This document shows, piece after piece, positions 1 through 64,000 of a stretch of 64,000 nucleotides of DNA; position 1 is the stretch's first letter; every line of letters begins with the position of its first letter. Source of the stretch: Paenibacillus sp. FSL W8-0426. GTDB taxonomy: Bacteria; Bacillota; Bacilli; Paenibacillales; Paenibacillaceae. The translations under genes and the position numbers were made by a program. The notes beneath the pieces are model-generated. The model ran no database searches, had not been told where the DNA came from, and saw only the letters and a list, made by a program, of their open reading frames with translations. The stretch spans positions 1,256,001 to 1,320,000 of the forward strand of contig NZ_CP150203.1 of NCBI RefSeq assembly GCF_037969725.1, written 5' to 3'.

Positions 1-1
1 C

Positions 2-514
2 GGCCAGACGCTGTCGAACGAAGTGACGCTGACACCGACCGCGTCTCCGGTTGGGACGGGAACGCTGGAGGTGCAGTATCGCAATGGCGGAACGGGAGCG
101 AGCGGCAATGCCATTACGCCGCAGTTCAATTTGAAGAACACCGGCACCGAGGCGATCGACCTCAGCCAAGTGAAGGTTCGATACTATTTTACGAAGGACG
201 GCAACGTGGACATGAGCTTCTGGTGCGACTATGCCCAGATCGGCAGCAGCAACGTGGAGGCTGCCTTCATCGCGCTGAACCCGGCGAAGGGCAATGCGGA
301 TACCGTGCTGGAGATCGGCTTCAAGCCGGGAGCGGGCAGTCTGGCACCGGGCGCGGAGACCGGCGTGATCCAGGGACGGTTCTCCAAAACGAATTGGGCG
401 AGCTTCGATCAGACCAACGATTACTCGTACGACGGGGCAATGACGGATTTCGCCGCCTGGAACAAAGTAACGGCGCATATCGATGGCGTAAAGGCCTGGG
501 GCGTTGAACCGTAA
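2..514 (+). CDS. C-terminal CBM3 module of a secreted glycoside hydrolase (partial)
   Basis: The reading frame is open from the left edge, so the gene starts outside the window. The visible 170 residues form a family 3 carbohydrate-binding module: GTLEVQYRNGG opens the jelly-roll, and aromatic segments such as SFWCDYAQIG, NDYSYDGA and AAWNKVTAHIDG follow. CBM3 modules bind crystalline cellulose outside the cell and usually end cellulases, mannanases or xyloglucanases. The catalytic part is not visible, so the enzyme class cannot be named. The gene is followed by a strong terminator and seems to end its transcription unit. Confidence 0.85.
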   Translation, partial: GQTLSNEVTLTPTASPVGTGTLEVQYRNGGTGASGNAITPQFNLKNTGTEAIDLSQVKVRYYFTKDGNVDMSFWCDYAQIGSSNVEAAFIALNPAKGNADTVLEIGFKPGAGSLAPGAETGVIQGRFSKTNWASFDQTNDYSYDGAMTDFAAWNKVTAHIDGVKAWGVEP

Positions 515-553
515 TGTACTGCCTCATCGGAAAATAATGAAATAAAGGAAATG

Positions 554-580
554 GGCCGGAGAGAAACTCCGGCCTTTTTT
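554..580 (+). terminator. Rho-independent terminator of the CBM3 gene
   Basis: The stem GGCCGGAG/CTCCGGCC is closed by a short loop and followed directly by six T, 40 bases after the stop codon. Confidence 0.85.
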
Positions 581-585
581 GCGAC

Positions 586-743
586 TATATAAACCGCAAA
601 AAAATAAACACACGTTAACGGAGAGGCAGAACCAATCTGGAGAAGCAAAGCGTTCGCTAAAAGCTTTCTGAAAGAAAGCTGCATCGGAAGATGGAACTGC
701 ACTCGAAGTGCCCTAGTGTGAACGATTAAGTGCGGTTTATATA
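586..743 (+). repeat. Dispersed TATATA-ended repeat, copy 1 (short form)
   Basis: This 158 bp non-coding element is bounded by a perfect 13 bp inverted repeat, TATATAAACCGCA and TGCGGTTTATATA. Its core (CGGAGAGGCAGAACC, TCTGGAGAAGC, GCTTTCTGAAAGAAAGCTGC) recurs at 15414, 19215, 24580 and 39113. The core holds the hairpin AGCTTTC/GAAAGCT. It could be a MITE-like element or a structured RNA; no open reading frame is conserved among the copies. Confidence 0.8.
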
Positions 744-1160
744 AGTACATTGTCATATTCAATCGGCGAACGCTGCTGCGGAATGAAGGAGGAATGGGGA
801 AAAGCACGCCAAAATGCTGCGATTTACGTGTAGTAATGTTTACCACTTATGGAATTTGAAATTAAAATATGGGTCATATGAACCATCATCTTCATCCATG
901 AATGAAAAGAGTGCATTGCAGATCCAAAATCGCCGCAGCTCAAATGTTTACAATATTTTAACCTTTTGAATAAGACGCCCGGCGAGGCATCCGAATCAAA
1001 AATATGGAGACATGCCCTGATTCTTAGTGCTCAAATCAGCCTGAAGCAATACAGGACTTTGGACTGATGATCGTTCTGGACAGCGCCTTTACAATGGGGC
1101 AAGCCCGGTAGGATTACGGACCAGGTTAAAATTCTGTAACTTCAGGAGGAAAACGACATC
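744..1160. other. Intergenic stretch and long leader of the wall hydrolase gene
   Basis: I see no gene here. A stem GAATCA/TGATTC is present near 992-1023. I looked for a c-di-AMP riboswitch, which often precedes NlpC/P60 genes in Paenibacillus, and could not match its conserved core. The ribosome binding site of the next gene is at about 1144-1149. Confidence 0.4.
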
Positions 1161-1967
1161 ATGAATTGGAAAAGCAAAATCATTACGGCAAGCGTAACGG
1201 CAGCGATGTTGATGGGAAGTCTGACGACTGGAGCATTCACGGCCCAGGTATCGGCAGCTACGATAGAAAATTCCAAAGCCAAGATCATCCAGGGAGTGAA
1301 CATGCGCACGTCTCCTTCGACGTCTGCAGGCGTCGTACGTCAATTGCCTCAAGGCGAGACGGTAACCATTTTGGGCACGTCCGGTTCGTACTGGTACAAG
1401 GTACAGGATTCCAGCAACCAGACAGGATACATATCTTCTTCATCCAAATATACGCAAATGGTCAGCAGCAGCGGCGGCAACAGCAGCACAAGTTCTTCGG
1501 TAGCGGGCAGCAGTTCAGTTACCGGTAGCGAAGCCGTGGAAAAAGTGATCGCCGCAGGCATGAAATATTTGGGCACGCCTTACAAATACGGGGCAGACCG
1601 CAACAGTACGGCCGCGTTTGACTGCTCCAGCTTCGTTCGCCGGGCATTCATCGATGCGCTGGGCATCACGCTGCCGGCAGACTCTCGCAAACAGGGCGAC
1701 TATGTCAAAGCCAAAGGAGCGGTTCAAACCGATTGGACCAAGCTGAAGCGCGGCGACCTCATGTACTTTATGTCCTATAAAGGAACCAAGGCTTCCGCAT
1801 ATTCGGGCGTGAACAAATCGACGGCCAGAATTACGCATACCGGCATCTATCTTGGAGACGGCAAAGTGCTGCACACGTATTCGAACGAGGGCGGCGGCGT
1901 AACGGTCAGCGACATTTCCGGCAAGCACTGGGAATATCGTTTCCTGTTTGGCGGAAGCGCGCTGTAA
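1161..1967 (+). CDS. Secreted NlpC/P60 peptidoglycan hydrolase with SH3 domain
   Basis: This 268-residue exported enzyme should cut peptide bonds in peptidoglycan stem peptides. Residues 1-33 are a signal peptide ending SAA. Residues 38-100 form a bacterial SH3 domain (GVNMRTSPS, WYKVQ, GYISS) that binds the wall. A Ser/Gly-rich linker covers about 101-123. The NlpC/P60 domain follows, with catalytic Cys155 in FDCSSFV, His226 in ITHTGIY and His238 as the likely third residue. AGGAGG lies about 11 bases upstream of the ATG. The gene stands alone, with terminators on both sides. Confidence 0.9.
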   Translation: MNWKSKIITASVTAAMLMGSLTTGAFTAQVSAATIENSKAKIIQGVNMRTSPSTSAGVVRQLPQGETVTILGTSGSYWYKVQDSSNQTGYISSSSKYTQMVSSSGGNSSTSSSVAGSSSVTGSEAVEKVIAAGMKYLGTPYKYGADRNSTAAFDCSSFVRRAFIDALGITLPADSRKQGDYVKAKGAVQTDWTKLKRGDLMYFMSYKGTKASAYSGVNKSTARITHTGIYLGDGKVLHTYSNEGGGVTVSDISGKHWEYRFLFGGSAL

Positions 1968-2012
1968 ATCAGACGCAGCGAGACAAATATTAACAAAGCA
2001 GCTGTTTGGATT

Positions 2013-2086
2013 GAAGCTGCGCGTCACTGCGGTGTTTATCAATGATTTTTACATTGGACAACACCGCATGGCGTGCAGCTTTTTTG
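2013..2086. terminator. Large terminator hairpin between convergent genes
   Basis: AAGCTGC...GCGGTGTT pairs with AACACCGC...GCAGCTT, with a T-run after it on the plus strand. It lies between the NlpC/P60 gene and the oppositely directed regulator gene. Confidence 0.75.
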
Positions 2087-2149
2087 ATTTTGGCGCCAAC
2101 CCGTATCGAATATCTCCCTCCACTCTCCCGCAAGTTTGCACTCAAAGAC

Positions 2150-3058
2150 CTACTCTTGGTAATACACCCGAAATAAAATATCCTGATTGTAATTGCCGAA
2201 TCCTTCCCCGTACAAGGTGAGCCCGCCAACATGCCGTGCATCCTCTTCGACCGACAGGCGCAGCGTCCACTGATTGCGTTCCACGGGGATATCGGATAAC
2301 GTGACGCCGGACATCAGCTGGCCGTCGATGAACGTTCCCTGCTCCGTAATGCGCAGCACTTTCAGCATGCCGTATTGGTTGACGCTTTCGCTCCACCAAT
2401 CAGGCGTAAATACGCCGCGGCCGTTTCCCGAGTCACCAGGGCTCGTCCAGTCCCCAAGCTTGATGCCATTCAACGTAAACGTAATGTCGGAAGGCCAATT
2501 GGGGTTGACGGAAGGCGCTTCGGACCCGATCTCCAGCGAGAGTTCAATCGCTTCCATGTGCTGCCCGGCCAAAATGTAATTCGGGATTTTGTATTCCACG
2601 AATCCGCGCCCGAACCATAGAATGTGGGCATGCATGCGTTCCGGATCGAGAAAATATCGTGGATCGTCGTATTGTCCGATAATATGGCTGGAGGTGGCCA
2701 GGCCGCAAGTAGGATATACATCAAATTGCGTATAATGCCCGATGGGAATCGCCACCTCGTGCACCTTGCTTGAGCTCCCGCTTTCCTGCGGCATCGAGAT
2801 GCCGATCCAGTCAACGGCAAGGCTGTTCATTTTATGGGTGCCGCCGTCCTTGCGGACCATTTTGGATTGAATGATGCCTACATCCTGCAGTTTGCGCACA
2901 TGCATCGTTACGATGGCGCTGCTCAAACCGAGCGCGGCTGCAATGTCCTTGACGTTTTTGGGGCTTTCGGCAACAAGCCGGATGATCTGCAGACGGACTT
3001 CGCTGGCCAGTGCCTCATATAGGGGCAGCCATTCTGCATCGGTATTTGCTCTGATCAC
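2150..3058 (-). CDS. ArsR-type winged-helix transcriptional regulator with large C-terminal domain
   Basis: This 302-residue protein has an ArsR-like helix-turn-helix at about residues 10-75 (EALASEVRLQIIRLV, DIAAALGLSSAIVTMHVRKL). It continues into a roughly 200-residue C-terminal domain, far longer than classic metal-sensing ArsR proteins, and resembles the COG4189 group. I chose GTG at 3058 because GGAGGG lies just upstream; an in-frame ATG at 3181 has no ribosome binding site and falls in AT-rich promoter DNA. It is divergent from the GH51 arabinofuranosidase and probably controls it, with a sugar as the likely ligand. The ligand role is inference. Confidence 0.7.
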   Translation of the reverse strand: MIRANTDAEWLPLYEALASEVRLQIIRLVAESPKNVKDIAAALGLSSAIVTMHVRKLQDVGIIQSKMVRKDGGTHKMNSLAVDWIGISMPQESGSSSKVHEVAIPIGHYTQFDVYPTCGLATSSHIIGQYDDPRYFLDPERMHAHILWFGRGFVEYKIPNYILAGQHMEAIELSLEIGSEAPSVNPNWPSDITFTLNGIKLGDWTSPGDSGNGRGVFTPDWWSESVNQYGMLKVLRITEQGTFIDGQLMSGVTLSDIPVERNQWTLRLSVEEDARHVGGLTLYGEGFGNYNQDILFRVYYQE

Positions 3059-3194
3059 AAAGGTCCCTCCAATAGATGTGTTTAGGATTAATTTAAACAT
3101 AAATTCAAAGAATAGGATAACATTTTCAAAATTTAGTGTTGAAATTAAGCTTAACATCGATTTTAATATAAATATGAACATTGATCCATAGGTT

Positions 3195-4742
<1,548 letters not shown>

Positions 4743-4801
4743 AAGATGGCATGTTAGCGGGCGGGGAAATCATCAAACGTTTATTAGGTTCATAATCAAC
4801 G

Positions 4802-4842
4802 AAAGCGTTCAGGTGGAGTGGTGTCCATTTGAACGCTTTTTT
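4802..4842 (+). terminator. Terminator after abfA
   Basis: The stem AAAGCGTTCA/TGAACGCTTT is followed by a run of T. Confidence 0.85.
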
Positions 4843-4953
4843 GTCGGTTGGTCCGGAATGTAAAGAGCCCAACCGGACATTTCTCCAGTTGAGCTTGCTA
4901 CATTTCCTGTCGTTTTCAACAGTGTAATTGGGCATCTGCCCGTCTGCATGGGT

Positions 4954-6819
4954 TTAACTCGAAACGGCCTCGTCGTTACCCGCTTCCCGTGCATGCGCGA
5001 CCAATTGGGCATATACGCCTCTGGCCGCAAGCAGTTCCGCATGGGTGCCTTCCTCCGCAATTTTGCCATGCTCCATAACGATGATCCGGTCGGCATGCAT
5101 GATCGTGGACAGGCGGTGGGCAATGACAATGGTCGTGCGCCCTTTGGACACGGATTCCAGCGCCTGCTGTACGAGCAGTTCGGTATGCGAATCCAAATTC
5201 GCCGTAGCTTCATCCAGGATCAGCACCCGAGGCTGGAATACCACGATCCGGGCGAAAGAGATCAGCTGACGTTCCCCGGCGGACAGGCCGCTTCCGCGTT
5301 CGGAGAGAAGGGTATCGTATCCTTCAGGAAGCCGGCGGATCATGGCATCGGCGCCGACGAACCGGCAAGCTTCGATGGCTTGCTCCCGCGTAATGTCTTC
5401 GCGAAACATGCGCACATTCTCGATAATGGAGCCGGAGAACAGGAAGGGTTCCTGCTGGATCAAGCCGACGATTCGATGAAGCGTGGCCTGCGGAATGTGC
5501 CGAATATCGAAGCCGTCAATGTCAATGCTGCCCTCGTTAACATCATAAAAGCGATTCAGCAGGGAGATCAAGGTGCTTTTGCCGGCTCCGGTCGTGCCCA
5601 CAATGCCGACCATTTCCCCGGGATAGAGATGCAGGTCCATGTTTGAGATGATCGGCTGGCCAGGCTGGTATCCGAAGGAAACATCGTTGAAATCGATCTG
5701 TCCCATCACTTGCTTTGGTTCAAGCTTGAAAGCTTTGGCCGGTTCGGGTTCGGCGACCTCCGGTTTCGTGTCCAGAATGTTTGCGATCCGCTCCATGGAA
5801 ACGGTGGCCGACTGGAACGTATTCCATTGCATCGTGATTTGGTTGATCGGTTGAAAGAACTGCCGAATGTAACTGATGAAGGCATAGAGCACGCCGACTT
5901 GCAGCGATTCGTTCAATACGGCCCGCCCGCCAAGCCAGACCATCAGCACCAGTGCCGCATTGCCCAGAATGTCGAATGTGCGGTTGAAAATGACATGGGA
6001 GCGTGCTTGGCGAATGTTGGCTTGAAGGTGCTGCAGATTTTTTTCCCCGAATCGCTGCTGTTGTTCTTTCTCCTGATGAAAAGCCTGAATCAGAAACATG
6101 CCTGCGAGATTTTCGGCAGTGAATGCGATCAGACGCGCAAACCTTGTTCTGGCGTTCTGATACACTTTACGCAGATTGCTGCGGAACAAGATCGCAACAA
6201 CGGCAATGACAGGCAGCACGGCCAGGGAGTAACCCGCCAGCACAGGGTCCAGTTGGAACATGAACACGAGGATCAGCACAAGCATCATGCCGTCCCTGAT
6301 CAGGCTGAGCAGAACTTGGGTGAAGAAACTGCTGATCGTCTCGGTATCGCGAGAAACGTTGGTGACGAGACTGCCGATGTGATACCGATCGAAGAAAGAC
6401 ATCGACATGCGTGTGATGTGGTGAAAAATGTCTTTCCGAATGCGGGAAACGATGCTTTGGCCGACATGCTGCAGCAAATTGTTTTGCACGTAGGTGAACA
6501 CAAAGCCGGTTATGGCGAGAACCAGGTATACCGCAGCAAGCTGCATAAGAAAACCGGTACTTGTGTTCCCGATGGCCAAATGGTCGTCTATGGCGATCTT
6601 GACCAAATAGGGCTGCAGCAGATCAGCCAGAATGCCCAGCAGCGAGCAGGCAAAAATGCCAAGAAAGGCGAGCCTGTGCGGCTTGGTATAGGTCATCATC
6701 GATTTGAAGGAGGTCCGCTTGTCGGATGCGTCAGACGCTCTGGAATCGCCTTTCGCCGGAGACGATGCATGCTGCTCGGCAGTCATCGGGTCAGGCTTCC
6801 CGCTATGTCGTTCGGTCAT
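4954..6819 (-). CDS. ABC exporter half-transporter, BmrD-like (consensus ATPase site)
   Basis: This 621-residue type IV ABC exporter half has an N-terminal six-helix membrane domain and a C-terminal nucleotide-binding domain. Walker A is GTTGAGKST, the signature is LSAGERQ and Walker B is VLILDEATANLD with the catalytic Glu present. It overlaps the end of the upstream partner by 17 bases, and the pair should form a heterodimeric drug exporter like BmrC/BmrD (YheI/YheH) of Bacillus. The ATG at 6819 has GAGGAGGG upstream; the frame extends further but only through the partner gene. A charged tail of about 45 residues precedes the first helix. Confidence 0.85.
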   Translation of the reverse strand: MTERHSGKPDPMTAEQHASSPAKGDSRASDASDKRTSFKSMMTYTKPHRLAFLGIFACSLLGILADLLQPYLVKIAIDDHLAIGNTSTGFLMQLAAVYLVLAITGFVFTYVQNNLLQHVGQSIVSRIRKDIFHHITRMSMSFFDRYHIGSLVTNVSRDTETISSFFTQVLLSLIRDGMMLVLILVFMFQLDPVLAGYSLAVLPVIAVVAILFRSNLRKVYQNARTRFARLIAFTAENLAGMFLIQAFHQEKEQQQRFGEKNLQHLQANIRQARSHVIFNRTFDILGNAALVLMVWLGGRAVLNESLQVGVLYAFISYIRQFFQPINQITMQWNTFQSATVSMERIANILDTKPEVAEPEPAKAFKLEPKQVMGQIDFNDVSFGYQPGQPIISNMDLHLYPGEMVGIVGTTGAGKSTLISLLNRFYDVNEGSIDIDGFDIRHIPQATLHRIVGLIQQEPFLFSGSIIENVRMFREDITREQAIEACRFVGADAMIRRLPEGYDTLLSERGSGLSAGERQLISFARIVVFQPRVLILDEATANLDSHTELLVQQALESVSKGRTTIVIAHRLSTIMHADRIIVMEHGKIAEEGTHAELLAARGVYAQLVAHAREAGNDEAVSS

Positions 6820-8560
6820 GGTACAATCCCTCCTCTTGCAAACGATAGGTCGCCGCATACAGCCCTTCTGCAGCCATAAGGTCCGCATGGGTTCCCTGTT
6901 CGGCAATCCGTCCCTCGTCCAGCACGATGATATGGTCGGCATGACGGACCGCGCTGATTCGGTGGGACACGATCAATGTCGTTCTGTCCTTGCCCAGCTT
7001 GCGCAAGCCGCGCACGATGCCGCTTTCGGTGACGGCATCGACCGCGCTCATGCTATCGTCGAGGATGAGCACTTGAGCCTGTTTGATCAATCCCCTGGCG
7101 AGGCTGGTGCGCTGGCGCTGCCCGCCCGACAGGGTAAGCCCGCGTTCGCCCAGCTTGGTGTCAAATCGATCCGGGAACCGAATGATATTTTCGTAAATCA
7201 TGGCCTGCTTGGCGCTATGCTCTACCGTATCCATCGGTAATGACCGATCGCTAAAAGCGATGTTGTCGCGAATGGTCGTGCTGAACAGGAACCCGTCCTG
7301 GGGCACATAGGCAATACAGGCGCGCAAGCTTTCCAGGGATATTTTGCGGATGTCGGTTCCATTGATGCGGATGGTTCCGGCAGGAGGCTCGTACGTGCGC
7401 AGCAGCAATTTGACGAGCGTGCTCTTGCCCGAACCGGTTTTGCCTACGATACCGACCGTCTGCCCGGCGCGAATGTGCAATTCCACGTTCTGCAGGACGG
7501 GGGCAGGGCTGCCGGGGTAGGCGAAGGACAGGCCGCTGATGGATATGTCCCTGATCGAGCGAAGCGACTTGGCATTCGCAGCTTCCTGAATGTCGGGCTC
7601 TTCCGCCAACAGGTCGTTTACCCTTTCGAGAGAGGCCCCGGAACGCTGCATCGTGTTGATGACATTGCCAATTTGCTGCAGCGGTCCGATAATCATGCGC
7701 AGATACAAGGTTAATGCAACGAAACTGCCGAGCGTAATGGTATGCTGCATCGTCATGATCCCGCCTACAAGCAGGGAAACGACGAGAGATAACGATCCGA
7801 ATAACGGAAGAAGCGCTTGAAACAAGGAGGACATGCGCACGAGGCGCAATTGTTTGCTCCGAATGGCATCTACCGCCATACCGAACCTTGCGCGGGCCTG
7901 ATCTTCCACGGCAAACGTTTTGGTCACGCGGATGCCGCCGAATTGTTCCTCGGCCGATTCGGTCATGTCGGCGAGAGCTTCCTGCACGTCACGGGAGCGC
8001 TTACGAATTCGCGGGCCAAAATGGACGACCAGAAACGGAATAGCCAGCAGCGGCAGCACGCTGATCATCATCAAGGACAGCGGGATCCCGCTGAGCAGCA
8101 TCATGATGATGCAGGACAATAACAGAAAGGTTGCATTGGTCATGGTGGTCACCCCGTTGGAAATGGCCTCGCGAACGGAGGTGACGTCGTTCATCACGTA
8201 GCTAAGCAGTTTGCCGTTGCCCTGTTTGGAAAAATAGTGCTCGCTTAGTTCGGAAAACTTGCCGAAAATGCGTTCGCGGGTCATGAATTCGAACCGGCGT
8301 CCCAGCTTCATGATCATGAACTGTCCGGTTCCGAACGACACGTTGTACAAAATAGCCACCGCCAGCAAGATGATGCTGTACCTCATCACCGTATCCATAT
8401 GCAGGCTGTTCTGCATGAGTTGGTCCGTGAAGCTGCCCAAAATGCGGGGCAGGGAAGCCTGCCCGACATTGGAGGCGATAATCAGGACCACGGCCACCGC
8501 ATATACGGGCCATTGGCTGATCACGTAGCTTCGCAGCAATTCTCGTTTGGACATAGGCAT
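6803..8560 (-). CDS. ABC exporter half-transporter, BmrC-like (degenerate ATPase site)
   Basis: This 585-residue half-exporter has a membrane domain at about residues 15-305 and an ATPase domain with Walker A GKTGSGKST and signature LSGGQRQ. Walker B reads VLILDDSMSAVD, so the catalytic Glu is replaced by Asp. That is the hallmark of the degenerate site in heterodimers such as BmrCD, LmrCD and TM287/288. It is the first gene of the operon and is followed by its consensus partner. AAGGAG is 4 bases from the ATG at 8560 and 10 bases from a second ATG at 8554, so either could be used. The upstream leader suggests attenuation control. Confidence 0.85.
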   Translation of the reverse strand: MPMSKRELLRSYVISQWPVYAVAVVLIIASNVGQASLPRILGSFTDQLMQNSLHMDTVMRYSIILLAVAILYNVSFGTGQFMIMKLGRRFEFMTRERIFGKFSELSEHYFSKQGNGKLLSYVMNDVTSVREAISNGVTTMTNATFLLLSCIIMMLLSGIPLSLMMISVLPLLAIPFLVVHFGPRIRKRSRDVQEALADMTESAEEQFGGIRVTKTFAVEDQARARFGMAVDAIRSKQLRLVRMSSLFQALLPLFGSLSLVVSLLVGGIMTMQHTITLGSFVALTLYLRMIIGPLQQIGNVINTMQRSGASLERVNDLLAEEPDIQEAANAKSLRSIRDISISGLSFAYPGSPAPVLQNVELHIRAGQTVGIVGKTGSGKSTLVKLLLRTYEPPAGTIRINGTDIRKISLESLRACIAYVPQDGFLFSTTIRDNIAFSDRSLPMDTVEHSAKQAMIYENIIRFPDRFDTKLGERGLTLSGGQRQRTSLARGLIKQAQVLILDDSMSAVDAVTESGIVRGLRKLGKDRTTLIVSHRISAVRHADHIIVLDEGRIAEQGTHADLMAAEGLYAATYRLQEEGLYHDRTT

Positions 8561-8603
8561 GGTTCTCCTTTGTTGAATTCAAAGATATCGATGCAGAGCG
8601 TAG

Positions 8604-8642
8604 AAAAGGGCCGACACCCGAATCAAGGTGTCATGCCCTTTT
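8604..8642 (-). terminator. Attenuator-like hairpin in the exporter leader
   Basis: On the minus strand AAAAGGGC.GACACC pairs with GGTGTC.GCCCTTTT, giving a stem that ends in TTTT. It lies between the leader promoter and the BmrC-like gene and overlaps the stop codon of the leader reading frame. Confidence 0.6.
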
Positions 8643-8763
8643 ACTTTATGCGAACGAATTCGAAGATTATCCGTATATGAACGGATTTCCGTATGCCGAT
8701 CGACGAAATCAGTTCACTGCACGACATGCAGTCGATAGGTAACGTCCGTTGACGTCCTTTCAT
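8641..8763 (-). CDS. Possible 40-residue leader peptide of the exporter operon
   Basis: ATG at 8763 opens a 40-codon frame beginning MKGRQRTLPIDCMSC and ending FEFVRIK. Its stop codon touches the attenuator hairpin. In Bacillus subtilis, bmrCD is induced by translation inhibitors through a translated leader (bmrB); this frame has the same position. No good ribosome binding site precedes it, and the inferred transcription start is only about 7-10 bases upstream, so it would be near leaderless. Treat as a hypothesis. Confidence 0.3.
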   Translation of the reverse strand: MKGRQRTLPIDCMSCSELISSIGIRKSVHIRIIFEFVRIK

Positions 8764-8776
8764 GCTAACAACTACT

Positions 8777-8805
8777 ATTGTTGCGCTATTGAGGAGCAAT
8801 GTCAA
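8777..8805 (-). promoter_or_regulatory. Promoter of the exporter operon leader
   Basis: On the minus strand a perfect -35 TTGACA (8805-8800) is followed after 17 bases by AACAAT (8782-8777), four of six matches to the -10 consensus. The leader to the first gene would be about 210 bases. Confidence 0.5.
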
Positions 8806-8975
8806 TGAAGCGGAGCAAGCTGATGCATTAGAGTTTTGCGTTGAATGTTCATATAACATCATTTAAACCATATGTAAACCGGAATGTACAGGTTTGGTGA
8901 AACATTTTGAAGCAAGGGGCCGTCTGTAGGGTGAAGGTTGGCAATCAGGTTTAAACTACTATCGGAGGTGTCAAA

Positions 8976-9896
8976 ATGAAACATAAAAAAGGATTGGCAG
9001 CGACACTCGCTCTTTGCGTATCATTGACGGCGGGAGGTGCATCCGTGCTCGCATTCTCGGACCTGCAGGATGAAGGACAGAAAACGATCGTGGATACGCT
9101 CAAATCCAAAGGCGTCGTAAACGGGGTGACGGCGGATCTGTTCAAGCCGAATCAGGCGTTATCCGAACCGCAGGGCATTCAGTTGATCGTCAAAGCATTT
9201 GGTTTGAAAAACGCGTACGCATCCCCTGCGCAAAGCAAAATCAGTCCTGACACTTGGTATGCGGATGCCGTGCAAGCTGCGACCCAGAATGGATTGTCCA
9301 TTCCCGTAGAAGTGAATCCGCAGGCCAAAATGACGCGCGAACAGTTCGTGATCCTTCTTCAAGAAGGGATTGCCACAACGGGGAATTATCCGGTCATTAT
9401 GAGATATAACGTCGTGAATGATGAAGACAGCATCGGTGAGAATGCCAAATCCGCCGTCCAGAACCTGCTCAACATGAACATCATCCAGCTGGACAAAGAC
9501 GGGAACTTCCGTCCGGATCAGCCGCTTACCCGCATGGAGGCCGCAAGCATGATTTTTAACGCACTGGAATTTATTGACCAGTTTGGAAACGGAGGCTCCA
9601 CAGAGCCTGCACCGGTGGATCCGGGAGCGGGACAGGCGGGTATCGTGCCGACGGTAACAACGACGAAAGTGGACGACAAGACGACCAAAGTGAAGCTTTC
9701 TGCCGAGATGCCGCACCCGGGCTACGGATTGAAAATTGATGACGTCAAACTGGAAAAGGATGGACGTGCCATCGTGCTGTATTCGATCGTTCAGCCTGAC
9801 CCGGACAAAATGTATCCGATGGTCATTACCAACGTCACGGCCGAAACGAACATCCCGTCCGGATACACTGCCGAAGCACAACCTTCGGGCAAATAA
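8976..9896 (+). CDS. Secreted SLH-like protein with PrcB-type C-terminal domain
   Basis: This 306-residue protein has a signal peptide (about residues 1-26). Two to three S-layer-homology-like segments follow (FSDLQDEGQ, SPDTWYADAVQAATQNGL, and NFRPDQPLTRMEAASMIF near 190). After a Pro/Gly linker (about 205-225) comes a C-terminal domain with PHPGYGLKIDDVKLEKDG, which matches the style of the PrcB protease-complex C-terminal domain. SLH units normally bind pyruvylated wall polymer, so it is probably displayed on the wall. The partner or substrate is unknown. The ATG has CGGAGG well placed upstream. Confidence 0.7.
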   Translation: MKHKKGLAATLALCVSLTAGGASVLAFSDLQDEGQKTIVDTLKSKGVVNGVTADLFKPNQALSEPQGIQLIVKAFGLKNAYASPAQSKISPDTWYADAVQAATQNGLSIPVEVNPQAKMTREQFVILLQEGIATTGNYPVIMRYNVVNDEDSIGENAKSAVQNLLNMNIIQLDKDGNFRPDQPLTRMEAASMIFNALEFIDQFGNGGSTEPAPVDPGAGQAGIVPTVTTTKVDDKTTKVKLSAEMPHPGYGLKIDDVKLEKDGRAIVLYSIVQPDPDKMYPMVITNVTAETNIPSGYTAEAQPSGK

Positions 9897-9931
9897 GCAG
9901 CGTGTAATTCCTGAAAGCCATAAAAAAAGAA

Positions 9932-9971
9932 GAACCCACCGCATCCAGTTCATATGGACGGTGGGTTTTGT
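9932..9971. terminator. Terminator between convergent genes
   Basis: GAACCCACCG pairs with CGGTGGGTT and a T-rich tail follows on the plus strand; A-rich sequence on the other side allows use by the minus-strand GH43 gene too. Confidence 0.8.
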
Positions 9972-10003
9972 TATGTCGTGCGATCCCGACATCCGTTTAC
10001 AGA

Positions 10004-11527
10004 TCAGGACGGGGAGCTCACGGTCGGTTCGTAGTCGAACCAGTCGAACCGGGCAGGCGTGCCTTGGCCGCCCGGGCTGGTGGCGTACATTCCGACGATG
10101 ACGCCGGTGAAGCCGCCCGCTACCTCTGTGGAGAGCAGGTGGGTTTCGCCGGAGCCGAGCTCGACCCATTCACGGTCATTCGTGCAGATGGAAAAGGCGA
10201 AAGCGTCAGGCTCGGCCTGGACCCGAAGGACGAGGGGACCTTGGCCGCAATCCAGCGCGTATTCGGTACGCATGGAGCCTACGACCCGCCGAAGCACGAC
10301 CGATTTGCGTCCATCGACCAGCCTGATGCCCAGATCGTAATGATAATTCCGGTTCATGAATACCGACAGGCCTGCTTCTTCTCCATGCTGCCGGGGTTCG
10401 AAATCGAGATGCGCTTCGATGCGGCACGAAAAATGGCTCAAGCGACGTCCGATGAAGGCTGGGCTTCCACCGGCGTCAAGGGATAACGGGTTACCGTGGA
10501 GGACGAGGTGTCCCGGCTGTTCCATTAGCGACCAACTTCCCGGGGCCGGATTCCGGAGGAATAACCAGTCCATGCCAAGTTTCGGCTGATCGAAGTGATC
10601 TCGCGCGGGCGGATGCGGCCACTTTGCTTCGGCAAGCTGCGGCCCGTCCATCTCGGGATCAATGCGTCCGTCATGGCCGATGATCGGCCAGCCCGCTTCC
10701 GTCCACGTGACCGGGGCCAGAAACGTTTCCCGACCAAGGTGATGGCGAAGCGGATAGGACGGGGGACGGATGCCGAGACAGACGGCCCACCAGCTTCCGT
10801 CCTGAGCCTGCACCAGGTCGGCGTGCCCGGTCGCATGGATGCTGCTCTTCATGCTGCGGTTCGACAAAATCGGGTTGTGGGGACATGGTTCGAACGGGCC
10901 GTACGGATCATTGCTTCGCGCGATCGTTTCCATGTGGCCATACTCCGTTCCACCTTCGGCGATCATCAGATAGTACATGCCGTTGATTTTGTACAAATGT
11001 GGCGCCTCCGGAGCGGCACCCCCGGTTCCTTTCCAAATCAGACGGCTTTCGGTCCGTTTGTTGCCGGTATCCGCGTCGATTTCGCACTGGTAGATGCCTT
11101 CGCCCTCATCACCATTGCATGCCGACTGAAAATATACCCGCCCGTCATCGTCGAAGAGGAGGGACGGGTCGATGCCGTCTTGTGCGACAAACATCGGATC
11201 GGACCATGGCCCTTCCGCATGCCTGCTGCGTACAAAGAAGTTGCCGCCGTCGCTGACATTGGTCGTTGTCATGTAGAACCAGCCTTCATGATGGCGGATC
11301 GTTGGGGCATAGATGCCGCCCGAGGTCCAGGCCCGGTCCAGCGGCAATTGCTCCGGCGTGGTCAGGCAGTGTCCGATTTGCCGCCAGTTCACGAGATCCC
11401 GGCTGTGGAAGATCGGCACTCCCGGATAATATTCAAACGTGCTCGTGACCAAATAATAATCTTCGCCTACCCGGCAGACGCTGGGATCTGGATAAAAACC
11501 GGGAATCACCGGATTGGTATATTTCAT
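10004..11527 (-). CDS. GH43 beta-xylosidase / arabinofuranosidase
   Basis: This 507-residue enzyme has no signal peptide. It has an N-terminal five-bladed propeller (residues 1 to about 320) and a C-terminal beta-sandwich (about 330-500) as in GH43 xylosidases. Catalytic residues read as Asp14 (base, in YPDPS), Asp120 (pKa modulator, in GIDPS) and Glu174 (acid, in PEAPHLY). It should release xylose or arabinose from imported oligosaccharides. AGGAG lies nine bases before the ATG. It is 12 bases downstream of the sugar-binding lipoprotein gene and probably shares its transcript. Confidence 0.88.
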   Translation of the reverse strand: MKYTNPVIPGFYPDPSVCRVGEDYYLVTSTFEYYPGVPIFHSRDLVNWRQIGHCLTTPEQLPLDRAWTSGGIYAPTIRHHEGWFYMTTTNVSDGGNFFVRSRHAEGPWSDPMFVAQDGIDPSLLFDDDGRVYFQSACNGDEGEGIYQCEIDADTGNKRTESRLIWKGTGGAAPEAPHLYKINGMYYLMIAEGGTEYGHMETIARSNDPYGPFEPCPHNPILSNRSMKSSIHATGHADLVQAQDGSWWAVCLGIRPPSYPLRHHLGRETFLAPVTWTEAGWPIIGHDGRIDPEMDGPQLAEAKWPHPPARDHFDQPKLGMDWLFLRNPAPGSWSLMEQPGHLVLHGNPLSLDAGGSPAFIGRRLSHFSCRIEAHLDFEPRQHGEEAGLSVFMNRNYHYDLGIRLVDGRKSVVLRRVVGSMRTEYALDCGQGPLVLRVQAEPDAFAFSICTNDREWVELGSGETHLLSTEVAGGFTGVIVGMYATSPGGQGTPARFDWFDYEPTVSSPS

Positions 11528-11539
11528 CTTGCGCTGCTC

Positions 11540-13228
11540 CTATTCATTCCAAAGTTTTACGCGATCCTGCACGTATTTGGTGAAGCCCTGTTCCATTTTT
11601 TCGACGCCTGCGTTGATCAACTGCTGCTGGTAATCGTCCCAGATGGCATCGAATTGCTCGGGTTTGGACATGACCGCCTGCGGAATGACTTTCCACGTAA
11701 TGTCCTTCACTTTGTTCTCGATGACCTTAATTTCATCGTCGGACGGCACAGAGATATTCCAGGCGGCTCCCCAAGCTTTGGGCGGGAAGTCTTTTTCGTT
11801 CGGGAACAGGTCCATCCAGGTGGTTGCCCCGTAGGCTTTGAGCGTTTCTTTGTCGGCATCGGTGTAGTTGTTCACGATTTGTTCCGGGAAATTTTTGGTG
11901 AAATAATTGCCTGTGGAATCTTGAACGCCGTCTCCATAATGAGCGCCGAGGTTCGTGTACAGTCCAATGCCGGATTCCCGGGTAAACGGGATGTTGTCAT
12001 TGACGATACGCTGCTGCACGTCGTCAGGCACAATGCGCTTGCCGTCTTTCATTTCGTACTGCTTGCCTTCGACGCCCCAATAATTCAGCACCTGTCCTTC
12101 TTCGGAAGCGAGGAAATCGAGAAACTGGATGGCCCGAACCGGATCTTCGTTGGCCGTGGTGATTCCGACGCCCCAGCCGGCCATGAACCCGGTCGATTGG
12201 TAACGGTTGTCCTTGTATTTGTCCGATAACATGACAGAGTAGTGGCCATAGGTCTGGTCATTCATTCCAGCGGCTTTCAATGACTTTTCGGCATCGCTGT
12301 ATCCCCAGTCGACATCGATCAGGCCGATGACCCGACCCGAAGCGATTTTCGCTTGGTATTGGTCATTTTTCTGCACAAAGGATTCCGGGTCGAGCAGTCC
12401 GGTGTTGTACATATGGTTCAGCCATTTGAAGTATTCTTTCTCGCCTTCGGTGCGGAAGTGGTAAGAAGCTTCATGTGTTTCCGGATCGATGTAATATTCG
12501 CCGTCCCCGGATTTGCCGGTCGTTTCGGCTGCCGGGTTGGTCACCGAAATCTGGATGCGCCAGTCGTCCGCATTCAACGTCAGGCCGATGTTTTTGTTGC
12601 CGTTTTCGTCGGTCGGATGTTTTTCGAGATAGTCGCGGATGACGTTTTCATAGTCTTGCAACGTTTTGATCTCCGGGTAACCGGCTTCCTTGACCGCCCG
12701 ATGCTGCAGCTCGAAGCCGCCGCCAGCCACGAAATTCACGCCGTCGATGGCAGAGTAGGTAGGAATGACATAGATGGATGGATCGTCGTTGCTGTAGCGC
12801 AGCCGTTTGATCTGATCGCCGAACAGCTTTTTGAGATTGGGGGCATGCTCCTCGATCAGATCGGTCAGATCCAGCATGGCTCCGGCATCGACGAGTTTAT
12901 CGAGATCGCCTTTGGGACTGATGAGATCGGGGTATTCCCCGCTGGCCGCAATCAGTGCCAGTCGTTGCGCAGGATCGGATATGGCGAATTCGGCATTCAG
13001 CGTCACGCCCGTCTTTTTGGTGATTTCCTTGCCGACGTCGTCCTGCATGTTGTTCCAGTTCGGATTATTGTCCGCGCCAAAGAACGTGAAGGTAACCGGA
13101 TCGGAACCGTCTTTGCCGGCAGTTCCGGTCGTTTGGGCATTCCCGGAACTGCCGCAGCCTGCGAGCAGGCTTAGCGAAAGAACCGCTGCAACCGACAATG
13201 TTGCCGTTTTTCGAATCTTATTTGTCAT
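11540..13228 (-). CDS. Extracellular sugar-binding lipoprotein of an ABC importer
   Basis: This 562-residue solute-binding protein has a lipobox LLAGC with acylated Cys25, followed by a Gly/Ser/Thr-rich linker. The body resembles the large LipO/YtcQ-type binding proteins that work with two permeases and the shared ATPase MsmX in Bacillus relatives. The cognate permease genes are absent from this neighbourhood, so the protein must use permeases encoded elsewhere. The downstream GH43 gene points to xylo- or arabino-oligosaccharides as the ligand (inference). A G-rich ribosome binding site lies five bases before the ATG. Confidence 0.88.
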   Translation of the reverse strand: MTNKIRKTATLSVAAVLSLSLLAGCGSSGNAQTTGTAGKDGSDPVTFTFFGADNNPNWNNMQDDVGKEITKKTGVTLNAEFAISDPAQRLALIAASGEYPDLISPKGDLDKLVDAGAMLDLTDLIEEHAPNLKKLFGDQIKRLRYSNDDPSIYVIPTYSAIDGVNFVAGGGFELQHRAVKEAGYPEIKTLQDYENVIRDYLEKHPTDENGNKNIGLTLNADDWRIQISVTNPAAETTGKSGDGEYYIDPETHEASYHFRTEGEKEYFKWLNHMYNTGLLDPESFVQKNDQYQAKIASGRVIGLIDVDWGYSDAEKSLKAAGMNDQTYGHYSVMLSDKYKDNRYQSTGFMAGWGVGITTANEDPVRAIQFLDFLASEEGQVLNYWGVEGKQYEMKDGKRIVPDDVQQRIVNDNIPFTRESGIGLYTNLGAHYGDGVQDSTGNYFTKNFPEQIVNNYTDADKETLKAYGATTWMDLFPNEKDFPPKAWGAAWNISVPSDDEIKVIENKVKDITWKVIPQAVMSKPEQFDAIWDDYQQQLINAGVEKMEQGFTKYVQDRVKLWNE

Positions 13229-13286
13229 GTTAACCCCCCTGAGGATAATGGTTGATAAAGCCCAAAGATCGGTGGAGCCGAGCTAT

Positions 13287-13300
13287 TGCGTGCGCTTTCA
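13287..13300 (-). promoter_or_regulatory. Candidate CcpA cre site
   Basis: On the minus strand TGAAAGCGCACGCA matches the cre consensus at all but one informative position. It lies between the binding-protein gene and the divergent AraC regulator, where catabolite repression of sugar uptake would be expected. Confidence 0.35.
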
Positions 13301-13506
13301 AGAAGGCGCTGCATGAGCGTCATCTTCATGCCAAGGCTTTCGGAACACGGTTCGGGAGCCTCTTGCATCTCTCTTTTGCGCCTGCTCCATAATGGCTTAT
13401 GAAGCATATTCTAACGTTTTCCTGATGCGTGAAACCTTGATTATTCGGTCGTGGAGTAGCATGATATAGACATGGTTCCAATCTATGAATTTCGGAGGAA
13501 AGACCA

Positions 13507-14370
13507 GTGAGCAACGCATATTTGAATTGGTTTACAACCGACCAGCATTTTCCGTTCTACATTCAATATGGGGGACATGACGAGGATACCGATCTTCATC
13601 GGCATGTCGATTTTTCGGAGCTCGTGATCGTGTTGAAGGGAAATGCAACGCATATTGTGCATACGGAAGAGTCTTTCATCAAAAAAGGAAACGTGTTTGT
13701 TATTAACGGGAGTACCCCGCACGCATACAAAGATCCGCATGACTTCAACATCTGCAATATCATGTACAGGCCTGAGATGCTGGCGGCGGCAGGGCCGGAT
13801 CTGCGGACGTCCAACGGATTTCAGGCATTGTTCGTTTTGGAACCGCTTTACCGGAAAACGCACCCGTTTCCCAGCCAGCTCGCGCTGCCGATCTCGGACA
13901 TGGAGTATGTCTCTTCGTTGGTTTCGGTCATGATCGGGGAATATCACGAGAAGCAGCAGGGACACCAAACGATGCTGATGTCGCGTTTCATGGAACTGGT
14001 CGTCTATTTGTCCAGGCAGTACGATTCTCAGGAACAGGGGAATGATAGCAACACATTGATGCATTTGGCGAATGCGGTCTCGTATATTGAAGATCACTAC
14101 GTCGAGCCATTGTCGCTGGAGGAGATTGCAGAGAAGTCTGGCATATCGGTGAGACATTTGAACCGTATTTTTCGTACCCATTATCAAATGACGCCCATTT
14201 CCTATTTGCAGCGTCTGCGCCTGGACAGGGCAGGCACCTTGCTTAAGCACACAAACCTGTCCATCACGCAAATTTCATATGAATGCGGCTTCAATGACAG
14301 CAACTATTTCACCCGCCAATTTACCAGGGCGCATGGCATCTCCCCCAAGGCCTACAGGCAGAGGCAATAA
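13507..14370 (+). CDS. AraC-family transcriptional regulator
   Basis: This 287-residue protein has an N-terminal cupin sensor domain (DLHRHVDFSELVIVLKG; GNVFVINGSTPHAYKD) and a C-terminal pair of helix-turn-helix motifs (SLEEIAEKSGISVRHLNRIF and ITQISYECGFNDSNYFTRQF), ending in the usual GISPKAYR. It is divergent from the binding-protein/GH43 operon and is probably its sugar-responsive activator. The start is GTG at 13507, with GGAGG seven bases upstream. RhaS/RhaR-like proteins are the nearest described relatives. Confidence 0.88.
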   Translation: MSNAYLNWFTTDQHFPFYIQYGGHDEDTDLHRHVDFSELVIVLKGNATHIVHTEESFIKKGNVFVINGSTPHAYKDPHDFNICNIMYRPEMLAAAGPDLRTSNGFQALFVLEPLYRKTHPFPSQLALPISDMEYVSSLVSVMIGEYHEKQQGHQTMLMSRFMELVVYLSRQYDSQEQGNDSNTLMHLANAVSYIEDHYVEPLSLEEIAEKSGISVRHLNRIFRTHYQMTPISYLQRLRLDRAGTLLKHTNLSITQISYECGFNDSNYFTRQFTRAHGISPKAYRQRQ

Positions 14371-14562
14371 TCTGGGTTCGGATTTAAAAGGTTAGGACAT
14401 CTGAAATCCAACAAGGGAACCGAGTCGGTTTCGTGTTGATGACTACTGCCCGATGCACGATTTGCATGTGTCCGGGGAATCATGCAAAAGCAACCAATCC
14501 CATGTTTTCTGCGTATGAGGTATATGTTAGTTGATCAAAGAAATAATGGGGGACTGTCATAG

Positions 14563-15411
14563 ATGGAAACACGCGAACAACTGGATCAGGAATTGGAGCA
14601 GATCCTGAAGTGGGAGAAGGAGCAGAAGGCGCTGTTTATTTGGGATAAACTCGGTCGTTTGCCGTTCGTCATGCTCGATAAGGTGATGCCCAAAGCGCTG
14701 AAAGAGAAGATCGGAACGGCTTTGAACGATGTCGGACAATACGTGCAGCACGGGGGCAAGTTTCTGGTGCAGAAACAGAAAGTAGCCAAGCTGCTGCAGG
14801 AAGAGGCCGAAAAGTCGGGATATGTCATGAAGGATGTTACAGTGACCGAGGTAGAACAAGAAACGGATTCGCAGGCAGACGGCCAGATCCATAGCGTAGA
14901 AGGGCTGCCGCTTGAAGTACTTGACCGCGTTGCGGACAGCATTACCGAGAGCCGGGCGAAGTTTGCGGCAGCGCAGGGGGCAGCGACGGGAATCGGGGGC
15001 ATCGTGACCATTGCAGCCGACATTCCTATGGTCATGGGCATGTCGCTGAAGGTGCTGCAGGAAATGGCGTTATGTTACGGTTACAATCCGGACGATCCGC
15101 AGGAACGCATTTTTATCGTAAAATGCCTGCAATTTTCGTCGGCCGATATCGTAGGCAAAAAAGCGATTATCGATGAGCTTGCCGATTACGACAATCCGGA
15201 GAAGCAAGTAGAGGTTATTTCTCAGATGCAGGGCTGGCGGGAAGTGTTTCTCTCGTACAGTGAATCTTTCGGCTGGAAGAAGCTGTTCCAGCTCATTCCG
15301 ATCGCAGGCATGCTGTTCGGCTCGATCAGCAACAAGGGCACGATCCAGGACGTGGCGGAAGCCGGCAAGATGCTGTACAAGAAGAGATTGATATTGCAGC
15401 GATTGAAGTGA
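14563..15411 (+). CDS. EcsC family protein
   Basis: This 282-residue protein belongs to the EcsC family by its central AAQGAATGIGGIVTIAADIP and the following helix, typical of that group. In Bacillus subtilis EcsC sits with the EcsAB ABC transporter, but here it is alone. It has a charged, coiled-coil-prone N terminus (EQLDQELEQILKWEKEQ) and hydrophobic stretches near residues 150-165 and 240-255 that suggest membrane association. The biochemical role is unknown. A repeat element starts two bases after the stop codon. Confidence 0.75.
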   Translation: METREQLDQELEQILKWEKEQKALFIWDKLGRLPFVMLDKVMPKALKEKIGTALNDVGQYVQHGGKFLVQKQKVAKLLQEEAEKSGYVMKDVTVTEVEQETDSQADGQIHSVEGLPLEVLDRVADSITESRAKFAAAQGAATGIGGIVTIAADIPMVMGMSLKVLQEMALCYGYNPDDPQERIFIVKCLQFSSADIVGKKAIIDELADYDNPEKQVEVISQMQGWREVFLSYSESFGWKKLFQLIPIAGMLFGSISNKGTIQDVAEAGKMLYKKRLILQRLK

Positions 15412-15413
15412 AC

Positions 15414-15530
15414 TATATAAACCGCATGCTTTCGAAGCAGCTTTCTTTCAGAAAACTTTAAGACCGCTTTGCTTCTCCAGATTGGTTCTGCCTCTCCGTT
15501 AACGTGTGTATGTTTTTTGCGGTTTATATA
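15414..15530 (-). repeat. Dispersed TATATA-ended repeat, copy 2 (short form, inverted)
   Basis: This 117 bp element has the same perfect 13 bp ends as copy 1 (TATATAAACCGCA/TGCGGTTTATATA). It carries the shared core on the minus strand (AATCTGGAGAAGC, CGGAGAGGCAGAACC). It is shorter inside than copy 1. Confidence 0.8.
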
Positions 15531-15558
15531 ACAAATATGATTTTACTGGAGTTTAATG

Positions 15559-15602
15559 AAAAACGCCTATTCCGTTGATGACAACGAAATAGGCGTTTTT
15601 TG
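15559..15602. terminator. Bidirectional terminator
   Basis: AAAACGCCTATT.CGTTG pairs with CAACG.AATAGGCGTTTT, with T-runs on both strands. It serves the EcsC gene and the converging MFS gene. Confidence 0.85.
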
Positions 15603-15664
15603 GATGTGCTTACGCGATGCGACGAATCTTCATGGATTAAAGAAACTGTGACACCCTAAGTTTC

Positions 15665-16936
15665 TTATTCTTCGCTGCCGTTTTCTTCCGCCCAACGTTT
15701 CAGCACCTTATCCGAAGGCAGCAGGAAGGTCAGAACCCCGATCAGCGGCAGGAAGCTGCAAAATTGCATGACCGTGGATACGCCGAGGGCGTCGATCCAA
15801 TTTCCAAGCACGAGTGCGCCGAGCCCGCCCATGCCAAAGGCGAGACCTGTGATCAAGCCGGATACCGTCCCGATTTTGCCCGGGATCAGCATCTGTCCGT
15901 AAACGACCGTGACCGAGAAGCTGGACAGGATGATGAAACCGATGATCGCCAGCAATACGCCCGTCCAGAACAGGTTGGCGTACGGCAGCAGTAACGTCAG
16001 CGGAGCAGCGCATGCCATGGACAGGAAGATCATGTTGCGTTTACCGAAACGGTCGGACAACGGTCCGCCAAAGAAGGTGCCAAGTGCACCCGCGGCCAGG
16101 AACATGAAGATGTAAATCTGCGCATCCTCTGTGGACAGGCTGAAGCCTTCTTTCAAATAGAAGGCGTAATAACTGCCGATGGCCGCGTTGTACAGCGAAC
16201 GTACAAAGACGAGGATGATCAGCAGGGTAATGGCTGCCGCAATTTTTTTGCGCAAGGCCGGGTTTGGCGCTCTGCGTGCAGCCGCCTGCTTACGCATGTA
16301 ACCGGAACCGAGCATGCGCCCGTACCAACGGGCGATATAGATCTGTACCGCGATGCCAGCTGCGGCAATGCCGGTGAAACCGATCGCTCCGAACAGGCCG
16401 AACGGGATGAATATCCAGCGCGTCAGCAATGGGGCCAGCGATTGCCCGGCATTACCGCCTACCTGGAAGATGGACTGGGCGAGCCCGCGACGCTGTCCGG
16501 CGGCCATGTTGGATACCCGGGAGCCTTCGGGATGGAAAGCGGCCGAGCCCAAACCAACGAAAATGACCGAGATCAGTACGGCGGCATAATCGTCCGCAAA
16601 GGCAAGCAGCAGCATGCCGGTAAAGGTAAAGCCCATACCGATGGGCAAAATGGAAGGGGTAGGCCTTTTGTCCGCAAACCAGCCGACGACGGGCTGCATG
16701 ATGGATGCGGTGAAGTTGATAGCGAACGAGATCCATCCGATCTGAGTATAACTCAGGTGCATGGAATCCTTCAGAATCGGGAAAATCGCCGGAATGACGG
16801 ACTGGATGGAATCATTGAACAGATGCACCAGACTGATGGCGATCAAGATCCGGTACACGGTGCGCTGGGCATCCGATCCGGGGTCGATTTTGGAACGGAC
16901 GCGGCCGTCCTTGGATAAAGAGGATTGCATAGACAT
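15665..16936 (-). CDS. MFS transporter, fosmidomycin-resistance (Fsr) type
   Basis: This 423-residue protein has about twelve membrane helices and MFS motifs (GWFADKRPTPSILPIG between helices 2 and 3; GPLSDRFGKRNMI between 8 and 9). SLVHLFNDSIQSVIPAIFP and GSAAFHPEGSR are characteristic of Fsr-type exporters. The protein would export a small toxic compound by proton antiport; the substrate is not shown by sequence. AAGGAG lies eight bases before the ATG at 16936. Confidence 0.85.
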   Translation of the reverse strand: MSMQSSLSKDGRVRSKIDPGSDAQRTVYRILIAISLVHLFNDSIQSVIPAIFPILKDSMHLSYTQIGWISFAINFTASIMQPVVGWFADKRPTPSILPIGMGFTFTGMLLLAFADDYAAVLISVIFVGLGSAAFHPEGSRVSNMAAGQRRGLAQSIFQVGGNAGQSLAPLLTRWIFIPFGLFGAIGFTGIAAAGIAVQIYIARWYGRMLGSGYMRKQAAARRAPNPALRKKIAAAITLLIILVFVRSLYNAAIGSYYAFYLKEGFSLSTEDAQIYIFMFLAAGALGTFFGGPLSDRFGKRNMIFLSMACAAPLTLLLPYANLFWTGVLLAIIGFIILSSFSVTVVYGQMLIPGKIGTVSGLITGLAFGMGGLGALVLGNWIDALGVSTVMQFCSFLPLIGVLTFLLPSDKVLKRWAEENGSEE

Positions 16937-17238
16937 GTACAGTTCTCCTTTAGGTCACAGTCGCTGGGGATCTATGCCTTCTATTCTGAGATACTTACTC
17001 ATATTGTTACATAATAGGATAGATTGAGGGCACCGACAAGAGAAAATAATAACCGGATCCATCGATCAACCGAGGGATGCGCATAGGGTTGATTTTACAT
17101 TAACCAAACATTTCTTGTGTTTGACCCAATGACGACGGGCATAGCCGAATGCACGGGCAACGATATATTTAATTAGGAAGCTTGCCTTTGAAGGGGCAAA
17201 TTTCGCTGTGTGTCTGTCCATACAAAACCGCAGGGGAT
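16937..17238. other. Intergenic region between divergent MFS and phosphatase genes
   Basis: I see no gene. The stretch should contain both promoters; I could not fix them with confidence. Confidence 0.4.
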
Positions 17239-17266
17239 TTAACAAAAAGAAGATTTTGGCTTAACA
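17239..17266 (+). promoter_or_regulatory. Possible PhoP-box half-sites
   Basis: Two TTAACA motifs (17239-17244 and 17261-17266) are 22 bases apart, twice the 11-base spacing of Bacillus PhoP boxes, although the middle repeat is poor. They lie about 95 bases before the start of a secreted phosphatase, a typical Pho-regulon gene. Confidence 0.3.
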
Positions 17267-17360
17267 AACGTGCGCTATGATTTTTAACGGACAACTTGTT
17301 GATTCATTACATCATGTGCCCGACAAGGTGCAAAAAGACGAGAGAGGATTTGATCGAATC

Positions 17361-19139
17361 ATGAAATCTTTGAAAAAACAAGCTACTGTAGCGTTATTGG
17401 CTATGCCTTTACTGTTAAGCTCCGTGGGGGCGGGGTACGCCAACGCTGCAACGGGTTCTTTTAACGTGGACCCAGCGCCCGCACCAGCCTGGGGATATTT
17501 CGTGGACAACTACAAAAACAACAAAACCGATAACCAGACGCTGGAGTCCAATCCCGCACTTGGTATTTTGTCCGGCTTCTCCGACCTTTGGAAAACCGGC
17601 GATGCCTGGAATACAGGAAGCAAGCTGAACGAAAGCATTCTGGATCTTAATATTCGCAAAGTATTCAATACATATATGCGCCGCACGGCCGAACAAGCGG
17701 AGAAAGCGTACCTGGATGACCGCCGCAGCCAAAGCTACAGCGTCATTGACGGTTTCGGTCCTTATGCCGATACGTATCGTGCCAAAGCTAAAGCGGAAAC
17801 AACCGTCAAGGAAGTTGCTGCCGATGCAACGACAACGAAGTACAGTGACGAAGGAAATGGCGCAGGGGACGCTGAATCCAGCCTGGGCAAAGTGGTAAGC
17901 TTGGTGAACACGCTGCGTGGCGAATATTCGTCCGGCAATCCGTCCAAATATTATTTCCAATATCCGCGTCCATTCCGTTGGGTGGATAACTCGCTGGTCG
18001 TAAACACGCTTCTTCCGGTACAAAGCAATGAGCCTGAAAAAGACGGCGGTTTCCCGAGCGGACATACCAATGCGGCTTACCTGACCGCTTTTGCGTTTGC
18101 GTATGCTGCGCCTGAACGTTATCAGGAAATGCTGACGAATGCGGCTGAGCTCGGCGAAAGCCGTGTCGTTGCAGGCATGCACTCCCCGCTGGACGTCATG
18201 GGTGGACGCGTATTGGCCACAGCGCTGTCGGCGGCGATTCTGTCCGATCCGGCGAACAGCGAACTGAAGCAAGCGGCTTACGAGCAAGCACAGCGTGAAC
18301 TGATGAACACAGAAGTTAAAGGTCCAGATGCATACGGCGATTATGACGCCAACAAAAAGAAATATACCGAACTGCTGACGTTCGGTTTCCCGCAAATCGA
18401 TTCCAAAACCGAACCGATGGTGGTTCCCAAAAATGCCGAGGTGCTGCTGGAAACGCGTCAGCCGTACTTGAACGATACCCAGCGCCGTGAGGTACTCGCT
18501 ACGACAGGACTGCCTTCCGGTTATCCGCTGCTGAATGATCCGGAAGGTTGGGGACGCCTGAACCTGTTTGCCGCGGCAGATGGTTACGGCGCATTCATGT
18601 CCGACGTTACCGTGAACATGGATGCTTCCAAAGGCGGCTTCAATGCTGAAGATTTGTGGCGCAATGATATTTCCGGCGAAGGCAAGCTGACCAAACAAGG
18701 TACGGGCAAGCTGACGCTTAGCGGAAACAACACTTATTCCGGCGGCACTGTGTTGGAGGAAGGTACGCTTGAGGGTGCTTCGAAAACGGCATTCGGTACG
18801 GCGAGCGTCACCAACAACGGCGGAACGATCGGTGAAGAGGTTGAAGGCCGGTTCGTGATTGGCGGCGACTTCAAACAATCCGCCAAAGGTACGCTGGAGC
18901 TGAACATCAGCAGCAAAAACGACGTATTCCAAGTGGCGAAAAACGCTACCCTTGGCGGCAAGCTGCAACTGAACTTCACGGATGGTTACGTGCCGGCGAA
19001 CGGCGCCACGATCATGACGTTCGGCCAAAAAGCGGCTGGAACGAAGTTTGCTTCCGTGGACGTTTCCGGACTGCCGAGCGGCGTAAAAGCAAGCGTGGTT
19101 TACAAAGCAAACAGCGTTGTGCTGAAAGTGAGCAAATAA
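17361..19139 (+). CDS. Secreted PAP2 acid phosphatase with autotransporter-type beta-strand repeats
   Basis: This 592-residue exported protein has a signal peptide ending YANAATG. The PAP2 phosphatase signature is complete: a KxxxxxRP element in YYFQYPRPF, FPSGHT (His235 region) and SRVVAGMHSPLD (about 267-278). The C-terminal 160 residues contain GTGKLTLSGNNTYSGGT, the autotransporter-associated beta-strand repeat, followed by further beta-rich sequence. That unit is best known from Gram-negative passengers. I chose ATG 17361 because it begins the signal peptide; an upstream in-frame ATG at 17277 is less suitable. Phosphate control is possible. Confidence 0.85.
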   Translation: MKSLKKQATVALLAMPLLLSSVGAGYANAATGSFNVDPAPAPAWGYFVDNYKNNKTDNQTLESNPALGILSGFSDLWKTGDAWNTGSKLNESILDLNIRKVFNTYMRRTAEQAEKAYLDDRRSQSYSVIDGFGPYADTYRAKAKAETTVKEVAADATTTKYSDEGNGAGDAESSLGKVVSLVNTLRGEYSSGNPSKYYFQYPRPFRWVDNSLVVNTLLPVQSNEPEKDGGFPSGHTNAAYLTAFAFAYAAPERYQEMLTNAAELGESRVVAGMHSPLDVMGGRVLATALSAAILSDPANSELKQAAYEQAQRELMNTEVKGPDAYGDYDANKKKYTELLTFGFPQIDSKTEPMVVPKNAEVLLETRQPYLNDTQRREVLATTGLPSGYPLLNDPEGWGRLNLFAAADGYGAFMSDVTVNMDASKGGFNAEDLWRNDISGEGKLTKQGTGKLTLSGNNTYSGGTVLEEGTLEGASKTAFGTASVTNNGGTIGEEVEGRFVIGGDFKQSAKGTLELNISSKNDVFQVAKNATLGGKLQLNFTDGYVPANGATIMTFGQKAAGTKFASVDVSGLPSGVKASVVYKANSVVLKVSK

Positions 19140-19214
19140 GAGGTTTAGGGTATGGTGGCAGATTCGTTCCCAGCGGGATAGAAATGTTAAGCGGAACCAG
19201 GTGACTGCACAGCC

Positions 19215-19461
19215 TATATAGGTTGAACTAGACAATTACACGATAACGGAGAGGGCAGAAAGAATCTGGAGAAGCGAAGCGGTCTAAAAGCGGTCTAAAA
19301 GCGGTCTTAAAGCTCTCTGAAAGAAAGCTGCATCGGAAGCATAAGCTTCACCTTTTCCTTTTGAAAAAAGGGGATCAAAAAAATCTGGGGATAACAGGGA
19401 TCGGAAGATCGTTCTGACCACGTAGTGACTCCGTGTAAAAATCATCGGTTCAACTTATATA
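19215..19461 (+). repeat. Dispersed TATATA-ended repeat, copy 3 (long form)
   Basis: This 247 bp element has ends TATATAGGTTGAAC and GTTCAACTTATATA. It shares the core with the other copies and adds a second block, AAAAAATCTGGGGATAACAG, seen also in copies 4 and 5. The hexadecamer-like unit GCGGTCTAAAA is tandemly repeated inside this copy. Confidence 0.8.
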
Positions 19462-19473
19462 GAGCTAAATCGA

Positions 19474-19507
19474 GAGAACCCCGGAAAATGATCCGGGGTT
19501 CTTTTTG
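19474..19507 (+). terminator. Terminator downstream of the phosphatase gene and repeat
   Basis: AGAACCCCGG/CCGGGGTTCT with an eight-base loop is followed by TTTT. Confidence 0.85.
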
Positions 19508-19571
19508 TATTGCGTGTTAAACGCGACGTTGACGAGGAATGAAGTAACTGTAACAACTGGTATGGCGGTAA

Positions 19572-19679
19572 GGCTTTCATGACACGAAAGCTGTGGTAGT
19601 TGGTGATAAGGTAACGCCGCCTGACGAAGCAATTAAAGGTATTGAGGTTACGATTGCAATGAAGGCATTGGTGGGTTAA
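19572..19679 (+). pseudogene. Possible remnant of a protein-coding gene
   Basis: A 35-codon open stretch reads DTKAVVVGDKVTPPDEAIK and continues to a TAA. A protein-like EVTVTTGMAV is readable just upstream in another frame. There is no start codon or ribosome binding site. I do not recognise the family. The surrounding 19508-20085 has no intact gene. Confidence 0.25.
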
Positions 19680-19833
19680 CGGCAGCTGCTTGAATAAACA
19701 CCATGGTTCCTATGATAGTAACAAAGTTAGGACAGCAAAGGCCGCAACGACAATGATGTCCCTAATGCGTGAAGCTACGGATGTAACGAACATGAGACAC
19801 GTTAATCAGCCCAAATGGAGGCTTTTCAAGGTC

Positions 19834-20000
19834 TTACGAACCTCACACACCTTATTTGGGTGAAATTGGACCCGAGGTACGTAAATTATCTTAAATAGCG
19901 TGCCTGAGGTTCGTTAGCCAACCATATGCCGGAAAACCTCCATATAACGTGCCTGAAGTTCGTTAGCTGTCTATACACCAATAATGTGCCTGAAGTTCGC
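19834..20000. repeat. Cluster of CTGAGGTTCGTTAG repeats, locus 1
   Basis: Three plus-oriented units (CGTGCCTGAGGTTCGTTAG at 19899-19917, CGTGCCTGAAGTTCGTTAG at about 19948-19966 and GTGCCTGAAGTTCG at 19986-19999) and one inverted unit (ACGAACCTCACACACCTTAT at 19836-19855) occur within 170 bases. The same family appears at 44371-44555. Confidence 0.7.
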
Positions 20001-20085
20001 TCGCGCGGTCGACCATTGCGATATGTGGGCATTGTGCCGATCTATATTAACGTTCCAGCTTTGCCGTATCCGATGCGATAAACGC

Positions 20086-20132
20086 AAAAAAGGAGCGATT
20101 CTTCCCCGCAGGGTGCGGGAGAATCTGCTCCT
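20086..20132 (-). terminator. Terminator of the queuosine operon
   Basis: On the minus strand GGAGCAGATTCTCCCGC pairs with GCGGGGAAGAATCGCTCC, followed by TTTTTT. It lies about 90 bases after the queF stop. Confidence 0.8.
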
Positions 20133-20222
20133 ATGTTAGAGATCCGTGATGCCAACGGGCTGAATCACCCTTGAAGGGGGCACCGAGTGCTGGGTTTATG
20201 ACTAGTCGCCTAAGTTTACCTC

Positions 20223-20714
20223 TTAACGGTTATCGACCGTTTCCGGGTACATGTCATGGTTCAACATGCGGTGCTCGGCCATCTGCTCGTATTTCGTCCC
20301 CGGTTTGCCGTAGTTGGTGTACGGGTCGATGGAGATGCCGCCGCGCGGCGTGAATTTGCCCCATACTTCGATATAGCGCGGGTCCATCAGCTTGATCAGA
20401 TCGTTCATAATGATGTTCACGCAATCCTCGTGAAAATCGCCATGGTTGCGGAAGCTGAACAAATACAGCTTGAGCGATTTGCTTTCTACCATTTTGACGT
20501 CGGGAATGTAGCTGATATAAATGGTGGCAAAGTCAGGCTGGCCCGTGATCGGGCACAAGCTTGTAAACTCCGGGCAGTTGAATTTCACGAAGTAATCGCG
20601 GTAGGGATGTTTGTTGTCAAAGCTCTCCAGAATGCCAGGATCGTATTCAAACGTATATTTCGTGCCCTGGTTGCCCAGCAGCGTCAAGTCTTGCATCTCG
20701 TCAGGTTGTCTCAT
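20223..20714 (-). CDS. queF: NADPH-dependent 7-cyano-7-deazaguanine reductase
   Basis: This 163-residue enzyme reduces preQ0 to preQ1, the last free-base step of queuosine synthesis. It is the short unimodular type found in Bacillus. The catalytic Cys54 is in [13 protein letters not shown], with Asp61 nearby. ESKSLKLY is the NADPH-binding QueF motif and FHEDC follows. It is the last gene of the operon, 62 bases after queE. The ATG is 13 bases from AAGGAG, a long spacing. Confidence 0.95.
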
Positions 20715-20776
20715 TGTCGTTCCGTAACTCCTTTAGGTTAAAATCCATATATTTAATCGATAGCCTGTTCATTGGG

Positions 20777-21610
20777 CTACACGCCGCGTTTATTGCCCCA
20801 TACGAGTGTATGAAGCTGCGGCAGCACGCGAACGTCATTCAACGTCTCGGAGCCGCTCACCTTGTCAATCAGCCACTCGTAGCGTTCGAGCAGGGAGGAG
20901 GCAAGGTCTGCTGTATCCGCTGACGAGACGTCAGGATTCCCGGTTTGCAAAAAGAGAGCTGTTCCCGGATACCGCTCATGCACGCGCCGGGCATAGTCCA
21001 GGTCTGTCTCGTCAAAAATGACGATTTTCAGACTCATGCTGCGGTTCGCTGGACGCAGCGCCAGCCGCTGAACCAGATCATCCAGCACGCCCCAGTCCGT
21101 CTCCATGCCGGAGCTGGGTGGCTTCGGCGAGACGGTGACTTCGTCAATGTCCGCCAGCCAAGGCTGCCAGCGCGAGCCCTGCGTCTCTACCGCCGTGCGG
21201 ATGCCCTGCTCGCGCAGCAATTGCACCAGCCCGCCCAGCGAAGCAAGCAGGGCGGGGTTGCCGCCGGAGATCGTGACGTGCGAGAAGCGGGCGCCGCCGA
21301 TGCGGCGCAGCTCCTTCAGAATCTCCTCCGGCGCCATCATTTTGATCTGGTCCTTCCCGGTGCCGTCCCAGGTAAAGGCCGAATCGCACCAGGAGCAGCG
21401 GTAATCGCAGCCTGCGGTGCGCACAAACATCGTTTTTTGCCCGATGACCATGCCCTCGCCTTGAACGGTCGGCCCGAAGATTTCCATGACCGGAATGCGT
21501 CCCCCGCGTCCGCCATTCGCAGACCTGCTTTCCGGTTCGGGACGTGAGTCCATCATGGCTGGCAAATCCTGGGTCATGTCTGCTGACGCATGCTGCAGGA
21601 GGTTATCCAT
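20777..21610 (-). CDS. queE: 7-carboxy-7-deazaguanine synthase (radical SAM)
   Basis: This 277-residue radical SAM enzyme converts carboxy-tetrahydropterin to 7-carboxy-7-deazaguanine. The cluster-binding cysteines are Cys68, Cys72 and Cys75 in GCDYRCSWCD, the canonical CxxxCxxC. EIFGPTVQGEG is the typical QueE opening and VTISGGNPAL is a SAM-binding motif. The N-terminal 35 residues before GRIPVMEIFG are longer than usual, so a downstream start (for example Met12) is possible. The ATG at 21610 overlaps the end of queD by eight bases. Confidence 0.93.
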   Translation of the reverse strand: MDNLLQHASADMTQDLPAMMDSRPEPESRSANGGRGGRIPVMEIFGPTVQGEGMVIGQKTMFVRTAGCDYRCSWCDSAFTWDGTGKDQIKMMAPEEILKELRRIGGARFSHVTISGGNPALLASLGGLVQLLREQGIRTAVETQGSRWQPWLADIDEVTVSPKPPSSGMETDWGVLDDLVQRLALRPANRSMSLKIVIFDETDLDYARRVHERYPGTALFLQTGNPDVSSADTADLASSLLERYEWLIDKVSGSETLNDVRVLPQLHTLVWGNKRGV

Positions 21611-22094
21611 CGATCATCCACTCCCGTCTCGCTTCCGCGTAGCTGGTAGGTGTCTCGTACAGACGAACGAATTCGGTTCGTCCCCCTTCGGCGAGGGATA
21701 CATAAGGCTCCGACTGCAGCGCCAGTTCCATTTGTTCGAACAGCCAGACGACCATGTTTTCGGCCGTGGTGTTCATCAAAGGTAGGGTCTCGTTCAAGTA
21801 TTGATGGTCGAGATACCCTTCCATGCGGGTTTTCCAAATGTCTTTGATATGTCCAAAATCAACGGTAAGCCCGGTTTCCCCCGGATAACCGCTGATGCCA
21901 AATACGACTTTGTACGTATGTCCGTGCAAGTTTTTGCATTTGCCTTCGTAACAGTGCAGGTGGTGCGCGGCGTCAAAGGTAAACTCTTTGCTGACCAGCA
22001 CCCGTTTCCGATGATAGCGAAGCTGTGCAGGCAAAATGTCTTCGTCGATCCGCTGCAGCCGCTCGACGATGCGGAACGTCCCCGGCTCTCTCAT
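21603..22094 (-). CDS. queD: 6-carboxy-5,6,7,8-tetrahydropterin synthase
   Basis: This 163-residue enzyme turns dihydroneopterin triphosphate into carboxy-tetrahydropterin. Zinc ligands are His44 in FDAAHH plus His57 and His59 in LHGHTY; catalytic Cys53 is in GKCKNLHGH. The ATG at 22094 overlaps the queC stop as ATGA, with GGGGGCGGA upstream. The frame is open further upstream, but only inside queC. An N-terminal segment of about 30 residues precedes the fold and is slightly longer than in the Escherichia coli enzyme. Confidence 0.93.
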
Positions 22095-22774
22095 CGATGA
22101 TCCGCCCCCGGTGTCCCTGTTTGGGTGCGTTGTTCGAGATAACGATCCAATCCGGCTCTCCGCAGCTTGCATGCCGGGCACTCGCCGCAGCCATCGCCAA
22201 TGACGCCGTTGTAGCAGGTAAGCGTACGTTCGCGCACGTAATCGAAGGCGCCGAGTCGATCGGACAGCTCCCACGTTTGGGCTTTGTCCAGCCACATCAG
22301 CGGCGTATGGATTACGAACGGGTAATCCATCGACAGGTTAAGCGTAACGTTCAGCGACTTTACGAAGGAATCCCGGCAATCCGGATATCCGCTGAAATCC
22401 GTTTCGCATACACCGGTGACCAGGTGACGCGCACCTTTTTGTTTGGCCATAATCGCGGCGAAGCTGAGGAACAACAAATTCCGTCCATCGACGAACGTGC
22501 TGGGAAGCTCGCCTTCCTCATGCGTGATCTCCACATCCGTGCGGGTCAGCGCGCTTGGCGCAAGCTGATTCAGCAGACTCATATCGAGCACGGTCTGCTG
22601 CACGCCCAGATCGTGTGCGATCGCCGCCGCACATTCGATCTCCAGTTTGTGCCGTTGACCATAGTCGAAGGTGACGACTTCAACTTCGGCAAACTGCTGT
22701 TTAGCCCAGAACAGGCAGGTGGTGCTGTCCTGGCCGCCGCTGAATACAACGACTGCTTTTTCTTCGTTCAACAT
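22091..22774 (-). CDS. queC: 7-cyano-7-deazaguanine (preQ0) synthase
   Basis: This 227-residue ATP-dependent enzyme converts carboxy-deazaguanine to preQ0. The ATP pyrophosphatase P-loop SGGQDS is at residues 12-17. The zinc site is Cys187, Cys196, Cys199 and Cys202 in [16 protein letters not shown]. It is the first gene of queC-queD-queE-queF. GGAGAGG lies seven bases before the ATG. A preQ1-like RNA leader precedes it. Confidence 0.95.
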
Positions 22775-22914
22775 AAAAAAACCTCTCCATCTTCTTAAGA
22801 TCGATTCAGGCCAAAAGCCTGCATCGTCGAAGAACAGAGAAGTTCATGAACTGGCATCCATCAAAAAACACACCTTCCCGCAAACAAGCAAAAAAATGCC
22901 TGCGAAAAAGTGAT

Positions 22915-23030
22915 CTTAGTTTTTTACATACAGATTTATCTGTCACCATGCGGTTTCAGACGTTGTTCTGTACGCAGCACATGCGGCCGTCAGGCCTGAA
23001 ATGCGCTGTAGAGGGAGTTCGCGAACCTCT
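22915..23030 (-). promoter_or_regulatory. preQ1-class-I-like riboswitch with an 82-nt insertion
   Basis: On the minus strand AGAGGTTCGCGAACTCCCTC (23030-23011), followed by TA, matches the stem-loop of the class I preQ1 riboswitch (AGAGGTTC...CCCTCTA). The A-rich tail TAAAAAACTAAG also matches, but 82 bases later (22926-22915). The insertion folds into two hairpins (CAGCGCAT/ATGTGCTG and ACAGAT/ATCTGT). The loop reads TTCGCG where the Bacillus element has TTCTAG, so the usual pairing of the loop with CTA in the tail is lost. It precedes the operon that makes preQ1. Confidence 0.55.
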
Positions 23031-23074
23031 CCCATGCCAAGCGGCATGGATTTTCTTCTTCAATTGTCCGGTTC

Positions 23075-23080
23075 AGTATA
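23075..23080 (-). promoter_or_regulatory. Extended -10 of the queuosine operon promoter
   Basis: On the minus strand TGTTATACT gives a TGn-extended -10 (TATACT at 23080-23075). Transcription would start near 23068, about 35-40 bases before the preQ1-like element. No convincing -35 was seen. Confidence 0.45.
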
Positions 23081-23158
23081 ACACAATTTCAACCTTGCAG
23101 CACATGTTCTGCAGCGATCCAACATTTGACTGTCTGAAGCGGTTCGACAGGCCGGCGC

Positions 23159-23866
23159 TTATTTAATCAGAATGTTGCCGAACGGAATGACTTCTTTCAA
23201 GATTCGTTTGAACAGGCCATCGCCATCGTTGACGTCCCGTTCCAGCCTGTGGTTCTCGCGGCCTGCCTGAAACAGGACAGGGCCGTGTCCCGTCATTTTC
23301 CAATGATAGTTCATGTGTTGGCTGGCCAAGTGGTTGCCGTATACCGTCAGTTCCAGATGAGCATTTTCAGGATAGGCAATAACGCTGCCTGCATCCACGT
23401 ACAAGGGAGCGGTGGGGTGCAGTTCCTGTTGGCACACTTGTCCCTGGGTCAGCAGACCGATTTTGCCGTGGCCGGAAAACTTCATTTTCACGGCGTCCCG
23501 GGTGATGAACATATTTTTGATCTTCTGGATTTTGGTGTGCATGGTGACGCCGTCCGAATAAAAGAACAGATGGCGAAAGTCGTAGAGCAGGTCGCTCTCG
23601 GCCGTCAATTCCACTTCCTTCATGGTGAAGCCGGGCGGGAGTGCAGCCACAAACTGGCAAGGGCCGGTGATTTCGGACTTGATCAGCTTTTTTTTGCGGT
23701 ACATGCCGGAGATGTTCATGAATTTGTCGTTGCGGCTGCTGCTTGGCCCTCGAAAGGCGACGATTTGTTGGGGGTGTAAAATATGAAGCCGGTCTTCGGG
23801 CGTAAGCGAGAACTTCAACACTTGACCGGCCCCGTCCGCTTCGACCGTGTTGAGGTTAATGTGCAT
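23159..23866 (-). CDS. AIM24 family protein
   Basis: This 235-residue protein belongs to the AIM24 (DUF124) family. VFAF-like segment IVAFRGPSSSRND, the Gly-rich SGHGKIGLLTQGQ and APLYVDAGSVIAYPENAHLEL are typical of the beta-roll fold. Bacterial members have no settled function. There is no signal peptide or membrane helix. AGGGAG lies seven bases before the ATG. It is 18 bases downstream of the frameshifted coiled-coil gene on the same strand and may share its transcript. Confidence 0.75.
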   Translation of the reverse strand: MHINLNTVEADGAGQVLKFSLTPEDRLHILHPQQIVAFRGPSSSRNDKFMNISGMYRKKKLIKSEITGPCQFVAALPPGFTMKEVELTAESDLLYDFRHLFFYSDGVTMHTKIQKIKNMFITRDAVKMKFSGHGKIGLLTQGQVCQQELHPTAPLYVDAGSVIAYPENAHLELTVYGNHLASQHMNYHWKMTGHGPVLFQAGRENHRLERDVNDGDGLFKRILKEVIPFGNILIK

Positions 23867-23884
23867 GTCGTGGCTCCCTATTCT

Positions 23885-24339
23885 TTATATTCGGCCTGAA
23901 CGGCGACGCATCCCCCAACGCATCACGCGAATCAGGATGAAATACCCCAAGATGAGACAAACGGCAGTAATGACTGTGGTTTGAATGCGTTTGGCGGTGA
24001 CATTGCGAGCGTTCTGCTGATCTTGAAGCTCGCTGACCATTTCGGTCAGTTTCTGGTTTTGGGCGACCAGCTGCTCATTTTGGGCTTTGAATGCCTCGAC
24101 ATTGGCCTCAGCTTGTCCCAACTGCGCAGAGGTTTCGTTCAATTGTTCCAACGTTTGCGATAGCTTTCCTGCAGAGCATTCACTTCTCCCGGGAGCTCCG
24201 ATACCCGTTCCCAACTGCTGTATATGTCTGAAAAGATGTTGGCATGTGCCGCATTTACGGTGTGCGTAAACGAAAACGCCATGATCGCGCATGCAGCGAG
24301 CAAAATTCGAAGGGTTCCGTGTTTCGACCGTTTGGGCAT
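23885..24339 (-). pseudogene. Secreted coiled-coil, membrane-anchored protein, frameshifted
   Basis: The N-terminal part starts at ATG 24339 with a signal peptide (LLAACAIMAFSFTHTVNA) and runs to ELPGEVNALQESYRKRWNN, then stops. The neighbouring frame continues as KLSQTLEQLNETSAQL, a long coiled coil (QLVAQNQKLTEMVSEL), and ends in a membrane helix (VITAVCLILGYFILIRV) and basic tail. One extra A in GAAAG at about 24165-24168 would join the halves as ...ALQEKLSQTLEQ. So this is a one-base deletion or a sequencing error. The intact protein would be about 150 residues. The function is unknown. Confidence 0.65.
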
Positions 24340-24579
24340 AGAGGCACCTTCTTTCGATTAAAATCGGTATATTCCGCGTTTCTTGGTACGGAAGGAAAAT
24401 CACTATTACATTATACGTCAAAATCGGCGCAATGGGTTCAGTACTTCCTTCAGTCCCCAGTGAATTTTTGTGTTTGATCCTACGGATTTTCGGGTAATGG
24501 ACATAGTCGGCCCCGGCGGCTGATCATTAAATGATTAACCGCGTTTGCGTATCTGCTTTTCCCTTGGCGAAAACGCCGC

Positions 24580-24797
24580 TATATATGTTGAACTAGACAT
24601 TTACACGATAACGGAGAGGGCAGAACCAATCTGGAGAAGCGGAGCTAAAAGCTTTCTGTAAGAAAGCTCCATCGAAAGCATACGCTTCGCATTTATCACC
24701 GGATTTTCCTCTTAAATATGGGGATTAAAAAAATCTGGGGATAACAGCGATTGGAAGATGGTACTGCGCCCGCAGTGGCCTAGTGGGATTTATTAAT
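24580..24797 (+). repeat. Dispersed TATATA-ended repeat, copy 4 (long form, right end decayed)
   Basis: The left end TATATATGTTGAAC and both core blocks (CGGAGAGGGCAGAACC; AAAAAATCTGGGGATAACAG) are present. The right end follows copy 1 (GCAGTGGCCTAGTG) but the terminal GTTCAAC/TATATA is missing. The exact right border is uncertain. Confidence 0.7.
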
Positions 24798-24854
24798 TAA
24801 GGTAACGAACAAAATATAATCATTTTCACATTGAACGAAAAGGAGCAGAAATCG

Positions 24855-25022
24855 ATGCATACGACAGAACACACAGCACCTACCAAAAAAATAACCATTA
24901 CCGTCAACGGAGAACCGATTGGAAGAGATTTGATCATAGACAGCATCACCTACGTTCCCGTGCAGAACGAACAAGACGGAAGGTCGCGAGGCGAATGGAG
25001 AGAGCGATCCGACTCATTGTAA
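24855..25022 (+). CDS. Small protein with a copper-amine-oxidase-N-like strand motif
   Basis: ATG at 24855 has AAGGAG nine bases upstream and opens 55 codons. The sequence KKITITVNGEPIGRDLIIDS followed by ITYVPV has the pattern of one repeat of the copper amine oxidase N-terminal (stalk) domain, here without a signal peptide. It has its own terminator. No function can be assigned. It lies directly right of a repeat element. Confidence 0.55.
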   Translation: MHTTEHTAPTKKITITVNGEPIGRDLIIDSITYVPVQNEQDGRSRGEWRERSDSL

Positions 25023-25050
25023 AATTGGGACTTGGCAACAGATAGAACGG

Positions 25051-25079
25051 AAAAGCTTGGCTGGAGCCAAGCTTTTTTT
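25051..25079 (+). terminator. Terminator of the small gene
   Basis: AAAGCTTGGC/GCCAAGCTTT with a four-base loop is followed by seven T. Confidence 0.9.
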
Positions 25080-25146
25080 GGGTCAAATTCTGTCGCATTT
25101 CGGCGGTTTTAGGCGAAGGGGAAAAAGTTTGTGGAAAAAAATGAAG

Positions 25147-25160
25147 GGAACATATGTTCC
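25147..25160. promoter_or_regulatory. LexA (SOS) box
   Basis: GGAACATATGTTCC is a perfect palindrome containing GAAC-N4-GTTC, the Gram-positive LexA/DinR operator core. It is the only such site I found in the window. Confidence 0.6.
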
Positions 25161-25231
25161 GTGACAATATAGTGTCCATTTACCCTGATAACTTAGAAGA
25201 TAATACATATAAATCGGGGGAGAGACTACCA

Positions 25232-25927
25232 GTGAACTCAGTCTTTGAAGTAAGTTATTCGTGGAACAGAGAGGCCATTCCGACGGGGGGAGCCGACCCC
25301 GTATATATGTTGATTGAATGGCGCAGCGGTGCCTTAGCCAAAAGACCCAGAAAGACGGCACCCAAAATCGTGTCGCGTGACTTGGAATTGTTGCTCAAAC
25401 CGGAATTCGGAGTTCGGCTTAAGGGAGTCTATGGTTGCCGCTCCAAGGAAACGGATATTGGCTGGGTTCTCAGGTTAGGTGACGTCTACAAAGGCGAAAG
25501 CAAAAAAATACTGCTTGAATTCGCGATGTCTCCCCGACTTTCGGGAAAGGTGCCTGTTTGCTCGGCGTATTGGAGCACCCGGAAATTGAAGCAAAGCCAA
25601 AGGGTATTGCTGCGAAGGGAACAATTGTACATCCAATACACAAGCCATCTGGGCATGCTGCGCCAGCCGGATAATCCGAAGGTTGAAAAAAGCATCAAGC
25701 TCAACGAAACGGTGCCTTTGATCAAACAAGCCTTGCGCGCTTATGAACGGGGGCGTATACAAGAGGGAAGCGATATTTTGCGCAGGCATGCAGATGCCTT
25801 GTTAATCGAAGCGGTGCGCAAACAAGATATCGAATATTACGAGGAGGCCGAGATCGTCGAGAAGCTGCGTTGCCATTATGGAATGACTTATGCAGACTTG
25901 CCGCATGACAGACGCGAAAACGCGTAA
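25232..25927 (+). CDS. VWA-protein-like C-terminal domain protein, possibly SOS-controlled
   Basis: From GTG at 25232 (GGGGGAGAG seven bases upstream) this is a 231-residue protein. An in-frame ATG at 25154 would give 257 residues, but it lies inside the LexA box. The body (GWVLRLGDVYKGESKKILLE, then a helical KQALRAYERGRIQEGSDIL segment) resembles the region after the von Willebrand A domain in Ca-activated-channel-like VWA proteins. The VWA domain itself is absent. It may be a truncated relative or a stand-alone version. The assignment is tentative and based on remembered family features. Confidence 0.45.
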   Translation: MNSVFEVSYSWNREAIPTGGADPVYMLIEWRSGALAKRPRKTAPKIVSRDLELLLKPEFGVRLKGVYGCRSKETDIGWVLRLGDVYKGESKKILLEFAMSPRLSGKVPVCSAYWSTRKLKQSQRVLLRREQLYIQYTSHLGMLRQPDNPKVEKSIKLNETVPLIKQALRAYERGRIQEGSDILRRHADALLIEAVRKQDIEYYEEAEIVEKLRCHYGMTYADLPHDRRENA

Positions 25928-26096
25928 TAGGGAGGCTGAAAACAACGTTGGCCTGACTGATGAGGAAATGGTTGTATCTACATAGATAATAAAGGTGAAT
26001 ATAATAAACAGGTCGAATGTACTTAACAACATAACGAAATATTAATAGAGGTTGTGTTGAATTTCATTGAAACAACATCATGGAGGGCCGGCAAAA

Positions 26097-27062
26097 ATGA
26101 CAGACCGACTGATCCGATTAATGCGCATTATTACTCTGGTGCAGGCCAAGCCGGGAATACTGGCGCGAGAACTTGCGGAGCGGTGCGAAACAACGGAAAG
26201 GACGATATATCGCGACATGGAGGCCCTCAGTGCAATGCACATTCCCATAGCCAACATGGGACATGGGAGGGGATACATGTTTATCAGCCAATTTGCCATG
26301 TACCCTTTGAACTGGTCTGATGAAGAAACCCAAGCCTTTATGCACCTTGCTGACGTCATGGAGGATATTCGGCCTTTGCTGAAGCCGGCATTCGAGAGCG
26401 CTTATGAGAAAGTGGTGGCGTCAACCCAGAAAAACAAGAAGGAACGCGTAGCATGGTCCGAACAAATCGGCAATCTGTTCAAGGTCGGCATGCCTGTTTC
26501 ACAATACGACGACCAGACAGAGGAAACGGATGATACGCTTGTCAGATTGTTCGAAGCCTGCATTTCGCAAAACACGGTCGAAGCGGAATATGCTGTTCAG
26601 CACGCCAAAGCGATGGTTCGAATTGACCCGTATTGCCTCATCCCTCGCGAGTATCGGTTTGATTTGCTTGCTTACTGTCATTTATCGGAGGGATTAAGAC
26701 GTTTTCAGGTCAACCGCTTGAGGAAAATCCGGGTGATGTCACGCACGTTTCGAAAGGATGATTATTTGTTTAAATCGTACTTCCGGATGCCTTTGGCTGA
26801 ACGGGGTACGGAATGGATTTCGTTCAGAATTCGATTTTCCCCCGCTATTGCCGATCAGGTATCACAGCAACCGTTCCTCGTACGCCCGGCGGTCACGAAG
26901 GAATTGGACGGTTCCCTTTTGCTTGAAACCGCGGTTAGCGATGATCAGGCCTTTTTGGGTTGGCTCGCCCAATACGGGCCCGACGCCGAGATTTTGGAGC
27001 CTGAAAACTATCGGAAAATGATGCAGGAACGCCTCAGGCAATGGCAGCGGTTATACGGATAA
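26097..27062 (+). CDS. HTH/WYL-domain transcriptional regulator (YafY type)
   Basis: This 321-residue protein begins with a DeoR-like winged helix (LVQAKPGILARELAERCETT, then ERTIYRDMEAL, residues about 12-48). It continues into a WYL-type sensor region (VRIDPYCLIPREYRFDLLAY near 180-200) and a WCX C-terminal part. WYL proteins often respond to nucleic-acid ligands or stress. The ATG at 26097 has GGAGGG nine bases upstream. It follows the LexA-box gene on the same strand by 170 bases. Confidence 0.82.
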   Translation: MTDRLIRLMRIITLVQAKPGILARELAERCETTERTIYRDMEALSAMHIPIANMGHGRGYMFISQFAMYPLNWSDEETQAFMHLADVMEDIRPLLKPAFESAYEKVVASTQKNKKERVAWSEQIGNLFKVGMPVSQYDDQTEETDDTLVRLFEACISQNTVEAEYAVQHAKAMVRIDPYCLIPREYRFDLLAYCHLSEGLRRFQVNRLRKIRVMSRTFRKDDYLFKSYFRMPLAERGTEWISFRIRFSPAIADQVSQQPFLVRPAVTKELDGSLLLETAVSDDQAFLGWLAQYGPDAEILEPENYRKMMQERLRQWQRLYG

Positions 27063-27096
27063 AATCAGTCCGATGCCTGGGTCGTTCCCCTTTAGC

Positions 27097-27765
27097 TTAC
27101 TCTTTCGATTTGAAGAGATGGGCCAGATTACCGAAAGGGGATTCTTTCTCATCGTCTTCGTGGCTGGAATAAACGACTTTCGACACCAGTCCTTCGTCAT
27201 CCGCAGCACAATTCGTCTCCAATGCAAACCGATCGTACTGATGAATGAACACCTTTGCCGTATTGATGGCATCGTCCAAAGCCCGGTGCTGTGTTCCGTC
27301 GAACTCGATCCCGCAAAGCTCCAGAGCTTGGGCAAGGCCCATCTGCCGGAATTTTCCCTCCTTCCGCGTCGTGCGCGACCACTGTTGTTGCAAATCATTA
27401 TGGTTTTTGATCCAGGCGACGTCCAGCCCATGGGTACGGCAGTGTGAAATCAGTTTGCTGCGATCGTCCGGCCCCCAGGAACACATATAATACGTTTCGT
27501 TGCCCATCCAGGCAATGAATGGTTTGATCGCTTCCGGAAACAGAGGGGCGGCATCGATATCCTTTTGCGTAATCCCCGTAAACTGAACCGTATCTGTGGA
27601 AAGAACGGATTTGTTGGAAGGTCTGACGTAGGAGTGGAACGTATCGGCAATATACAGGCCGTTCTCTCCCTCGGAAACTTTGACTGCACCGATATCGATA
27701 ATTTCAGAGGAATAGCGGGCATTTCGGCTAACCGTAAATTCAAGATCATAAATGATATATGGCAT
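27097..27765 (-). CDS. DEDDh 3'-5' exonuclease, KapD/ERI1-like
   Basis: This 222-residue enzyme has the DEDDh exonuclease residues: Asp7 and Glu9 in YDLEFT, the later Asp in SWGPDD, and His-Asp in HRALDDA. The group includes Bacillus KapD, which affects entry into sporulation through KinA, and eukaryotic ERI1. The last 40 residues are acidic and not part of the fold. AGGAG lies eight bases before the ATG. The gene converges with the WYL regulator gene with only 34 bases between them and no clear terminator. Confidence 0.82.
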   Translation of the reverse strand: MPYIIYDLEFTVSRNARYSSEIIDIGAVKVSEGENGLYIADTFHSYVRPSNKSVLSTDTVQFTGITQKDIDAAPLFPEAIKPFIAWMGNETYYMCSWGPDDRSKLISHCRTHGLDVAWIKNHNDLQQQWSRTTRKEGKFRQMGLAQALELCGIEFDGTQHRALDDAINTAKVFIHQYDRFALETNCAADDEGLVSKVVYSSHEDDEKESPFGNLAHLFKSKE

Positions 27766-27954
27766 GGGGTTGGCTCCTTTTACACATCGTTCTATTCAGA
27801 AAGCTTGGACCATAGAGAATCCGGATTCGTATAAAGTCTATAGATGTTACGATACTCTCATCCGATCGATGATGCAACACGCCTGTAAAATAATATGATG
27901 TGGTACGTAATCAAGGCAATGATCGCGGCTCTGGCGTCATTTTTGGAATAACGG

Positions 27955-27983
27955 TTGACAAAGAATTACATATGCACTAATGT
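27955..27983 (+). promoter_or_regulatory. Promoter of the proS T-box transcript
   Basis: TTGACA at 27955-27960 is followed after 17 bases by TAATGT at 27978-27983. Confidence 0.6.
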
Positions 27984-27989
27984 GATCAA

Positions 27990-28240
27990 AAATGAGAACA
28001 GCGAACAACGAGGACATGATTGCGTTCCCCGGCATCAACAGAGAAGAAACCGCCTGGTGAGAGGTTTCTGCTGCCGCAGCGCAATTCCCGCCTCGCCAGC
28101 TGCGGTGGAGAACGCCTTCGGGCTGCAACCATTGCCGGGAGAGCCCGTTATGATCAAGAGGACTGCGCCGTGTTTAAAGGCTCCAGTCGAATAAGGGTGG
28201 TACCACGACACATTCGTCCCTTGACGAGTGTGTCTTTTTT
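27990..28240 (+). promoter_or_regulatory. T-box leader of proS
   Basis: The leader carries the T-box core AAGGGTGGTACCACG (28193-28207) and a Stem I region from about 27990. A terminator follows: GACACA..CGT pairs with ACG..TGTGTC (28207-28234) and ends in TTTTTT. Uncharged tRNA-Pro should stabilise the antiterminator and allow proS expression. I did not assign the specifier codon with confidence. Confidence 0.9.
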
Positions 28241-28301
28241 GTTTTGCCCGGGTTCCCGGGTTTGGTTTGTGCATCGCAAAATAATAATAAGAGGTGTATG
28301 T

Positions 28302-30131
28302 ATGATGCGTCAAAGTGAATTGTTAGCTCCAACATTGCGAGAAGCGCCAGCTGAGGCGGATGCAGTCGGTCATCGTTTACTATTGCGCTCCGGGATGATC
28401 CGCCAGCTTGCGGCAGGCATTTACAACTATTTGCCGCTTGGAAGGCGTGTTCTGCTGAACGTCGAACGGATTGTGCGCGAAGAGATGGATCGGGCTGGCT
28501 GCCAGGAAGTGCTGATGCCGATCATGCAGCCGGCGGAGCTGTGGGAGCAGTCCGGCAGGTATTCGCAGTACGGTCCCGAATTGATGCGTTTCAAGGATCG
28601 TCAAACAAGGGAGTTTGCATTGGGCCCGACCCACGAGGAAGTGGTGACAGCTATTGCGAGGGATGAGGTGAATTCTTATCGCCGCTTGCCGTTCACCTTA
28701 TACCAGATCGGCACGAAATTCCGGGATGAGCGCCGTCCGCGATTCGGCCTGCTGCGCGGCCGGGAATTCCTGATGAAGGATGCGTATTCCTTTGCATCCA
28801 GTTGGGATGAGCTGGATGTGACGTATCAAGCGATGAACAAGGCGTACACTCGCATTTTTGAGCGCTGCGGACTGGATTATATTTGCGTTGAGGCGGATGC
28901 GGGCACGATTGGCGGCCAGGGCGAAACGCATGAATTCATGGCGCTGGCGGAAGTGGGCGAAGATACGATCGTTACCTGCAATCACTGCGGTTATGCGGCC
29001 AATCTGGAAAAAGCGGGATACAAGTCACTGTCTTCGGAGAATGTAGCGGAGGTTTCGGCGGATACGTTCATTCGCGAAGTGTTGGCCTACATTGCAGCGG
29101 ATGATAATAGAGGGGATTCCGTCGAACGGACGACGAATGGGGTTGATGTGAAAACATGGAAGGAGAACGGGAAAGAGCCTGTCAGGGTGCATACGCCGAA
29201 TATTCGTTCCATTGCCGAGCTTTGCGCGTTTACGGGCCAAGGGGCTGAACGCATGATCAAAACATTGCTCTATCGGGCCGACGGCAGGCTGGTTGCTGCA
29301 CTTGTTCGAGGGGATCACGAACTCAACGACGTTGCGCTTAAACAGGTTTTGGGTGCAGAAGAACTCGAGCTTGCCGACGAGCAGGCATTGGCGGAACATG
29401 CCGAGCTGAAAGTGGGCTTCCTGGGTCCCATCGGCCTTGGCCTTCCAATCATCGTGGATGCCGACGTGGCCTCCATGACATGCGCGATCGTAGGCGCCAA
29501 TGAAGTGGATTATCATTGGGTGGGCGTAAGGCCGGGCCAAGACTTTGCGTTGGAGCATGTCGATCACATTCGTTTTGCCGCGGAGGGTGATGCGTGTCCG
29601 GCATGCGGCGAGCCGCTTGCATTTACGAAGGGCATTGAGATCGGCCATATTTTCAAATTGGGCACGAAATACAGCGAGGCAATGGGGGCCTCTTTCCTAG
29701 ACCGGAACGGCCGTGAGAGCGTGCCGGTGATGGGATGCTACGGCATTGGCGTATCGCGCCTGGTGGCCGCGATTGCCGAACAGCATGCAGGCGAAAACGG
29801 GATACGTTGGCCGGCAGCCGTTGCTCCGTATCAGGTGCACCTGATTCCGCTGAACTGGAAGGATGCGGCGCAGCGTGAGCTTGCCCTGAAACTGGAGCAG
29901 CAACTCGCGGATGCCGGGTATTCGGTTCTCGTTGATGATCGGGAGGAACGGGCCGGCGTAAAGTTTAACGATTCGGAATTGTTTGGCTTGCCTGTGCAAA
30001 TCGTCATCGGACGTGGAGCAGCGGAGGCTAAAGTGGAATTGGGGTCGCATGCTCTTGCAGCATCCGGCGTGACGGGCAGAATCGACATGAGTGCTTCAGA
30101 GGCCTTGAATTATGTAAAAGAGCAGTTGTAG
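28302..30131 (+). CDS. proS: Prolyl-tRNA synthetase (bacterial type, with editing domain)
   Basis: This class II synthetase charges tRNA-Pro. Motif 2 is visible in FRDERRPRFGLLRGREFLMKD and motif 3 in PVMGCYGIGVSRL. An INS editing domain occupies the middle, and an anticodon-binding domain the last 100 residues. It has 609 residues, about 45 more than Bacillus subtilis ProS; the extra length lies near residues 245-290 (DTFIREVLAYIAADDN region), just before the editing domain. The frame is open into the T-box, but the real start is ATG 28302 or 28305 behind GAGGTG. Confidence 0.95.
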   Translation: MMRQSELLAPTLREAPAEADAVGHRLLLRSGMIRQLAAGIYNYLPLGRRVLLNVERIVREEMDRAGCQEVLMPIMQPAELWEQSGRYSQYGPELMRFKDRQTREFALGPTHEEVVTAIARDEVNSYRRLPFTLYQIGTKFRDERRPRFGLLRGREFLMKDAYSFASSWDELDVTYQAMNKAYTRIFERCGLDYICVEADAGTIGGQGETHEFMALAEVGEDTIVTCNHCGYAANLEKAGYKSLSSENVAEVSADTFIREVLAYIAADDNRGDSVERTTNGVDVKTWKENGKEPVRVHTPNIRSIAELCAFTGQGAERMIKTLLYRADGRLVAALVRGDHELNDVALKQVLGAEELELADEQALAEHAELKVGFLGPIGLGLPIIVDADVASMTCAIVGANEVDYHWVGVRPGQDFALEHVDHIRFAAEGDACPACGEPLAFTKGIEIGHIFKLGTKYSEAMGASFLDRNGRESVPVMGCYGIGVSRLVAAIAEQHAGENGIRWPAAVAPYQVHLIPLNWKDAAQRELALKLEQQLADAGYSVLVDDREERAGVKFNDSELFGLPVQIVIGRGAAEAKVELGSHALAASGVTGRIDMSASEALNYVKEQL

Positions 30132-30491
30132 TCCGGTTCGGTGCAGCCGGAAATAATGTTAGGACCGAATAATTTGCGATAGGTTGAAACTACTGCCAAA
30201 CGGGACAATTGACATGCTGATTTCAAGCATTTTTTAAGACTAAATAACTAAAATTTTAATTTTTTGGTTTTCTTTTGTCAGTCGACTGATCAAATGTTTT
30301 ATTTCGGCCAAACATGATGAAATGGTGTTGTGTATTTATGTAACTGAATGGCTGGTCATCGAGTGGTTTCCTTTCGAAGTTACCGCATCACCTCTGGAAA
30401 GTGAAACAATTGAGCCATAGTTCATGCCCCTGCTCCATTATTTCATCGTTGGGAAATTTCGAGAGCAGGGATTCATTTTCCACCCTCTAAA
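30132..30491. other. Intergenic region after proS
   Basis: It is AT-rich around 30235-30290. I see no gene and no clear proS terminator before the hairpin at 30492. Confidence 0.5.
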
Positions 30492-30533
30492 GAAAAAGGA
30501 TGTCTCGCCATCGACCGCGGGACATCCTTCTAG
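30492..30533 (-). terminator. Terminator of the 5'-nucleotidase gene
   Basis: GGATGTCCCGC pairs with GCGAGACATCC on the minus strand and a T-rich tail follows; the plus strand also has a T-rich tail, so it may serve proS as well. Confidence 0.75.
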
Positions 30534-30600
30534 TTTTTGAAGCGTCTCCTATTCGGGGTCATCAATGAATGCCGAGGGAGACGTTAACTTAACGTATTTC

Positions 30601-32403
30601 TTAAGAAGCCGCAGGCAGCTTCAGTTTTTGTCCTGGATAAATCCAGTGAGGGTTTTTGAGACTGTTCAGTTTTTGCAGAGCTTGCCAAGTTGTGCCGTGT
30701 TTCTTGGAGATGGAGTACAGGGTATCTCCGGATTTAACGACATATACGTTGGCTGGTGCCGGTTTGGCTGGTGTTTCCGGTTTGCTTGGTTGCGGTTTCG
30801 TCGGCTCTGGTTTAGGCTCGGTCGGAGCAGGCTCTGGCGCTGCCGGTTTTTCCGGCTGCACAGCAGGAGCTTTTGCTTCTTCTTTGATACGCCCATCGGT
30901 TTTGATATTTACCGCGCCAAGCTTTTGCATGTAGTTGATCAATGCTTCATCCATTGCGCCGTACATGCCGGAGATGGAATATTTGGTGAACATGGTGTAC
31001 TCGTCCCCGCCTACCGCTGTGAAGTCATTGGTAGCCAGCTTGTAAGTAGCTTCCGGATCAAGGGCTTTGCCGCCTACCGTCACGGAGTGAACACGGTTGC
31101 CTTTGTCCGCAGAAGCATCGATGCTGAACTTGATTCCGGATACTTGCGGGAAGCCGCCGCTTGGCTCAGGATAAGAGGCTACGCCGTTTTCCAGTGCTGC
31201 AAGGATATCCGCACCTTTGACATCGAGCGATACGACTTGGTTGCCAAAAGGAAGAACGGTGATGATGTCACCTTTGGTTACAGTACCTTCTTTGATGGAA
31301 GCGCGAATTCCGCCGCCGTTGGTCAATGCAATATCTGCTTGGGCAACGTCGCGAAGCGCATCGGCGAGCAGGTCGCCCAGATTGGATTCGCCTGCGCGAA
31401 CTTGCGCACGTTCGCCGTCCAGGTGTACCGCCGTATTCGCTACTTCTTCTTTAAGGATAGGCTCTTGTTCTTTTTGGATGGAGCTGACCAGAGCAGCTAC
31501 CTTTTCATTGGGTTTGATGTCTTTGGCTTCGGTTTCGTCAATCAGCGTGGCTTGCTTTTTCGTCACTTTGCCGCCGTCTACCCACAGGTCGATCACACCT
31601 ACATAGTTGGTGTATTCACCGGCACTTGCAATCAGCGTTCCATGGTCGGATACGAGGCCGTCCTGCAGAACGGTGTGACTGTGTCCGTCGATGAATACGT
31701 CAATGCCAGGCACTTCTTTTACCACTTTGAAGCTTGTATCCGTACTGGAAGCGTCTTGTCCAAGGTGGCCCAGCACAACGACGACATCCACTTTGCCGCG
31801 AATTTCATTCACAAGCACTTTTGCTTCGGCAGCAGGGTCCGTAATATCGAGCCCTTCCACGTTTTTCGGATTTGTTTTGTACATCGTTTCCGGCGTGGTC
31901 AGGGCGATAATCCCGATTTTGACCCCGTCCACTTCCTTGATGATGTATGGATCGAACAGACGAGTTCCGTCTTTTTTCTTCACGTTGGCGCTGATCATCG
32001 GGAAATTCATCATATCCGCCAGCTCAAGCAGACGTTTGGAGCCGTAATTGAACTCATGGTTGCCCGGAACGATGGCTTGATAGCCTATTTCGTTCATGAC
32101 TTTGACGATGCTCTCGCCTTCGACCAGTGTGGCGAAGGTTGTTCCGTGAACGGCATCGCCGGCATCAAGCAGAAGCGTGTTGGGATTTTCGCTGCGATAC
32201 TTGTCCGCAATGCCCGCAACTTTGGCAAATCCCATGGCCGGTGAAGCTTCAACAGCACGCGCGTGCGTGTCGTTCGTATGTAGAATCGTAATGTGTTTGC
32301 CCGTGCCGGTAGTTGTGTCCGTTGCAGCCGCGGCAATACTTACGCTGCCAAACAGCAAACATACCGTTAGCAGAAGTGAAACGTAAGTCTTCCAGATTTT
32401 CAT
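30601..32403 (-). CDS. Secreted 5'-nucleotidase / cyclic phosphodiesterase with LysM anchor
   Basis: This 600-residue UshA/YfkN-type enzyme removes phosphate from extracellular nucleotides. It has a signal peptide (residues 1-28), then the metallophosphatase domain ([31 protein letters not shown]) and the 5'-nucleotidase C domain ([11 protein letters not shown]). A Pro/Glu/Lys-rich linker of about 35 residues leads to one LysM ([16 protein letters not shown]) that should hold it on peptidoglycan. The ATG at 32403 has GGGGAGGG about 11 bases upstream; a TTG further upstream overlaps that site. Confidence 0.9.
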
Positions 32404-32583
32404 ATGAATCCGTACCCTCCCCAAATAATAATCTAACTAAGCCGGACCCGGCTCACGTCATATTTTAACAGACTATATTAAGGAAATCTCGCGATTTGCG
32501 TAAAAATACATAACCTGAAGATGACATCTGTCCGCCTTTATCGACCGGCAGTCATTATTTTGGAAAATGGAGACCGTATGTTC

Positions 32584-33000
32584 TTAATGTGGGTGAAAAA
32601 AATGCTGCGCTTCACGGGGCAAGCCTGTACGCAGACAAAATTTTTCGAGCGGTTCATCCGGCTCGGGGGTGGTTCCAAAAGTCAGCAAGGCGATGGCAAA
32701 CCGGTTGGCTTGCCTCTCCAGTTTGCCGGGAGCAAAGTAAGAATGCTCCTCCAGGAAAAAGCGGTTGATTCCCTTATGCAAACGGTCGTGCCCCAGCTCA
32801 TGGGCGCATACGAAACGCTGCCATTCCGGAGGCAAATCGTTGTGTATGACGATAAATCTGCGCCGCAGCTTTCGGAAGTAGAGCCCTTTGGTCGATTTTC
32901 CCAAATTGGTGAACCGAATCTGTATGCCCAAGGCCCTGGCAATGCTGAACGGGCAGTTCGTCCGGTGTTTTCGAATCAGCTTGTTTACGATGTCATCCAT
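32584..33000 (-). CDS. ImmA/IrrE-family metallopeptidase
   Basis: This 138-residue protein carries the zinc motif HELGHD (about residues 67-72). ImmA of ICEBs1 cleaves its partner repressor ImmR when DNA damage or cell-density signals arrive. Here the gene lies 42 bases downstream of an XRE repressor gene on the same strand, the same order as immR-immA. The likely substrate is that repressor. It converges with the opposite end of the 5'-nucleotidase promoter region. Confidence 0.85.
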   Translation of the reverse strand: MDDIVNKLIRKHRTNCPFSIARALGIQIRFTNLGKSTKGLYFRKLRRRFIVIHNDLPPEWQRFVCAHELGHDRLHKGINRFFLEEHSYFAPGKLERQANRFAIALLTFGTTPEPDEPLEKFCLRTGLPREAQHFFHPH

Positions 33001-33042
33001 ATCAAACCACCTGCCGCAGGATTTGGTATAGGGTGCAGTGCT

Positions 33043-33486
33043 TCATTGGCGATCGTCCGGCTCGTTTGGCTTCTTGCGTTTGTTCATTTTTTTGGCCTCC
33101 CAGAATAGCCCGGTAAGCACGTCCTTGATTCGCTTTTTGTCTTCGGCATCGAGCGGAATGCCGTCGAACATCAGATCATCTTCCTCTTCCAGCATCTTTT
33201 TGAAATCCCTGCGGTCCTTGTAGGTTGCCCACTCGGGTGCATCGGCCATTCCGGGAACAGAGCCTGTTTCTTCGATATATCCTGCTCTTTGCATCATGTC
33301 GGGGTAGGATGCCGATAGCGCGTCAGCGAGCTTGCGAATCGTTGCAGGTTTGGGAACGCCCCGGACGCCGTTCTCGATTCGTGAAATTTGCGAATTGCTA
33401 ATGCCGGCGGCATCGGCGAGTTGGTTGATGCTGAACCCTTGCTGTTCCCGGAGATGTTTAAGGTACGGACCAAATGCGTGTTCCAC
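33043..33486 (-). CDS. XRE-family repressor, ImmR-like
   Basis: This 147-residue protein has an N-terminal Cro/CI helix-turn-helix (INQLADAAGISNSQISRIEN, residues about 20-39). Its acidic C-terminal region is probably the cleavage and multimerisation part. GTG at 33486 lies 11 bases after AAAGGAG. It is divergent from the ArpU-family gene, with candidate palindromic operators between them. The set looks like the control switch of a phage or phage-derived element. Confidence 0.8.
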   Translation of the reverse strand: MEHAFGPYLKHLREQQGFSINQLADAAGISNSQISRIENGVRGVPKPATIRKLADALSASYPDMMQRAGYIEETGSVPGMADAPEWATYKDRRDFKKMLEEEDDLMFDGIPLDAEDKKRIKDVLTGLFWEAKKMNKRKKPNEPDDRQ

Positions 33487-33546
33487 AATTCATGCCACTC
33501 CTTTTATATAGGGAATCATTTGTTGCAAATAATATAACGCATTTAA

Positions 33547-33589
33547 TACCTTAAGGTAAAGGAATAAGATATTTTGATGCCAAAAGGCA
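33547..33589. promoter_or_regulatory. Candidate repressor operators
   Basis: The 12-base palindrome TACCTTAAGGTA (33547-33558) and TGCCAAAAGGCA (33578-33589) lie just upstream of the XRE gene. CCAAAAGGCAA recurs at 33777-33787, nearer the ArpU gene. GGAAC..GG/CC..GTTCC forms a stem at about 33753-33778. Nothing else is seen in 33590-33869. Confidence 0.4.
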
Positions 33590-33869
33590 AAGAAAACGAG
33601 AGAATGGCTTTAGTTATGTCTGCAAAATGAACGGATATGAGGGTTTACTCTGCTCTCCAGAAAGTGGTATTCTCAAATAGAAATACGAACAATATGCGAA
33701 CACAATGTAAATTATAAGCTATTTTTCCCTGTTTGTGTAGTGCGATTTCACCGGAACGGGCGACCTATGCCGTGTTCCAAAAGGCAATGAAATCGCCGGA
33801 ATTTGGGTGTTGCATTCATGGTGGAACAGAAGAACTCTAATTCGAGAGGTTAACTAGGAGGGAACGAAT

Positions 33870-34352
33870 ATGGAAATGACATTGCCTGAATTGGATCGAC
33901 GGAAAACGCAGGCCGCGGTGGAAGCGGCTTTGGAAAAATACCGCATTTATAAAACGGTCGCTTTTGAGGAGCGCGAGGCGATGGTGACGGCCAGTTATAC
34001 GGCTCGATTTCATGGCGCAACCAATGTTACGGGCGATTCGACGGCCCGAACGGCGATCCATAACGTGGACGTGCGGCGGGCAAGGCAGGCATACTGCGAT
34101 ACGATCGAAACGATTGTTTCAAGGCTGAGCGAAAAGGAACAAATTCTCGTGACCGAAAGATATATGAAGGATGACGATGTTTTTGATTACAAGGTGTACA
34201 ACCACGTGTTCGATCCGCCCGTAAGCAAAGATACGTATACGAAAATCCGCACGCGTGCGTTCTATAAAATGGCGCTCGCGCTGGCTGACCGCGGCCTGAT
34301 CAACATGGATCCGCTGGCCTCATCCCGTGCGGAACGCAAAAAACTCGGCTGA
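33870..34352 (+). CDS. ArpU-family phage-type transcriptional regulator
   Basis: This 160-residue protein resembles ArpU-family regulators, which in Gram-positive phages control late gene expression. Features are the N-terminal helix AAVEAALEKYRIYKTVAFEE, the middle RRARQAYCDTIETIVSRLSE, and a sigma-region-4-like C-terminal part (SKDTYTKIRTRAFYKMALAL). GGAGGG lies upstream of the ATG. It is divergent from the XRE/ImmA pair. No structural phage gene lies next to it; the nearest are the tail modules from 41.6 kb, which it may activate (inference). Confidence 0.75.
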   Translation: MEMTLPELDRRKTQAAVEAALEKYRIYKTVAFEEREAMVTASYTARFHGATNVTGDSTARTAIHNVDVRRARQAYCDTIETIVSRLSEKEQILVTERYMKDDDVFDYKVYNHVFDPPVSKDTYTKIRTRAFYKMALALADRGLINMDPLASSRAERKKLG

Positions 34353-34445
34353 ACGCTGCCGGTGCTGCGGAAACTTCCATAACCTCCGCCGATTGTATAC
34401 AATAATTGAATGATTACTCGGGGAGATAGGAGGGAGCAAGCCGGA

Positions 34446-36137
34446 ATGTCGGAACAAGCCGGAATCAGGGAAATGTACACGCTCAAGACGATTGCCGAGA
34501 CGCTGAACACATCGAATGATCTTGGAGCGATGATGGATACCGTCGTAGGCAAGCTGCTTGAATTGACCGGATTGACTGCCGGATGGGTATTTCTCATCGG
34601 GGAGCGCGGCAGCTACCAATGCATCTCTGACGAACATGTGCCGCCTGCGCTTAAATATCGCGGCGGGGAACCGATGCGCTGCGGTACCTGCTGGTGCGTT
34701 AACCGATTTTGGGACGGCCGCCTGGACAACGCCGTCAACATCCTGAATTGCAAACGGCTGGAGAAGGCTGCCTTGCATGCATGGGGAGATACGCAGGACA
34801 TCACGCATCATGCGACCATACCGCTGAGATCGGGGGAAAAGCTGCTCGGACTGCTGAACGTTGCTGCACCGGGCAAGGCGCATTTCAGCGATAGCGAGCT
34901 CGCATTGCTGCAGGCGGTGGCCTATCAGATCGGCAGCGCGCTGGAACGGATGAGATTATATCGCGCAGAGCAGCGAAGGGCTGACCTGTATTCCAAGCTG
35001 GGCGAGTTCGGCAATGCCATGGGACAAGTCGTAAACGAAGCCGCAGGATCGGAAAATCTGGCCGGAACCGCCATCCGGCTGATCGGAAAATATTACGATT
35101 GGCCCATGATCCTTTTTCTTGTCCGGGAGAGCAAAGATTCTATCATCCAGGCCGATTATGTTCGCGGTTCAGGCATGCGTCTGCGGAAACGCCTTTTGTT
35201 GGAATCGGAGGCGGATATGCTTCCCGGCATGTTTGAACGCGAGACTTCAGCCGTGCTAAGCCAAGAGGAGATTGTCGCGATTGGAGCCGGCGGTGCGTTG
35301 GAGGCCGCATTGCCTGAACTTAGAGCAGGTGCGGTTGCTCCTGTTACATACGGAGCGTCGGAGGAGAAGGGATTGCTGGTGATCGGCAGAGATACGCTGA
35401 ATGACGATGTACAGGCCGACCTGGAGGTATTGGAGGCGCTCGCGGACCATATCGGAACCGCATGGGAAGGAATGAAGCTGGCCGAACAGCGGCGCGAGCT
35501 GGCTCGGCTGGAGGAACGGAACCGACTGGCCAGGGATTTGCATGATTCGGTCAACCAGATGCTGTTTTCGCTGTCGCTGACGGCACAGGGGGCGGAGAGC
35601 ATGCTGCCCGACTCGCCTGAGTGGGTACTCATCCGAGACGCCATGCAAGATATCCGCTCTCTGTCCAGGCAGGCGCTGAAGGAAATGCGGGCATTGATTT
35701 TGCAGCTCCGGCCAGCCGGGCTTGAGCGCGGGATGCTTGAGGCATTGCGCGAATATGGCACAGGGCAGGGGCTGATTGTGAGCGCCAGCTGTACCGGTAT
35801 GCGATCCATGCCGCGCAGTATCGAGGAAGGGTTATGGCGCATCGGCCAGGAGGCGCTGAATAACGTTCGCAAACACGCCGGAGTAAGTGCTGTCGACATT
35901 AGGCTGGAACTGGACGCGGAACAGGTGATGCTGACGATTAAGGATAAGGGGAACGGCGGGGCCAAAAAGCGTGGCGGGCAACCGCCGGGATCGCTGGGTC
36001 TATCCATCATGCGGGAACGGGCCGAGTCGCTCGGCGGCCGATTGGAGCTGACCAGTTCGACGCGCAAGGGAACTTCGGTGAAAGCGGTCATTCCTCTTCC
36101 GCCCGAACCGATCCTGAGTCAGGAGGAACATCGATGA
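34446..36137 (+). CDS. GAF-domain sensor histidine kinase (NarL-type partner)
   Basis: This roughly 563-residue cytoplasmic kinase has two GAF-like domains (about 15-170 and 195-340). The first contains a Cys-rich patch MRCGTCWCVN that could hold a ligand. A HisKA_3 dimerisation domain follows with phosphorylated His in LARDLHDSVNQ, then the ATPase domain (EEGLWRIGQEALNNVRKHA). There are no membrane helices. The start ATG 34446 is chosen for the upstream AGGAGGG; ATG 34410 lacks a ribosome binding site. It overlaps its response regulator by four bases. Confidence 0.87.
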   Translation: MSEQAGIREMYTLKTIAETLNTSNDLGAMMDTVVGKLLELTGLTAGWVFLIGERGSYQCISDEHVPPALKYRGGEPMRCGTCWCVNRFWDGRLDNAVNILNCKRLEKAALHAWGDTQDITHHATIPLRSGEKLLGLLNVAAPGKAHFSDSELALLQAVAYQIGSALERMRLYRAEQRRADLYSKLGEFGNAMGQVVNEAAGSENLAGTAIRLIGKYYDWPMILFLVRESKDSIIQADYVRGSGMRLRKRLLLESEADMLPGMFERETSAVLSQEEIVAIGAGGALEAALPELRAGAVAPVTYGASEEKGLLVIGRDTLNDDVQADLEVLEALADHIGTAWEGMKLAEQRRELARLEERNRLARDLHDSVNQMLFSLSLTAQGAESMLPDSPEWVLIRDAMQDIRSLSRQALKEMRALILQLRPAGLERGMLEALREYGTGQGLIVSASCTGMRSMPRSIEEGLWRIGQEALNNVRKHAGVSAVDIRLELDAEQVMLTIKDKGNGGAKKRGGQPPGSLGLSIMRERAESLGGRLELTSSTRKGTSVKAVIPLPPEPILSQEEHR

Positions 36138-36862
36138 AGATTCGAATATTGCTTGCGGACGATCATACAATGGTGCGCCGGGGGCTGTACCTGTTTCTGG
36201 CCACGCAGCCTGACATGGAAGTGGTTGGCGAAGCGGCAGATGGTTTGGGTGCCTTGGAGAAGGCGGGCCTGCTCCGTCCGGACGTGGTGTTGATGGATTT
36301 GCACATGCCTGGATTGAACGGAATTGAAGCATCAGCCCGTTTGCGGGCCGATGTGCCGGAGAGCAGGATCATTGTGCTTACGTCGTTTTCGGATCAGGAT
36401 CATGTCGTGCCTGCGGTACAAGCCGGGGTGAAAGGGTACCTGTTGAAAGACATCGAGCCGGAGCAGTTGGCCGCAGCCATACGAAACGTGCATGCAGGCA
36501 AGGTCGAGCTCCATCCGGCTGCAGCGGAACAGATCATGCATATGCTCGCTTCTTCCGAGGTGCCCATGAACGGGGCGGGATCGCTGCCTGTTCAGCCTAA
36601 CGTTCAGGAAGCAGCGGATTTCCCGGCCAAACCGGCGATGGATAGCAAAGAAGCCGATCACGGCCTGAGTCTTCTCACCCGGCGCGAGCGCGAAGTATTG
36701 GCATTGATCGCGCAGGGCATGAATAACCGGGACATCGCCGCCAGGCTGGTCATTACGGAAAAAACGGTAAAAACCCATGTCAGCCATCTGCTGGACAAAT
36801 TGGGTCTGGCCGACCGCACGCAGGCTGCCGTGCTGGCTGTTCGCAACGGGTGGATGGACTGA
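36134..36862 (+). CDS. NarL/LuxR-family response regulator
   Basis: This 242-residue regulator has a receiver domain (residues 1-120; acidic pair Asp9/Asp10, phosphoacceptor Asp55 in VVLMDLHMPG, Lys in GYLLKD). A variable linker of about 45 residues leads to a LuxR-type helix-turn-helix (LTRREREVLALIAQGMNNRD, VKTHVSHLLDKLGL). ATGA overlap with the kinase shows translational coupling. The pair resembles LiaSR-type systems; targets are unknown. Confidence 0.9.
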   Translation: MKIRILLADDHTMVRRGLYLFLATQPDMEVVGEAADGLGALEKAGLLRPDVVLMDLHMPGLNGIEASARLRADVPESRIIVLTSFSDQDHVVPAVQAGVKGYLLKDIEPEQLAAAIRNVHAGKVELHPAAAEQIMHMLASSEVPMNGAGSLPVQPNVQEAADFPAKPAMDSKEADHGLSLLTRREREVLALIAQGMNNRDIAARLVITEKTVKTHVSHLLDKLGLADRTQAAVLAVRNGWMD

Positions 36863-36920
36863 CGCGTTAGGCGGGCAGATTCCGCAATAAACTACGACCA
36901 AAGTCGTAGAATTTTTCCAA

Positions 36921-36947
36921 GCTCAACCGAGAGGTTGAGTTTTTTTG
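36921..36947 (+). terminator. Terminator of the two-component operon
   Basis: GCTCAACC/GGTTGAGT with loop GAGA is followed by seven T. Confidence 0.88.
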
Positions 36948-37093
36948 TGTGGAAAGTTACATCCATATACTGACGATCCGAAAGCGTTGTTGACTGTAGA
37001 ATAAGAAGAAAGAATGGCATAAAGCAACATGAAAGACCTAAAAAACCGAGATTTAAACATCCAATTTGCCTCGAACTTGAAGGAGTGAGTGAT

Positions 37094-37660
37094 ATGAACG
37101 TTTTGGTCATCACCGGCAGCAACCGAAAGCATGCAACCAGTACGCGTTTGGCGGAGTATGCGGCTCAATTGATCCGTGAAAAAGGGCATGATGCCGTCCT
37201 GTTTAACTTGTACGAAACACCTCTTCCGTTCTACGCACCGGACGAAAAAATGGAGGACAACACCCATGTCGCCGAGTTGAAAAGCCGCATGCTGGAAGCC
37301 AAAGCCGTTATTTTGGCTACGCCGGAGTATCATGGCAGCATTAGCGGCGTGCTCAAGAACGCGCTTGATCATCTGGGTCAGTCCTATTTTAGCGGCAAAC
37401 CGGTCCTGTCCATCAGTTCATCCGGCGGGGCGGTAGGCGTCAGCTCCTTATTGCAGCTGCAAGCCATCGTCCGCAATCTGCACGGCATTAATGCGCCGGA
37501 ATGGATCTCGATCGGGGGTTCGCAGCGGCGACGATTTGAGGCGACCTATGACGGATATGAAGAATACGAAGCAAGTTCGGACATTGAGGAACGTGTGCAG
37601 CGCGTCGTCGGTTCGTTCCTGCAGCTTGCGCAGGCGCTGAATCCGGATCAGAAACCATGA
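37094..37660 (+). CDS. NADPH-dependent FMN reductase
   Basis: This 188-residue flavodoxin-like protein has the FMN phosphate-binding loop ITGSNRKHATSTRL at the N terminus and the family motif TPEYHGSISGVLKNALD (about residues 74-90). It should reduce FMN, quinones or azo compounds with NAD(P)H. ATG 37094 has AAGGAG nine bases upstream. It may be cotranscribed with the next two genes. Confidence 0.87.
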   Translation: MNVLVITGSNRKHATSTRLAEYAAQLIREKGHDAVLFNLYETPLPFYAPDEKMEDNTHVAELKSRMLEAKAVILATPEYHGSISGVLKNALDHLGQSYFSGKPVLSISSSGGAVGVSSLLQLQAIVRNLHGINAPEWISIGGSQRRRFEATYDGYEEYEASSDIEERVQRVVGSFLQLAQALNPDQKP

Positions 37661-37728
37661 TATAAGGTAAAGCTCGCAAATTGACCGAAGATCTTGATGA
37701 CAAAATTATACGAGGAAGCAGGGATCCC

Positions 37729-38181
37729 ATGATTAAAGGCATTTTTGAAACCCATCTTAACGTAACCGATTTGGAAAGGTCCCATCGATTCTATGAGCAG
37801 GTCGTTGGATTGACGTTTGCCTACGGGCAGCCCGAGCGGGGAAGAAGCTTTTATTGGATCGGCGGGAAAGGCAAGGCGATGCTGGGACTTTGGCAGAAGG
37901 ACCCGTCCGAGGTGCTGCGTCAGCATTTTGCGTTTGAGGTATCGCTCGAGGACATGAAACATGCAGTCGATTATTTGGAAGGCCGGGGCATCAAAACGCG
38001 TAACTTCCTGGAGGATGATATCGGCGATCTCTACGTATTCGGCTGGATGCCTGCCGTATCGGTATATTTTACAGACCCGGACGGCCATTCGCTGGAATTC
38101 ATCTCGATGCTGCCTGACGAAGCCAAACCCGAGCTGGGCATGGTGCCCTGGAAAAAATGGGAGCGAATGCACGGACGTTGA
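37729..38181 (+). CDS. VOC (glyoxalase-like) family protein
   Basis: This 150-residue protein has two half-VOC motifs: HLNVTDLERSHRFYEQVVGL at the N terminus and the C-terminal VYFTDPDGHSLEFISML with the metal-ligand Glu. His9, His near QHFAFEV and Glu near the end are candidate metal ligands. The substrate is unknown; dioxygenase, lyase or thiol-transferase activity would all fit the fold. ATG 37729 has an AGGGA site upstream. Confidence 0.83.
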   Translation: MIKGIFETHLNVTDLERSHRFYEQVVGLTFAYGQPERGRSFYWIGGKGKAMLGLWQKDPSEVLRQHFAFEVSLEDMKHAVDYLEGRGIKTRNFLEDDIGDLYVFGWMPAVSVYFTDPDGHSLEFISMLPDEAKPELGMVPWKKWERMHGR

Positions 38182-38213
38182 TATTTTACAACATTCGAGG
38201 AGGAGGAGACAGC

Positions 38214-38888
38214 ATGATTATTGAAGAAGTCCGGTTATATACGGCACATATGAAAGAAATGCGGCATTTTTACGAAAACGTGCTTGGCCTGCCGGCGGTG
38301 ACGATTACGTCGGATTCGTTTTCGCTGCAAATTGGATGGACGCGCATGGTTTTCGTGGAAAGCCCGGCGGCCTATGAGCCGTTTTACCATTTCGCCTGGA
38401 TGATTCCGTCAAACCGCTTCCGCGAGGCGAAGGCTTGGATCTCGGAGCGTACAACGCTGAATGTTCACGAGGGCCGGGATGAAACGTATTCCGTCAATTG
38501 GAACTCCCATTCCCTGTACTTTGAGGACCCTTCCGGCAATATTCTGGAGCTGATCGCGCATCATACGGTTCTGAACGAAAGCGATCATGCCTTCGGGGCA
38601 GGGGATTTGGTTAGCGTATGCGAGATTGGGCTGGTGAGCGAAGACGTATCCCAATCCGTGCTTGAACTCGGTCGGCAGGGATTGGAGCCTTGGCGTGAGT
38701 GGAGCGATACCTTCGCACCGATCGGGGACGTCAATGGTTTGTTCATCGTGGTGAAAAAGGAACGCATCTGGTTCTTCTCCGATAAGCCGGCGCAAATTTT
38801 CCCAATGACCGTGACCATTCGAGGTGTGGGCGCGATGCATCTGGGAAGCTGGCAGCAGCTGAAGGAACAGCGGACGATCGAAAAATAA
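38214..38888 (+). CDS. VOC family protein
   Basis: This 224-residue protein has a VOC domain in residues 1-115 (EVRLYTAHMKEMRHFYENVL; LYFEDPSGNILELIAHH). A second, more divergent domain follows (VCEIGLVSEDVSQSVLELGR; GLFIVVKKERIWF). It lies 32 bases after the previous VOC gene and has GAGGAGGAGGAG before its ATG, so the two are probably cotranscribed. The function is not known. Confidence 0.83.
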   Translation: MIIEEVRLYTAHMKEMRHFYENVLGLPAVTITSDSFSLQIGWTRMVFVESPAAYEPFYHFAWMIPSNRFREAKAWISERTTLNVHEGRDETYSVNWNSHSLYFEDPSGNILELIAHHTVLNESDHAFGAGDLVSVCEIGLVSEDVSQSVLELGRQGLEPWREWSDTFAPIGDVNGLFIVVKKERIWFFSDKPAQIFPMTVTIRGVGAMHLGSWQQLKEQRTIEK

Positions 38889-38898
38889 AATAGGTGGA

Positions 38899-38947
38899 AA
38901 AGGGAGGGCACGGCTTGATTCGTCAAGCAGGGGTCCTCCTTTTTTTA
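38899..38947 (+). terminator. Terminator after the VOC genes
   Basis: AAAAGGGAGG..GCTTGA pairs with TCAAGC..GTCCTCCTTTT and is followed by a long T-run. Confidence 0.75.
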
Positions 38948-39112
38948 TGCAAAATCCTGCGTTTTTCCGACTTGCCCCCGACGATATTCGTGCACAATTC
39001 AGGCGTCAAAGCGGCAGCGCCAGCGCGGAAAAAAGGTAAGATGGATTTATCCGATCGGCAGGGATGAAGGCATTCCTTAGCTTTTCGGGTAGTAATAGAA
39101 GAAAATATTGAT

Positions 39113-39346
39113 TATATAAGTTGAACTATACATTTTACACGATAACGGAGAGGGCAGAACGAATCTGGAGAAGCGAAGCGTTCGTTTAAAAGCTTTCTGA
39201 AAGAAAGCTGCATCGGAAGCATGGGTTTATCACCGGATTTTCCCCTTGAACAAAGGGAATCAAAAAAATCTAGGGATAACAGCGATCGGAAGATGGTTCT
39301 GACCACGTAGTGGCTCCGTGTAGAAATCATTCGTTCAACTTATATA
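39113..39346 (+). repeat. Dispersed TATATA-ended repeat, copy 5 (long form)
   Basis: This 234 bp element has a perfect 14 bp inverted repeat at its ends, TATATAAGTTGAAC and GTTCAACTTATATA. It has the full core and the second block (AAAAAATCTAGGGATAACAG). It ends seven bases before the ribosome binding site of the next gene, so it may form part of that transcript. Confidence 0.85.
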
Positions 39347-39364
39347 GACAGGAGGTTTCATGAT

Positions 39365-41215
39365 ATGAAAACAGTAGTGTATGTTCCGCTCGATGATCGT
39401 CCGGCAAATCTGGATGACGTCATCGTGCAAGGAAAAGCAGCCGGTCTCCATATCGTTGCACCGAACCTGAACGATATTGAAAATCGGCTGGACTCGGAAA
39501 AAAGCGTGGATGGAACGATGCTGCTTGGTACATCGACCCCGACGTACGGCAAACCGTCCCAAATTCGCGATTTTATCCGAAAGCATGCGGCAGCGGCCGA
39601 CGGATTCGTTATTTCTGCCGATATGCTGGCCTATGGCGGATTGATTGGCAGTCGTCAGTTGCGCGACCACGGCGGGGCGAATTACCCGGATTATGATGCA
39701 GAAACGACAGCGCTGCTGGACGTGATCCGGGAAATTAAGGAGAATTATCCGCGCAAGCCCGTTTACGTGATGGATACGATCATGCGGCTGGCGACGACGT
39801 CCTTTGCGGATGGTTTGACGTTGGACGCCTATAATGAGTCCCGCACCTTAATGCAGCAGCCGCGCAAGGCGTTCACGGCGTTCGAGGATATTATCGCAGG
39901 GTACAACGTGTCGCCGGACGGCGTGGAGTATGGGGACACGACCTATTTTGACAAATCCCGGTACTATAACACGAGACAGCATAAATTCAAAAGCAATCGT
40001 TACATTCTGGAACGTTTGGCACGTGAGGGATATATCGATTTCCTAGCGGTCGGCGTAGACGACGCCAACACGCAGGGTGTGCAAATCAATGAAATCCGCT
40101 ATGTGGAGCAGCGCATTAACGAATGGCTGGGCGGAATCGACGGGCAAAACCCGGAACGCGCCATCATTTTGCCTGACGCGGATGGACTGGGGCATTCCCT
40201 TGTCGCCCGCATGGCGAACCAGCTTCATCGCAGGGGAAAGAAGACAACCTATGGCGTCACGTATTACGGGCCGCACGGCTCCACGATCATCAACACGTAT
40301 GAATACATGGACGTGCATCAAAATTTGGTCCGGCATGTGGACATTGTCGGCGGCAAGCTGGTGACAGACTCCGCTTCTCCCGAGGTTGAGGCAGAAACGG
40401 AAACGGCCGCCGCAAGCGTAACCAGGGAGAGCGGAGTCGGTAATCCGGGTAACGAAACGGACGGATTCAGCGTAGACAGCGAACTGGATCGGATGACCGG
40501 CCAAAGCGCGGGAACGGCGAAGCATCGGTATCCCGATCTTTCGATTATTGCGATCACGGCCGAAAATCGGATTCAAGAGGCCATGGCCCATCTTGCTTCG
40601 AACGGCGAAAAGGGTGTACCGACCCTCGTGATCGATTTCGTGGGCAAGGGGCCGGCGAATCCGGCTGTAGCCGAAGCGCTGCTGGATTCGCCGCATACTG
40701 GGAAACTGCTCGGTTACAGCGCATGGAACACGCCGGGCAACAAAATCGGCATGGCCGTGGGCATGGGACAGTCCCGATACGCTTTTTTGACCACAGAGTC
40801 GCATCCGCGGGCGCTGGCCAAAGCGATGGATGCGCAGGGGTCCCTGCTCTTCAAACGTTTCCTAAAAGATTACTATTACAAGGCGGTAGCCATCGCCGAT
40901 ATCCGGACCTATTCCAGAGCGCATGCGCTGTACACCAATGTGGCGACGTTATCGGACCAGAACATGCTTCTGTTCAATTCGGCTGAGGACTACGCGTATT
41001 TGCAGCGGCTGCTGCGCGACCTGATGCAGACGCACACGGCAGCGCTCGGAGCCAAGCCGGCCTTTGCCGCCGGAAGTAAGGCCATCTTCCGAATTTGCCA
41101 TGGCGACGCTTTTTATGCGGAATATCTCCGCACGGAGCTGGCATACGACAATCCGGATTTTATCTGGTGGCGTGCGTTCGAAATTACGTTAAGCCCTCAG
41201 GCCAAGCTGAAGTAA
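39365..41215 (+). CDS. DUF4127 family protein
   Basis: This 616-residue protein opens with VVYVPLDDRPANLDD, the signature of DUF4127, and contains DADGLGHSLVARMAN and YSAWNTPGNKIGMAVG, also conserved there. The family is found in Firmicutes and has no established reaction. There is no signal peptide. A segment of about 60 residues near 330-390 (Glu/Thr/Ser-rich) looks like a disordered insertion. GGAGG lies nine bases before the ATG. The gene stands alone between a repeat and a terminator. Confidence 0.8.
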   Translation: MKTVVYVPLDDRPANLDDVIVQGKAAGLHIVAPNLNDIENRLDSEKSVDGTMLLGTSTPTYGKPSQIRDFIRKHAAAADGFVISADMLAYGGLIGSRQLRDHGGANYPDYDAETTALLDVIREIKENYPRKPVYVMDTIMRLATTSFADGLTLDAYNESRTLMQQPRKAFTAFEDIIAGYNVSPDGVEYGDTTYFDKSRYYNTRQHKFKSNRYILERLAREGYIDFLAVGVDDANTQGVQINEIRYVEQRINEWLGGIDGQNPERAIILPDADGLGHSLVARMANQLHRRGKKTTYGVTYYGPHGSTIINTYEYMDVHQNLVRHVDIVGGKLVTDSASPEVEAETETAAASVTRESGVGNPGNETDGFSVDSELDRMTGQSAGTAKHRYPDLSIIAITAENRIQEAMAHLASNGEKGVPTLVIDFVGKGPANPAVAEALLDSPHTGKLLGYSAWNTPGNKIGMAVGMGQSRYAFLTTESHPRALAKAMDAQGSLLFKRFLKDYYYKAVAIADIRTYSRAHALYTNVATLSDQNMLLFNSAEDYAYLQRLLRDLMQTHTAALGAKPAFAAGSKAIFRICHGDAFYAEYLRTELAYDNPDFIWWRAFEITLSPQAKLK

Positions 41216-41219
41216 ACCC

Positions 41220-41266
41220 AAGAACCTTGTTTTCCGCAGTACTGCGGGAGACGGGTTCTTTTTTTT
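41220..41266 (+). terminator. Terminator after the DUF4127 gene
   Basis: AAGAACC/GGGTTCTT encloses an inner stem CCGCAGT/ACTGCGG and is followed by eight T. Confidence 0.85.
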
Positions 41267-41296
41267 GGTTGATCATAATATCGATTTTCCCCTTCC

Positions 41297-41400
41297 GCAA
41301 AGCGTCGTCTTTTTTCCGCCGATCCGCCTGCCGAATCCGCACGGAAGTCGGACGGAACACCATCCGCGCTAGGAACGGAACGGTGTAAGATTGTATTATC
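41297..41400 (+). promoter_or_regulatory. Putative late promoter of tail module 1
   Basis: The block starts with CAAAGCGTCGTCTTTTTTCC and ends with CACCATCCGCGCTAGGAACG (41358-41377), then GAACGGTGTAAGATTG and TATTAT (41394-41399), a good -10. Nearly the same arrangement precedes tail module 2 at 54206-54306. No normal -35 is present, which fits an activator-dependent promoter. Confidence 0.6.
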
Positions 41401-41449
41401 GGATCAATAGCAAACGGGCACCACCGAAAGCATATACGCTAAGTATGAG

Positions 41450-41473
41450 GACCAGCCGGCGGCTGGTCTTTTT
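41450..41473 (+). terminator. Leader hairpin in front of tail module 1
   Basis: GACCAGCC pairs with GGCTGGTC, followed by TTTTT. It lies about 45 bases downstream of the putative transcription start and before the first tail gene, so it would stop transcripts unless read through. Confidence 0.65.
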
Positions 41474-41609
41474 CATGCGGTGAGGTTGCCTAACTGTTGA
41501 TCCGGTACCAAACCAATGCAAGGAGTGAGCCTCCAATGCCCCTTGTTGCTGCGCAATGGGGATTAAGCCAAATCGGCAGCCGAAAGGGGAGAAAACGCAT
41601 GCAGACATG

Positions 41610-42542
41610 CAATACAGTATGAGCGATGAAGCATATACAGCAGGCAACCCGGGATCCATGGATACGGGAAACGTCGGCTCGTTGAGCGCACGAATCAGGC
41701 AAACCCTCAAGCGCAGACTCGCGGAGGAGATTCCTGCCTGGAACGGTCGTGTCGGGGATATCCCGGCCCCGGGAGAAGTGTTAAGCGGACCTTGCGCGGT
41801 GGTTGCTTTTGCCGAGGAGGTGCCGAAGTCGGCCTGGGCGGGTTATCGGCGTATCATCCACGTTTACCCTTATGCCCGTTCGGAAGACGGAGGCGCGGAA
41901 CAGGTGGAGGCTTGGTCAGCGCAGCTGATCGCAGCTTTACATCAGGCACGGCTTGAGGATGACGAGGGCGGCGCGTTCACCTGCATCTATGTCGGCTCGC
42001 GGGAATGCGACCGTATCGATCAGGCCTCCGGCATGATTACGCGCAGCTTGCGCTTCGCCGTTTACGTGCCGGAACCGGCCGATCACGCTCCGGCTATTCC
42101 GTCTGATCCGTGGATGCAGGCGATGCTGGATTGGACGAGCAAAGAGCTTGGCAAGGATTGGGCGGTGTATGCGGATGTATGGCCGCGAGGCTACGAGAAC
42201 CAAACCGTTTTGTGGCGGCTGGCTGGAAGCAGCACGTCTGCGTCAGGGACGAATGCACTGGAACTGCGCAAGCAATGGATCGGCCACGTCGTGGCATCGG
42301 GGGAAGAAGAGACTCGGCTTGCCGTTACCCGGCTGGTGGAGCAGCTTGGCGTACAGGCGCGCATTCCTTTGTCCATTGCGGGTGATAAGCGGTACGCGAC
42401 TGTGGATGAAGTCTCCGCAGACCTGCAGGCAGATGCCTACCTGAACGGCCAGATCCGGTTGACGCTCCAGCAGCGCATTCGCCGATCTGTGGCAGATGCA
42501 CCGCTGATGCAGGCAATTCATCACAAACGCGTGCTGGAATAG
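41610..42542 (+). CDS. Tail-terminator-like protein with two domains, module 1
   Basis: From ATG 41610 this protein has about 310 residues. The first half (IRQTLKRRLAEEIPAWNGRV; IHVYPYAR; SLRFAVYVPEP) has the pattern of small phage tail-terminator (DUF3168-like) proteins. The second half (KDWAVYADVWPRGYENQTVL; LYLNGQIRLTL-like end) resembles the DUF6838 tail-terminator type, to which the module 2 counterpart also belongs. It would cap the tube and sheath end. The start is uncertain: ATG 41556 lacks a ribosome binding site, and GGGGAG lies 15 bases from 41610. Confidence 0.6.
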   Translation, partial: QYSMSDEAYTAGNPGSMDTGNVGSLSARIRQTLKRRLAEEIPAWNGRVGDIPAPGEVLSGPCAVVAFAEEVPKSAWAGYRRIIHVYPYARSEDGGAEQVEAWSAQLIAALHQARLEDDEGGAFTCIYVGSRECDRIDQASGMITRSLRFAVYVPEPADHAPAIPSDPWMQAMLDWTSKELGKDWAVYADVWPRGYENQTVLWRLAGSSTSASGTNALELRKQWIGHVVASGEEETRLAVTRLVEQLGVQARIPLSIAGDKRYATVDEVSADLQADAYLNGQIRLTLQQRIRRSVADAPLMQAIHHKRVLE

Positions 42543-42627
42543 TCCCGGTGGCGAGGGACTTCAGCTTCATGAATGCGCAGCGGATCAGGCACGCAATAAA
42601 ACTTTTGGATAACGAGGTGAGATGCCC

Positions 42628-42828
42628 ATGGCAGGCACGGTCAAAAAAAATGCGCAGGCAGCCCCGAAGTATACGCGGGCGGAACTGATGAATCATGCGG
42701 AAGCCCTCTTTGCCGTCAAGGCTGAGGTGCTGCATGGTGCGCTGTTTGAAGCGGCGCAGCAAACATTTTCCATTCAAGAGGTTCAGGAAAGCATCGATCA
42801 ATTTATGAAAGCGAAGGTGAACGGATAA
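42628..42828 (+). CDS. Small pre-sheath tail protein, module 1
   Basis: This 66-residue protein (YTRAELMNHAEALFAVKAEV; FSIQEVQESIDQFMKAKV) precedes the sheath gene, whose ATG overlaps its stop codon as TAATG. The same layout and a similar C-terminal half are found in the module 2 gene at 54901, so it is a conserved part of the cassette. The role is unknown; an assembly helper for the sheath is possible. I prefer ATG 42628 over 42622 because GAGGTG is too close to the first. Confidence 0.7.
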   Translation: MAGTVKKNAQAAPKYTRAELMNHAEALFAVKAEVLHGALFEAAQQTFSIQEVQESIDQFMKAKVNG

Positions 42829-44291
42829 TGGCAGGCGGAACTTGGGAGCAAACGAATCGTCCGGTACTTCCGGGCTTGTATATGAATTTTCAGGCGGCAG
42901 CGGCATCGGCCATTCAGGCCGGATCGCGGGGGACCGTCGTTGTTCCGGTCAAGGCGAACTGGGGCCCGGCAGGCACGTTTGTGGAAGTGGGCAGCGAGGC
43001 GGCGATCGGACAGATTTTCGCGGCAAACGCCTTGGATAACGGGACGGCCTATGCGTCCTTGAAGCTGGCATTGTTGGGCGGGCCGAAGAAGTTATTGGCA
43101 TACCGCGTAACCGGGGAAACGGCGAAGGCGGCAAGCTTGGTGCTGAAGGATGGCAGCGATGCGGACGTGCTGCAGCTGGCTGCCAAATATCCGGGCGATC
43201 GCGCCAACGGTTTCTACGTGACGATTCAGCCGGGCGTCATCGACAACACGAAGCATGAGGTGCGTCTGTTTGAGGGCAACAAAATGCTGTATGCCTTGCT
43301 GACGGCAGACATTTCGGCCGCGGCGCTGGCCGAGCAGATCAATGCGGATGAGAGCAATCTGTGGATTACCGCACAGGCGGTAGGCAATGGAACGGGCACG
43401 GTAGCGACGGTGTCGGGAGCTGCTTTCAATGGCGGTGTGAGCGGCAACGAAAGTATTGCCAATGCGGATTACATTGCTTTGCAAGCGGCGCTGGAGGGAC
43501 AAACGTTCGATGTGCTCGCCCTGGATCATGCGGCGGATGCGTCTTTATTGGCGAGCTTTGCAGCGTGGGTGAAACGTGTGCGCAGCGAAGGCAAACCGGT
43601 GATGGCCGTGTTTGGCGGTTCTTCCGCGGACGATACTTCGGCGAGCGCGGCGCAAAAGGCGGCAGCGCGCTCCCTCACGCTGAACCATGAAGGCGTCATT
43701 AACGTGGGGACGGGCGTACGTTTGGGCGACGTTGATTACAGTTCGGCGCAAACCTCTGCGTACGTGGCGGGTCTGATCGCCGGGCAGCGTTTGAACGAAT
43801 CGACGACGTATGCCGCGACTCCGTTTGATGATGTGACGCGCAAATGGACGCGTGCCGAGCAGGAGCAGGCCGTGCAGAACGGGGTGTTCATTTTCATCCA
43901 TGACGGCCGTCAAGTGAAGGCGCTTCGCGGTGTGAACACGCTGGTTACGCCTGAGTCGGGTCAAAACAATGCCTGGAAAAAAATCCGTTCGATCCGCGTG
44001 ATGGATGCGATTAACACGGATTTGCAGCGTTCCGCGGAAGACAGCTACATCGGCAAAGTGAACAATACCGAGGAAGGACGCTTGGCGCTGATTTCGGCCA
44101 TGAAGTCCTACCTGGGGCTATTGGCGCAAAGCAATGTGATCGAAGCGTCCGGTTACGATGTCGTGCTCGACCCGACATATTACGGCGACTCCCCGGTATT
44201 CAAACCGGAGGCGGATCAGGTGTACCTCCAGTGGAATGTGAAACTGACCGATGTGATGGAGCAGTTGTTTGGCACATTTTATGTGCAGTAA
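42828..44291 (+). CDS. Contractile tail sheath protein, module 1 (XkdK-like)
   Basis: This 487-residue protein is the contracting outer layer of the tail. MAGGTWEQTNRPVLPGLYMN is the standard start of XkdK-type sheaths. The C-terminal part (AEQEQAVQNGVFIFIHDGRQ; RVMDAINTDLQR; YIGKVNNTEEGRLALISAMK) is the conserved sheath core. It shares the order and both end motifs with the 438-residue module 2 sheath; the extra length is mainly in the middle, surface domain. Confidence 0.93.
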   Translation: MAGGTWEQTNRPVLPGLYMNFQAAAASAIQAGSRGTVVVPVKANWGPAGTFVEVGSEAAIGQIFAANALDNGTAYASLKLALLGGPKKLLAYRVTGETAKAASLVLKDGSDADVLQLAAKYPGDRANGFYVTIQPGVIDNTKHEVRLFEGNKMLYALLTADISAAALAEQINADESNLWITAQAVGNGTGTVATVSGAAFNGGVSGNESIANADYIALQAALEGQTFDVLALDHAADASLLASFAAWVKRVRSEGKPVMAVFGGSSADDTSASAAQKAAARSLTLNHEGVINVGTGVRLGDVDYSSAQTSAYVAGLIAGQRLNESTTYAATPFDDVTRKWTRAEQEQAVQNGVFIFIHDGRQVKALRGVNTLVTPESGQNNAWKKIRSIRVMDAINTDLQRSAEDSYIGKVNNTEEGRLALISAMKSYLGLLAQSNVIEASGYDVVLDPTYYGDSPVFKPEADQVYLQWNVKLTDVMEQLFGTFYVQ

Positions 44292-44370
44292 TTGGCGTTG
44301 GGATTAGGGCGTGGCGAACCTTATACCACGAGACTGATCGCCGAGGGAACTAGATGGAGCAGTCGAATTT

Positions 44371-44555
44371 TTAACGAACCTGAAGCACGTTATTGGCTCC
44401 AAATCGATGTGGTTGGCACTTTAACGAACCTCAGACGTCTTATTTGCCCGAAAACGGGCGTTGTTGCTTGTTTCCGGCCCGAATAGCGTGGCTGAGGTTC
44501 GTTACATTGTGGCATGCGTGATTTATCTCCAAATAAGGTGTCTACGGTTCGTTAG
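44371..44555. repeat. Cluster of CTGAGGTTCGTTAG repeats, locus 2, inside tail module 1
   Basis: Two inverted units (TTAACGAACCTGAAGCACG at about 44380 and TTAACGAACCTCAGACGTC at 44421) are followed by two plus units (AATAGCGTGGCTGAGGTTCG at 44482 and AAGGTGTCTACGGTTCGTTA at 44535). The inner pair can fold into a long hairpin. It belongs to the family at 19834. The whole gap 44292-44619 has no gene; module 2 has only one base between sheath and tube genes. Confidence 0.7.
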
Positions 44556-44619
44556 AACTACACAAATGAATCAACGAAGAGGTGTGGAACCTCAACATAT
44601 AACCAAGGAGGAATTTTAC

Positions 44620-45027
44620 ATGTTGGATGCATCAAGAGTTATTCTCGGTACCCACGGTCAGCTGCATATCGATGGCGTGTGGCAGACCAATATCAACAAA
44701 CTGGAGGCCAGCGTGGAGATCGAGAAGCGCGAGCTGAACCTGGTCGGCAACGACTGGAAGGTGCACAAAAACGGCGCCAAAAAAGGCACCGGCACCATGA
44801 CCGGTTACAAAGTGACATCGGACATGATCGTGCGCGGTTTTACCAAATTCGAAATTATTTCCTCGCTGAACGATCCCGAGTCCTATGGTCATGAGCGGGT
44901 GCTGCTGAAAGGCTGCATGGTCGACAAAATCCAGTTGGCCAACTGGACGGCCGGCGAGGAAGTGCCGGAGGAGACCGGTTTTACCTTTGAAGGATTCGAT
45001 CTGCTTGATCCGATTGTAGCCAGATAA
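44620..45027 (+). CDS. Tail tube protein, module 1 (XkdM-like)
   Basis: This 135-residue protein forms the rigid inner tube. ILGTHGQLHIDGVWQTNINK, NDWKVHKNGAKKGTGTMTGY and the C-terminal ETGFTFEGFDLLDP are typical of XkdM tubes. AAGGAGG lies eight bases before the ATG at 44620. A terminator-like hairpin follows the gene, which would leave tube and sheath more abundant than the downstream baseplate proteins. Confidence 0.92.
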   Translation: MLDASRVILGTHGQLHIDGVWQTNINKLEASVEIEKRELNLVGNDWKVHKNGAKKGTGTMTGYKVTSDMIVRGFTKFEIISSLNDPESYGHERVLLKGCMVDKIQLANWTAGEEVPEETGFTFEGFDLLDPIVAR

Positions 45028-45044
45028 TTCGAGCGGAATGTGAA

Positions 45045-45072
45045 TGGGCTGGGACGTTTCCCGGCCCTTTCA
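45045..45072 (+). terminator. Intra-operon terminator-like hairpin after tube gene, module 1
   Basis: GGGCTGGG pairs with CCCGGCCC and is followed by TTTCATT; a moderate terminator that should allow partial read-through. Module 2 has a hairpin at the same place. Confidence 0.55.
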
Positions 45073-45165
45073 TTGACCATGTGTAAGAGATGAGAAAGTG
45101 TGCTGGTGAATGGATCAAGTTGAAGCATTGAATTTATACACAGTCAAAAAAAGGAGCTAACAACC

Positions 45166-45600
45166 ATGAGCGTAAACGAACATTTGTCGGAAGAACAGAT
45201 TTTGGACCAGCTGTTTGAAGCAGCCGAACGGCTGCCGGAGGAAAACGTGCGCATTCAGCGCCTGGATCTGCTGCTGACCCTGCGCGGCCTGACGTCCTCG
45301 AAGGTCGATCAGATCCGCGAACGCTGCACGATCCGCAAAACGGTCAAAGGCCGTACCGAGGAAAAAGTAGACACGGAGACATTCAACGCGCTGCTGATCT
45401 CGGAAGCGACGGTCAAGCTGCAGGTACGCAGCCTGGAATTGTCCGGCTGGGGAGACAGCCGCATCACTGGACGCATGAAGCTGTCCGGCGGGGAGCAGGC
45501 GGTTCGCCGCATGCTGCTGGCAGGCGAATTGGATGCGGTCGGCGACAAGGTACTGGAGCTGTCCGGCTTCGGCGTGGAGATTGAAGACCTAAAAAACTGA
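45166..45600 (+). CDS. Tail assembly chaperone, module 1, short form (XkdN-like)
   Basis: This 144-residue protein is the short product of a tail-chaperone gene (SEEQILDQLFEAAERLPEEN; KLSGGEQAVRRMLLAGELDA). Such chaperones bind the tape measure protein before tube polymerisation. The gene ends in the slippery sequence A AAA AAC followed directly by TGA, so a fraction of ribosomes should shift by -1 into the extension ending at 45758. Confidence 0.88.
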   Translation: MSVNEHLSEEQILDQLFEAAERLPEENVRIQRLDLLLTLRGLTSSKVDQIRERCTIRKTVKGRTEEKVDTETFNALLISEATVKLQVRSLELSGWGDSRITGRMKLSGGEQAVRRMLLAGELDAVGDKVLELSGFGVEIEDLKN

Positions 45601-45758
45601 TTCACTCCGGCGGAATGACGACGTATCTGTATCATATGTGGGTGCGCCATCATTTGCGTCCCGGAGAGTTCTGGGCACTGCCAAGAGGAGAGCGTTCATT
45701 GCTGCTCGCTTTTAGTGAAGAGGAGATGAACGCTTTGGCCGCGACGGCCAATCGATAG
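45591..45758 (+). CDS. Frameshift extension of the tail chaperone, module 1
   Basis: A -1 shift at A AAA AAC (45591-45597) gives KKLIHSGGMTTYLYHMWVRH and on to NALAATANR, stopping at TAG 45756-45758. The long product would have 197 residues, matching the G/GT arrangement of lambda and the two-gene XkdN arrangement of PBSX-like tails. The extension has no start codon or ribosome binding site of its own, which supports frameshifting. Confidence 0.82.
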   Translation, partial: KKLIHSGGMTTYLYHMWVRHHLRPGEFWALPRGERSLLLAFSEEEMNALAATANR

Positions 45759-45788
45759 AGGAACAACGATATGTCAGGAGGTGAACGA

Positions 45789-47585
45789 ATGGCAGAAACG
45801 ATTATTGGTTTGTCCCAATCGAATGCGCAGATGCGAACGACGATTCGTTATCTCGACCAAATTCAGCGTTCCACGGATCGGTTGGGCCGAACGCGATATC
45901 AGAGTTTGATCAAGACCAACAACGAGTTGCGGACAACTGGGCGACGTTTGGAGAGCATTTATAGCACGGCGGTACGATTGAGCAGGTTACGGATTATGCC
46001 GAAGATCGGTTTAATCGATGAACTAAGTCCGGCATTAGATCGTGCGCTTGCGAAGCTGAACAGTGTGCGCGGACAGATGGTGAAGGCATCCGGAACGGTG
46101 TTGGTTGACGTAAAGCAAAAGGTTGAAGTGGAAATGGGCAAAATGGGTAACAGCATAATTAATCATACAACTTTTAATAATGCTATGAGTACAACTACCA
46201 GTGCTCCAAGTAGTTCAGGTAGTTCAAATCCAGGATGGATGGACTGGACTACAAATGCCAATAACGCCGTCCTTAGTCCTTTGAACAATGCTACTGACTT
46301 AATAATAAAGTGGGGGGGCGGTTTGAAAAAATTATTTTCAAAAAATGATAAAAATGGATCTAACTGCAACTGTTGTTGTGGTGGCGGCTCTTTAGTCGGT
46401 TCAATCAAGAACCGTTCAAAAGGGGGAAGGGGAGGAAAGCCAACAGGAGGGAATAGTTCGGGTCGTAATGCCAGCAACAAGGGTGGCCGATCAGAACAAG
46501 CTCGACAACAAAATAATAAAGTGACTGTTAGGACAGATGCTGGTGAAAAGAAAACGATCATTACAAAGACTACTGATAAAATGATGGATGATGCAGTTAG
46601 AGATTTTCGACGACAAAATGATAAATCGCTAAAAATAGGCAAAGGAATATCTGGACTTACTTCCGGCATTATGTCAGGCTCACCGCTGGATATGATGTCT
46701 GGGAACGGCATGTTCTCCAAAATAAGCAATGGTCTCGCTAAAGGTGCAGGAAAAATGCTAGGTCCGCTTACCATGGTCGCCAGCGTGGCCAATATTGCCA
46801 CCGCTCCCCCCGAAGAGCGTGGACGTGCCGTCGGCTCCATGATCGGTGGTACGGCAGGAACAGCGATCGGCAGCGCGATCGGAAGTGTATTGCTGCCAGG
46901 CATTGGAACCTGGGTTGGCGGTGCGGTTGGGGGCTGGGCTGGCAGTGAAGTCGGCGGCTGGATCGGAGATAAGGCGAAAGACATCGGAAACTTCATGTCC
47001 AGTGCAACCGAAGGCGTGGGAAATGCTTTGTCCGGCGCGGCTGATTTTGTGGCCGAAAAGACGAAGAACATCTTCGGCGGAATCACCGAGTTCTTTGGCG
47101 GCTCTAAGAAAGAAGAAGCTCCTGCGGTGACGCCCCCCGCTTCCGTACCTTCACAGCCAATGCCAGCTCCGCCATATATACCAGAAGCTCTTTCGATAAC
47201 CGGTCCGAAAGCCTACTTGTCCGGCATGGGCGGCGGCCCAACGGCGGCGGCACTCGCTGGACCGAACCTGATGCAAATGCAGGCCATGGGCATGGGTACA
47301 GGTGCAGGTGCAGGTGCGCAAGCACAGGCCGCGGGCAACGGCACACCATCCACGATGACCGTGCAAATTTCCGAGGAACAGATGAGCAGTCTGGCTGGTT
47401 ACCTCACCGATTTCAAAACTGAGGTCACCAACCAAGTCTCTGTCAACGTGCCTGCGGGAGCGGTGCAAGTGACGGTGCGCGAAAACGCGATCGATTACGA
47501 TGCCCTCGCCCTTCAGATCGGGGGACGCCTCTCGAATGAATTGCGCCGTGCCATGGAAAATCGCCGATCAACGGTGATGGCTTAA
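45789..47585 (+). CDS. Tape measure protein, module 1
   Basis: This 598-residue protein should set tail length. The N terminus is helical (QMRTTIRYLDQIQRSTDRLG). A Gly/Asn/Lys-rich middle contains the cysteine cluster NCNCCCGGGS. A Gly-zipper stretch (SMIGGTAGTAIGSAIGSVLL) follows, then a Pro/Gly/Ala-rich region, and the usual C-terminal end (NVPAGAVQVTVRENAIDYDA). It is much shorter than XkdO of PBSX. Bases about 46140-46720 are clearly more AT-rich than the flanks. AGGAGG lies seven bases before ATG 45789. Confidence 0.8.
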   Translation: MAETIIGLSQSNAQMRTTIRYLDQIQRSTDRLGRTRYQSLIKTNNELRTTGRRLESIYSTAVRLSRLRIMPKIGLIDELSPALDRALAKLNSVRGQMVKASGTVLVDVKQKVEVEMGKMGNSIINHTTFNNAMSTTTSAPSSSGSSNPGWMDWTTNANNAVLSPLNNATDLIIKWGGGLKKLFSKNDKNGSNCNCCCGGGSLVGSIKNRSKGGRGGKPTGGNSSGRNASNKGGRSEQARQQNNKVTVRTDAGEKKTIITKTTDKMMDDAVRDFRRQNDKSLKIGKGISGLTSGIMSGSPLDMMSGNGMFSKISNGLAKGAGKMLGPLTMVASVANIATAPPEERGRAVGSMIGGTAGTAIGSAIGSVLLPGIGTWVGGAVGGWAGSEVGGWIGDKAKDIGNFMSSATEGVGNALSGAADFVAEKTKNIFGGITEFFGGSKKEEAPAVTPPASVPSQPMPAPPYIPEALSITGPKAYLSGMGGGPTAAALAGPNLMQMQAMGMGTGAGAGAQAQAAGNGTPSTMTVQISEEQMSSLAGYLTDFKTEVTNQVSVNVPAGAVQVTVRENAIDYDALALQIGGRLSNELRRAMENRRSTVMA

Positions 47586-47603
47586 AGTGGAAGGAGGTCA
47601 ATC

Positions 47604-48269
47604 ATGGCATTCATTGAAGATACACCCGAAGGTTTGGACATGCTCTTTACCTTGAAGGACGGATCGACCACTTTCGAGTTTCCGGTCAATCCGGAGGAGG
47701 TAAGCATATCCCGTTCCAAAGGGTACGAAACGATCAACATGCTGGAGCATGGCGAGTTTGATTTTGCGATTGGGGAGAAGGTGAAGGAGATCACCTTCTC
47801 TTCTTTTTTTCCGAAAGAACATAACCGATCCTTCTGCCAAACGACGACGGTTCCCGATCCGCGTGTGGCGATGAACGTACTGAATACGTTCCTGGTGTCC
47901 AAAAAACCGCTGCGCTTCATTATCTCGAACACAGGCGTGAACGTACCGGTATACTTGGTCACCCTGAACACCACCTTCCGGGGAGGCGAGCCGGGGGACA
48001 TTTATTTCGACCTGACCCTCCGCACTTGGCGGGATTCGAAAGTGGAGAAGCTGGGTGCAGGAAGGGCGAGCAAATCATCGTCCTCCCGGACCGACCTGAA
48101 AAAAAACAGCAAAACGTATACCGTCAAATCCGGTGACTCGTTATCGAAAATCGCCAAGCTGGAGCTGGGAAGCAGTTCAAAGTGGAACGAGATCTACCAG
48201 CTCAACAAAAAAACGATCGGCAACGATCCTAACCGAATCAAGCCTGGGCAAAAGCTGGTGCTGCCATGA
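47604..48269 (+). CDS. LysM tail protein, module 1 (XkdP-like)
   Basis: This 221-residue protein has an N-terminal tail domain (FEFPVNPEEVSISRSKGYET) and a C-terminal LysM (YTVKSGDSLSKIAKLELG ... PGQKLVLP). XkdP-like proteins sit between tube and hub and may position the tube. The stop overlaps the next gene's ATG by four bases. Confidence 0.9.
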   Translation: MAFIEDTPEGLDMLFTLKDGSTTFEFPVNPEEVSISRSKGYETINMLEHGEFDFAIGEKVKEITFSSFFPKEHNRSFCQTTTVPDPRVAMNVLNTFLVSKKPLRFIISNTGVNVPVYLVTLNTTFRGGEPGDIYFDLTLRTWRDSKVEKLGAGRASKSSSSRTDLKKNSKTYTVKSGDSLSKIAKLELGSSSKWNEIYQLNKKTIGNDPNRIKPGQKLVLP

Positions 48270-49252
48270 CGTACAAAGTCATTGTCGAAGACAAATACGA
48301 TGTCACCAAGCTGGTCGAGACGATTACGCTTAAGGATTCGCTCGACCAAATTGCTTACCAAGGCAATGTCCGGTTGGCAGTGTCAGCAACTTCCGGTTTG
48401 CCTGCGATATCGCCGGGCATGGCGGTGCGGATCAGCGGGGTTCCTTTTGGCGGCACAGGTATGGCGACGTTGCTGCATCCCGCAGTCATTTGGGAGGCGG
48501 AAAGCTCGAACGGCAGCGTCAAACGGTTATCCCTGACGATCTACGACCGGATGATCTATCTGGAAAAATCGGAGGACGAGTTTCTGCTGCCCAAAGACCA
48601 AACGGCCACGCAGCGGCTCAAAACGTATGCAAAAGAGTGGAAAATCCCATGCGCCACGCTGCCGAATACGGCGACAAAGCTTAGCAAAGCGGTGTACCGA
48701 TCGCAGACGATCCTGTCGATGATCTATGCCGATCTGAAAGAGACGGCCAAATCGGGCGGGGACATGTACCATCCCCGGATGACGCCTGCCGGGCTGCAGC
48801 TGTTCAAGGTGGGCAGCAATGCCAAAGTGCATGAACTGGACCGGCTGATCGACCTGTCGCAAATGCGTACATTGGAGGGCGCGGTAACCAAAGCAAAAGT
48901 CATGGCAGCCTCCGAGTCCAGCAGCGGCAAGGAAGTTCCCTCCAAGGTGCTGGCGATCGAGGAACAGGGTATTGCCGAACTCGGTACGCTGCAAAAGCTG
49001 TTCCAGGACGATCAAGTCAAAACGGCAGCGGCCGCCAAAAAGCTGGCCAAGAGCAAGCTGACCGGCATCCAGGAGACGTTTACCGTGACGGCGCCGGACA
49101 TCAATACGATTCGAGCCGGAGACGCGGTGCGCCTGAAAGGGATAAAGCTGATCGTTATGTCGGTCAGCCGGGATTTGTCGGCAGGTCCGGGCACGATGAC
49201 GCTGGAACTCGGCACGGCCGAACTGGTGAAAAGGAGGTATTACCTTGAATAA
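48266..49252 (+). CDS. Baseplate hub protein, module 1 (XkdQ-like)
   Basis: This 328-residue protein resembles XkdQ and gp27/GpD-type hubs. It starts with a beta domain (TLKDSLDQIAYQGNVRLAVS), has the SLTIYDRMIYLEKSEDEF segment typical of XkdQ, and ends in a second beta domain (INTIRAGDAVRLKGIKLIVM). It should form the trimeric hub at the tube tip. It overlaps the genes on both sides. Confidence 0.88.
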   Translation: MTYKVIVEDKYDVTKLVETITLKDSLDQIAYQGNVRLAVSATSGLPAISPGMAVRISGVPFGGTGMATLLHPAVIWEAESSNGSVKRLSLTIYDRMIYLEKSEDEFLLPKDQTATQRLKTYAKEWKIPCATLPNTATKLSKAVYRSQTILSMIYADLKETAKSGGDMYHPRMTPAGLQLFKVGSNAKVHELDRLIDLSQMRTLEGAVTKAKVMAASESSSGKEVPSKVLAIEEQGIAELGTLQKLFQDDQVKTAAAAKKLAKSKLTGIQETFTVTAPDINTIRAGDAVRLKGIKLIVMSVSRDLSAGPGTMTLELGTAELVKRRYYLE

Positions 49253-49655
49253 AGATGATCCGTATGGACATTTTGCCGATGTGATGCGCGGCGCGATGAG
49301 CAACCATACTCGCCAGGCCGTCAGCGGCCTGGGCGCGGTGCTGGGCACGATCACGTCGTCCGGCGTGAAGCTGGACGATTTCAAACATGAGGTACAGGAC
49401 TATTTCGTGGCCGAATACCCCGGCACTTTGGAGCTGCCCGAGCGTGAAACGACGGGTTCAATCTCCGGTATCAGCGAGGTGGCGAACGGCGGAACGACGA
49501 GCGAGGGACGCTTTCTTTTGCAAAAAGAAGAAGTGGAAGAGGCGATATTATCCCTGGGAAAAGGGATGAAGCCAGGTGACCGGGTGCTCGCGATGCGGGT
49601 GAACGGCGGCAACGACGTCGTGGTGCTGTGCAAGGTGGTGAGTGCGGGTGCCTAG
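49245..49655 (+). CDS. DUF2577 tail protein, module 1 (XkdR-like)
   Basis: This 136-residue protein matches the XkdR/DUF2577 position and pattern (QDYFVAEYPGTLELPERETT; GMKPGDRVLAMRVNGGNDVV), an OB-fold-like baseplate part. The start is TTG at 49245: AGGAGG lies seven bases upstream and no ATG fits. It overlaps the hub gene by eight bases. Confidence 0.85.
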   Translation: MNKDDPYGHFADVMRGAMSNHTRQAVSGLGAVLGTITSSGVKLDDFKHEVQDYFVAEYPGTLELPERETTGSISGISEVANGGTTSEGRFLLQKEEVEEAILSLGKGMKPGDRVLAMRVNGGNDVVVLCKVVSAGA

Positions 49656-50109
49656 TTTATTTCCGGAAATCGGGATGGTGTGGGGCGATGAAGAAGATTG
49701 GTCCGGCCAGGAGGCGGAGTCGGTAGAGGTGCAGTTTGGCCGAAGCTGGCGTTTCGATTACGATGCCGGGGAATTCGTGCTGACGCCGAGCGGCAAAGTT
49801 GCCGCGGCAGACGGTCATGAAGCGTGGGTGCAATGGTGCAGCAAAGCGGTGCGCACGCCACGATACCGACATGTCATTTATTCGCGCAATTACGGCTCGG
49901 AGCTGGAGGACCTTATTGGTGGTGGCGACAGCCGGGGCGTGGTGGAAAGCGAAATCGTTCGCATGGTGACGGAAACGCTGCTGGCCGATCCACGCACGGA
50001 GACGGTGGACCAGTTTGCGTTTGATTGGGAACGGGAAGTGTGCCGATTCTCTTGCCGGGTGACGAGTGTGCAGGAAGAGTCAATGATTTTGGAAAGCGAG
50101 GTGATCTGA
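49642..50109 (+). CDS. DUF2634 baseplate wedge protein, module 1 (XkdS-like)
   Basis: This 155-residue protein belongs to the gp25-like/DUF2634 group (RSWRFDYDAGEFVLTPSGK; RHVIYSRNYGSELEDLIGGG), the small wedge protein that starts sheath assembly at the baseplate. It uses GTG 49642 or GTG 49648, overlapping the previous gene by 14 or 8 bases. GGTGGTGA is the best available ribosome binding site. Confidence 0.85.
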   Translation: MRVPSLFPEIGMVWGDEEDWSGQEAESVEVQFGRSWRFDYDAGEFVLTPSGKVAAADGHEAWVQWCSKAVRTPRYRHVIYSRNYGSELEDLIGGGDSRGVVESEIVRMVTETLLADPRTETVDQFAFDWEREVCRFSCRVTSVQEESMILESEVI

Positions 50110-50112
50110 CGG

Positions 50113-51252
50113 ATGGCAGAGTTTCCGAATTATTTGGAAGAACAGACCGAAGAGCAAATTATGCAGCGCATGCTGGATCGGTTGCCCGTCGATTTGGATA
50201 AATCGGAAGGATCGTTCCTGTGGGATGCGCAGGCACCGGTGGCTTTTATGCTGTCGGAGGCGGCAGTTTGGGCGCAAGAGCTTTTGCGGCGAGGGTTCGC
50301 GAGTACGGTGGCAAGCGATGACCCGAATTTCCGTGCAGAGGAGCTGGACCTGCGGGCAGGCGAGCATGGCATTACGCGGCGTGCAGCGGTGGCGGCACAG
50401 GGAGTGGTGCGTTTTGCGGGAACGCCGGGCAAAGTAGTGCCTGCAGGCACCGTTGTCGCTACGCTCGCGGACGAGATTTCGGGCGAAGCTTCGCTGGAAT
50501 ATGAAACGACAGGCAGTGTGGAGCTGGATGCGGATGGTTCTGGAACCGTGGGCGTGCGTGCATTGGTTGCTGGAAAAGAGAGCAACGTGCCCGCAGGCAC
50601 GGTCGTTGTGCTATCCACGCCTGTGAGTGGCGTGACGTCCGTGGTGAACCCTGATGCGATCAAGGGCGGCGCGGATATTGAAACGGATATGGCGCTGTTG
50701 GAGCGCTTTTATGCCAAGGTCCGCAACCAGGGGACGAGTGGCAACAAGGCGCAATACATCCAGTGGGCGAGCGAAGTGCCCGGCGTAGGCGCGACACGCG
50801 TCATTCCGCTCTGGCAGGGGCCGGGCACGGTTGGGCTGTATTTGCTCGACACGGACAAACGGGCGGCTGGCCCGGATCTGGTGCAGGCGGTGCAGCAGTA
50901 TATCGATCCGACGCAGGATGGGCAAGGCGAAGGCGCTGCGCCCGCAGGACCAATCGTTAGCGTGATGCCGGCCGAGGAAGTGCCGATGAACATTGAAGTC
51001 AAACTGACGTTGGCGAGTGATGTCACATTGGCGGAAGTAAAGGAGCAGATCGAGCGCGGGGTGACCGCGTATTTGAAGCAGCTTGCTTTTGCCGATCCAT
51101 TGGTGCGTTACACCCGCATCGCCGCGATTCTGCTCGACATTCCACCGATCATCGATTATGCGGAGCTGACCGTGAACGGCATGAGCGACCAGAACATTGA
51201 AATGACGCCAAGCCAGGTTGCTGTACTTGGGACGGTGGACGTGCATGAGTAA
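50113..51252 (+). CDS. Baseplate J-like protein, module 1 (XkdT-like)
   Basis: This 379-residue baseplate wedge protein resembles gpJ/gp6 proteins. PNYLEEQTEEQIMQRMLDRL, DKSEGSFLWDAQAP, QYIDPTQDGQGEGAAPAGP and the C-terminal RYTRIAAILLDIPPIIDYAE are the usual conserved elements. The module 2 gene at 62299 has all of them. It links the hub to the tail fibres and triggers sheath contraction. Confidence 0.92.
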   Translation: MAEFPNYLEEQTEEQIMQRMLDRLPVDLDKSEGSFLWDAQAPVAFMLSEAAVWAQELLRRGFASTVASDDPNFRAEELDLRAGEHGITRRAAVAAQGVVRFAGTPGKVVPAGTVVATLADEISGEASLEYETTGSVELDADGSGTVGVRALVAGKESNVPAGTVVVLSTPVSGVTSVVNPDAIKGGADIETDMALLERFYAKVRNQGTSGNKAQYIQWASEVPGVGATRVIPLWQGPGTVGLYLLDTDKRAAGPDLVQAVQQYIDPTQDGQGEGAAPAGPIVSVMPAEEVPMNIEVKLTLASDVTLAEVKEQIERGVTAYLKQLAFADPLVRYTRIAAILLDIPPIIDYAELTVNGMSDQNIEMTPSQVAVLGTVDVHE

Positions 51253-51361
51253 GGTGCTCGGGGAGCAGCAGATCATGGATGACATGTGGACAGCGCTGGA
51301 GATGCAGAAGGAATTTTCAAGGCAGGACTCTGGCGGAGCGGAAGGAGGTGGCCGGATGTGA
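51245..51361 (+). CDS. Possible 38-residue protein between XkdT- and XkdU-like genes
   Basis: ATG 51245 overlaps the previous stop and the frame ends at 51361, overlapping the GTG start of the next gene. It reads MSKVLGEQQIMDDMWTALEM and continues Gln/Gly-rich. Module 2 has no equivalent. The ribosome binding site is poor. It may be only a spacer. Confidence 0.3.
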   Translation: MSKVLGEQQIMDDMWTALEMQKEFSRQDSGGAEGGGRM

Positions 51362-52008
51362 GTGCTGCTGTGATGAGTGACGAAATGGATGGCAAGAGCA
51401 AAGATGCTGCTGTTCAGAGTGAAGGGATTGCCTTCAAAAGCGTAGATATTTCGAGTGCCAAAGGGCGTGAGCTTTTTTCCTATCTCCCCGGGTACTATGA
51501 AACTTCGCGCGTAATGCGTGCCGATATGCAGGCCAAGGGTGCGGAGATGGACATGCTGTACCAAGCGCTGGAGGAAACGTTGGACCAATTTTTCGTGCGG
51601 ACGGCGACGTGGGGGCTGGACTATTGGGAGCAGGAATTGGGCATTGAGACAGATCGTCTTAAGCCCGTGGACCAACGACGCGCTGTAGTCGAATCGAAGC
51701 TGCGCGGTGCAGGAACGTTTTCGGGCAGGCTCGTGAAAAGTGTAGCGGAAGCTTATGCGGGCGGCAAGGTGGACGTGACGTTTCAACCGGAGGCGTGGAG
51801 TTTTACGGTGAGCTTTGTGGACACGATGGGCATTCCGCCGAATATGGAGGATCTCAAGCGAGCTATCGAAGAACTGAAGCCGGCTCACATGGCTGTCGAG
51901 TATGAGTACCGTTATCTGAACTGGGATGATCTGGACCGCAAGCAAGTGACATGGGATGAACTGGATGCCGCGTCATTGACGTGGAATGAACTGGAGGTGT
52001 GGGCGTAA
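51358..52008 (+). CDS. DUF2313 baseplate protein, module 1 (XkdU-like)
   Basis: This 216-residue protein matches XkdU/YmfQ: ELFSYLPGYYETSRVMRADM, TATWGLDYWEQELGIETDRL, RRAVVESKLRGAGTFSG and EELKPAHMAVEYEYRY. It attaches the fibre to the baseplate in related tails. The end carries a short repeat WDDLDRKQVTWDELDAASLT followed by WNEL, also present in PBSX relatives. GTG 51358 has AAGGAGG nine bases upstream; in-frame codons before it have no such site. Confidence 0.85.
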   Translation: MSAAVMSDEMDGKSKDAAVQSEGIAFKSVDISSAKGRELFSYLPGYYETSRVMRADMQAKGAEMDMLYQALEETLDQFFVRTATWGLDYWEQELGIETDRLKPVDQRRAVVESKLRGAGTFSGRLVKSVAEAYAGGKVDVTFQPEAWSFTVSFVDTMGIPPNMEDLKRAIEELKPAHMAVEYEYRYLNWDDLDRKQVTWDELDAASLTWNELEVWA

Positions 52009-53060
52009 TGCCAATGAAAACGGATCGTTTGAAACTGCCGCTGCCTTTGGGGAACGAGAATGTGACCCGGGAGAGCATTAATGCAATTTTTGAAAAGATT
52101 GATGCGGGTGTTGCGACGCAGGAGGAACTCGACAAAGCGGTTAGTGAGATGGATATTCCGGATGCGTCGCTGACGCAAAAAGGGAAGGTGCAGCTGTCGA
52201 GCAAGACAAATGGGACATCCGAGACGCTGGCGGCGACGGAGAAGGCGGTTAATGTTGCATTTGCTGAAGCGCAATCGGCAAAGCAGCTTGGAGTTGAGCA
52301 GAAAGCCAATGTGGTTGCCGCTCTCAACTCCATTGGGGTAGCGGCATCCACAAGTGAGTCATGGGCGCAGCTCATTACCAAAATGGCATCGGTGATACGG
52401 GCCACGGGTAATGCTACGGTTGGACAGGTTTTGGCCGGGGCAACGTTTAGCAATGCGAGTGCTAACGGACTTATCGGAGCGATCCCAAACCGTAGTGCCC
52501 AAAGTGCCCACCAATTAGCTAAATTGACAGAGGTGTGGGCCGGGGATCGTGCTTTTATGATGCCTCCTGACGGCTATTATGATGGTCAATCGTGGGTGTA
52601 TGCCCTTACGCCCGATCTACAACCAGCAAATATATTGGCTGGCAAGAACATTTTAGGTGTGGCAGGGACAGCCGCACCGGGAATTGCTCCAGGAGAGACT
52701 CCACTATTTAGCTTTGTGGGGAAGAATATTCTAAAGTGGCCACCAGCAGATACATGGGTAAGCTATTATCGAATAACTTTTGCTTTTGCTGGAAGGTATC
52801 GGATATCCTATACAACTAATCCTGGTGGGGGAATAGAGTCCCATCGTTACAGATGTAATATCTTTTCGGGAGGAGTTCCGATAGGGACAGAAAGGGTAAC
52901 AAGCTCTTTTCAGGGAGATATAACATACACCGAAGACCTAGACATTAGCGCAGGACAGGTGATCGAGTTTAGGTCTAGTTGTAACTATGCGAGTAGACCG
53001 TTCGAGATGAAAGATATCTATGTTCGGTCGGCTATCGGATTCGTAGGTGTAGAACTATAA
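52008..53060 (+). CDS. Tail fibre / receptor-binding protein, module 1
   Basis: This 350-residue protein starts with a short baseplate-binding part. A phage tail-fibre repeat follows (SLTQKGKVQLSSKTNGTSET; LAATEKAVNVAFAEA), then SESWAQLITKMASVIRATGN, and a C-terminal beta-rich domain (about 200-350) with the look of a small receptor-binding head. Base composition drops in G+C from about 52490 on, as in swapped host-range modules. The ATG overlaps the previous stop as TAATG, with GGAGG ten bases upstream. Confidence 0.8.
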   Translation: MPMKTDRLKLPLPLGNENVTRESINAIFEKIDAGVATQEELDKAVSEMDIPDASLTQKGKVQLSSKTNGTSETLAATEKAVNVAFAEAQSAKQLGVEQKANVVAALNSIGVAASTSESWAQLITKMASVIRATGNATVGQVLAGATFSNASANGLIGAIPNRSAQSAHQLAKLTEVWAGDRAFMMPPDGYYDGQSWVYALTPDLQPANILAGKNILGVAGTAAPGIAPGETPLFSFVGKNILKWPPADTWVSYYRITFAFAGRYRISYTTNPGGGIESHRYRCNIFSGGVPIGTERVTSSFQGDITYTEDLDISAGQVIEFRSSCNYASRPFEMKDIYVRSAIGFVGVEL

Positions 53061-53072
53061 GAGGTTAGTCCA

Positions 53073-53357
53073 GTGATTAAAATTCAGTACGAGAATCAGG
53101 AAGATCGCCAAAGTATTTTGGATGAGTACAAGGACAAATTTCTGATTGAGGATCAAGTGTTGACCGAAGGAAAATTCTTGATTTTTTCAGATACTAAACC
53201 AATACCGCCTATTGTTTATATCAGCGTACCACTGGAAGAATTTGAATCTTTGAAGCGAGAAAGCACACTCCTGAAAGCACAGAGCAAGGCACTTGCGGAA
53301 CGAGCTGCTTTCACAGATAATGTTATCGCTGAAATAGCAATAGAGGTATATAAATGA
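53073..53357 (+). CDS. Small tail-region protein after the fibre gene (XkdW position)
   Basis: This 94-residue protein (IKIQYENQEDRQSILDEYKD; GKFLIFSDTKPIPPIVYI; a C-terminal coiled coil) lies where PBSX has xkdW, just after the fibre gene. It could be a fibre chaperone, but nothing in the sequence proves it. GTG 53073 has a weak GAGG site upstream. It shares the lower G+C of the fibre C-terminus and probably moved with it. Confidence 0.6.
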   Translation: MIKIQYENQEDRQSILDEYKDKFLIEDQVLTEGKFLIFSDTKPIPPIVYISVPLEEFESLKRESTLLKAQSKALAERAAFTDNVIAEIAIEVYK

Positions 53358-53407
53358 TCAAGCGTGTATTATTCTGATTGCTTCTACGCTTAGAAGGAGA
53401 GGATACG

Positions 53408-53539
53408 ATGGTAGCAATGTTCTTCTCGCAGCATATTATTTTCGGCATTACAGAGTATAAGACAGCTCCTGCTTCTCTTCGTGAACAAGTTGGCGCTATT
53501 CTGATCGAAAGTGGAGTTGAATTCCTAATTGAGAAGTAA
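53408..53539 (+). CDS. Small 43-residue protein (XkdX position)
   Basis: ATG 53408 has AAGGAGAGG five bases upstream. The protein reads MVAMFFSQHIIFGITEYK and ends VEFLIEK. It lies where PBSX-like tails have the small xkdX gene before the holin, although I do not see the XkdX motif clearly. Confidence 0.5.
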   Translation: MVAMFFSQHIIFGITEYKTAPASLREQVGAILIESGVEFLIEK

Positions 53540-53621
53540 AGAGCGTACCCAAGTAGTGCGCTATTTTTTTATCTCTGGAGTAATCAGGGGAATTATCCTA
53601 TTAAAGAGGTAGGAGATTATA

Positions 53622-54107
53622 ATGGAAAACTTCATTAAATGGCTCCTCGCCTTCCTCACCAGCACCGCCACCTACTTCTATGGAGGCTGGTCAGGCGTAC
53701 TAGGTGTTCTGCTCGTCTTCGTCATCCTCGATTACGTGACCGGGATGGCGGCGGCTGCGGTGGAGGGCAGGTTGGAGAGTAATGTCGGCATATTCGGCAT
53801 TGCGCGCAAGGTGTTTATTTTTGCCATGGTATCGGTGGCTCATCTGGTGGACGGTGTCCTGGGAGACGGACATATGTTCAGGGATGCGGTCGCCTTTTTT
53901 TATATCGCGAATGAGCTGTTGTCCATCATCGAAAACGGGGGCAAGCTCGGCGCACCGATCCCCCCGGCGATCCGTCAGGCGATTGAGGTGCTGAAGGGCA
54001 AAGGGGGCGAAGGGTTAGCTCCCACAACCCAATCTTCAAATACCAAGAACGCTTCGAACGCGGACAGCGAAAACAAAAACAACGATGCCTCTACCACAAA
54101 CCAATGA
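53622..54107 (+). CDS. Phage holin (BhlA/TcdE-like phage lysis holin family)
   Basis: This 161-residue protein has three to four membrane helices (WLLAFLTSTATYFYGGWSGV; LGVLLVFVILDYVTGMAAAA; AFFYIANELLSIIENGGKLG) and a hydrophilic tail. It matches the toxin-secretion/phage-lysis holin family (phage_holin_4_1). It should open the membrane for release of tail particles. No endolysin gene is next to it; the partner is probably beyond the right edge. AGGAG lies before the ATG. Confidence 0.9.
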   Translation: MENFIKWLLAFLTSTATYFYGGWSGVLGVLLVFVILDYVTGMAAAAVEGRLESNVGIFGIARKVFIFAMVSVAHLVDGVLGDGHMFRDAVAFFYIANELLSIIENGGKLGAPIPPAIRQAIEVLKGKGGEGLAPTTQSSNTKNASNADSENKNNDASTTNQ

Positions 54108-54205
54108 CTCTCGCGATGGAAAAGACCAAACCATCCGCCGTGAACCATGCGGTGCAGAATGCCTATTCTTGGCTGGACGGTAAAGAGAAGAGGGGCAGCG
54201 CCCCC

Positions 54206-54306
54206 AAAGCATCGTCTTTTTTCCGCCCAAGCCTCGGCATCTTTTCGCAGAAACTCAAACCTTCCACCATCCGCGCTAGGATCGAAAAGGTGTAAAGTTA
54301 TATTAT
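54206..54306 (+). promoter_or_regulatory. Putative late promoter of tail module 2
   Basis: CAAAGCATCGTCTTTTTTCC, then CACCATCCGCGCTAGGATCG (54265-54284), then GTGTAAAGTTA and TATTAT (54301-54306) repeat the block in front of module 1 with nearly the same spacing. About 36 of 44 bases match across the core. Confidence 0.6.
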
Positions 54307-54365
54307 GGCATAACAAGGAAGTTAGCCGTGAACATATCAGCACAATCAAACATCCAAACATCAGC

Positions 54366-54391
54366 AGACCGGCAGACAAGCTGGTCTTTTT
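54366..54391 (+). terminator. Leader hairpin in front of tail module 2
   Basis: AGACCGGC pairs with GCTGGTCT, followed by TTTTT. It lies between the putative promoter and the first module 2 gene, as in module 1. Confidence 0.6.
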
Positions 54392-54424
54392 GTTGTCCTA
54401 TGAATATCGCAAAGGAGGTGAATC

Positions 54425-54853
54425 ATGTTTACTGAAAAACTAACGGCTGCCGTCGTCAACGCGCTCTCGCTGAAATTTCCGGATATGCCGATCCGTCCCG
54501 CAGCTTCTGCCAAGGAGATTTCCACGGATGTGGAGGCGATCGAATACCGGTTGTTATCTGCGCAAATGACGCGAGAACGCAGCGATCGTTTTGTGCAGTC
54601 GTACGCTTACGAAATGGTCTGGTCCACAACAAAGGATATACGAGCCGGCTTGCCGGACGAGCTGTTTGAGGCATTGGAGACGGTCGATGTGGAGGGCACG
54701 CCGTATCGGGCGGCGGAATTGCGCTGGGAAGGCCGGGAAGACGGGCTTCCGCGCATGATGGTGTATTACACTGCACGCACAAGCAAGGCATCTCCGCCCG
54801 TGGTTGTCATGCAACATTTGGACTCATCCTCTGCCTTGAAAACAGCAACATAA
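54425..54853 (+). CDS. Tail-terminator-family protein (DUF6838-like), module 2
   Basis: This 142-residue protein (LTAAVVNALSLKFPDMPIRP; ERSDRFVQSYAYEMVWSTTK; MMVYYTAR) fits the single-domain tail terminator family that precedes XkdK-type sheaths. It corresponds to the two-domain gene that opens module 1. AAGGAGG lies seven bases before the ATG. Confidence 0.7.
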   Translation: MFTEKLTAAVVNALSLKFPDMPIRPAASAKEISTDVEAIEYRLLSAQMTRERSDRFVQSYAYEMVWSTTKDIRAGLPDELFEALETVDVEGTPYRAAELRWEGREDGLPRMMVYYTARTSKASPPVVVMQHLDSSSALKTAT

Positions 54854-54900
54854 CGAGGAATGAGGGATGCACAATGAAAACGATGGGAGGTGTCCTGGCC

Positions 54901-55215
54901 ATGTTTACGAAAAAAGCTCAGGAGCAGAAAAGCTCTAATCCAAGCACGCAAGCAGCCCAACTCAATCCAAGCAATGAACCCATTGCTGGCAATCTGTCTG
55001 ACCAACAAACTGTTTCGGAGCAGCTGCCCGGAGTGAACCCAACGGATCCGGCAGTTCGGCCGCCTTCGTTCAGCAAAGCGCAGTTTGCTCACGCAGAGCA
55101 TTTTACCCGGATTGAACGGGATATTTTGATGGCCATGCTGCCGGAACACGGAACATGCACCATGGAAGAAGCGAAACAAACCATTCACCAATTCAAACTC
55201 AAGGAGGCGCAATAA
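54901..55215 (+). CDS. Small pre-sheath tail protein, module 2
   Basis: This 104-residue protein has a Ser/Gln/Asn-rich, probably disordered N-terminal half and a helical C-terminal half (FSKAQFAHAEHFTRIERDIL; EEAKQTIHQFKL) that parallels the 66-residue module 1 protein. ATG 54901 is preferred because GGAGGTG lies eight bases upstream; ATG 54874 is also possible. The sheath gene follows its stop codon directly. Confidence 0.65.
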   Translation: MFTKKAQEQKSSNPSTQAAQLNPSNEPIAGNLSDQQTVSEQLPGVNPTDPAVRPPSFSKAQFAHAEHFTRIERDILMAMLPEHGTCTMEEAKQTIHQFKLKEAQ

Positions 55216-56532
55216 ATGGCTGGAGGAACATGGACAACGCAAAACAAGGTACGCCCTGGCGTATATATTAACTTTGCATCGGAGGGATCTTTGCCGGGCA
55301 CCGTTGGAGAACGGGGGACTGTAGCGCTCGCTCTGCCACTGTCCTGGGGACAAGCAGGCAAAATAATGACGATCCAAGCAGGGGAGGACGTGCAGTCCAA
55401 ACTCGGCTACGACTGGACCTCTCCTCAACTGCTGCTCATTCGCGAAGCGCTCAAGCGCGCCCAAACGCTGCTGCTCTACCGATTGAACGCAGGCACCCAA
55501 GCCAAAGCCACGCTCGATAACCTGACTGCTACAGCCAAATTTGGCGGTAAACGAGGGAATGATCTGAGCATTGCCATCGCCGCGAACATTAACGATGCAG
55601 AACAATTCGACGTCACCACCCTTCTAGGCAGTAAAGAAGTGGACAAACAAACCGCTGCGACGATCGGCGAACTGGTTTCCAACGATTACGTCGTTTTTGC
55701 CGGGACAGGCGAACTAACGGCGACGGCAGCTCTTCCGCTTACCGGCGGGGAGGATGGGACGGCAACGAACGAAGCGCACGCAGATTTCCTCGCTGCACTG
55801 GAAGTGCTTGATTTCAATACGGTCGGCCTGATCTCTGAGGACAATACGCTGAAATCCGTATACACGTCCTACATTCGCCGTTTGCGTGAGACGGAGGGCA
55901 AAAAGGTGCAGCTGGTCGTGTCCAACTACCCGGCTGCCGACCATGAGGGCGTGATCAGCGTACGCAACGGCGTTGTGCTGTCTGGCGGGACGGAGCTGTC
56001 CGCGCAGGAAGCGGTGGCTTGGACGGCTGGCGCGACAGCCGGAGCAAACATCAACGAATCGCTGACGTTCCGTGCCTATGACGATGCGGTGGACGTCAAT
56101 GGCCGATTGACGCATACCGAGACGGAGGCTGCTCTGCGCAATGGCGAGTTCGTGTTTACGGCGAGCAGCAACCGGGCCGTCGTGGAACAGGACGTGAACA
56201 CGTTCCGCTCGGTAACGCCGGAGAAGGCGCGCCATTTTGCGAAAAACCGCGTGGTACGCGTCCTTGACGGCATTTCCAATGACCTGAAACGGATCTTCGA
56301 AGCGTACTTCATCGGCAAAGTGAACAACAACGAGGACGGCCGCAGCCTGTTCCGCTCCCAGTGCGTGACGTACCTGAAGCAGCTGCAGGACATCGGTGCC
56401 ATCCAAAATTTTGACTCCAATGCAGACATTACGGTTGCGGCAGGCAACGAGTCGGACAGCATCGTGATCGACGTTGCCGTGCAGCCTGTGGATTCGGTGG
56501 AAAAAGTATATATGAAAGTGAAGGTGGCTTAA
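55216..56532 (+). CDS. Contractile tail sheath protein, module 2 (XkdK-like)
   Basis: This 438-residue sheath opens with MAGGTWTTQNKVRPGVYINF. Its conserved C-terminal core contains TETEAALRNGEFVFTASSNR, VVRVLDGISNDLKRIFEAYF and IGKVNNNEDGRSLFRSQCV. AAGGAGG precedes the ATG. It is clearly a paralogue of the module 1 sheath but has diverged well beyond recent duplication, so the two modules are old copies or were acquired separately. Confidence 0.93.
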   Translation: MAGGTWTTQNKVRPGVYINFASEGSLPGTVGERGTVALALPLSWGQAGKIMTIQAGEDVQSKLGYDWTSPQLLLIREALKRAQTLLLYRLNAGTQAKATLDNLTATAKFGGKRGNDLSIAIAANINDAEQFDVTTLLGSKEVDKQTAATIGELVSNDYVVFAGTGELTATAALPLTGGEDGTATNEAHADFLAALEVLDFNTVGLISEDNTLKSVYTSYIRRLRETEGKKVQLVVSNYPAADHEGVISVRNGVVLSGGTELSAQEAVAWTAGATAGANINESLTFRAYDDAVDVNGRLTHTETEAALRNGEFVFTASSNRAVVEQDVNTFRSVTPEKARHFAKNRVVRVLDGISNDLKRIFEAYFIGKVNNNEDGRSLFRSQCVTYLKQLQDIGAIQNFDSNADITVAAGNESDSIVIDVAVQPVDSVEKVYMKVKVA

Positions 56533-56533
56533 G

Positions 56534-56992
56534 ATGGCATTTTTGAAAGCAAGCGATACGATTTCCGGCCAGGAGGGCCGCGCATACGCAACGATTAACG
56601 GACAGACGGAAGAGATGTTCTACGTCAAAACGCTTGAAGCTACGGTAGAGAAACAAAAAGCCGAGGTCAAAACGCTGGGCCGCCGCGGCGTGCAGCATAA
56701 AGCAACCGGGTGGTCCGGTTCCGGCTCGATGACGATTTTCTATACGACGTCCCGCTTCCGCGAGTTGATGCTGCAGTACATGCAGAACGGCGTGGACACG
56801 TACTTCGATATCGAAGTCACCAACGAGGACCCTTCTTCCACGATCGGCAAGCAAACTGTAACGCTGAAAGGCGTCAATCTGGACAGCGTGATCATGGCGT
56901 CGCTGGATACCGAGTCCGAGGCGCTGGAGGAGGAAGTAAGCTTTACTTTTGAAGATGTGGACATGCCGGTGTCGTTTAATTTGCCGAAGTAA
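56534..56992 (+). CDS. Tail tube protein, module 2 (XkdM-like)
   Basis: This 152-residue tube protein contains SGQEGRAYATINGQTEEMFY, KTLGRRGVQHKATGWSGSGS and the C-terminal EEEVSFTFEDVDMPVSFNLP. It starts one base after the sheath stop. It is paralogous to the module 1 tube but only distantly similar outside the strand pattern. Confidence 0.92.
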   Translation: MAFLKASDTISGQEGRAYATINGQTEEMFYVKTLEATVEKQKAEVKTLGRRGVQHKATGWSGSGSMTIFYTTSRFRELMLQYMQNGVDTYFDIEVTNEDPSSTIGKQTVTLKGVNLDSVIMASLDTESEALEEEVSFTFEDVDMPVSFNLPK

Positions 56993-57108
56993 GATAACCA
57001 CCCTTTGAGTCGAAAAGAAAATCACTTCAACTTCATGCTGTAAAGCAGCCTGGAAAAGTGAATGTATAACCCAACGTACCCGCCATGATAGACGGGTTAT
57101 TCGTCGTG

Positions 57109-57155
57109 CCCAGCATGAACAGCCATTTCCGCTGACGATGCTGGGTTTCTTTTTA
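57109..57155 (+). terminator. Intra-operon terminator after tube gene, module 2
   Basis: CCCAGCAT pairs with ATGCTGGG across a 21-base loop and is followed by TTTCTTTTT. It lies between tube and chaperone genes, the same place as the hairpin in module 1. Confidence 0.7.
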
Positions 57156-57244
57156 GAGGAGAGCAGCGGGTCTGCTCTCTTTACAACCACAGTCCAACAG
57201 GTGCACGAATTGCAGCGGGACTATTTTCTGAGGAGGAACCATTC

Positions 57245-57667
57245 ATGAGTGGATTGAGTATGTTTTTTGCGCAAAATGCAGCTTCGGAGGCAACGGTCGA
57301 TTTCGTCGTGTCCCCGCGTTTCAAAAATGAGGACGGCGAGCCGGTCGCTTGGAAACTGCGCAGCATGACCGAGGACGAAAACCAGGAGTGCCGCAAAGCG
57401 GCCACTCGCAAAGTGAAAGGCAAAAACGGCGTTTACACGCCTGATATCGACGCCAATGATTACATGGCCCGCTTGATGACGGCAAGCATCGTCTACCCGG
57501 ATCTCAAAAACGCGGAGCTTCAGCGTTCCTACGGCGTCATGGGCGCGGAGTCGCTGCTTCGCAAAATGCTGCTTCCGGGCGAGTTTGCCACCTTGGGGGA
57601 GCAGGTGCAGAAGCTGAACGGCTTCAACCAGGACATGAACGATATGGTGGATGAAGTAAAAAACTGA
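57245..57667 (+). CDS. Tail assembly chaperone, module 2, short form (XkdN-like)
   Basis: This 140-residue protein (DFVVSPRFKNEDGEPVAWKL; SIVYPDLKNAELQRSYGVMG; GFNQDMNDMVDEVKN) belongs to the XkdN-like chaperones. It ends in GTA AAA AAC TGA, the same A AAA AAC slippery site and adjacent stop as in module 1. GGAGG precedes the ATG. Confidence 0.9.
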   Translation: MSGLSMFFAQNAASEATVDFVVSPRFKNEDGEPVAWKLRSMTEDENQECRKAATRKVKGKNGVYTPDIDANDYMARLMTASIVYPDLKNAELQRSYGVMGAESLLRKMLLPGEFATLGEQVQKLNGFNQDMNDMVDEVKN

Positions 57668-57846
57668 TTAAAGAGGGCGACCCGGAGGCCAACCTGGCCT
57701 ATTACGCCCTCCATGAACTGAAGATTCTCCCCCATGAGCTGATGGCGCTCGCTCCAAGGGAGCAGGCGGCTATCTATGCCATGATCTCTGTTCGGGTAGA
57801 GGAGGAGAAGAAAGAACGCGCCCGTAGCCGTACCCGCAAGAAATAA
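57658..57846 (+). CDS. Frameshift extension of the tail chaperone, module 2
   Basis: A -1 shift at A AAA AAC (57658-57664) continues as KKLIKEGDPEANLAYYALHE, then KILPHELMALAPREQAAIYA, and ends at TAA 57844-57846 in a very basic tail. The LPHELMAL element is typical of the second half of such chaperones. The frame lacks its own start. Confidence 0.85.
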   Translation, partial: KKLIKEGDPEANLAYYALHELKILPHELMALAPREQAAIYAMISVRVEEEKKERARSRTRKK

Positions 57847-57867
57847 CAGGGAAAGGAGGAGAAGAAG

Positions 57868-59943
57868 ATGTCTGATACAAGAATAGACGTGATCAACCCT
57901 CCGTCAATAAACAATTTGATCAATAATTTGAATCTGGTACAAGTAAAAACGACTGAAATCCTAAATAATTTCAACCAGATCAATCGGATTAATCTCAACC
58001 AATTCAACCAGACCAATATATCCAATCATTTTAATCAAGTGAACCAACAGTTGAATGTAACGATTAACCTGATGGACAAACTGGACGACGCCGCTGATGA
58101 TGCGGGGAAATCTCTAAGTGACAACCTCAGCCAATTATCCAAATGGCTTCAAATGGTGAAGTCCGTCGGGAGCGTTGTACTAAAAGCTGCTGCTGAGGAA
58201 GAAGATTGGAAGTATCGTTACATGATTGCAGCGGAAGATCCGGATCTTGGAAAGGGTGCTTATCATAAGGTTCGGGATCAAGCATTTAAAGGCGGACAAA
58301 ATGTGAACGATTCGCTTCAGTCTTCACTAGGTTTCCTACCCCTGGTACAAAATATGGGCCAGATTGAACAACTGAATGAGTTGTCCAAACGTCTAAGCGT
58401 GCTGTCTCCGGATGGGAAAAGCCTGACAGATGCCTCATCTGCATTAGTCAGTGCTATGAATGGAGACAATTCGAATTTGGCATCTGATTTTAATGTTTCC
58501 GAGGGTGCACTTGACAATGCTGGTTTGGAAGGATTCATCGAGACCAGGGATTTGGATGGTTTTATACAGAAAATGCAGACGGTGCTTGAGATGCAGGGGT
58601 ATACCAAGGAGGCATTCGATACGATGCTCGATTCGCCGCTTCAGAAATGGACGGGGATCGTGAATCAATTTAATGCTGTATTAGCCGAATTGGGAACGAA
58701 AGCATTAGAAGTTTTATCACCTGTATTGGATCAATTAAGTGAAGCATTTAGCTCGGGGCAATTCAGTAGTTTTACGGAGTGGATTGGTACAGCCTTTGCC
58801 ATGATTGCACAGGTCATCGCTTTCATCTTGCAGGGGGTTATCGCTTTTGCCACCGTCGTTCAGGAAAACTGGGATTTGATTGCGCCGATATTAACGGCTA
58901 TTGCCCTTGTATTGCTTGCAAACATCATCATTCAGTTGAGTGTTGTCATCGTGCAGGTACTGGCGCTTGCCGGTGCTTGGTTACTATTAAACTGGCCAAT
59001 CTTATTGGTTATTGCGGCAATTGCTGCAGTGATAGCGATACTGAATTTATGCGGTGTTTCAGGCACGCAGATCGTCGGATCAATCATTTCTGTATTTCTG
59101 ATGTTGTTCGAAAATATTCGAGTGAAAATTGCTATGTTGTGGAATCTATTCGCTTCTTTGGCTGAGTTCCTCATCAATTTATTTATTGATCCGGTGTATG
59201 CCATCAAGAAACTATTCTATGATCTTGGAATGTTCGTGCTTCAAACCTTGTACAACGTAATGGTAGGAATCGAAAGTTTCCTGGGCAAGGCTGTGGGTGC
59301 TATTGGCAAAGTTGCTTCATTCATTAATGACACGTTCGGCACCAATCTTGACGTCGTTTCTGAAGCCGATATTAATATCGGAAGCAAAAAGGTAAAGGAA
59401 TGGATGAATACATTAGAATCCATGGCTCCGGAAAGCGATAAAGACGTTGTATCTTTGTTCAGGATGGATAGTGAATTCGATCCGAATGCTGGAGATAAAG
59501 GGCAGCAGCTGGCTGAGGATTTCTTTTCCAAATTTTCTGTCGACGATACCGTTTCAGATGGTGGTTTTCCTGGTAATTTTGGCGATGGTTTCAAACCAGA
59601 GACCCCTACAATGCCAGCCGTACCATTAGCACCAACAGCCCCATCCGTGCCGACCATGCAAATGCCCAACAACACAAGCAACATCAACAAAATCAACAAT
59701 GTCGGCAAGGTCGATCAGATCGGGGACGTGTCGGGCACGGTGGACGTGACGAGCGAGGACCTGAAGCTGATGCGCGAGTTGGCTGAAATGCAGGCTATCC
59801 AACGTTTCGTCAGCCTTACGCCGACCGTGCAAGTGACGACGGGGGATATCAACAGCGGCCACGACATCGACAGCATCATTACGAAAATCACCGATGGCCT
59901 GAACAGCCAAATCGTCTCCAGCGCACAGGGGGTATATGGATAA
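57868..59943 (+). CDS. Tape measure protein, module 2
   Basis: This 691-residue protein has an unusual Asn/Gln-rich N terminus with degenerate repeats (NNFNQINRINLNQFNQTNIS). A helical region follows (DDAADDAGKSLSDNLSQLSK), then several hydrophobic helices (about 300-420: AMIAQVIAFILQGVIAFATV; LLNWPILLVIAAIAAVIAIL), and a C-terminal part typical of tape measures. The hydrophobic helices may insert into the target membrane on firing. The gene is AT-rich compared with its neighbours. AAGGAGG precedes the ATG. Confidence 0.85.
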   Translation: MSDTRIDVINPPSINNLINNLNLVQVKTTEILNNFNQINRINLNQFNQTNISNHFNQVNQQLNVTINLMDKLDDAADDAGKSLSDNLSQLSKWLQMVKSVGSVVLKAAAEEEDWKYRYMIAAEDPDLGKGAYHKVRDQAFKGGQNVNDSLQSSLGFLPLVQNMGQIEQLNELSKRLSVLSPDGKSLTDASSALVSAMNGDNSNLASDFNVSEGALDNAGLEGFIETRDLDGFIQKMQTVLEMQGYTKEAFDTMLDSPLQKWTGIVNQFNAVLAELGTKALEVLSPVLDQLSEAFSSGQFSSFTEWIGTAFAMIAQVIAFILQGVIAFATVVQENWDLIAPILTAIALVLLANIIIQLSVVIVQVLALAGAWLLLNWPILLVIAAIAAVIAILNLCGVSGTQIVGSIISVFLMLFENIRVKIAMLWNLFASLAEFLINLFIDPVYAIKKLFYDLGMFVLQTLYNVMVGIESFLGKAVGAIGKVASFINDTFGTNLDVVSEADINIGSKKVKEWMNTLESMAPESDKDVVSLFRMDSEFDPNAGDKGQQLAEDFFSKFSVDDTVSDGGFPGNFGDGFKPETPTMPAVPLAPTAPSVPTMQMPNNTSNINKINNVGKVDQIGDVSGTVDVTSEDLKLMRELAEMQAIQRFVSLTPTVQVTTGDINSGHDIDSIITKITDGLNSQIVSSAQGVYG

Positions 59944-60645
59944 ATGGACTATTACATTCAGCTCAGCTACAACAACCGCGCGGAATATATGTACTTTCCG
60001 GTCAACCCGGAGACGATCGAGTTTGCGGATGCGCTGGATGGCAGCACGCATGACGTGACCGGAATCGGGGAGATCAATGTCATCAAATCGCCTCGTTTAA
60101 GGGAAGTGAGTTTTAGCGGTATTTTTCCGGCCGATTACAGTCCTTACCATATTTATTACGATGCCAGACATTCTTCTATTAAAGAGCAATACTACGACGA
60201 TCCCTATGAATACGTGAAAAAAATCATTCGCTGGATGCAGACGGGCAAACGAGCCAGATTGTTCTACTCAAGCGCCCGCTACACGATCAACATGCCCGTG
60301 TCCATCGAGAGCTTCGACTGGAAGGAAACGGCCGGGCAGGTCGGCGACATTCAATACGATATCAAGCTGAAGGAATACAAGTTTTATTTGCCCAAAAAGG
60401 TGGAGCTCGTCAAGAAGAATGACGCGAAACAGGCATCTGCCGCCAAAACGAAGGATGAAACGACGCGCTCGGACGAAAAGGTGCAGCCGAAAACGGTGAC
60501 GCTCAAAGCCGGTGATTCGTTATGGTCCATAGCCAAAGCCCATCTGGGAGATGGTGCGCGCTGGAAAGAACTGCAGAAGCTGAACGGCATCCAAGATGCT
60601 CAGATCAAACGCCTCCCGATTGGGCTTGTACTCAAGCTGCCTTGA
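59944..60645 (+). CDS. LysM tail protein, module 2 (XkdP-like)
   Basis: This 233-residue protein has an N-terminal tail domain (EYMYFPVNPETIEFADALDG; YSPYHIYYDARHSSIKEQYY), a charged linker and a C-terminal LysM (VTLKAGDSLWSIAKAHLGDG ... LPIGLVLKLP). It starts directly after the tape measure stop. It corresponds to the module 1 gene at 47604. Confidence 0.9.
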   Translation: MDYYIQLSYNNRAEYMYFPVNPETIEFADALDGSTHDVTGIGEINVIKSPRLREVSFSGIFPADYSPYHIYYDARHSSIKEQYYDDPYEYVKKIIRWMQTGKRARLFYSSARYTINMPVSIESFDWKETAGQVGDIQYDIKLKEYKFYLPKKVELVKKNDAKQASAAKTKDETTRSDEKVQPKTVTLKAGDSLWSIAKAHLGDGARWKELQKLNGIQDAQIKRLPIGLVLKLP

Positions 60646-60661
60646 AAGGAGGGAAACGAAA

Positions 60662-61633
60662 ATGAAACACCAGCTGCTGCTGGATAACAAGCAGGGACAG
60701 GTATGGGACATTACCGGGATCGTGACGGACATTACGCACAAAACGTCGCGCATCGGCAAGCCCGCGTCGCTGGAGTTTACGCTGATCCGGAGAAAGCATA
60801 ACCCTGGCGCATCATTTACTTATGAAAACGGTTATGTTGTCAGATATGTATCCGACGATATCGGCGTTTTCTATGGGTACATTTTCTCGGTAGACAGCGG
60901 CAAGGATGAGACGGTCTCCATTAAAGCATACGATCAGACCCGGTATTTGACGGCGAACCAAACGTATCAGTTCCTGAACGCAACCGCAGCGGACGTGATC
61001 CGCCGGATCGCGACGGATTTTCAGTTGAAAATGGGGGACCTTGGAAAACCGGAGTACGTCATTCCGCGCATGCTTTTCGACAATAAAAAGCTGATCGACA
61101 TGATCTGCGAAGCGCTGGACCGTACTCTCATTTACAGCGGCAAAAACTATATTTTCTACGACGATTTCGGCCAATTAGTGCTCCGTGAACCGGAGCAGAT
61201 GCCCTACGGCTTCGTGATCGGGGATGGGAGCCTGCTCACCGATTATTCGCATTCCCGCTCCATCGACGACGAAACGTACAATAAAATCAAGCTTTATCGC
61301 GACAACAAGGAGACAGGTAAACGGGAGACTTATGTCGCGCAGAATTCAAGCAGCGTCCGGCAATGGGGGCTGCTTTTTCTATATCAGAAGCTGGATGACG
61401 ACCTGAACGAAGGGCAGATCAACGAGATGCTGAACACGTTAATGACCTTGCGCAATCGGGAAACCCAAAAGCTGAAGGTGGATGCGCTAGGCGACTTTCG
61501 GGTGAGGGCAGGGACGTACGTCAATATTCAGATCGAAGATTTGCAGATTAATCAATATTTTCTGGTGGATGAATGCACTCATAAGGTGGAGGGCGGGATG
61601 CATACCATGTCGCTGGATTTGAAGGTGGTGTAA
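60662..61633 (+). CDS. Baseplate hub protein, module 2 (XkdQ-like)
   Basis: This 323-residue XkdQ-type hub contains DKTRYLTANQTY-like DQTRYLTANQTYQFLNATAA, YIFYDDFGQLVLREPEQMPY and the C-terminal VRAGTYVNIQIEDLQINQYF. ATG 60662 has GGAGGG eight bases upstream; the frame runs further upstream only inside the LysM gene. Confidence 0.9.
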   Translation: MKHQLLLDNKQGQVWDITGIVTDITHKTSRIGKPASLEFTLIRRKHNPGASFTYENGYVVRYVSDDIGVFYGYIFSVDSGKDETVSIKAYDQTRYLTANQTYQFLNATAADVIRRIATDFQLKMGDLGKPEYVIPRMLFDNKKLIDMICEALDRTLIYSGKNYIFYDDFGQLVLREPEQMPYGFVIGDGSLLTDYSHSRSIDDETYNKIKLYRDNKETGKRETYVAQNSSSVRQWGLLFLYQKLDDDLNEGQINEMLNTLMTLRNRETQKLKVDALGDFRVRAGTYVNIQIEDLQINQYFLVDECTHKVEGGMHTMSLDLKVV

Positions 61634-61638
61634 ACGCA

Positions 61639-61893
61639 ATGCTGGATGTCATCAAAAAGGCGGCGGTGGCCGCCGTGGATGCGCGTGTTCCCGTACAGGT
61701 CATGTACGGAACCGTGACGAAAACCGGACCGCTGGAAATCACGGTGGAGCAGCGGCTCGTTTTGGAGGAACCGTTTCTCGTGCTGCCCGAATCGATCGTG
61801 AATAAAGCATGGCAGACGGGGGATCAGGCAATTCTGCTGCGCGTACAGGGCGGAGACAGCTTTGTGGTGCTGGATCGGCTGGTGAAAGCATGA
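61639..61893 (+). CDS. DUF2577 tail protein, module 2 (XkdR-like)
   Basis: This 84-residue protein (DARVPVQVMYGTVTKTGPLE; NKAWQTGDQAILLRVQGGDS) is the short form of XkdR/DUF2577; the module 1 copy has 136 residues. Its stop overlaps the next ATG. Confidence 0.85.
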   Translation: MLDVIKKAAVAAVDARVPVQVMYGTVTKTGPLEITVEQRLVLEEPFLVLPESIVNKAWQTGDQAILLRVQGGDSFVVLDRLVKA

Positions 61894-62306
61894 TTCCGCA
61901 AGGGGCACAGATAACGGAGTCGAAGGACGATGTGGCGCGGACTGCTGCGCCCAGCAAAACCTATGAGCTGGATCTGGCAGGAGGCCGAATCGGGAGATTG
62001 GGCACGGATGGCCGGGAGGCCGTCAAGCAAGCCATCCATAAGGCTTTATCTACCCGCCGTTATGAATACCTGATCTATTCATCCGATTACGGCATGGAAT
62101 GGTCACCCGAGGGACTTGCCGATCGTTCCATGGTGGAATCGGAGCTGGAACGATGGATTCGGGAGGCGCTGATGCCGGATGACCGGATCACAGAGGTAGG
62201 GGATTTTCGATTCCGCCATGAGGGGGATCAGGTGACGGTTTCTTTTACCGCCCAAACGGACTTCGGCAGCTTGACGGAGGAACTGGAGGTGAACGTGAAT
62301 GTATGA
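61890..62306 (+). CDS. DUF2634 baseplate wedge protein, module 2 (XkdS-like)
   Basis: This 138-residue gp25-like/DUF2634 protein contains KTYELDLAGGRIGRLGTDGR and RRYEYLIYSSDYGMEWSPEG. ATG 61890 overlaps the previous stop as ATGA; the frame is open upstream only inside the neighbour. Confidence 0.87.
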   Translation: MIPQGAQITESKDDVARTAAPSKTYELDLAGGRIGRLGTDGREAVKQAIHKALSTRRYEYLIYSSDYGMEWSPEGLADRSMVESELERWIREALMPDDRITEVGDFRFRHEGDQVTVSFTAQTDFGSLTEELEVNVNV

Positions 62307-63357
62307 GCAACAAACGTATGAAACGATTTTGAACCGCATGCTGGACCGCGTACCGGAGGGCATCGATAAAAGGGAGGGCAGCATCATTTATGATGCGTTG
62401 GCCCCTGCCGCCGTAGAAATGGCGCAGATGTATATCGAGCTGGACGTGAACGCGAATTTGAAATTTGCGGATACGGCTACCGGTGAATACCTGGATCGGG
62501 CAGTGGCTTGGTCAGGCATCTCACGTAAACGTGCGACACCGGCACGGTGGGTTGCTTCTTTCAAGAACAGCCAGAATCAGCCGGTGGATGTGGAACTGGA
62601 ATCCCGGTTTTCCATGGGAACGCGCGTGTATGTGGCCGTGGAGCGGCTAACGGCGGGGCAAGTTGTGCTGGAGTGCGAAACGGCCGGCGCGATGGGCAAT
62701 GAATACAAAGGAACGCTGCTTCCGATCGATTATATTCCGGATCTGGCCGCTGCGGAAATGGTGCTTCTGCTGGTGCCCGGTGAAGACGAAGAGACGGATC
62801 AGTCGCTATATGACCGTTATCAGGACAAGGTATCTCGCCCGGTAACGAGTGCGAACCGCTATCAATATGAGCTGTGGGCGCGAGAAATTGCGGGTGTGGG
62901 TAAAGCCCGGGCATTTCCGCTCTGGGATGGTCCCGGAACCGTGAAGGTTGCATTGCTGGGCAATGACATGCGCCGTCCCGCCGAATCGGTGATCGAAGAA
63001 GTGCAGACTTATATCGATCCAACCCAAGATGGCATGGGGGAAGGTGCAGCGCCGATCGGCCCTGTCGTTATGGTGGTTGGCGCAGAAGAGATTCCGATCG
63101 ATGTCGAGGTCAAAGTGACGCTTGCTGCCGGATCTACGCTGGAGGGGATCAAGACCTTGATTCAGGAAGGCGTAACGGCGTATTTGAAAGGGTTGGCCTT
63201 CGATGATCCGCTGGTGCGCTGGACCCGAATCGCCAACGTCATCATGGACATTCCGCCCGTGATCGACTACAGTGATTTGCTTATTAACGGAGGGACCAGC
63301 AATGTGGACATTGCGCAGGATGCGGTGGCCGTGCTCGGCACGGTGAAGGTGTCATGA
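62299..63357 (+). CDS. Baseplate J-like protein, module 2 (XkdT-like)
   Basis: This 352-residue protein contains QTYETILNRMLDRVPEGIDK, REGSIIYDALAPAAVEMAQM, TYIDPTQDGMGEGAAPIGPV and WTRIANVIMDIPPVIDYSDL. It overlaps the DUF2634 gene by eight bases and the next gene by four, as expected for a tightly coupled operon. Confidence 0.93.
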   Translation: MYEQQTYETILNRMLDRVPEGIDKREGSIIYDALAPAAVEMAQMYIELDVNANLKFADTATGEYLDRAVAWSGISRKRATPARWVASFKNSQNQPVDVELESRFSMGTRVYVAVERLTAGQVVLECETAGAMGNEYKGTLLPIDYIPDLAAAEMVLLLVPGEDEETDQSLYDRYQDKVSRPVTSANRYQYELWAREIAGVGKARAFPLWDGPGTVKVALLGNDMRRPAESVIEEVQTYIDPTQDGMGEGAAPIGPVVMVVGAEEIPIDVEVKVTLAAGSTLEGIKTLIQEGVTAYLKGLAFDDPLVRWTRIANVIMDIPPVIDYSDLLINGGTSNVDIAQDAVAVLGTVKVS

Positions 63358-63899
63358 GCCGCAAGCCTGACTTGATGACATACCTGCCCCCGCTGTATGA
63401 GCAGGTGGTGGAGATGAAGCTGCTTGCCCGGACCGAGGGCGAGGAATTGGGGCAGCTGTTGGATGGCGTGGACAGCGTGCTGGATCAGTTTTATCCCGAG
63501 TCGGCGACGTGGGCGCTTGCGAGGTATGAGCAGGACTTGCATATCCCGGTCAATCCGTTGAAGCCCGCGGATCAGCGCCGGTCGGTCATTATTTCGAAGA
63601 TGCGCGGCAGCGGCAAGGTGTCCGGATCGATGCTGCGCAATGTGGCGCAGGCGTATGAGAGCGGCGGCATCGAGGTGTCCGTTTTGCCAGGGGAGTATGC
63701 GATCCTGATTCGCTTCGTGGATACATATGGCTTGCCGCCCAATCTGGATGATCTGAAGGCGGCCATTGAAGAGATCAAACCGGCACACATGAGCGTGGAA
63801 TTCCATCTGCGCTATTTGACGATTGCCGAAGTCGAAAGCATGACGCTGAGCGAGATCGAGCAGACTCGGCAGGATAAATTCATGGGAGGTGGCGCTTGA
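63354..63899 (+). CDS. DUF2313 baseplate protein, module 2 (XkdU-like)
   Basis: This 181-residue protein contains DLMTYLPPLYEQVVEMKLLA, SATWALARYEQDLHIPVNPL, RRSVIISKMRGSGKVSG and EEIKPAHMSVEFHLRYLTIA. It is shorter at both ends than the module 1 copy. Its ATG overlaps the previous stop as ATGA. Confidence 0.9.
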   Translation: MSRKPDLMTYLPPLYEQVVEMKLLARTEGEELGQLLDGVDSVLDQFYPESATWALARYEQDLHIPVNPLKPADQRRSVIISKMRGSGKVSGSMLRNVAQAYESGGIEVSVLPGEYAILIRFVDTYGLPPNLDDLKAAIEEIKPAHMSVEFHLRYLTIAEVESMTLSEIEQTRQDKFMGGGA

Positions 63900-63900
63900 A

Positions 63901-64000
63901 ATGAGTGAGCCGAAAACACCGAATCTTGCGTTGAATCAGATCGACCGTTCTTCTCCGGCAACGACGTATTTCGATCTGGACCGATATCTGGATCAGAACT
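63901..64000 (+). CDS. Tail fibre protein N-terminus, module 2 (partial)
   Basis: ATG 63901 with GGAGGTGG upstream opens a frame that reads MSEPKTPNLALNQIDRSSPA and then TTYFDLDRYLDQN up to the window edge. This start is typical of XkdV-type fibre proteins of Bacillus and Paenibacillus tails and differs from the module 1 fibre N-terminus. The rest lies outside. Confidence 0.75.
   Translation, partial: MSEPKTPNLALNQIDRSSPATTYFDLDRYLDQN

Follow-up and report, generated by a model that had tools for sequence, protein, structure and literature searches.

Double tailocins have been documented in Pseudomonas (PMC7815802). As far as the relevant passages of that account go, the R-tailocin cluster of Pseudomonas protegens CHA0 places two contractile tailocins, which probably arose separately, at a single fixed site in the chromosome, with tape measures of differing lengths, one set of lysis genes, and one tailocin conserved while the other is variable; the host is Gram-negative, the clusters carry the gene of the regulator PrtR, and no leader RNA is mentioned there (PMC7815802). 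An R-type particle from a Gram-positive host is the diffocin of Clostridioides difficile (PDB 8v3t), the sheath of which (CD1363) is XkdK-like. In the Gram-positive relative Brevibacillus laterosporus, a phage tail-like bacteriocin is known, PBSX being often named in this connection, and the abstract describes no tandem pair (PMC9406221). PBSX-type defective phages such as PBP180 share with the locus described here the xkd tail order and the presence of a holin and a lysin, but the annotation of PBP180 includes terminase, portal and capsid genes. The CHA0 gene sets are not known to be of XkdK type, and diffocin is a single module. In the literature searched, with most subscription papers outside it, no paper was found that deals with a tandem tailocin pair in Paenibacillus or with leader RNAs at tailocin loci.

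Paenibacillus includes soil and plant-associated species. The present locus belongs to the soil bacterium Paenibacillus sp. FSL W8-0426, which is conspecific with Paenibacillus sp. JJ-223, and was analysed in a stretch of 64,000 nucleotides (the window). It holds two complete XkdK-type contractile-tail modules, M1 (41556-53357) and M2 (54425-66993, extending beyond the window end at 64000). These are best explained, with a probability of about 0.76, as two R-type tailocins of different phage ancestry under common lysis and leader-RNA control. This confidence was lowered from 0.8 because the M2 copy of the leader element, here called R1, is degenerate.

Two complete tail modules in tandem

All features given with coordinates inside the window lie on the forward strand. 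M1 opens with a tail terminator or collar protein (41556-42542, exact start uncertain; phrog_2146), which the sequence-only reading had called terminator-like. The protein has no Pfam hit, but the best Foldseek match of its AlphaFold model (pLDDT 77) is the phiCD508 neck (E 1.4e-19), followed by weaker matches to the collars of diffocin (E 1.4e-3) and pyocin R2 (E about 1e-3). Next come a small protein of phrog_1939 (42622-42828; function not assigned), whose position upstream of the sheath is kept in relatives, the tail sheath (42828-44291; PF04984, E 7.4e-27), the tail tube (44461-45027; PF09393, E 1.1e-47, from residue 55 onward), an XkdN-like tail assembly chaperone (45166-45600; PF08890, E 3.5e-23) with a -1 frameshift site at its stop codon, and a tape measure of 604 aa (45771-47585) with PHROG tape-measure matches. 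The true start of the tube is probably near 44620; in many relatives this protein has 135 aa. The distal part comprises XkdP with LysM (from 47604), XkdQ-like (48266), XkdR-like (49245; phrog_2403) and XkdS or sheath initiator (49642) proteins (together 47604-50109; PF01476, PF24032, PF10934), baseplate J/XkdT from 50113 and gp48/XkdU from 51286 (50113-52008; PF04865, E 4.9e-68; PF10076, E 2e-34), and a tail fibre of 353 aa from 51999 with a small protein from 53073 (51999-53357; PF03406).

M2 repeats this arrangement with a tail terminator (54425-54853; PF20765, E 6.7e-6), a small protein (54874-55215; phrog_966), a tail sheath (55216-56532; PF04984, E 5.1e-36), a tube from 56534 and an XkdN-like chaperone from 57245, again with a -1 frameshift site (56534-57667; PF09393, PF08890), and a tape measure of 691 aa (57868-59943; phrog_1068, E 2.2e-91). 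XkdP with LysM (from 59944), XkdQ (60596), XkdR (61639) and a sheath initiator (61809) follow (59944-62306; PF01476, PF24032 with E 7e-116, PF10844, PF10934), then baseplate J from 62299 and gp48/XkdU from 63354 (62299-63899; PF04865, PF10076), a fibre of 857 aa (63889-66462, of which the window covers 63889-64000; phrog_13022, E 3.7e-208) and, beyond the window, a W-like protein (66475-66993). Each module holds the part list of an R-type tailocin, namely sheath, tube, tape measure, baseplate, terminator and fibre. The tape measures of 604 and 691 aa are consistent with two particles of different length.

That the same contractile-tail gene order occurs twice in tandem was confirmed by Pfam profiles and gene-by-gene blastp, in which 8 of the 14 M1/M2 gene pairs align (E<=1e-5) in matching order. 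Their identity of 27-42% agrees with the proposed clear divergence of the paralogues, and no blastp alignment was obtained for the terminator, small protein, tape measure, Q, fibre and W pairs. Chance origin of the gene order is excluded because of the profile E-values and the conservation of the order in relatives. The frameshifted chaperone was also found as proposed, with A-AAA-AAC-TGA and a -1-frame extension at the end of both chaperone ORFs. Among solved sequences the M1 sheath is nearest to the gp55 sheath (31eu, 9gb1-9gb8; E 1.3e-60) and the M2 sheath to DSY3957 (3hxl; E 1.1e-170). Phage phiCD508 (PDB 9gb5, 31eu) is the nearest solved relative of both the M1 sheath and the M1 first-gene fold; it is a complete phage. 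The diffocin sheath, of 354 aa, matches the M1 and M2 sheaths over part of their length only.

One set of lysis genes and no head genes

The sole holin at the locus lies between the modules (53622-54107; PF05105, E 2e-40), and its homologues in relatives are placed after M1 or after M2. Rightward extension of the sequence added a GH25 lysozyme downstream of M2 (67304-68257, beyond the window; PF01183, E 3.6e-54), so that the proposed single holin common to both modules is now joined by a single lysin. Host genes flank the locus on both sides: a DUF4127 gene to the left (39365-41215; PF13552, E 2.4e-66; AlphaFold model uninformative, pLDDT 41), a term not found in the literature searched, and, downstream of GH25, genes assigned by inspection to a peptide-binding protein, ABC permeases and HtpG.

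Capsid, portal, terminase and integrase genes had been reported absent from the part of the window then read, and this holds more widely. None was detected among the locus proteins scanned with Pfam, inspection of the ORFs in the 37 kb downstream revealed none either, which counts against head genes hidden there, and 20 head proteins from five related solo loci gave no phmmer match in 22 tandem and 26 M1-only loci. The locus has the holin and GH25 lysozyme of an R-type tailocin and lacks the head genes of a PBSX-like defective phage.

An AAA+ ATPase is a marker of extracellular contractile injection systems (eCIS), and neither such an ATPase nor any effector-like family occurs among the Pfam-scanned locus proteins. 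Together with the holin and lysin, and with an M2 fibre that resembles one from Paenibacillus phage Pd_22F (32% over 89%, compared with a match over just 30% for the M1 fibre), this makes it very improbable that the locus encodes an eCIS-like machine injecting effectors, possibly into eukaryotes, even though a Paenibacillus eCIS fibre is reported to bind human cells (PMC12923769).

Distribution in the genus and family

Of 75 genomes of the genus, 65 carry M1, in 28 of them with M2 in tandem and in 37 without tandem M2. The claim that a tandem pair is unusual in this type of host consequently finds no support, while the remainder of the double-tailocin reading, two complete, diverged, headless modules with one holin, stands. 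The M1-to-M2 sheath distance in tandem loci is 10.5-13.2 kb, and the same host genes flank all 22 annotated tandem loci, with the order DUF4127, M1, M2, holin, GH25, peptide transporter. Exceptions are G000 and G010, with the holin between the modules, and G041, with an extra partial holin there. DUF4127 is the left neighbour in 36 of 49 annotated tailocin loci (22 tandem, 13 of 26 M1-only, and G043). In other genera of the family, M1-sheath homologues occur at 56-72% identity. M2 without M1 was found at the same locus in G043 and also in other genera, in seven genomes.

Mapped on the M1 tree, the presence of M2 switches 9 times, which fits no better than shuffled labels. M1 and M2 distances are correlated (Mantel r 0.95; 0.85 after removing G000 and G010). 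This co-diversification, and the one holin and one GH25 lysin serving both modules, would fit a single hybrid tail for which the modules supply alternative parts. Such a particle is highly improbable, given that sheath, tube, tape measure and baseplate are all encoded separately in both modules and that each module occurs without the other. Recent insertion of M2 as a prophage was likewise rejected: solo M2-like tails of the genus fall on branches separate from tandem M2 (G045 being the sister of the tandem clade), all 8 solo loci fetched carry head-protein homologues (in three, Pfam was also used to check for terminase and portal), and R1 matches are absent from all of them. Based on its distribution, which the sequence-only reading had not touched on, M1 appears to be a core weapon of the genus and M2 an optional second one, often lost or exchanged.

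Selection, frameshift sites and fibre exchange

Median dN/dS of the structural genes is 0.02-0.19 in M1 and 0.005-0.20 in M2 over 20 of the 22 tandem loci (a set that excludes G054 and G005 but retains G053 and G071, each of which has a single broken gene), and that of the fibres is 0.26 in M1 and 0.31 in M2, the latter from 3 usable pairs. The -1-frame extension after the chaperone measures 46-54 aa in M1 and 58 aa in tandem M2, and the site and extension are conserved except in G054 and G005, both of which have broken M1 frames.

Fibre tips follow a different pattern. Between the conspecific genomes G000 and G010, machinery genes show a dN of 0-0.015, save for the M1 tube with its doubtful start and the M1 tape measure, the central part of which is exchanged in G010, and the distal parts of both fibres are exchanged. 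Compared with G010, the M1 fibre is 92-100% identical over the first 200 alignment columns and 0-18% past column 240. Among 31 pairs with baseplate J at least 95% identical in both modules, in a comparison from which some rows were dropped, the distal fibre is less than 40% identical in 30 for M1 and in 22 for M2, with one pair having only the M1 tip in common and one only the M2 tip. A variable receptor-binding fibre is in each case carried on conserved machinery. From purifying selection, conserved -1 sites and independent tip swaps, M1 and M2 both look functional.

Two decaying prophage remnants lying side by side and making no particle could explain a headless locus, the patchy occurrence of M2 (28/75 genomes) and single broken genes in some relatives, such as the M1 sheath of G071. 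This is nevertheless quite improbable, since every frame of both modules is intact in the source genome, dN/dS is low in both, the frameshift sites are conserved, the flanks are the same in all 22 annotated tandem loci and the M1 sheath also occurs in other genera.

R1, a structured leader element

Upstream of M1 lies a further feature that had escaped the earlier description, a conserved structured leader of about 170 nt, R1, aligned over 17 genomes (41299-41517, core model match 41349-41517; 151 bits, E 9.6e-28). Its 11-bp outer stem (41400-41410 / 41494-41504) encloses an intrinsic terminator (41450-41473). A diverged copy upstream of M2 (54206-54437, model match 54256-54437; 42 bits, E 6e-6 in the loci searched, E 2.6e-5), also present in the conspecific G010, retains the 5' hairpin, linker and terminator and has no outer stem in its own single-sequence fold. 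The outer stem is also missing from the single-sequence fold of a weak R1-like element in front of the DUF4127 gene (39000-39101; 29 bits, E 0.0025 in the loci searched, E 0.011); copies before DUF4127 outside this species reach 68-157 bits. The other tandem genomes have R1 matches before M1 and DUF4127 and none before M2.

R1 occurs in 66 of the 75 genus genomes, and the 9 that lack it are exactly those lacking the locus. Among 25 genomes from other genera of the family, it stands before M1- or M2-type tails in 19 and before a holin-amidase pair in 3, and it was not found in the 8 prophage-type solo loci, in sampled genomes outside the family or, by one blastn search, in phage records. Three matches stand apart: one in G146 (E 0.008) with no tail gene nearby, probably due to chance, one in G272 (E 9e-4) with no tail gene within the 13 kb examined, and one in G193 at a contig end. 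All 72 classified matches lie on the strand of the downstream gene, at a median of 48 nt from the annotated M1 first gene and at 25-32 nt from DUF4127 in 11 of 19 cases.

In several genera, single-sequence folds recover a long outer stem made up of different letters. In an alignment fitted to the model's own structure, 188 double-change cells were counted, where shuffles averaged 51 and slid pairings gave 14-47. A MAFFT alignment gave 16 double-change cells, above the shuffles (5.4), while A1 pairs with double changes (5 vs 3.7; 106 of 500 shuffles gave at least 5) and additional pair types (15 vs 17.5) did not stand out from them. R1 could alternatively be a DNA site, such as a promoter, operator or recombination site, with inverted repeats mimicking stems, as a -10-like TATTAT lies in the linker, the 5' part shows sequence conservation, and the diverged M2 copy keeps these two parts and not the outer stem. 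We regard this as rather unlikely, in view of the stem recovered with different letters across genera, the many compensatory changes, and the constant strand and short spacing to M1 and DUF4127.

R1 does not belong to a known Rfam family, as no score exceeded any gathering threshold; there were 0 matches in the window, and the best sub-threshold scores near M1 were 16.8 and 13.1 bits (cut-offs 50 and 40). The main text of a 2024 noncoding-RNA survey contains no mention of Paenibacillus, phage tail, DUF4127, prophage or xkd (PMC11109978). Simple SOS control was rejected, since no LexA-like box within 2 mismatches lies between DUF4127 and M1 and the count over the whole window, 42 against 36.6 expected, is at chance level. 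Sigma-70-like promoters numbered 4, against 8.8 in shuffles, and were thus uninformative.

R1 as an RNA leader most likely gates expression from the 5' leader by controlled read-through, with the terminator nested in the outer stem, and attenuation or antitermination may operate there. Such gating would apply fully to M1 and, in this species, to M2 through the diverged copy. Where R1 precedes M2-type tails in other genera, its nested terminator has no U-tract, which weakens the case for attenuation.

Implications

Given two tailocins, a cell would make both M1 and M2 particles and release them with a single holin and a single GH25 lysozyme, and strain-specific fibres would direct the particles at related bacteria, which they would kill. 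The tandem pair itself has a known equivalent in CHA0, and the novel part is the R1 leader. The odds are about even that R1 represents a new cis-regulatory RNA class, which in Paenibacillaceae has become the switch reserved for domesticated phage-tail weapons and by which one signal would reach separate weapons through leader read-through, R1 standing before headless M1- and M2-type modules that differ in phage ancestry, before a lysis pair on its own and before DUF4127. What turns on the tailocins of Gram-positive bacteria is little understood. The double-tailocin architecture is common in a Gram-positive genus, and R1, which marks tailocin loci across a family, offers both a candidate regulator and a sequence tag with which to search for weapons of this kind.

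Organisation and ancestry of the two tail modules

The window covers positions 1,256,001-1,320,000 of a 6.9-Mb single-contig genome, and its plus strand carries two contractile-tail modules in succession, annotated at 41556-53357 (M1) and 54425-66993 (M2, which extends past the window). A holin sits between M1 and M2 and a GH25 lysozyme lies 3' of M2. The left flank is a DUF4127 gene (39365-41215, plus strand) and the right flank, named by eye, a peptide transporter and htpG; no head genes were recognised by eye in the 37 kb past the window's right end. Another contractile-tail cluster of this genome (L074, about 4.735 Mb) has a short sheath of 346 aa and lacks R1, the leader element preceding M1. 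It contains head-like genes, judged by eye, and is probably a prophage.

By sequence, M1 and M2 are of two ancestries. Gene pairs between them align by blastp in 8 of 14 cases, at 27-42% identity and in matching order. The nearest solved structure to the M1 sheath is the gp55 sheath of phiCD508 entries and to the M2 sheath Desulfitobacterium DSY3957, while the predicted fold of the first M1 gene resembles the phiCD508 neck, and tailocin collars only weakly. A single branch of a 77-row baseplate J tree sets apart 45 M1 rows, and another sets apart 21 tandem-type M2 rows, G043 among them. Of the six rows from solo M2-like loci (prophage-type tail loci with head homologues), five are placed elsewhere and that of G045 is sister to the M2 clade. 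No phage record had a baseplate J more than 60% identical to that of either module. A Paenibacillus sp. JJ-223 record carries a 99% identical M1 baseplate J. This genome (G000) has one conspecific, G010, in the genome set.

Distribution in the genus

M1 was found by sheath profile search in 65 of 75 genus genomes, including G071 with a split M1 sheath, and the locus is a fixed one in the genus. The same profile placed M2 10.5-13.2 kb downstream of M1 in 28 genomes, with genome classes assigned by hand from the matches and then counted. Loci were annotated for 22 of these 28 tandem genomes and for 26 of the 37 with M1 but no tandem M2; DUF4127 flanks 13 of the latter 26, the remaining 13 having other flanks. 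In the genus M1 loci L045, L047, L052, L054 and L083, without DUF4127, a second gp48/XkdU-like gene lies between the first fibre and the holin, perhaps as an alternative baseplate-fibre cassette. G043 lacks M1 and keeps M2 adjoining DUF4127, and can be regarded as a natural M2-only strain; its locus (L073) has two R1 copies 1.5 kb apart, both before M2. In another genus, G276 and G265 likewise carry M1 and then M2.

Of the 22 tandem loci, 20 have both the holin and GH25 after M2, and one of these 20 (G041) has an additional partial holin after M1; the holin lies between the modules in both genomes of this species. Distances of M1, M2 and neighbouring genes are correlated (Mantel r 0.89-0.95, or 0.72-0.86 once the two conspecific genomes are left out), although the 'host' set consists of the DUF4127 and transporter genes adjoining the locus and local co-inheritance contributes too. 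Presence of M2 takes 9 changes on the M1 tree (32 loci), similar to the mean of 9.9 with shuffled labels. We read M2 as a second module of long standing that is lost frequently and may also be exchanged between relatives.

A structured leader before the modules

The gap between DUF4127 and M1, aligned in 17 genomes, contains, in the part of the alignment read, a conserved noncoding block with an intrinsic terminator at its end. Many single-sequence folds of R1 (about 170 nt) have a hairpin on the 5' side, a conserved linker (UAAGAUUGUAUUAUC in this genome) and a long outer stem with inner hairpins. In the M1 copy of this genome the outer stem (41400-41410/41494-41504, plus strand) encloses the terminator. 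The letters of the outer stem differ across several genera in single-sequence folds. The long stem is absent from folds of this genome's M2 and DUF4127 copies and of the short matches in G200, G130, G148 and G193. In an alignment of 90 rows fitted to the model, pairing holds for 89% of cells and both partners are changed in 188 cells; shuffling gives a mean of 51 such cells, and sliding the partners gives 14-47. Support from a smaller MAFFT alignment was weaker: cells with double changes were above all 500 shuffles, and pairs with double changes and further pair types were not above shuffles.

Profile search found R1 before M1 in all 48 fetched M1 loci (22 tandem and 26 others), before DUF4127 in many loci and before M2 in G000 and G010. 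A covariance model from 18 copies (genus cut-off E<=0.1) matched 66 of 75 genus genomes, the weakest genome's best match having E 2e-4. The nine unmatched genomes are exactly those with neither M1 nor a G043-type M2 locus, and side-by-side reading of sheath and R1 rows for the 75 genomes revealed no match elsewhere in the genomes than at the locus; G032 has one copy on a different contig. The 72 matches in fetched genus loci precede M1 (49), DUF4127 (19) or M2 (4: a pair in G043 and single ones in G000 and G010), none disagreeing in strand with its downstream gene. No match was obtained in the eight solo M2-like loci or in the further tail cluster of this genome. In relatives an R1 copy also stands before DUF4127, which suggests that this gene belongs to the same regulon; the literature searched contained no paper with the DUF4127 term and no report of a tailocin leader RNA.

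In 240 genomes of the family, R1 occurs in 52 at E<=0.01, 25 of them outside the genus. Judged by position or annotation, it precedes an M1-type sheath in 12 of these, an M2-type module in seven, and a holin followed by an amidase in three (Pfam-checked in G200, by homology in G130 and G148); the match in G193 is at a contig end and those in G272 and G146 are without explanation. Each of these holin-amidase pairs lies beside a homologue of a gene found some 13 kb to the right of the locus studied here. Loci of this kind (L135, L136 and L137, from another genus of the family) carry R1, holin and amidase without tail genes, which seem to have been lost while leader and lysis pair were retained. 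No homologues of 20 head proteins were found in 18 loci fetched from other genera. All matching genomes in samples of the order (41/198 genomes, 43 genera) and class (12/200, 94 genera) belong to the window's family, and neither phage records (blastn) nor Rfam gave a match. Because inner hairpins of M2-type copies in other genera have no U-tract, termination control is only our best guess for the action of R1.

Maintenance of both modules and exchange of fibres

Coding-sequence comparisons indicate that both modules are maintained. Median dN/dS of structural genes (pairs with dS 0.05-1, from 20 of 22 tandem loci) was 0.02-0.19 in M1 and 0.005-0.20 in M2, and that of fibres 0.26 and 0.31, the M2 fibre value coming from three usable pairs. 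Chaperone genes of both modules share the ending A-AAA-AAC-TGA and a conserved -1 extension; the exceptions are the M1 copies of G054 and G005, whose frames are broken.

Identity between the M1 fibres of G000 and G010 is 92-100% across 200 alignment columns, falls to 55% in the 40 columns that follow and is 0-18% thereafter; their M2 fibres are mosaic past about 100 columns. The M1 tape measure (45771-47585, plus strand; 604 aa against 533 aa in L027, the G010 locus) has its centre replaced, and with this sharp difference between conspecifics particle length may vary within one species. The remaining structural genes have dN 0-0.015, with the exception of the M1 tube, for which the two genomes have different annotated starts. 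Baseplate J was at least 95% identical in both modules in 50 pairs among 19 tandem loci, and of those pairs 47 had a distal fibre identity below 40% for M1 and 39 for M2. When the 19 pairs with short M1 fibre ORFs (G048, G039) are set aside, these counts are 30/31 and 22/31; the short M2 fibre ORF of G003 enters 7 of the 31 pairs, and without them M2 gives 15/24. G003 and G051 share the M1 tip alone, G067 and G050 the M2 tip alone. Changes in the killing range of tailocins through fibre exchange are reported (PMC13195805, PMC6331570), and the Paenibacillus pairs show the pattern described there, with fibres swapped on conserved machinery.

A probable double tailocin in a new host group

Beyond gene content, the following steps are probable by analogy with tailocin biology. 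A signal would let transcription continue past R1 and into the operons of the tails. The two tails would assemble, with the length of each set by the tape protein of its module, and holin and GH25 would lyse the cell. Fibres would then guide the tails to related strains, whose envelope would be breached as the sheath contracts. P. protegens CHA0 has two R-tailocins that differ in length and probably arose separately; they are located between mutS and cinA/recA and have one lysis set (PMC7815802). The literature searched contained no report of a double tailocin in Paenibacillus. With the CHA0 pair as precedent, a double tailocin is nothing new in kind; the host group is new.
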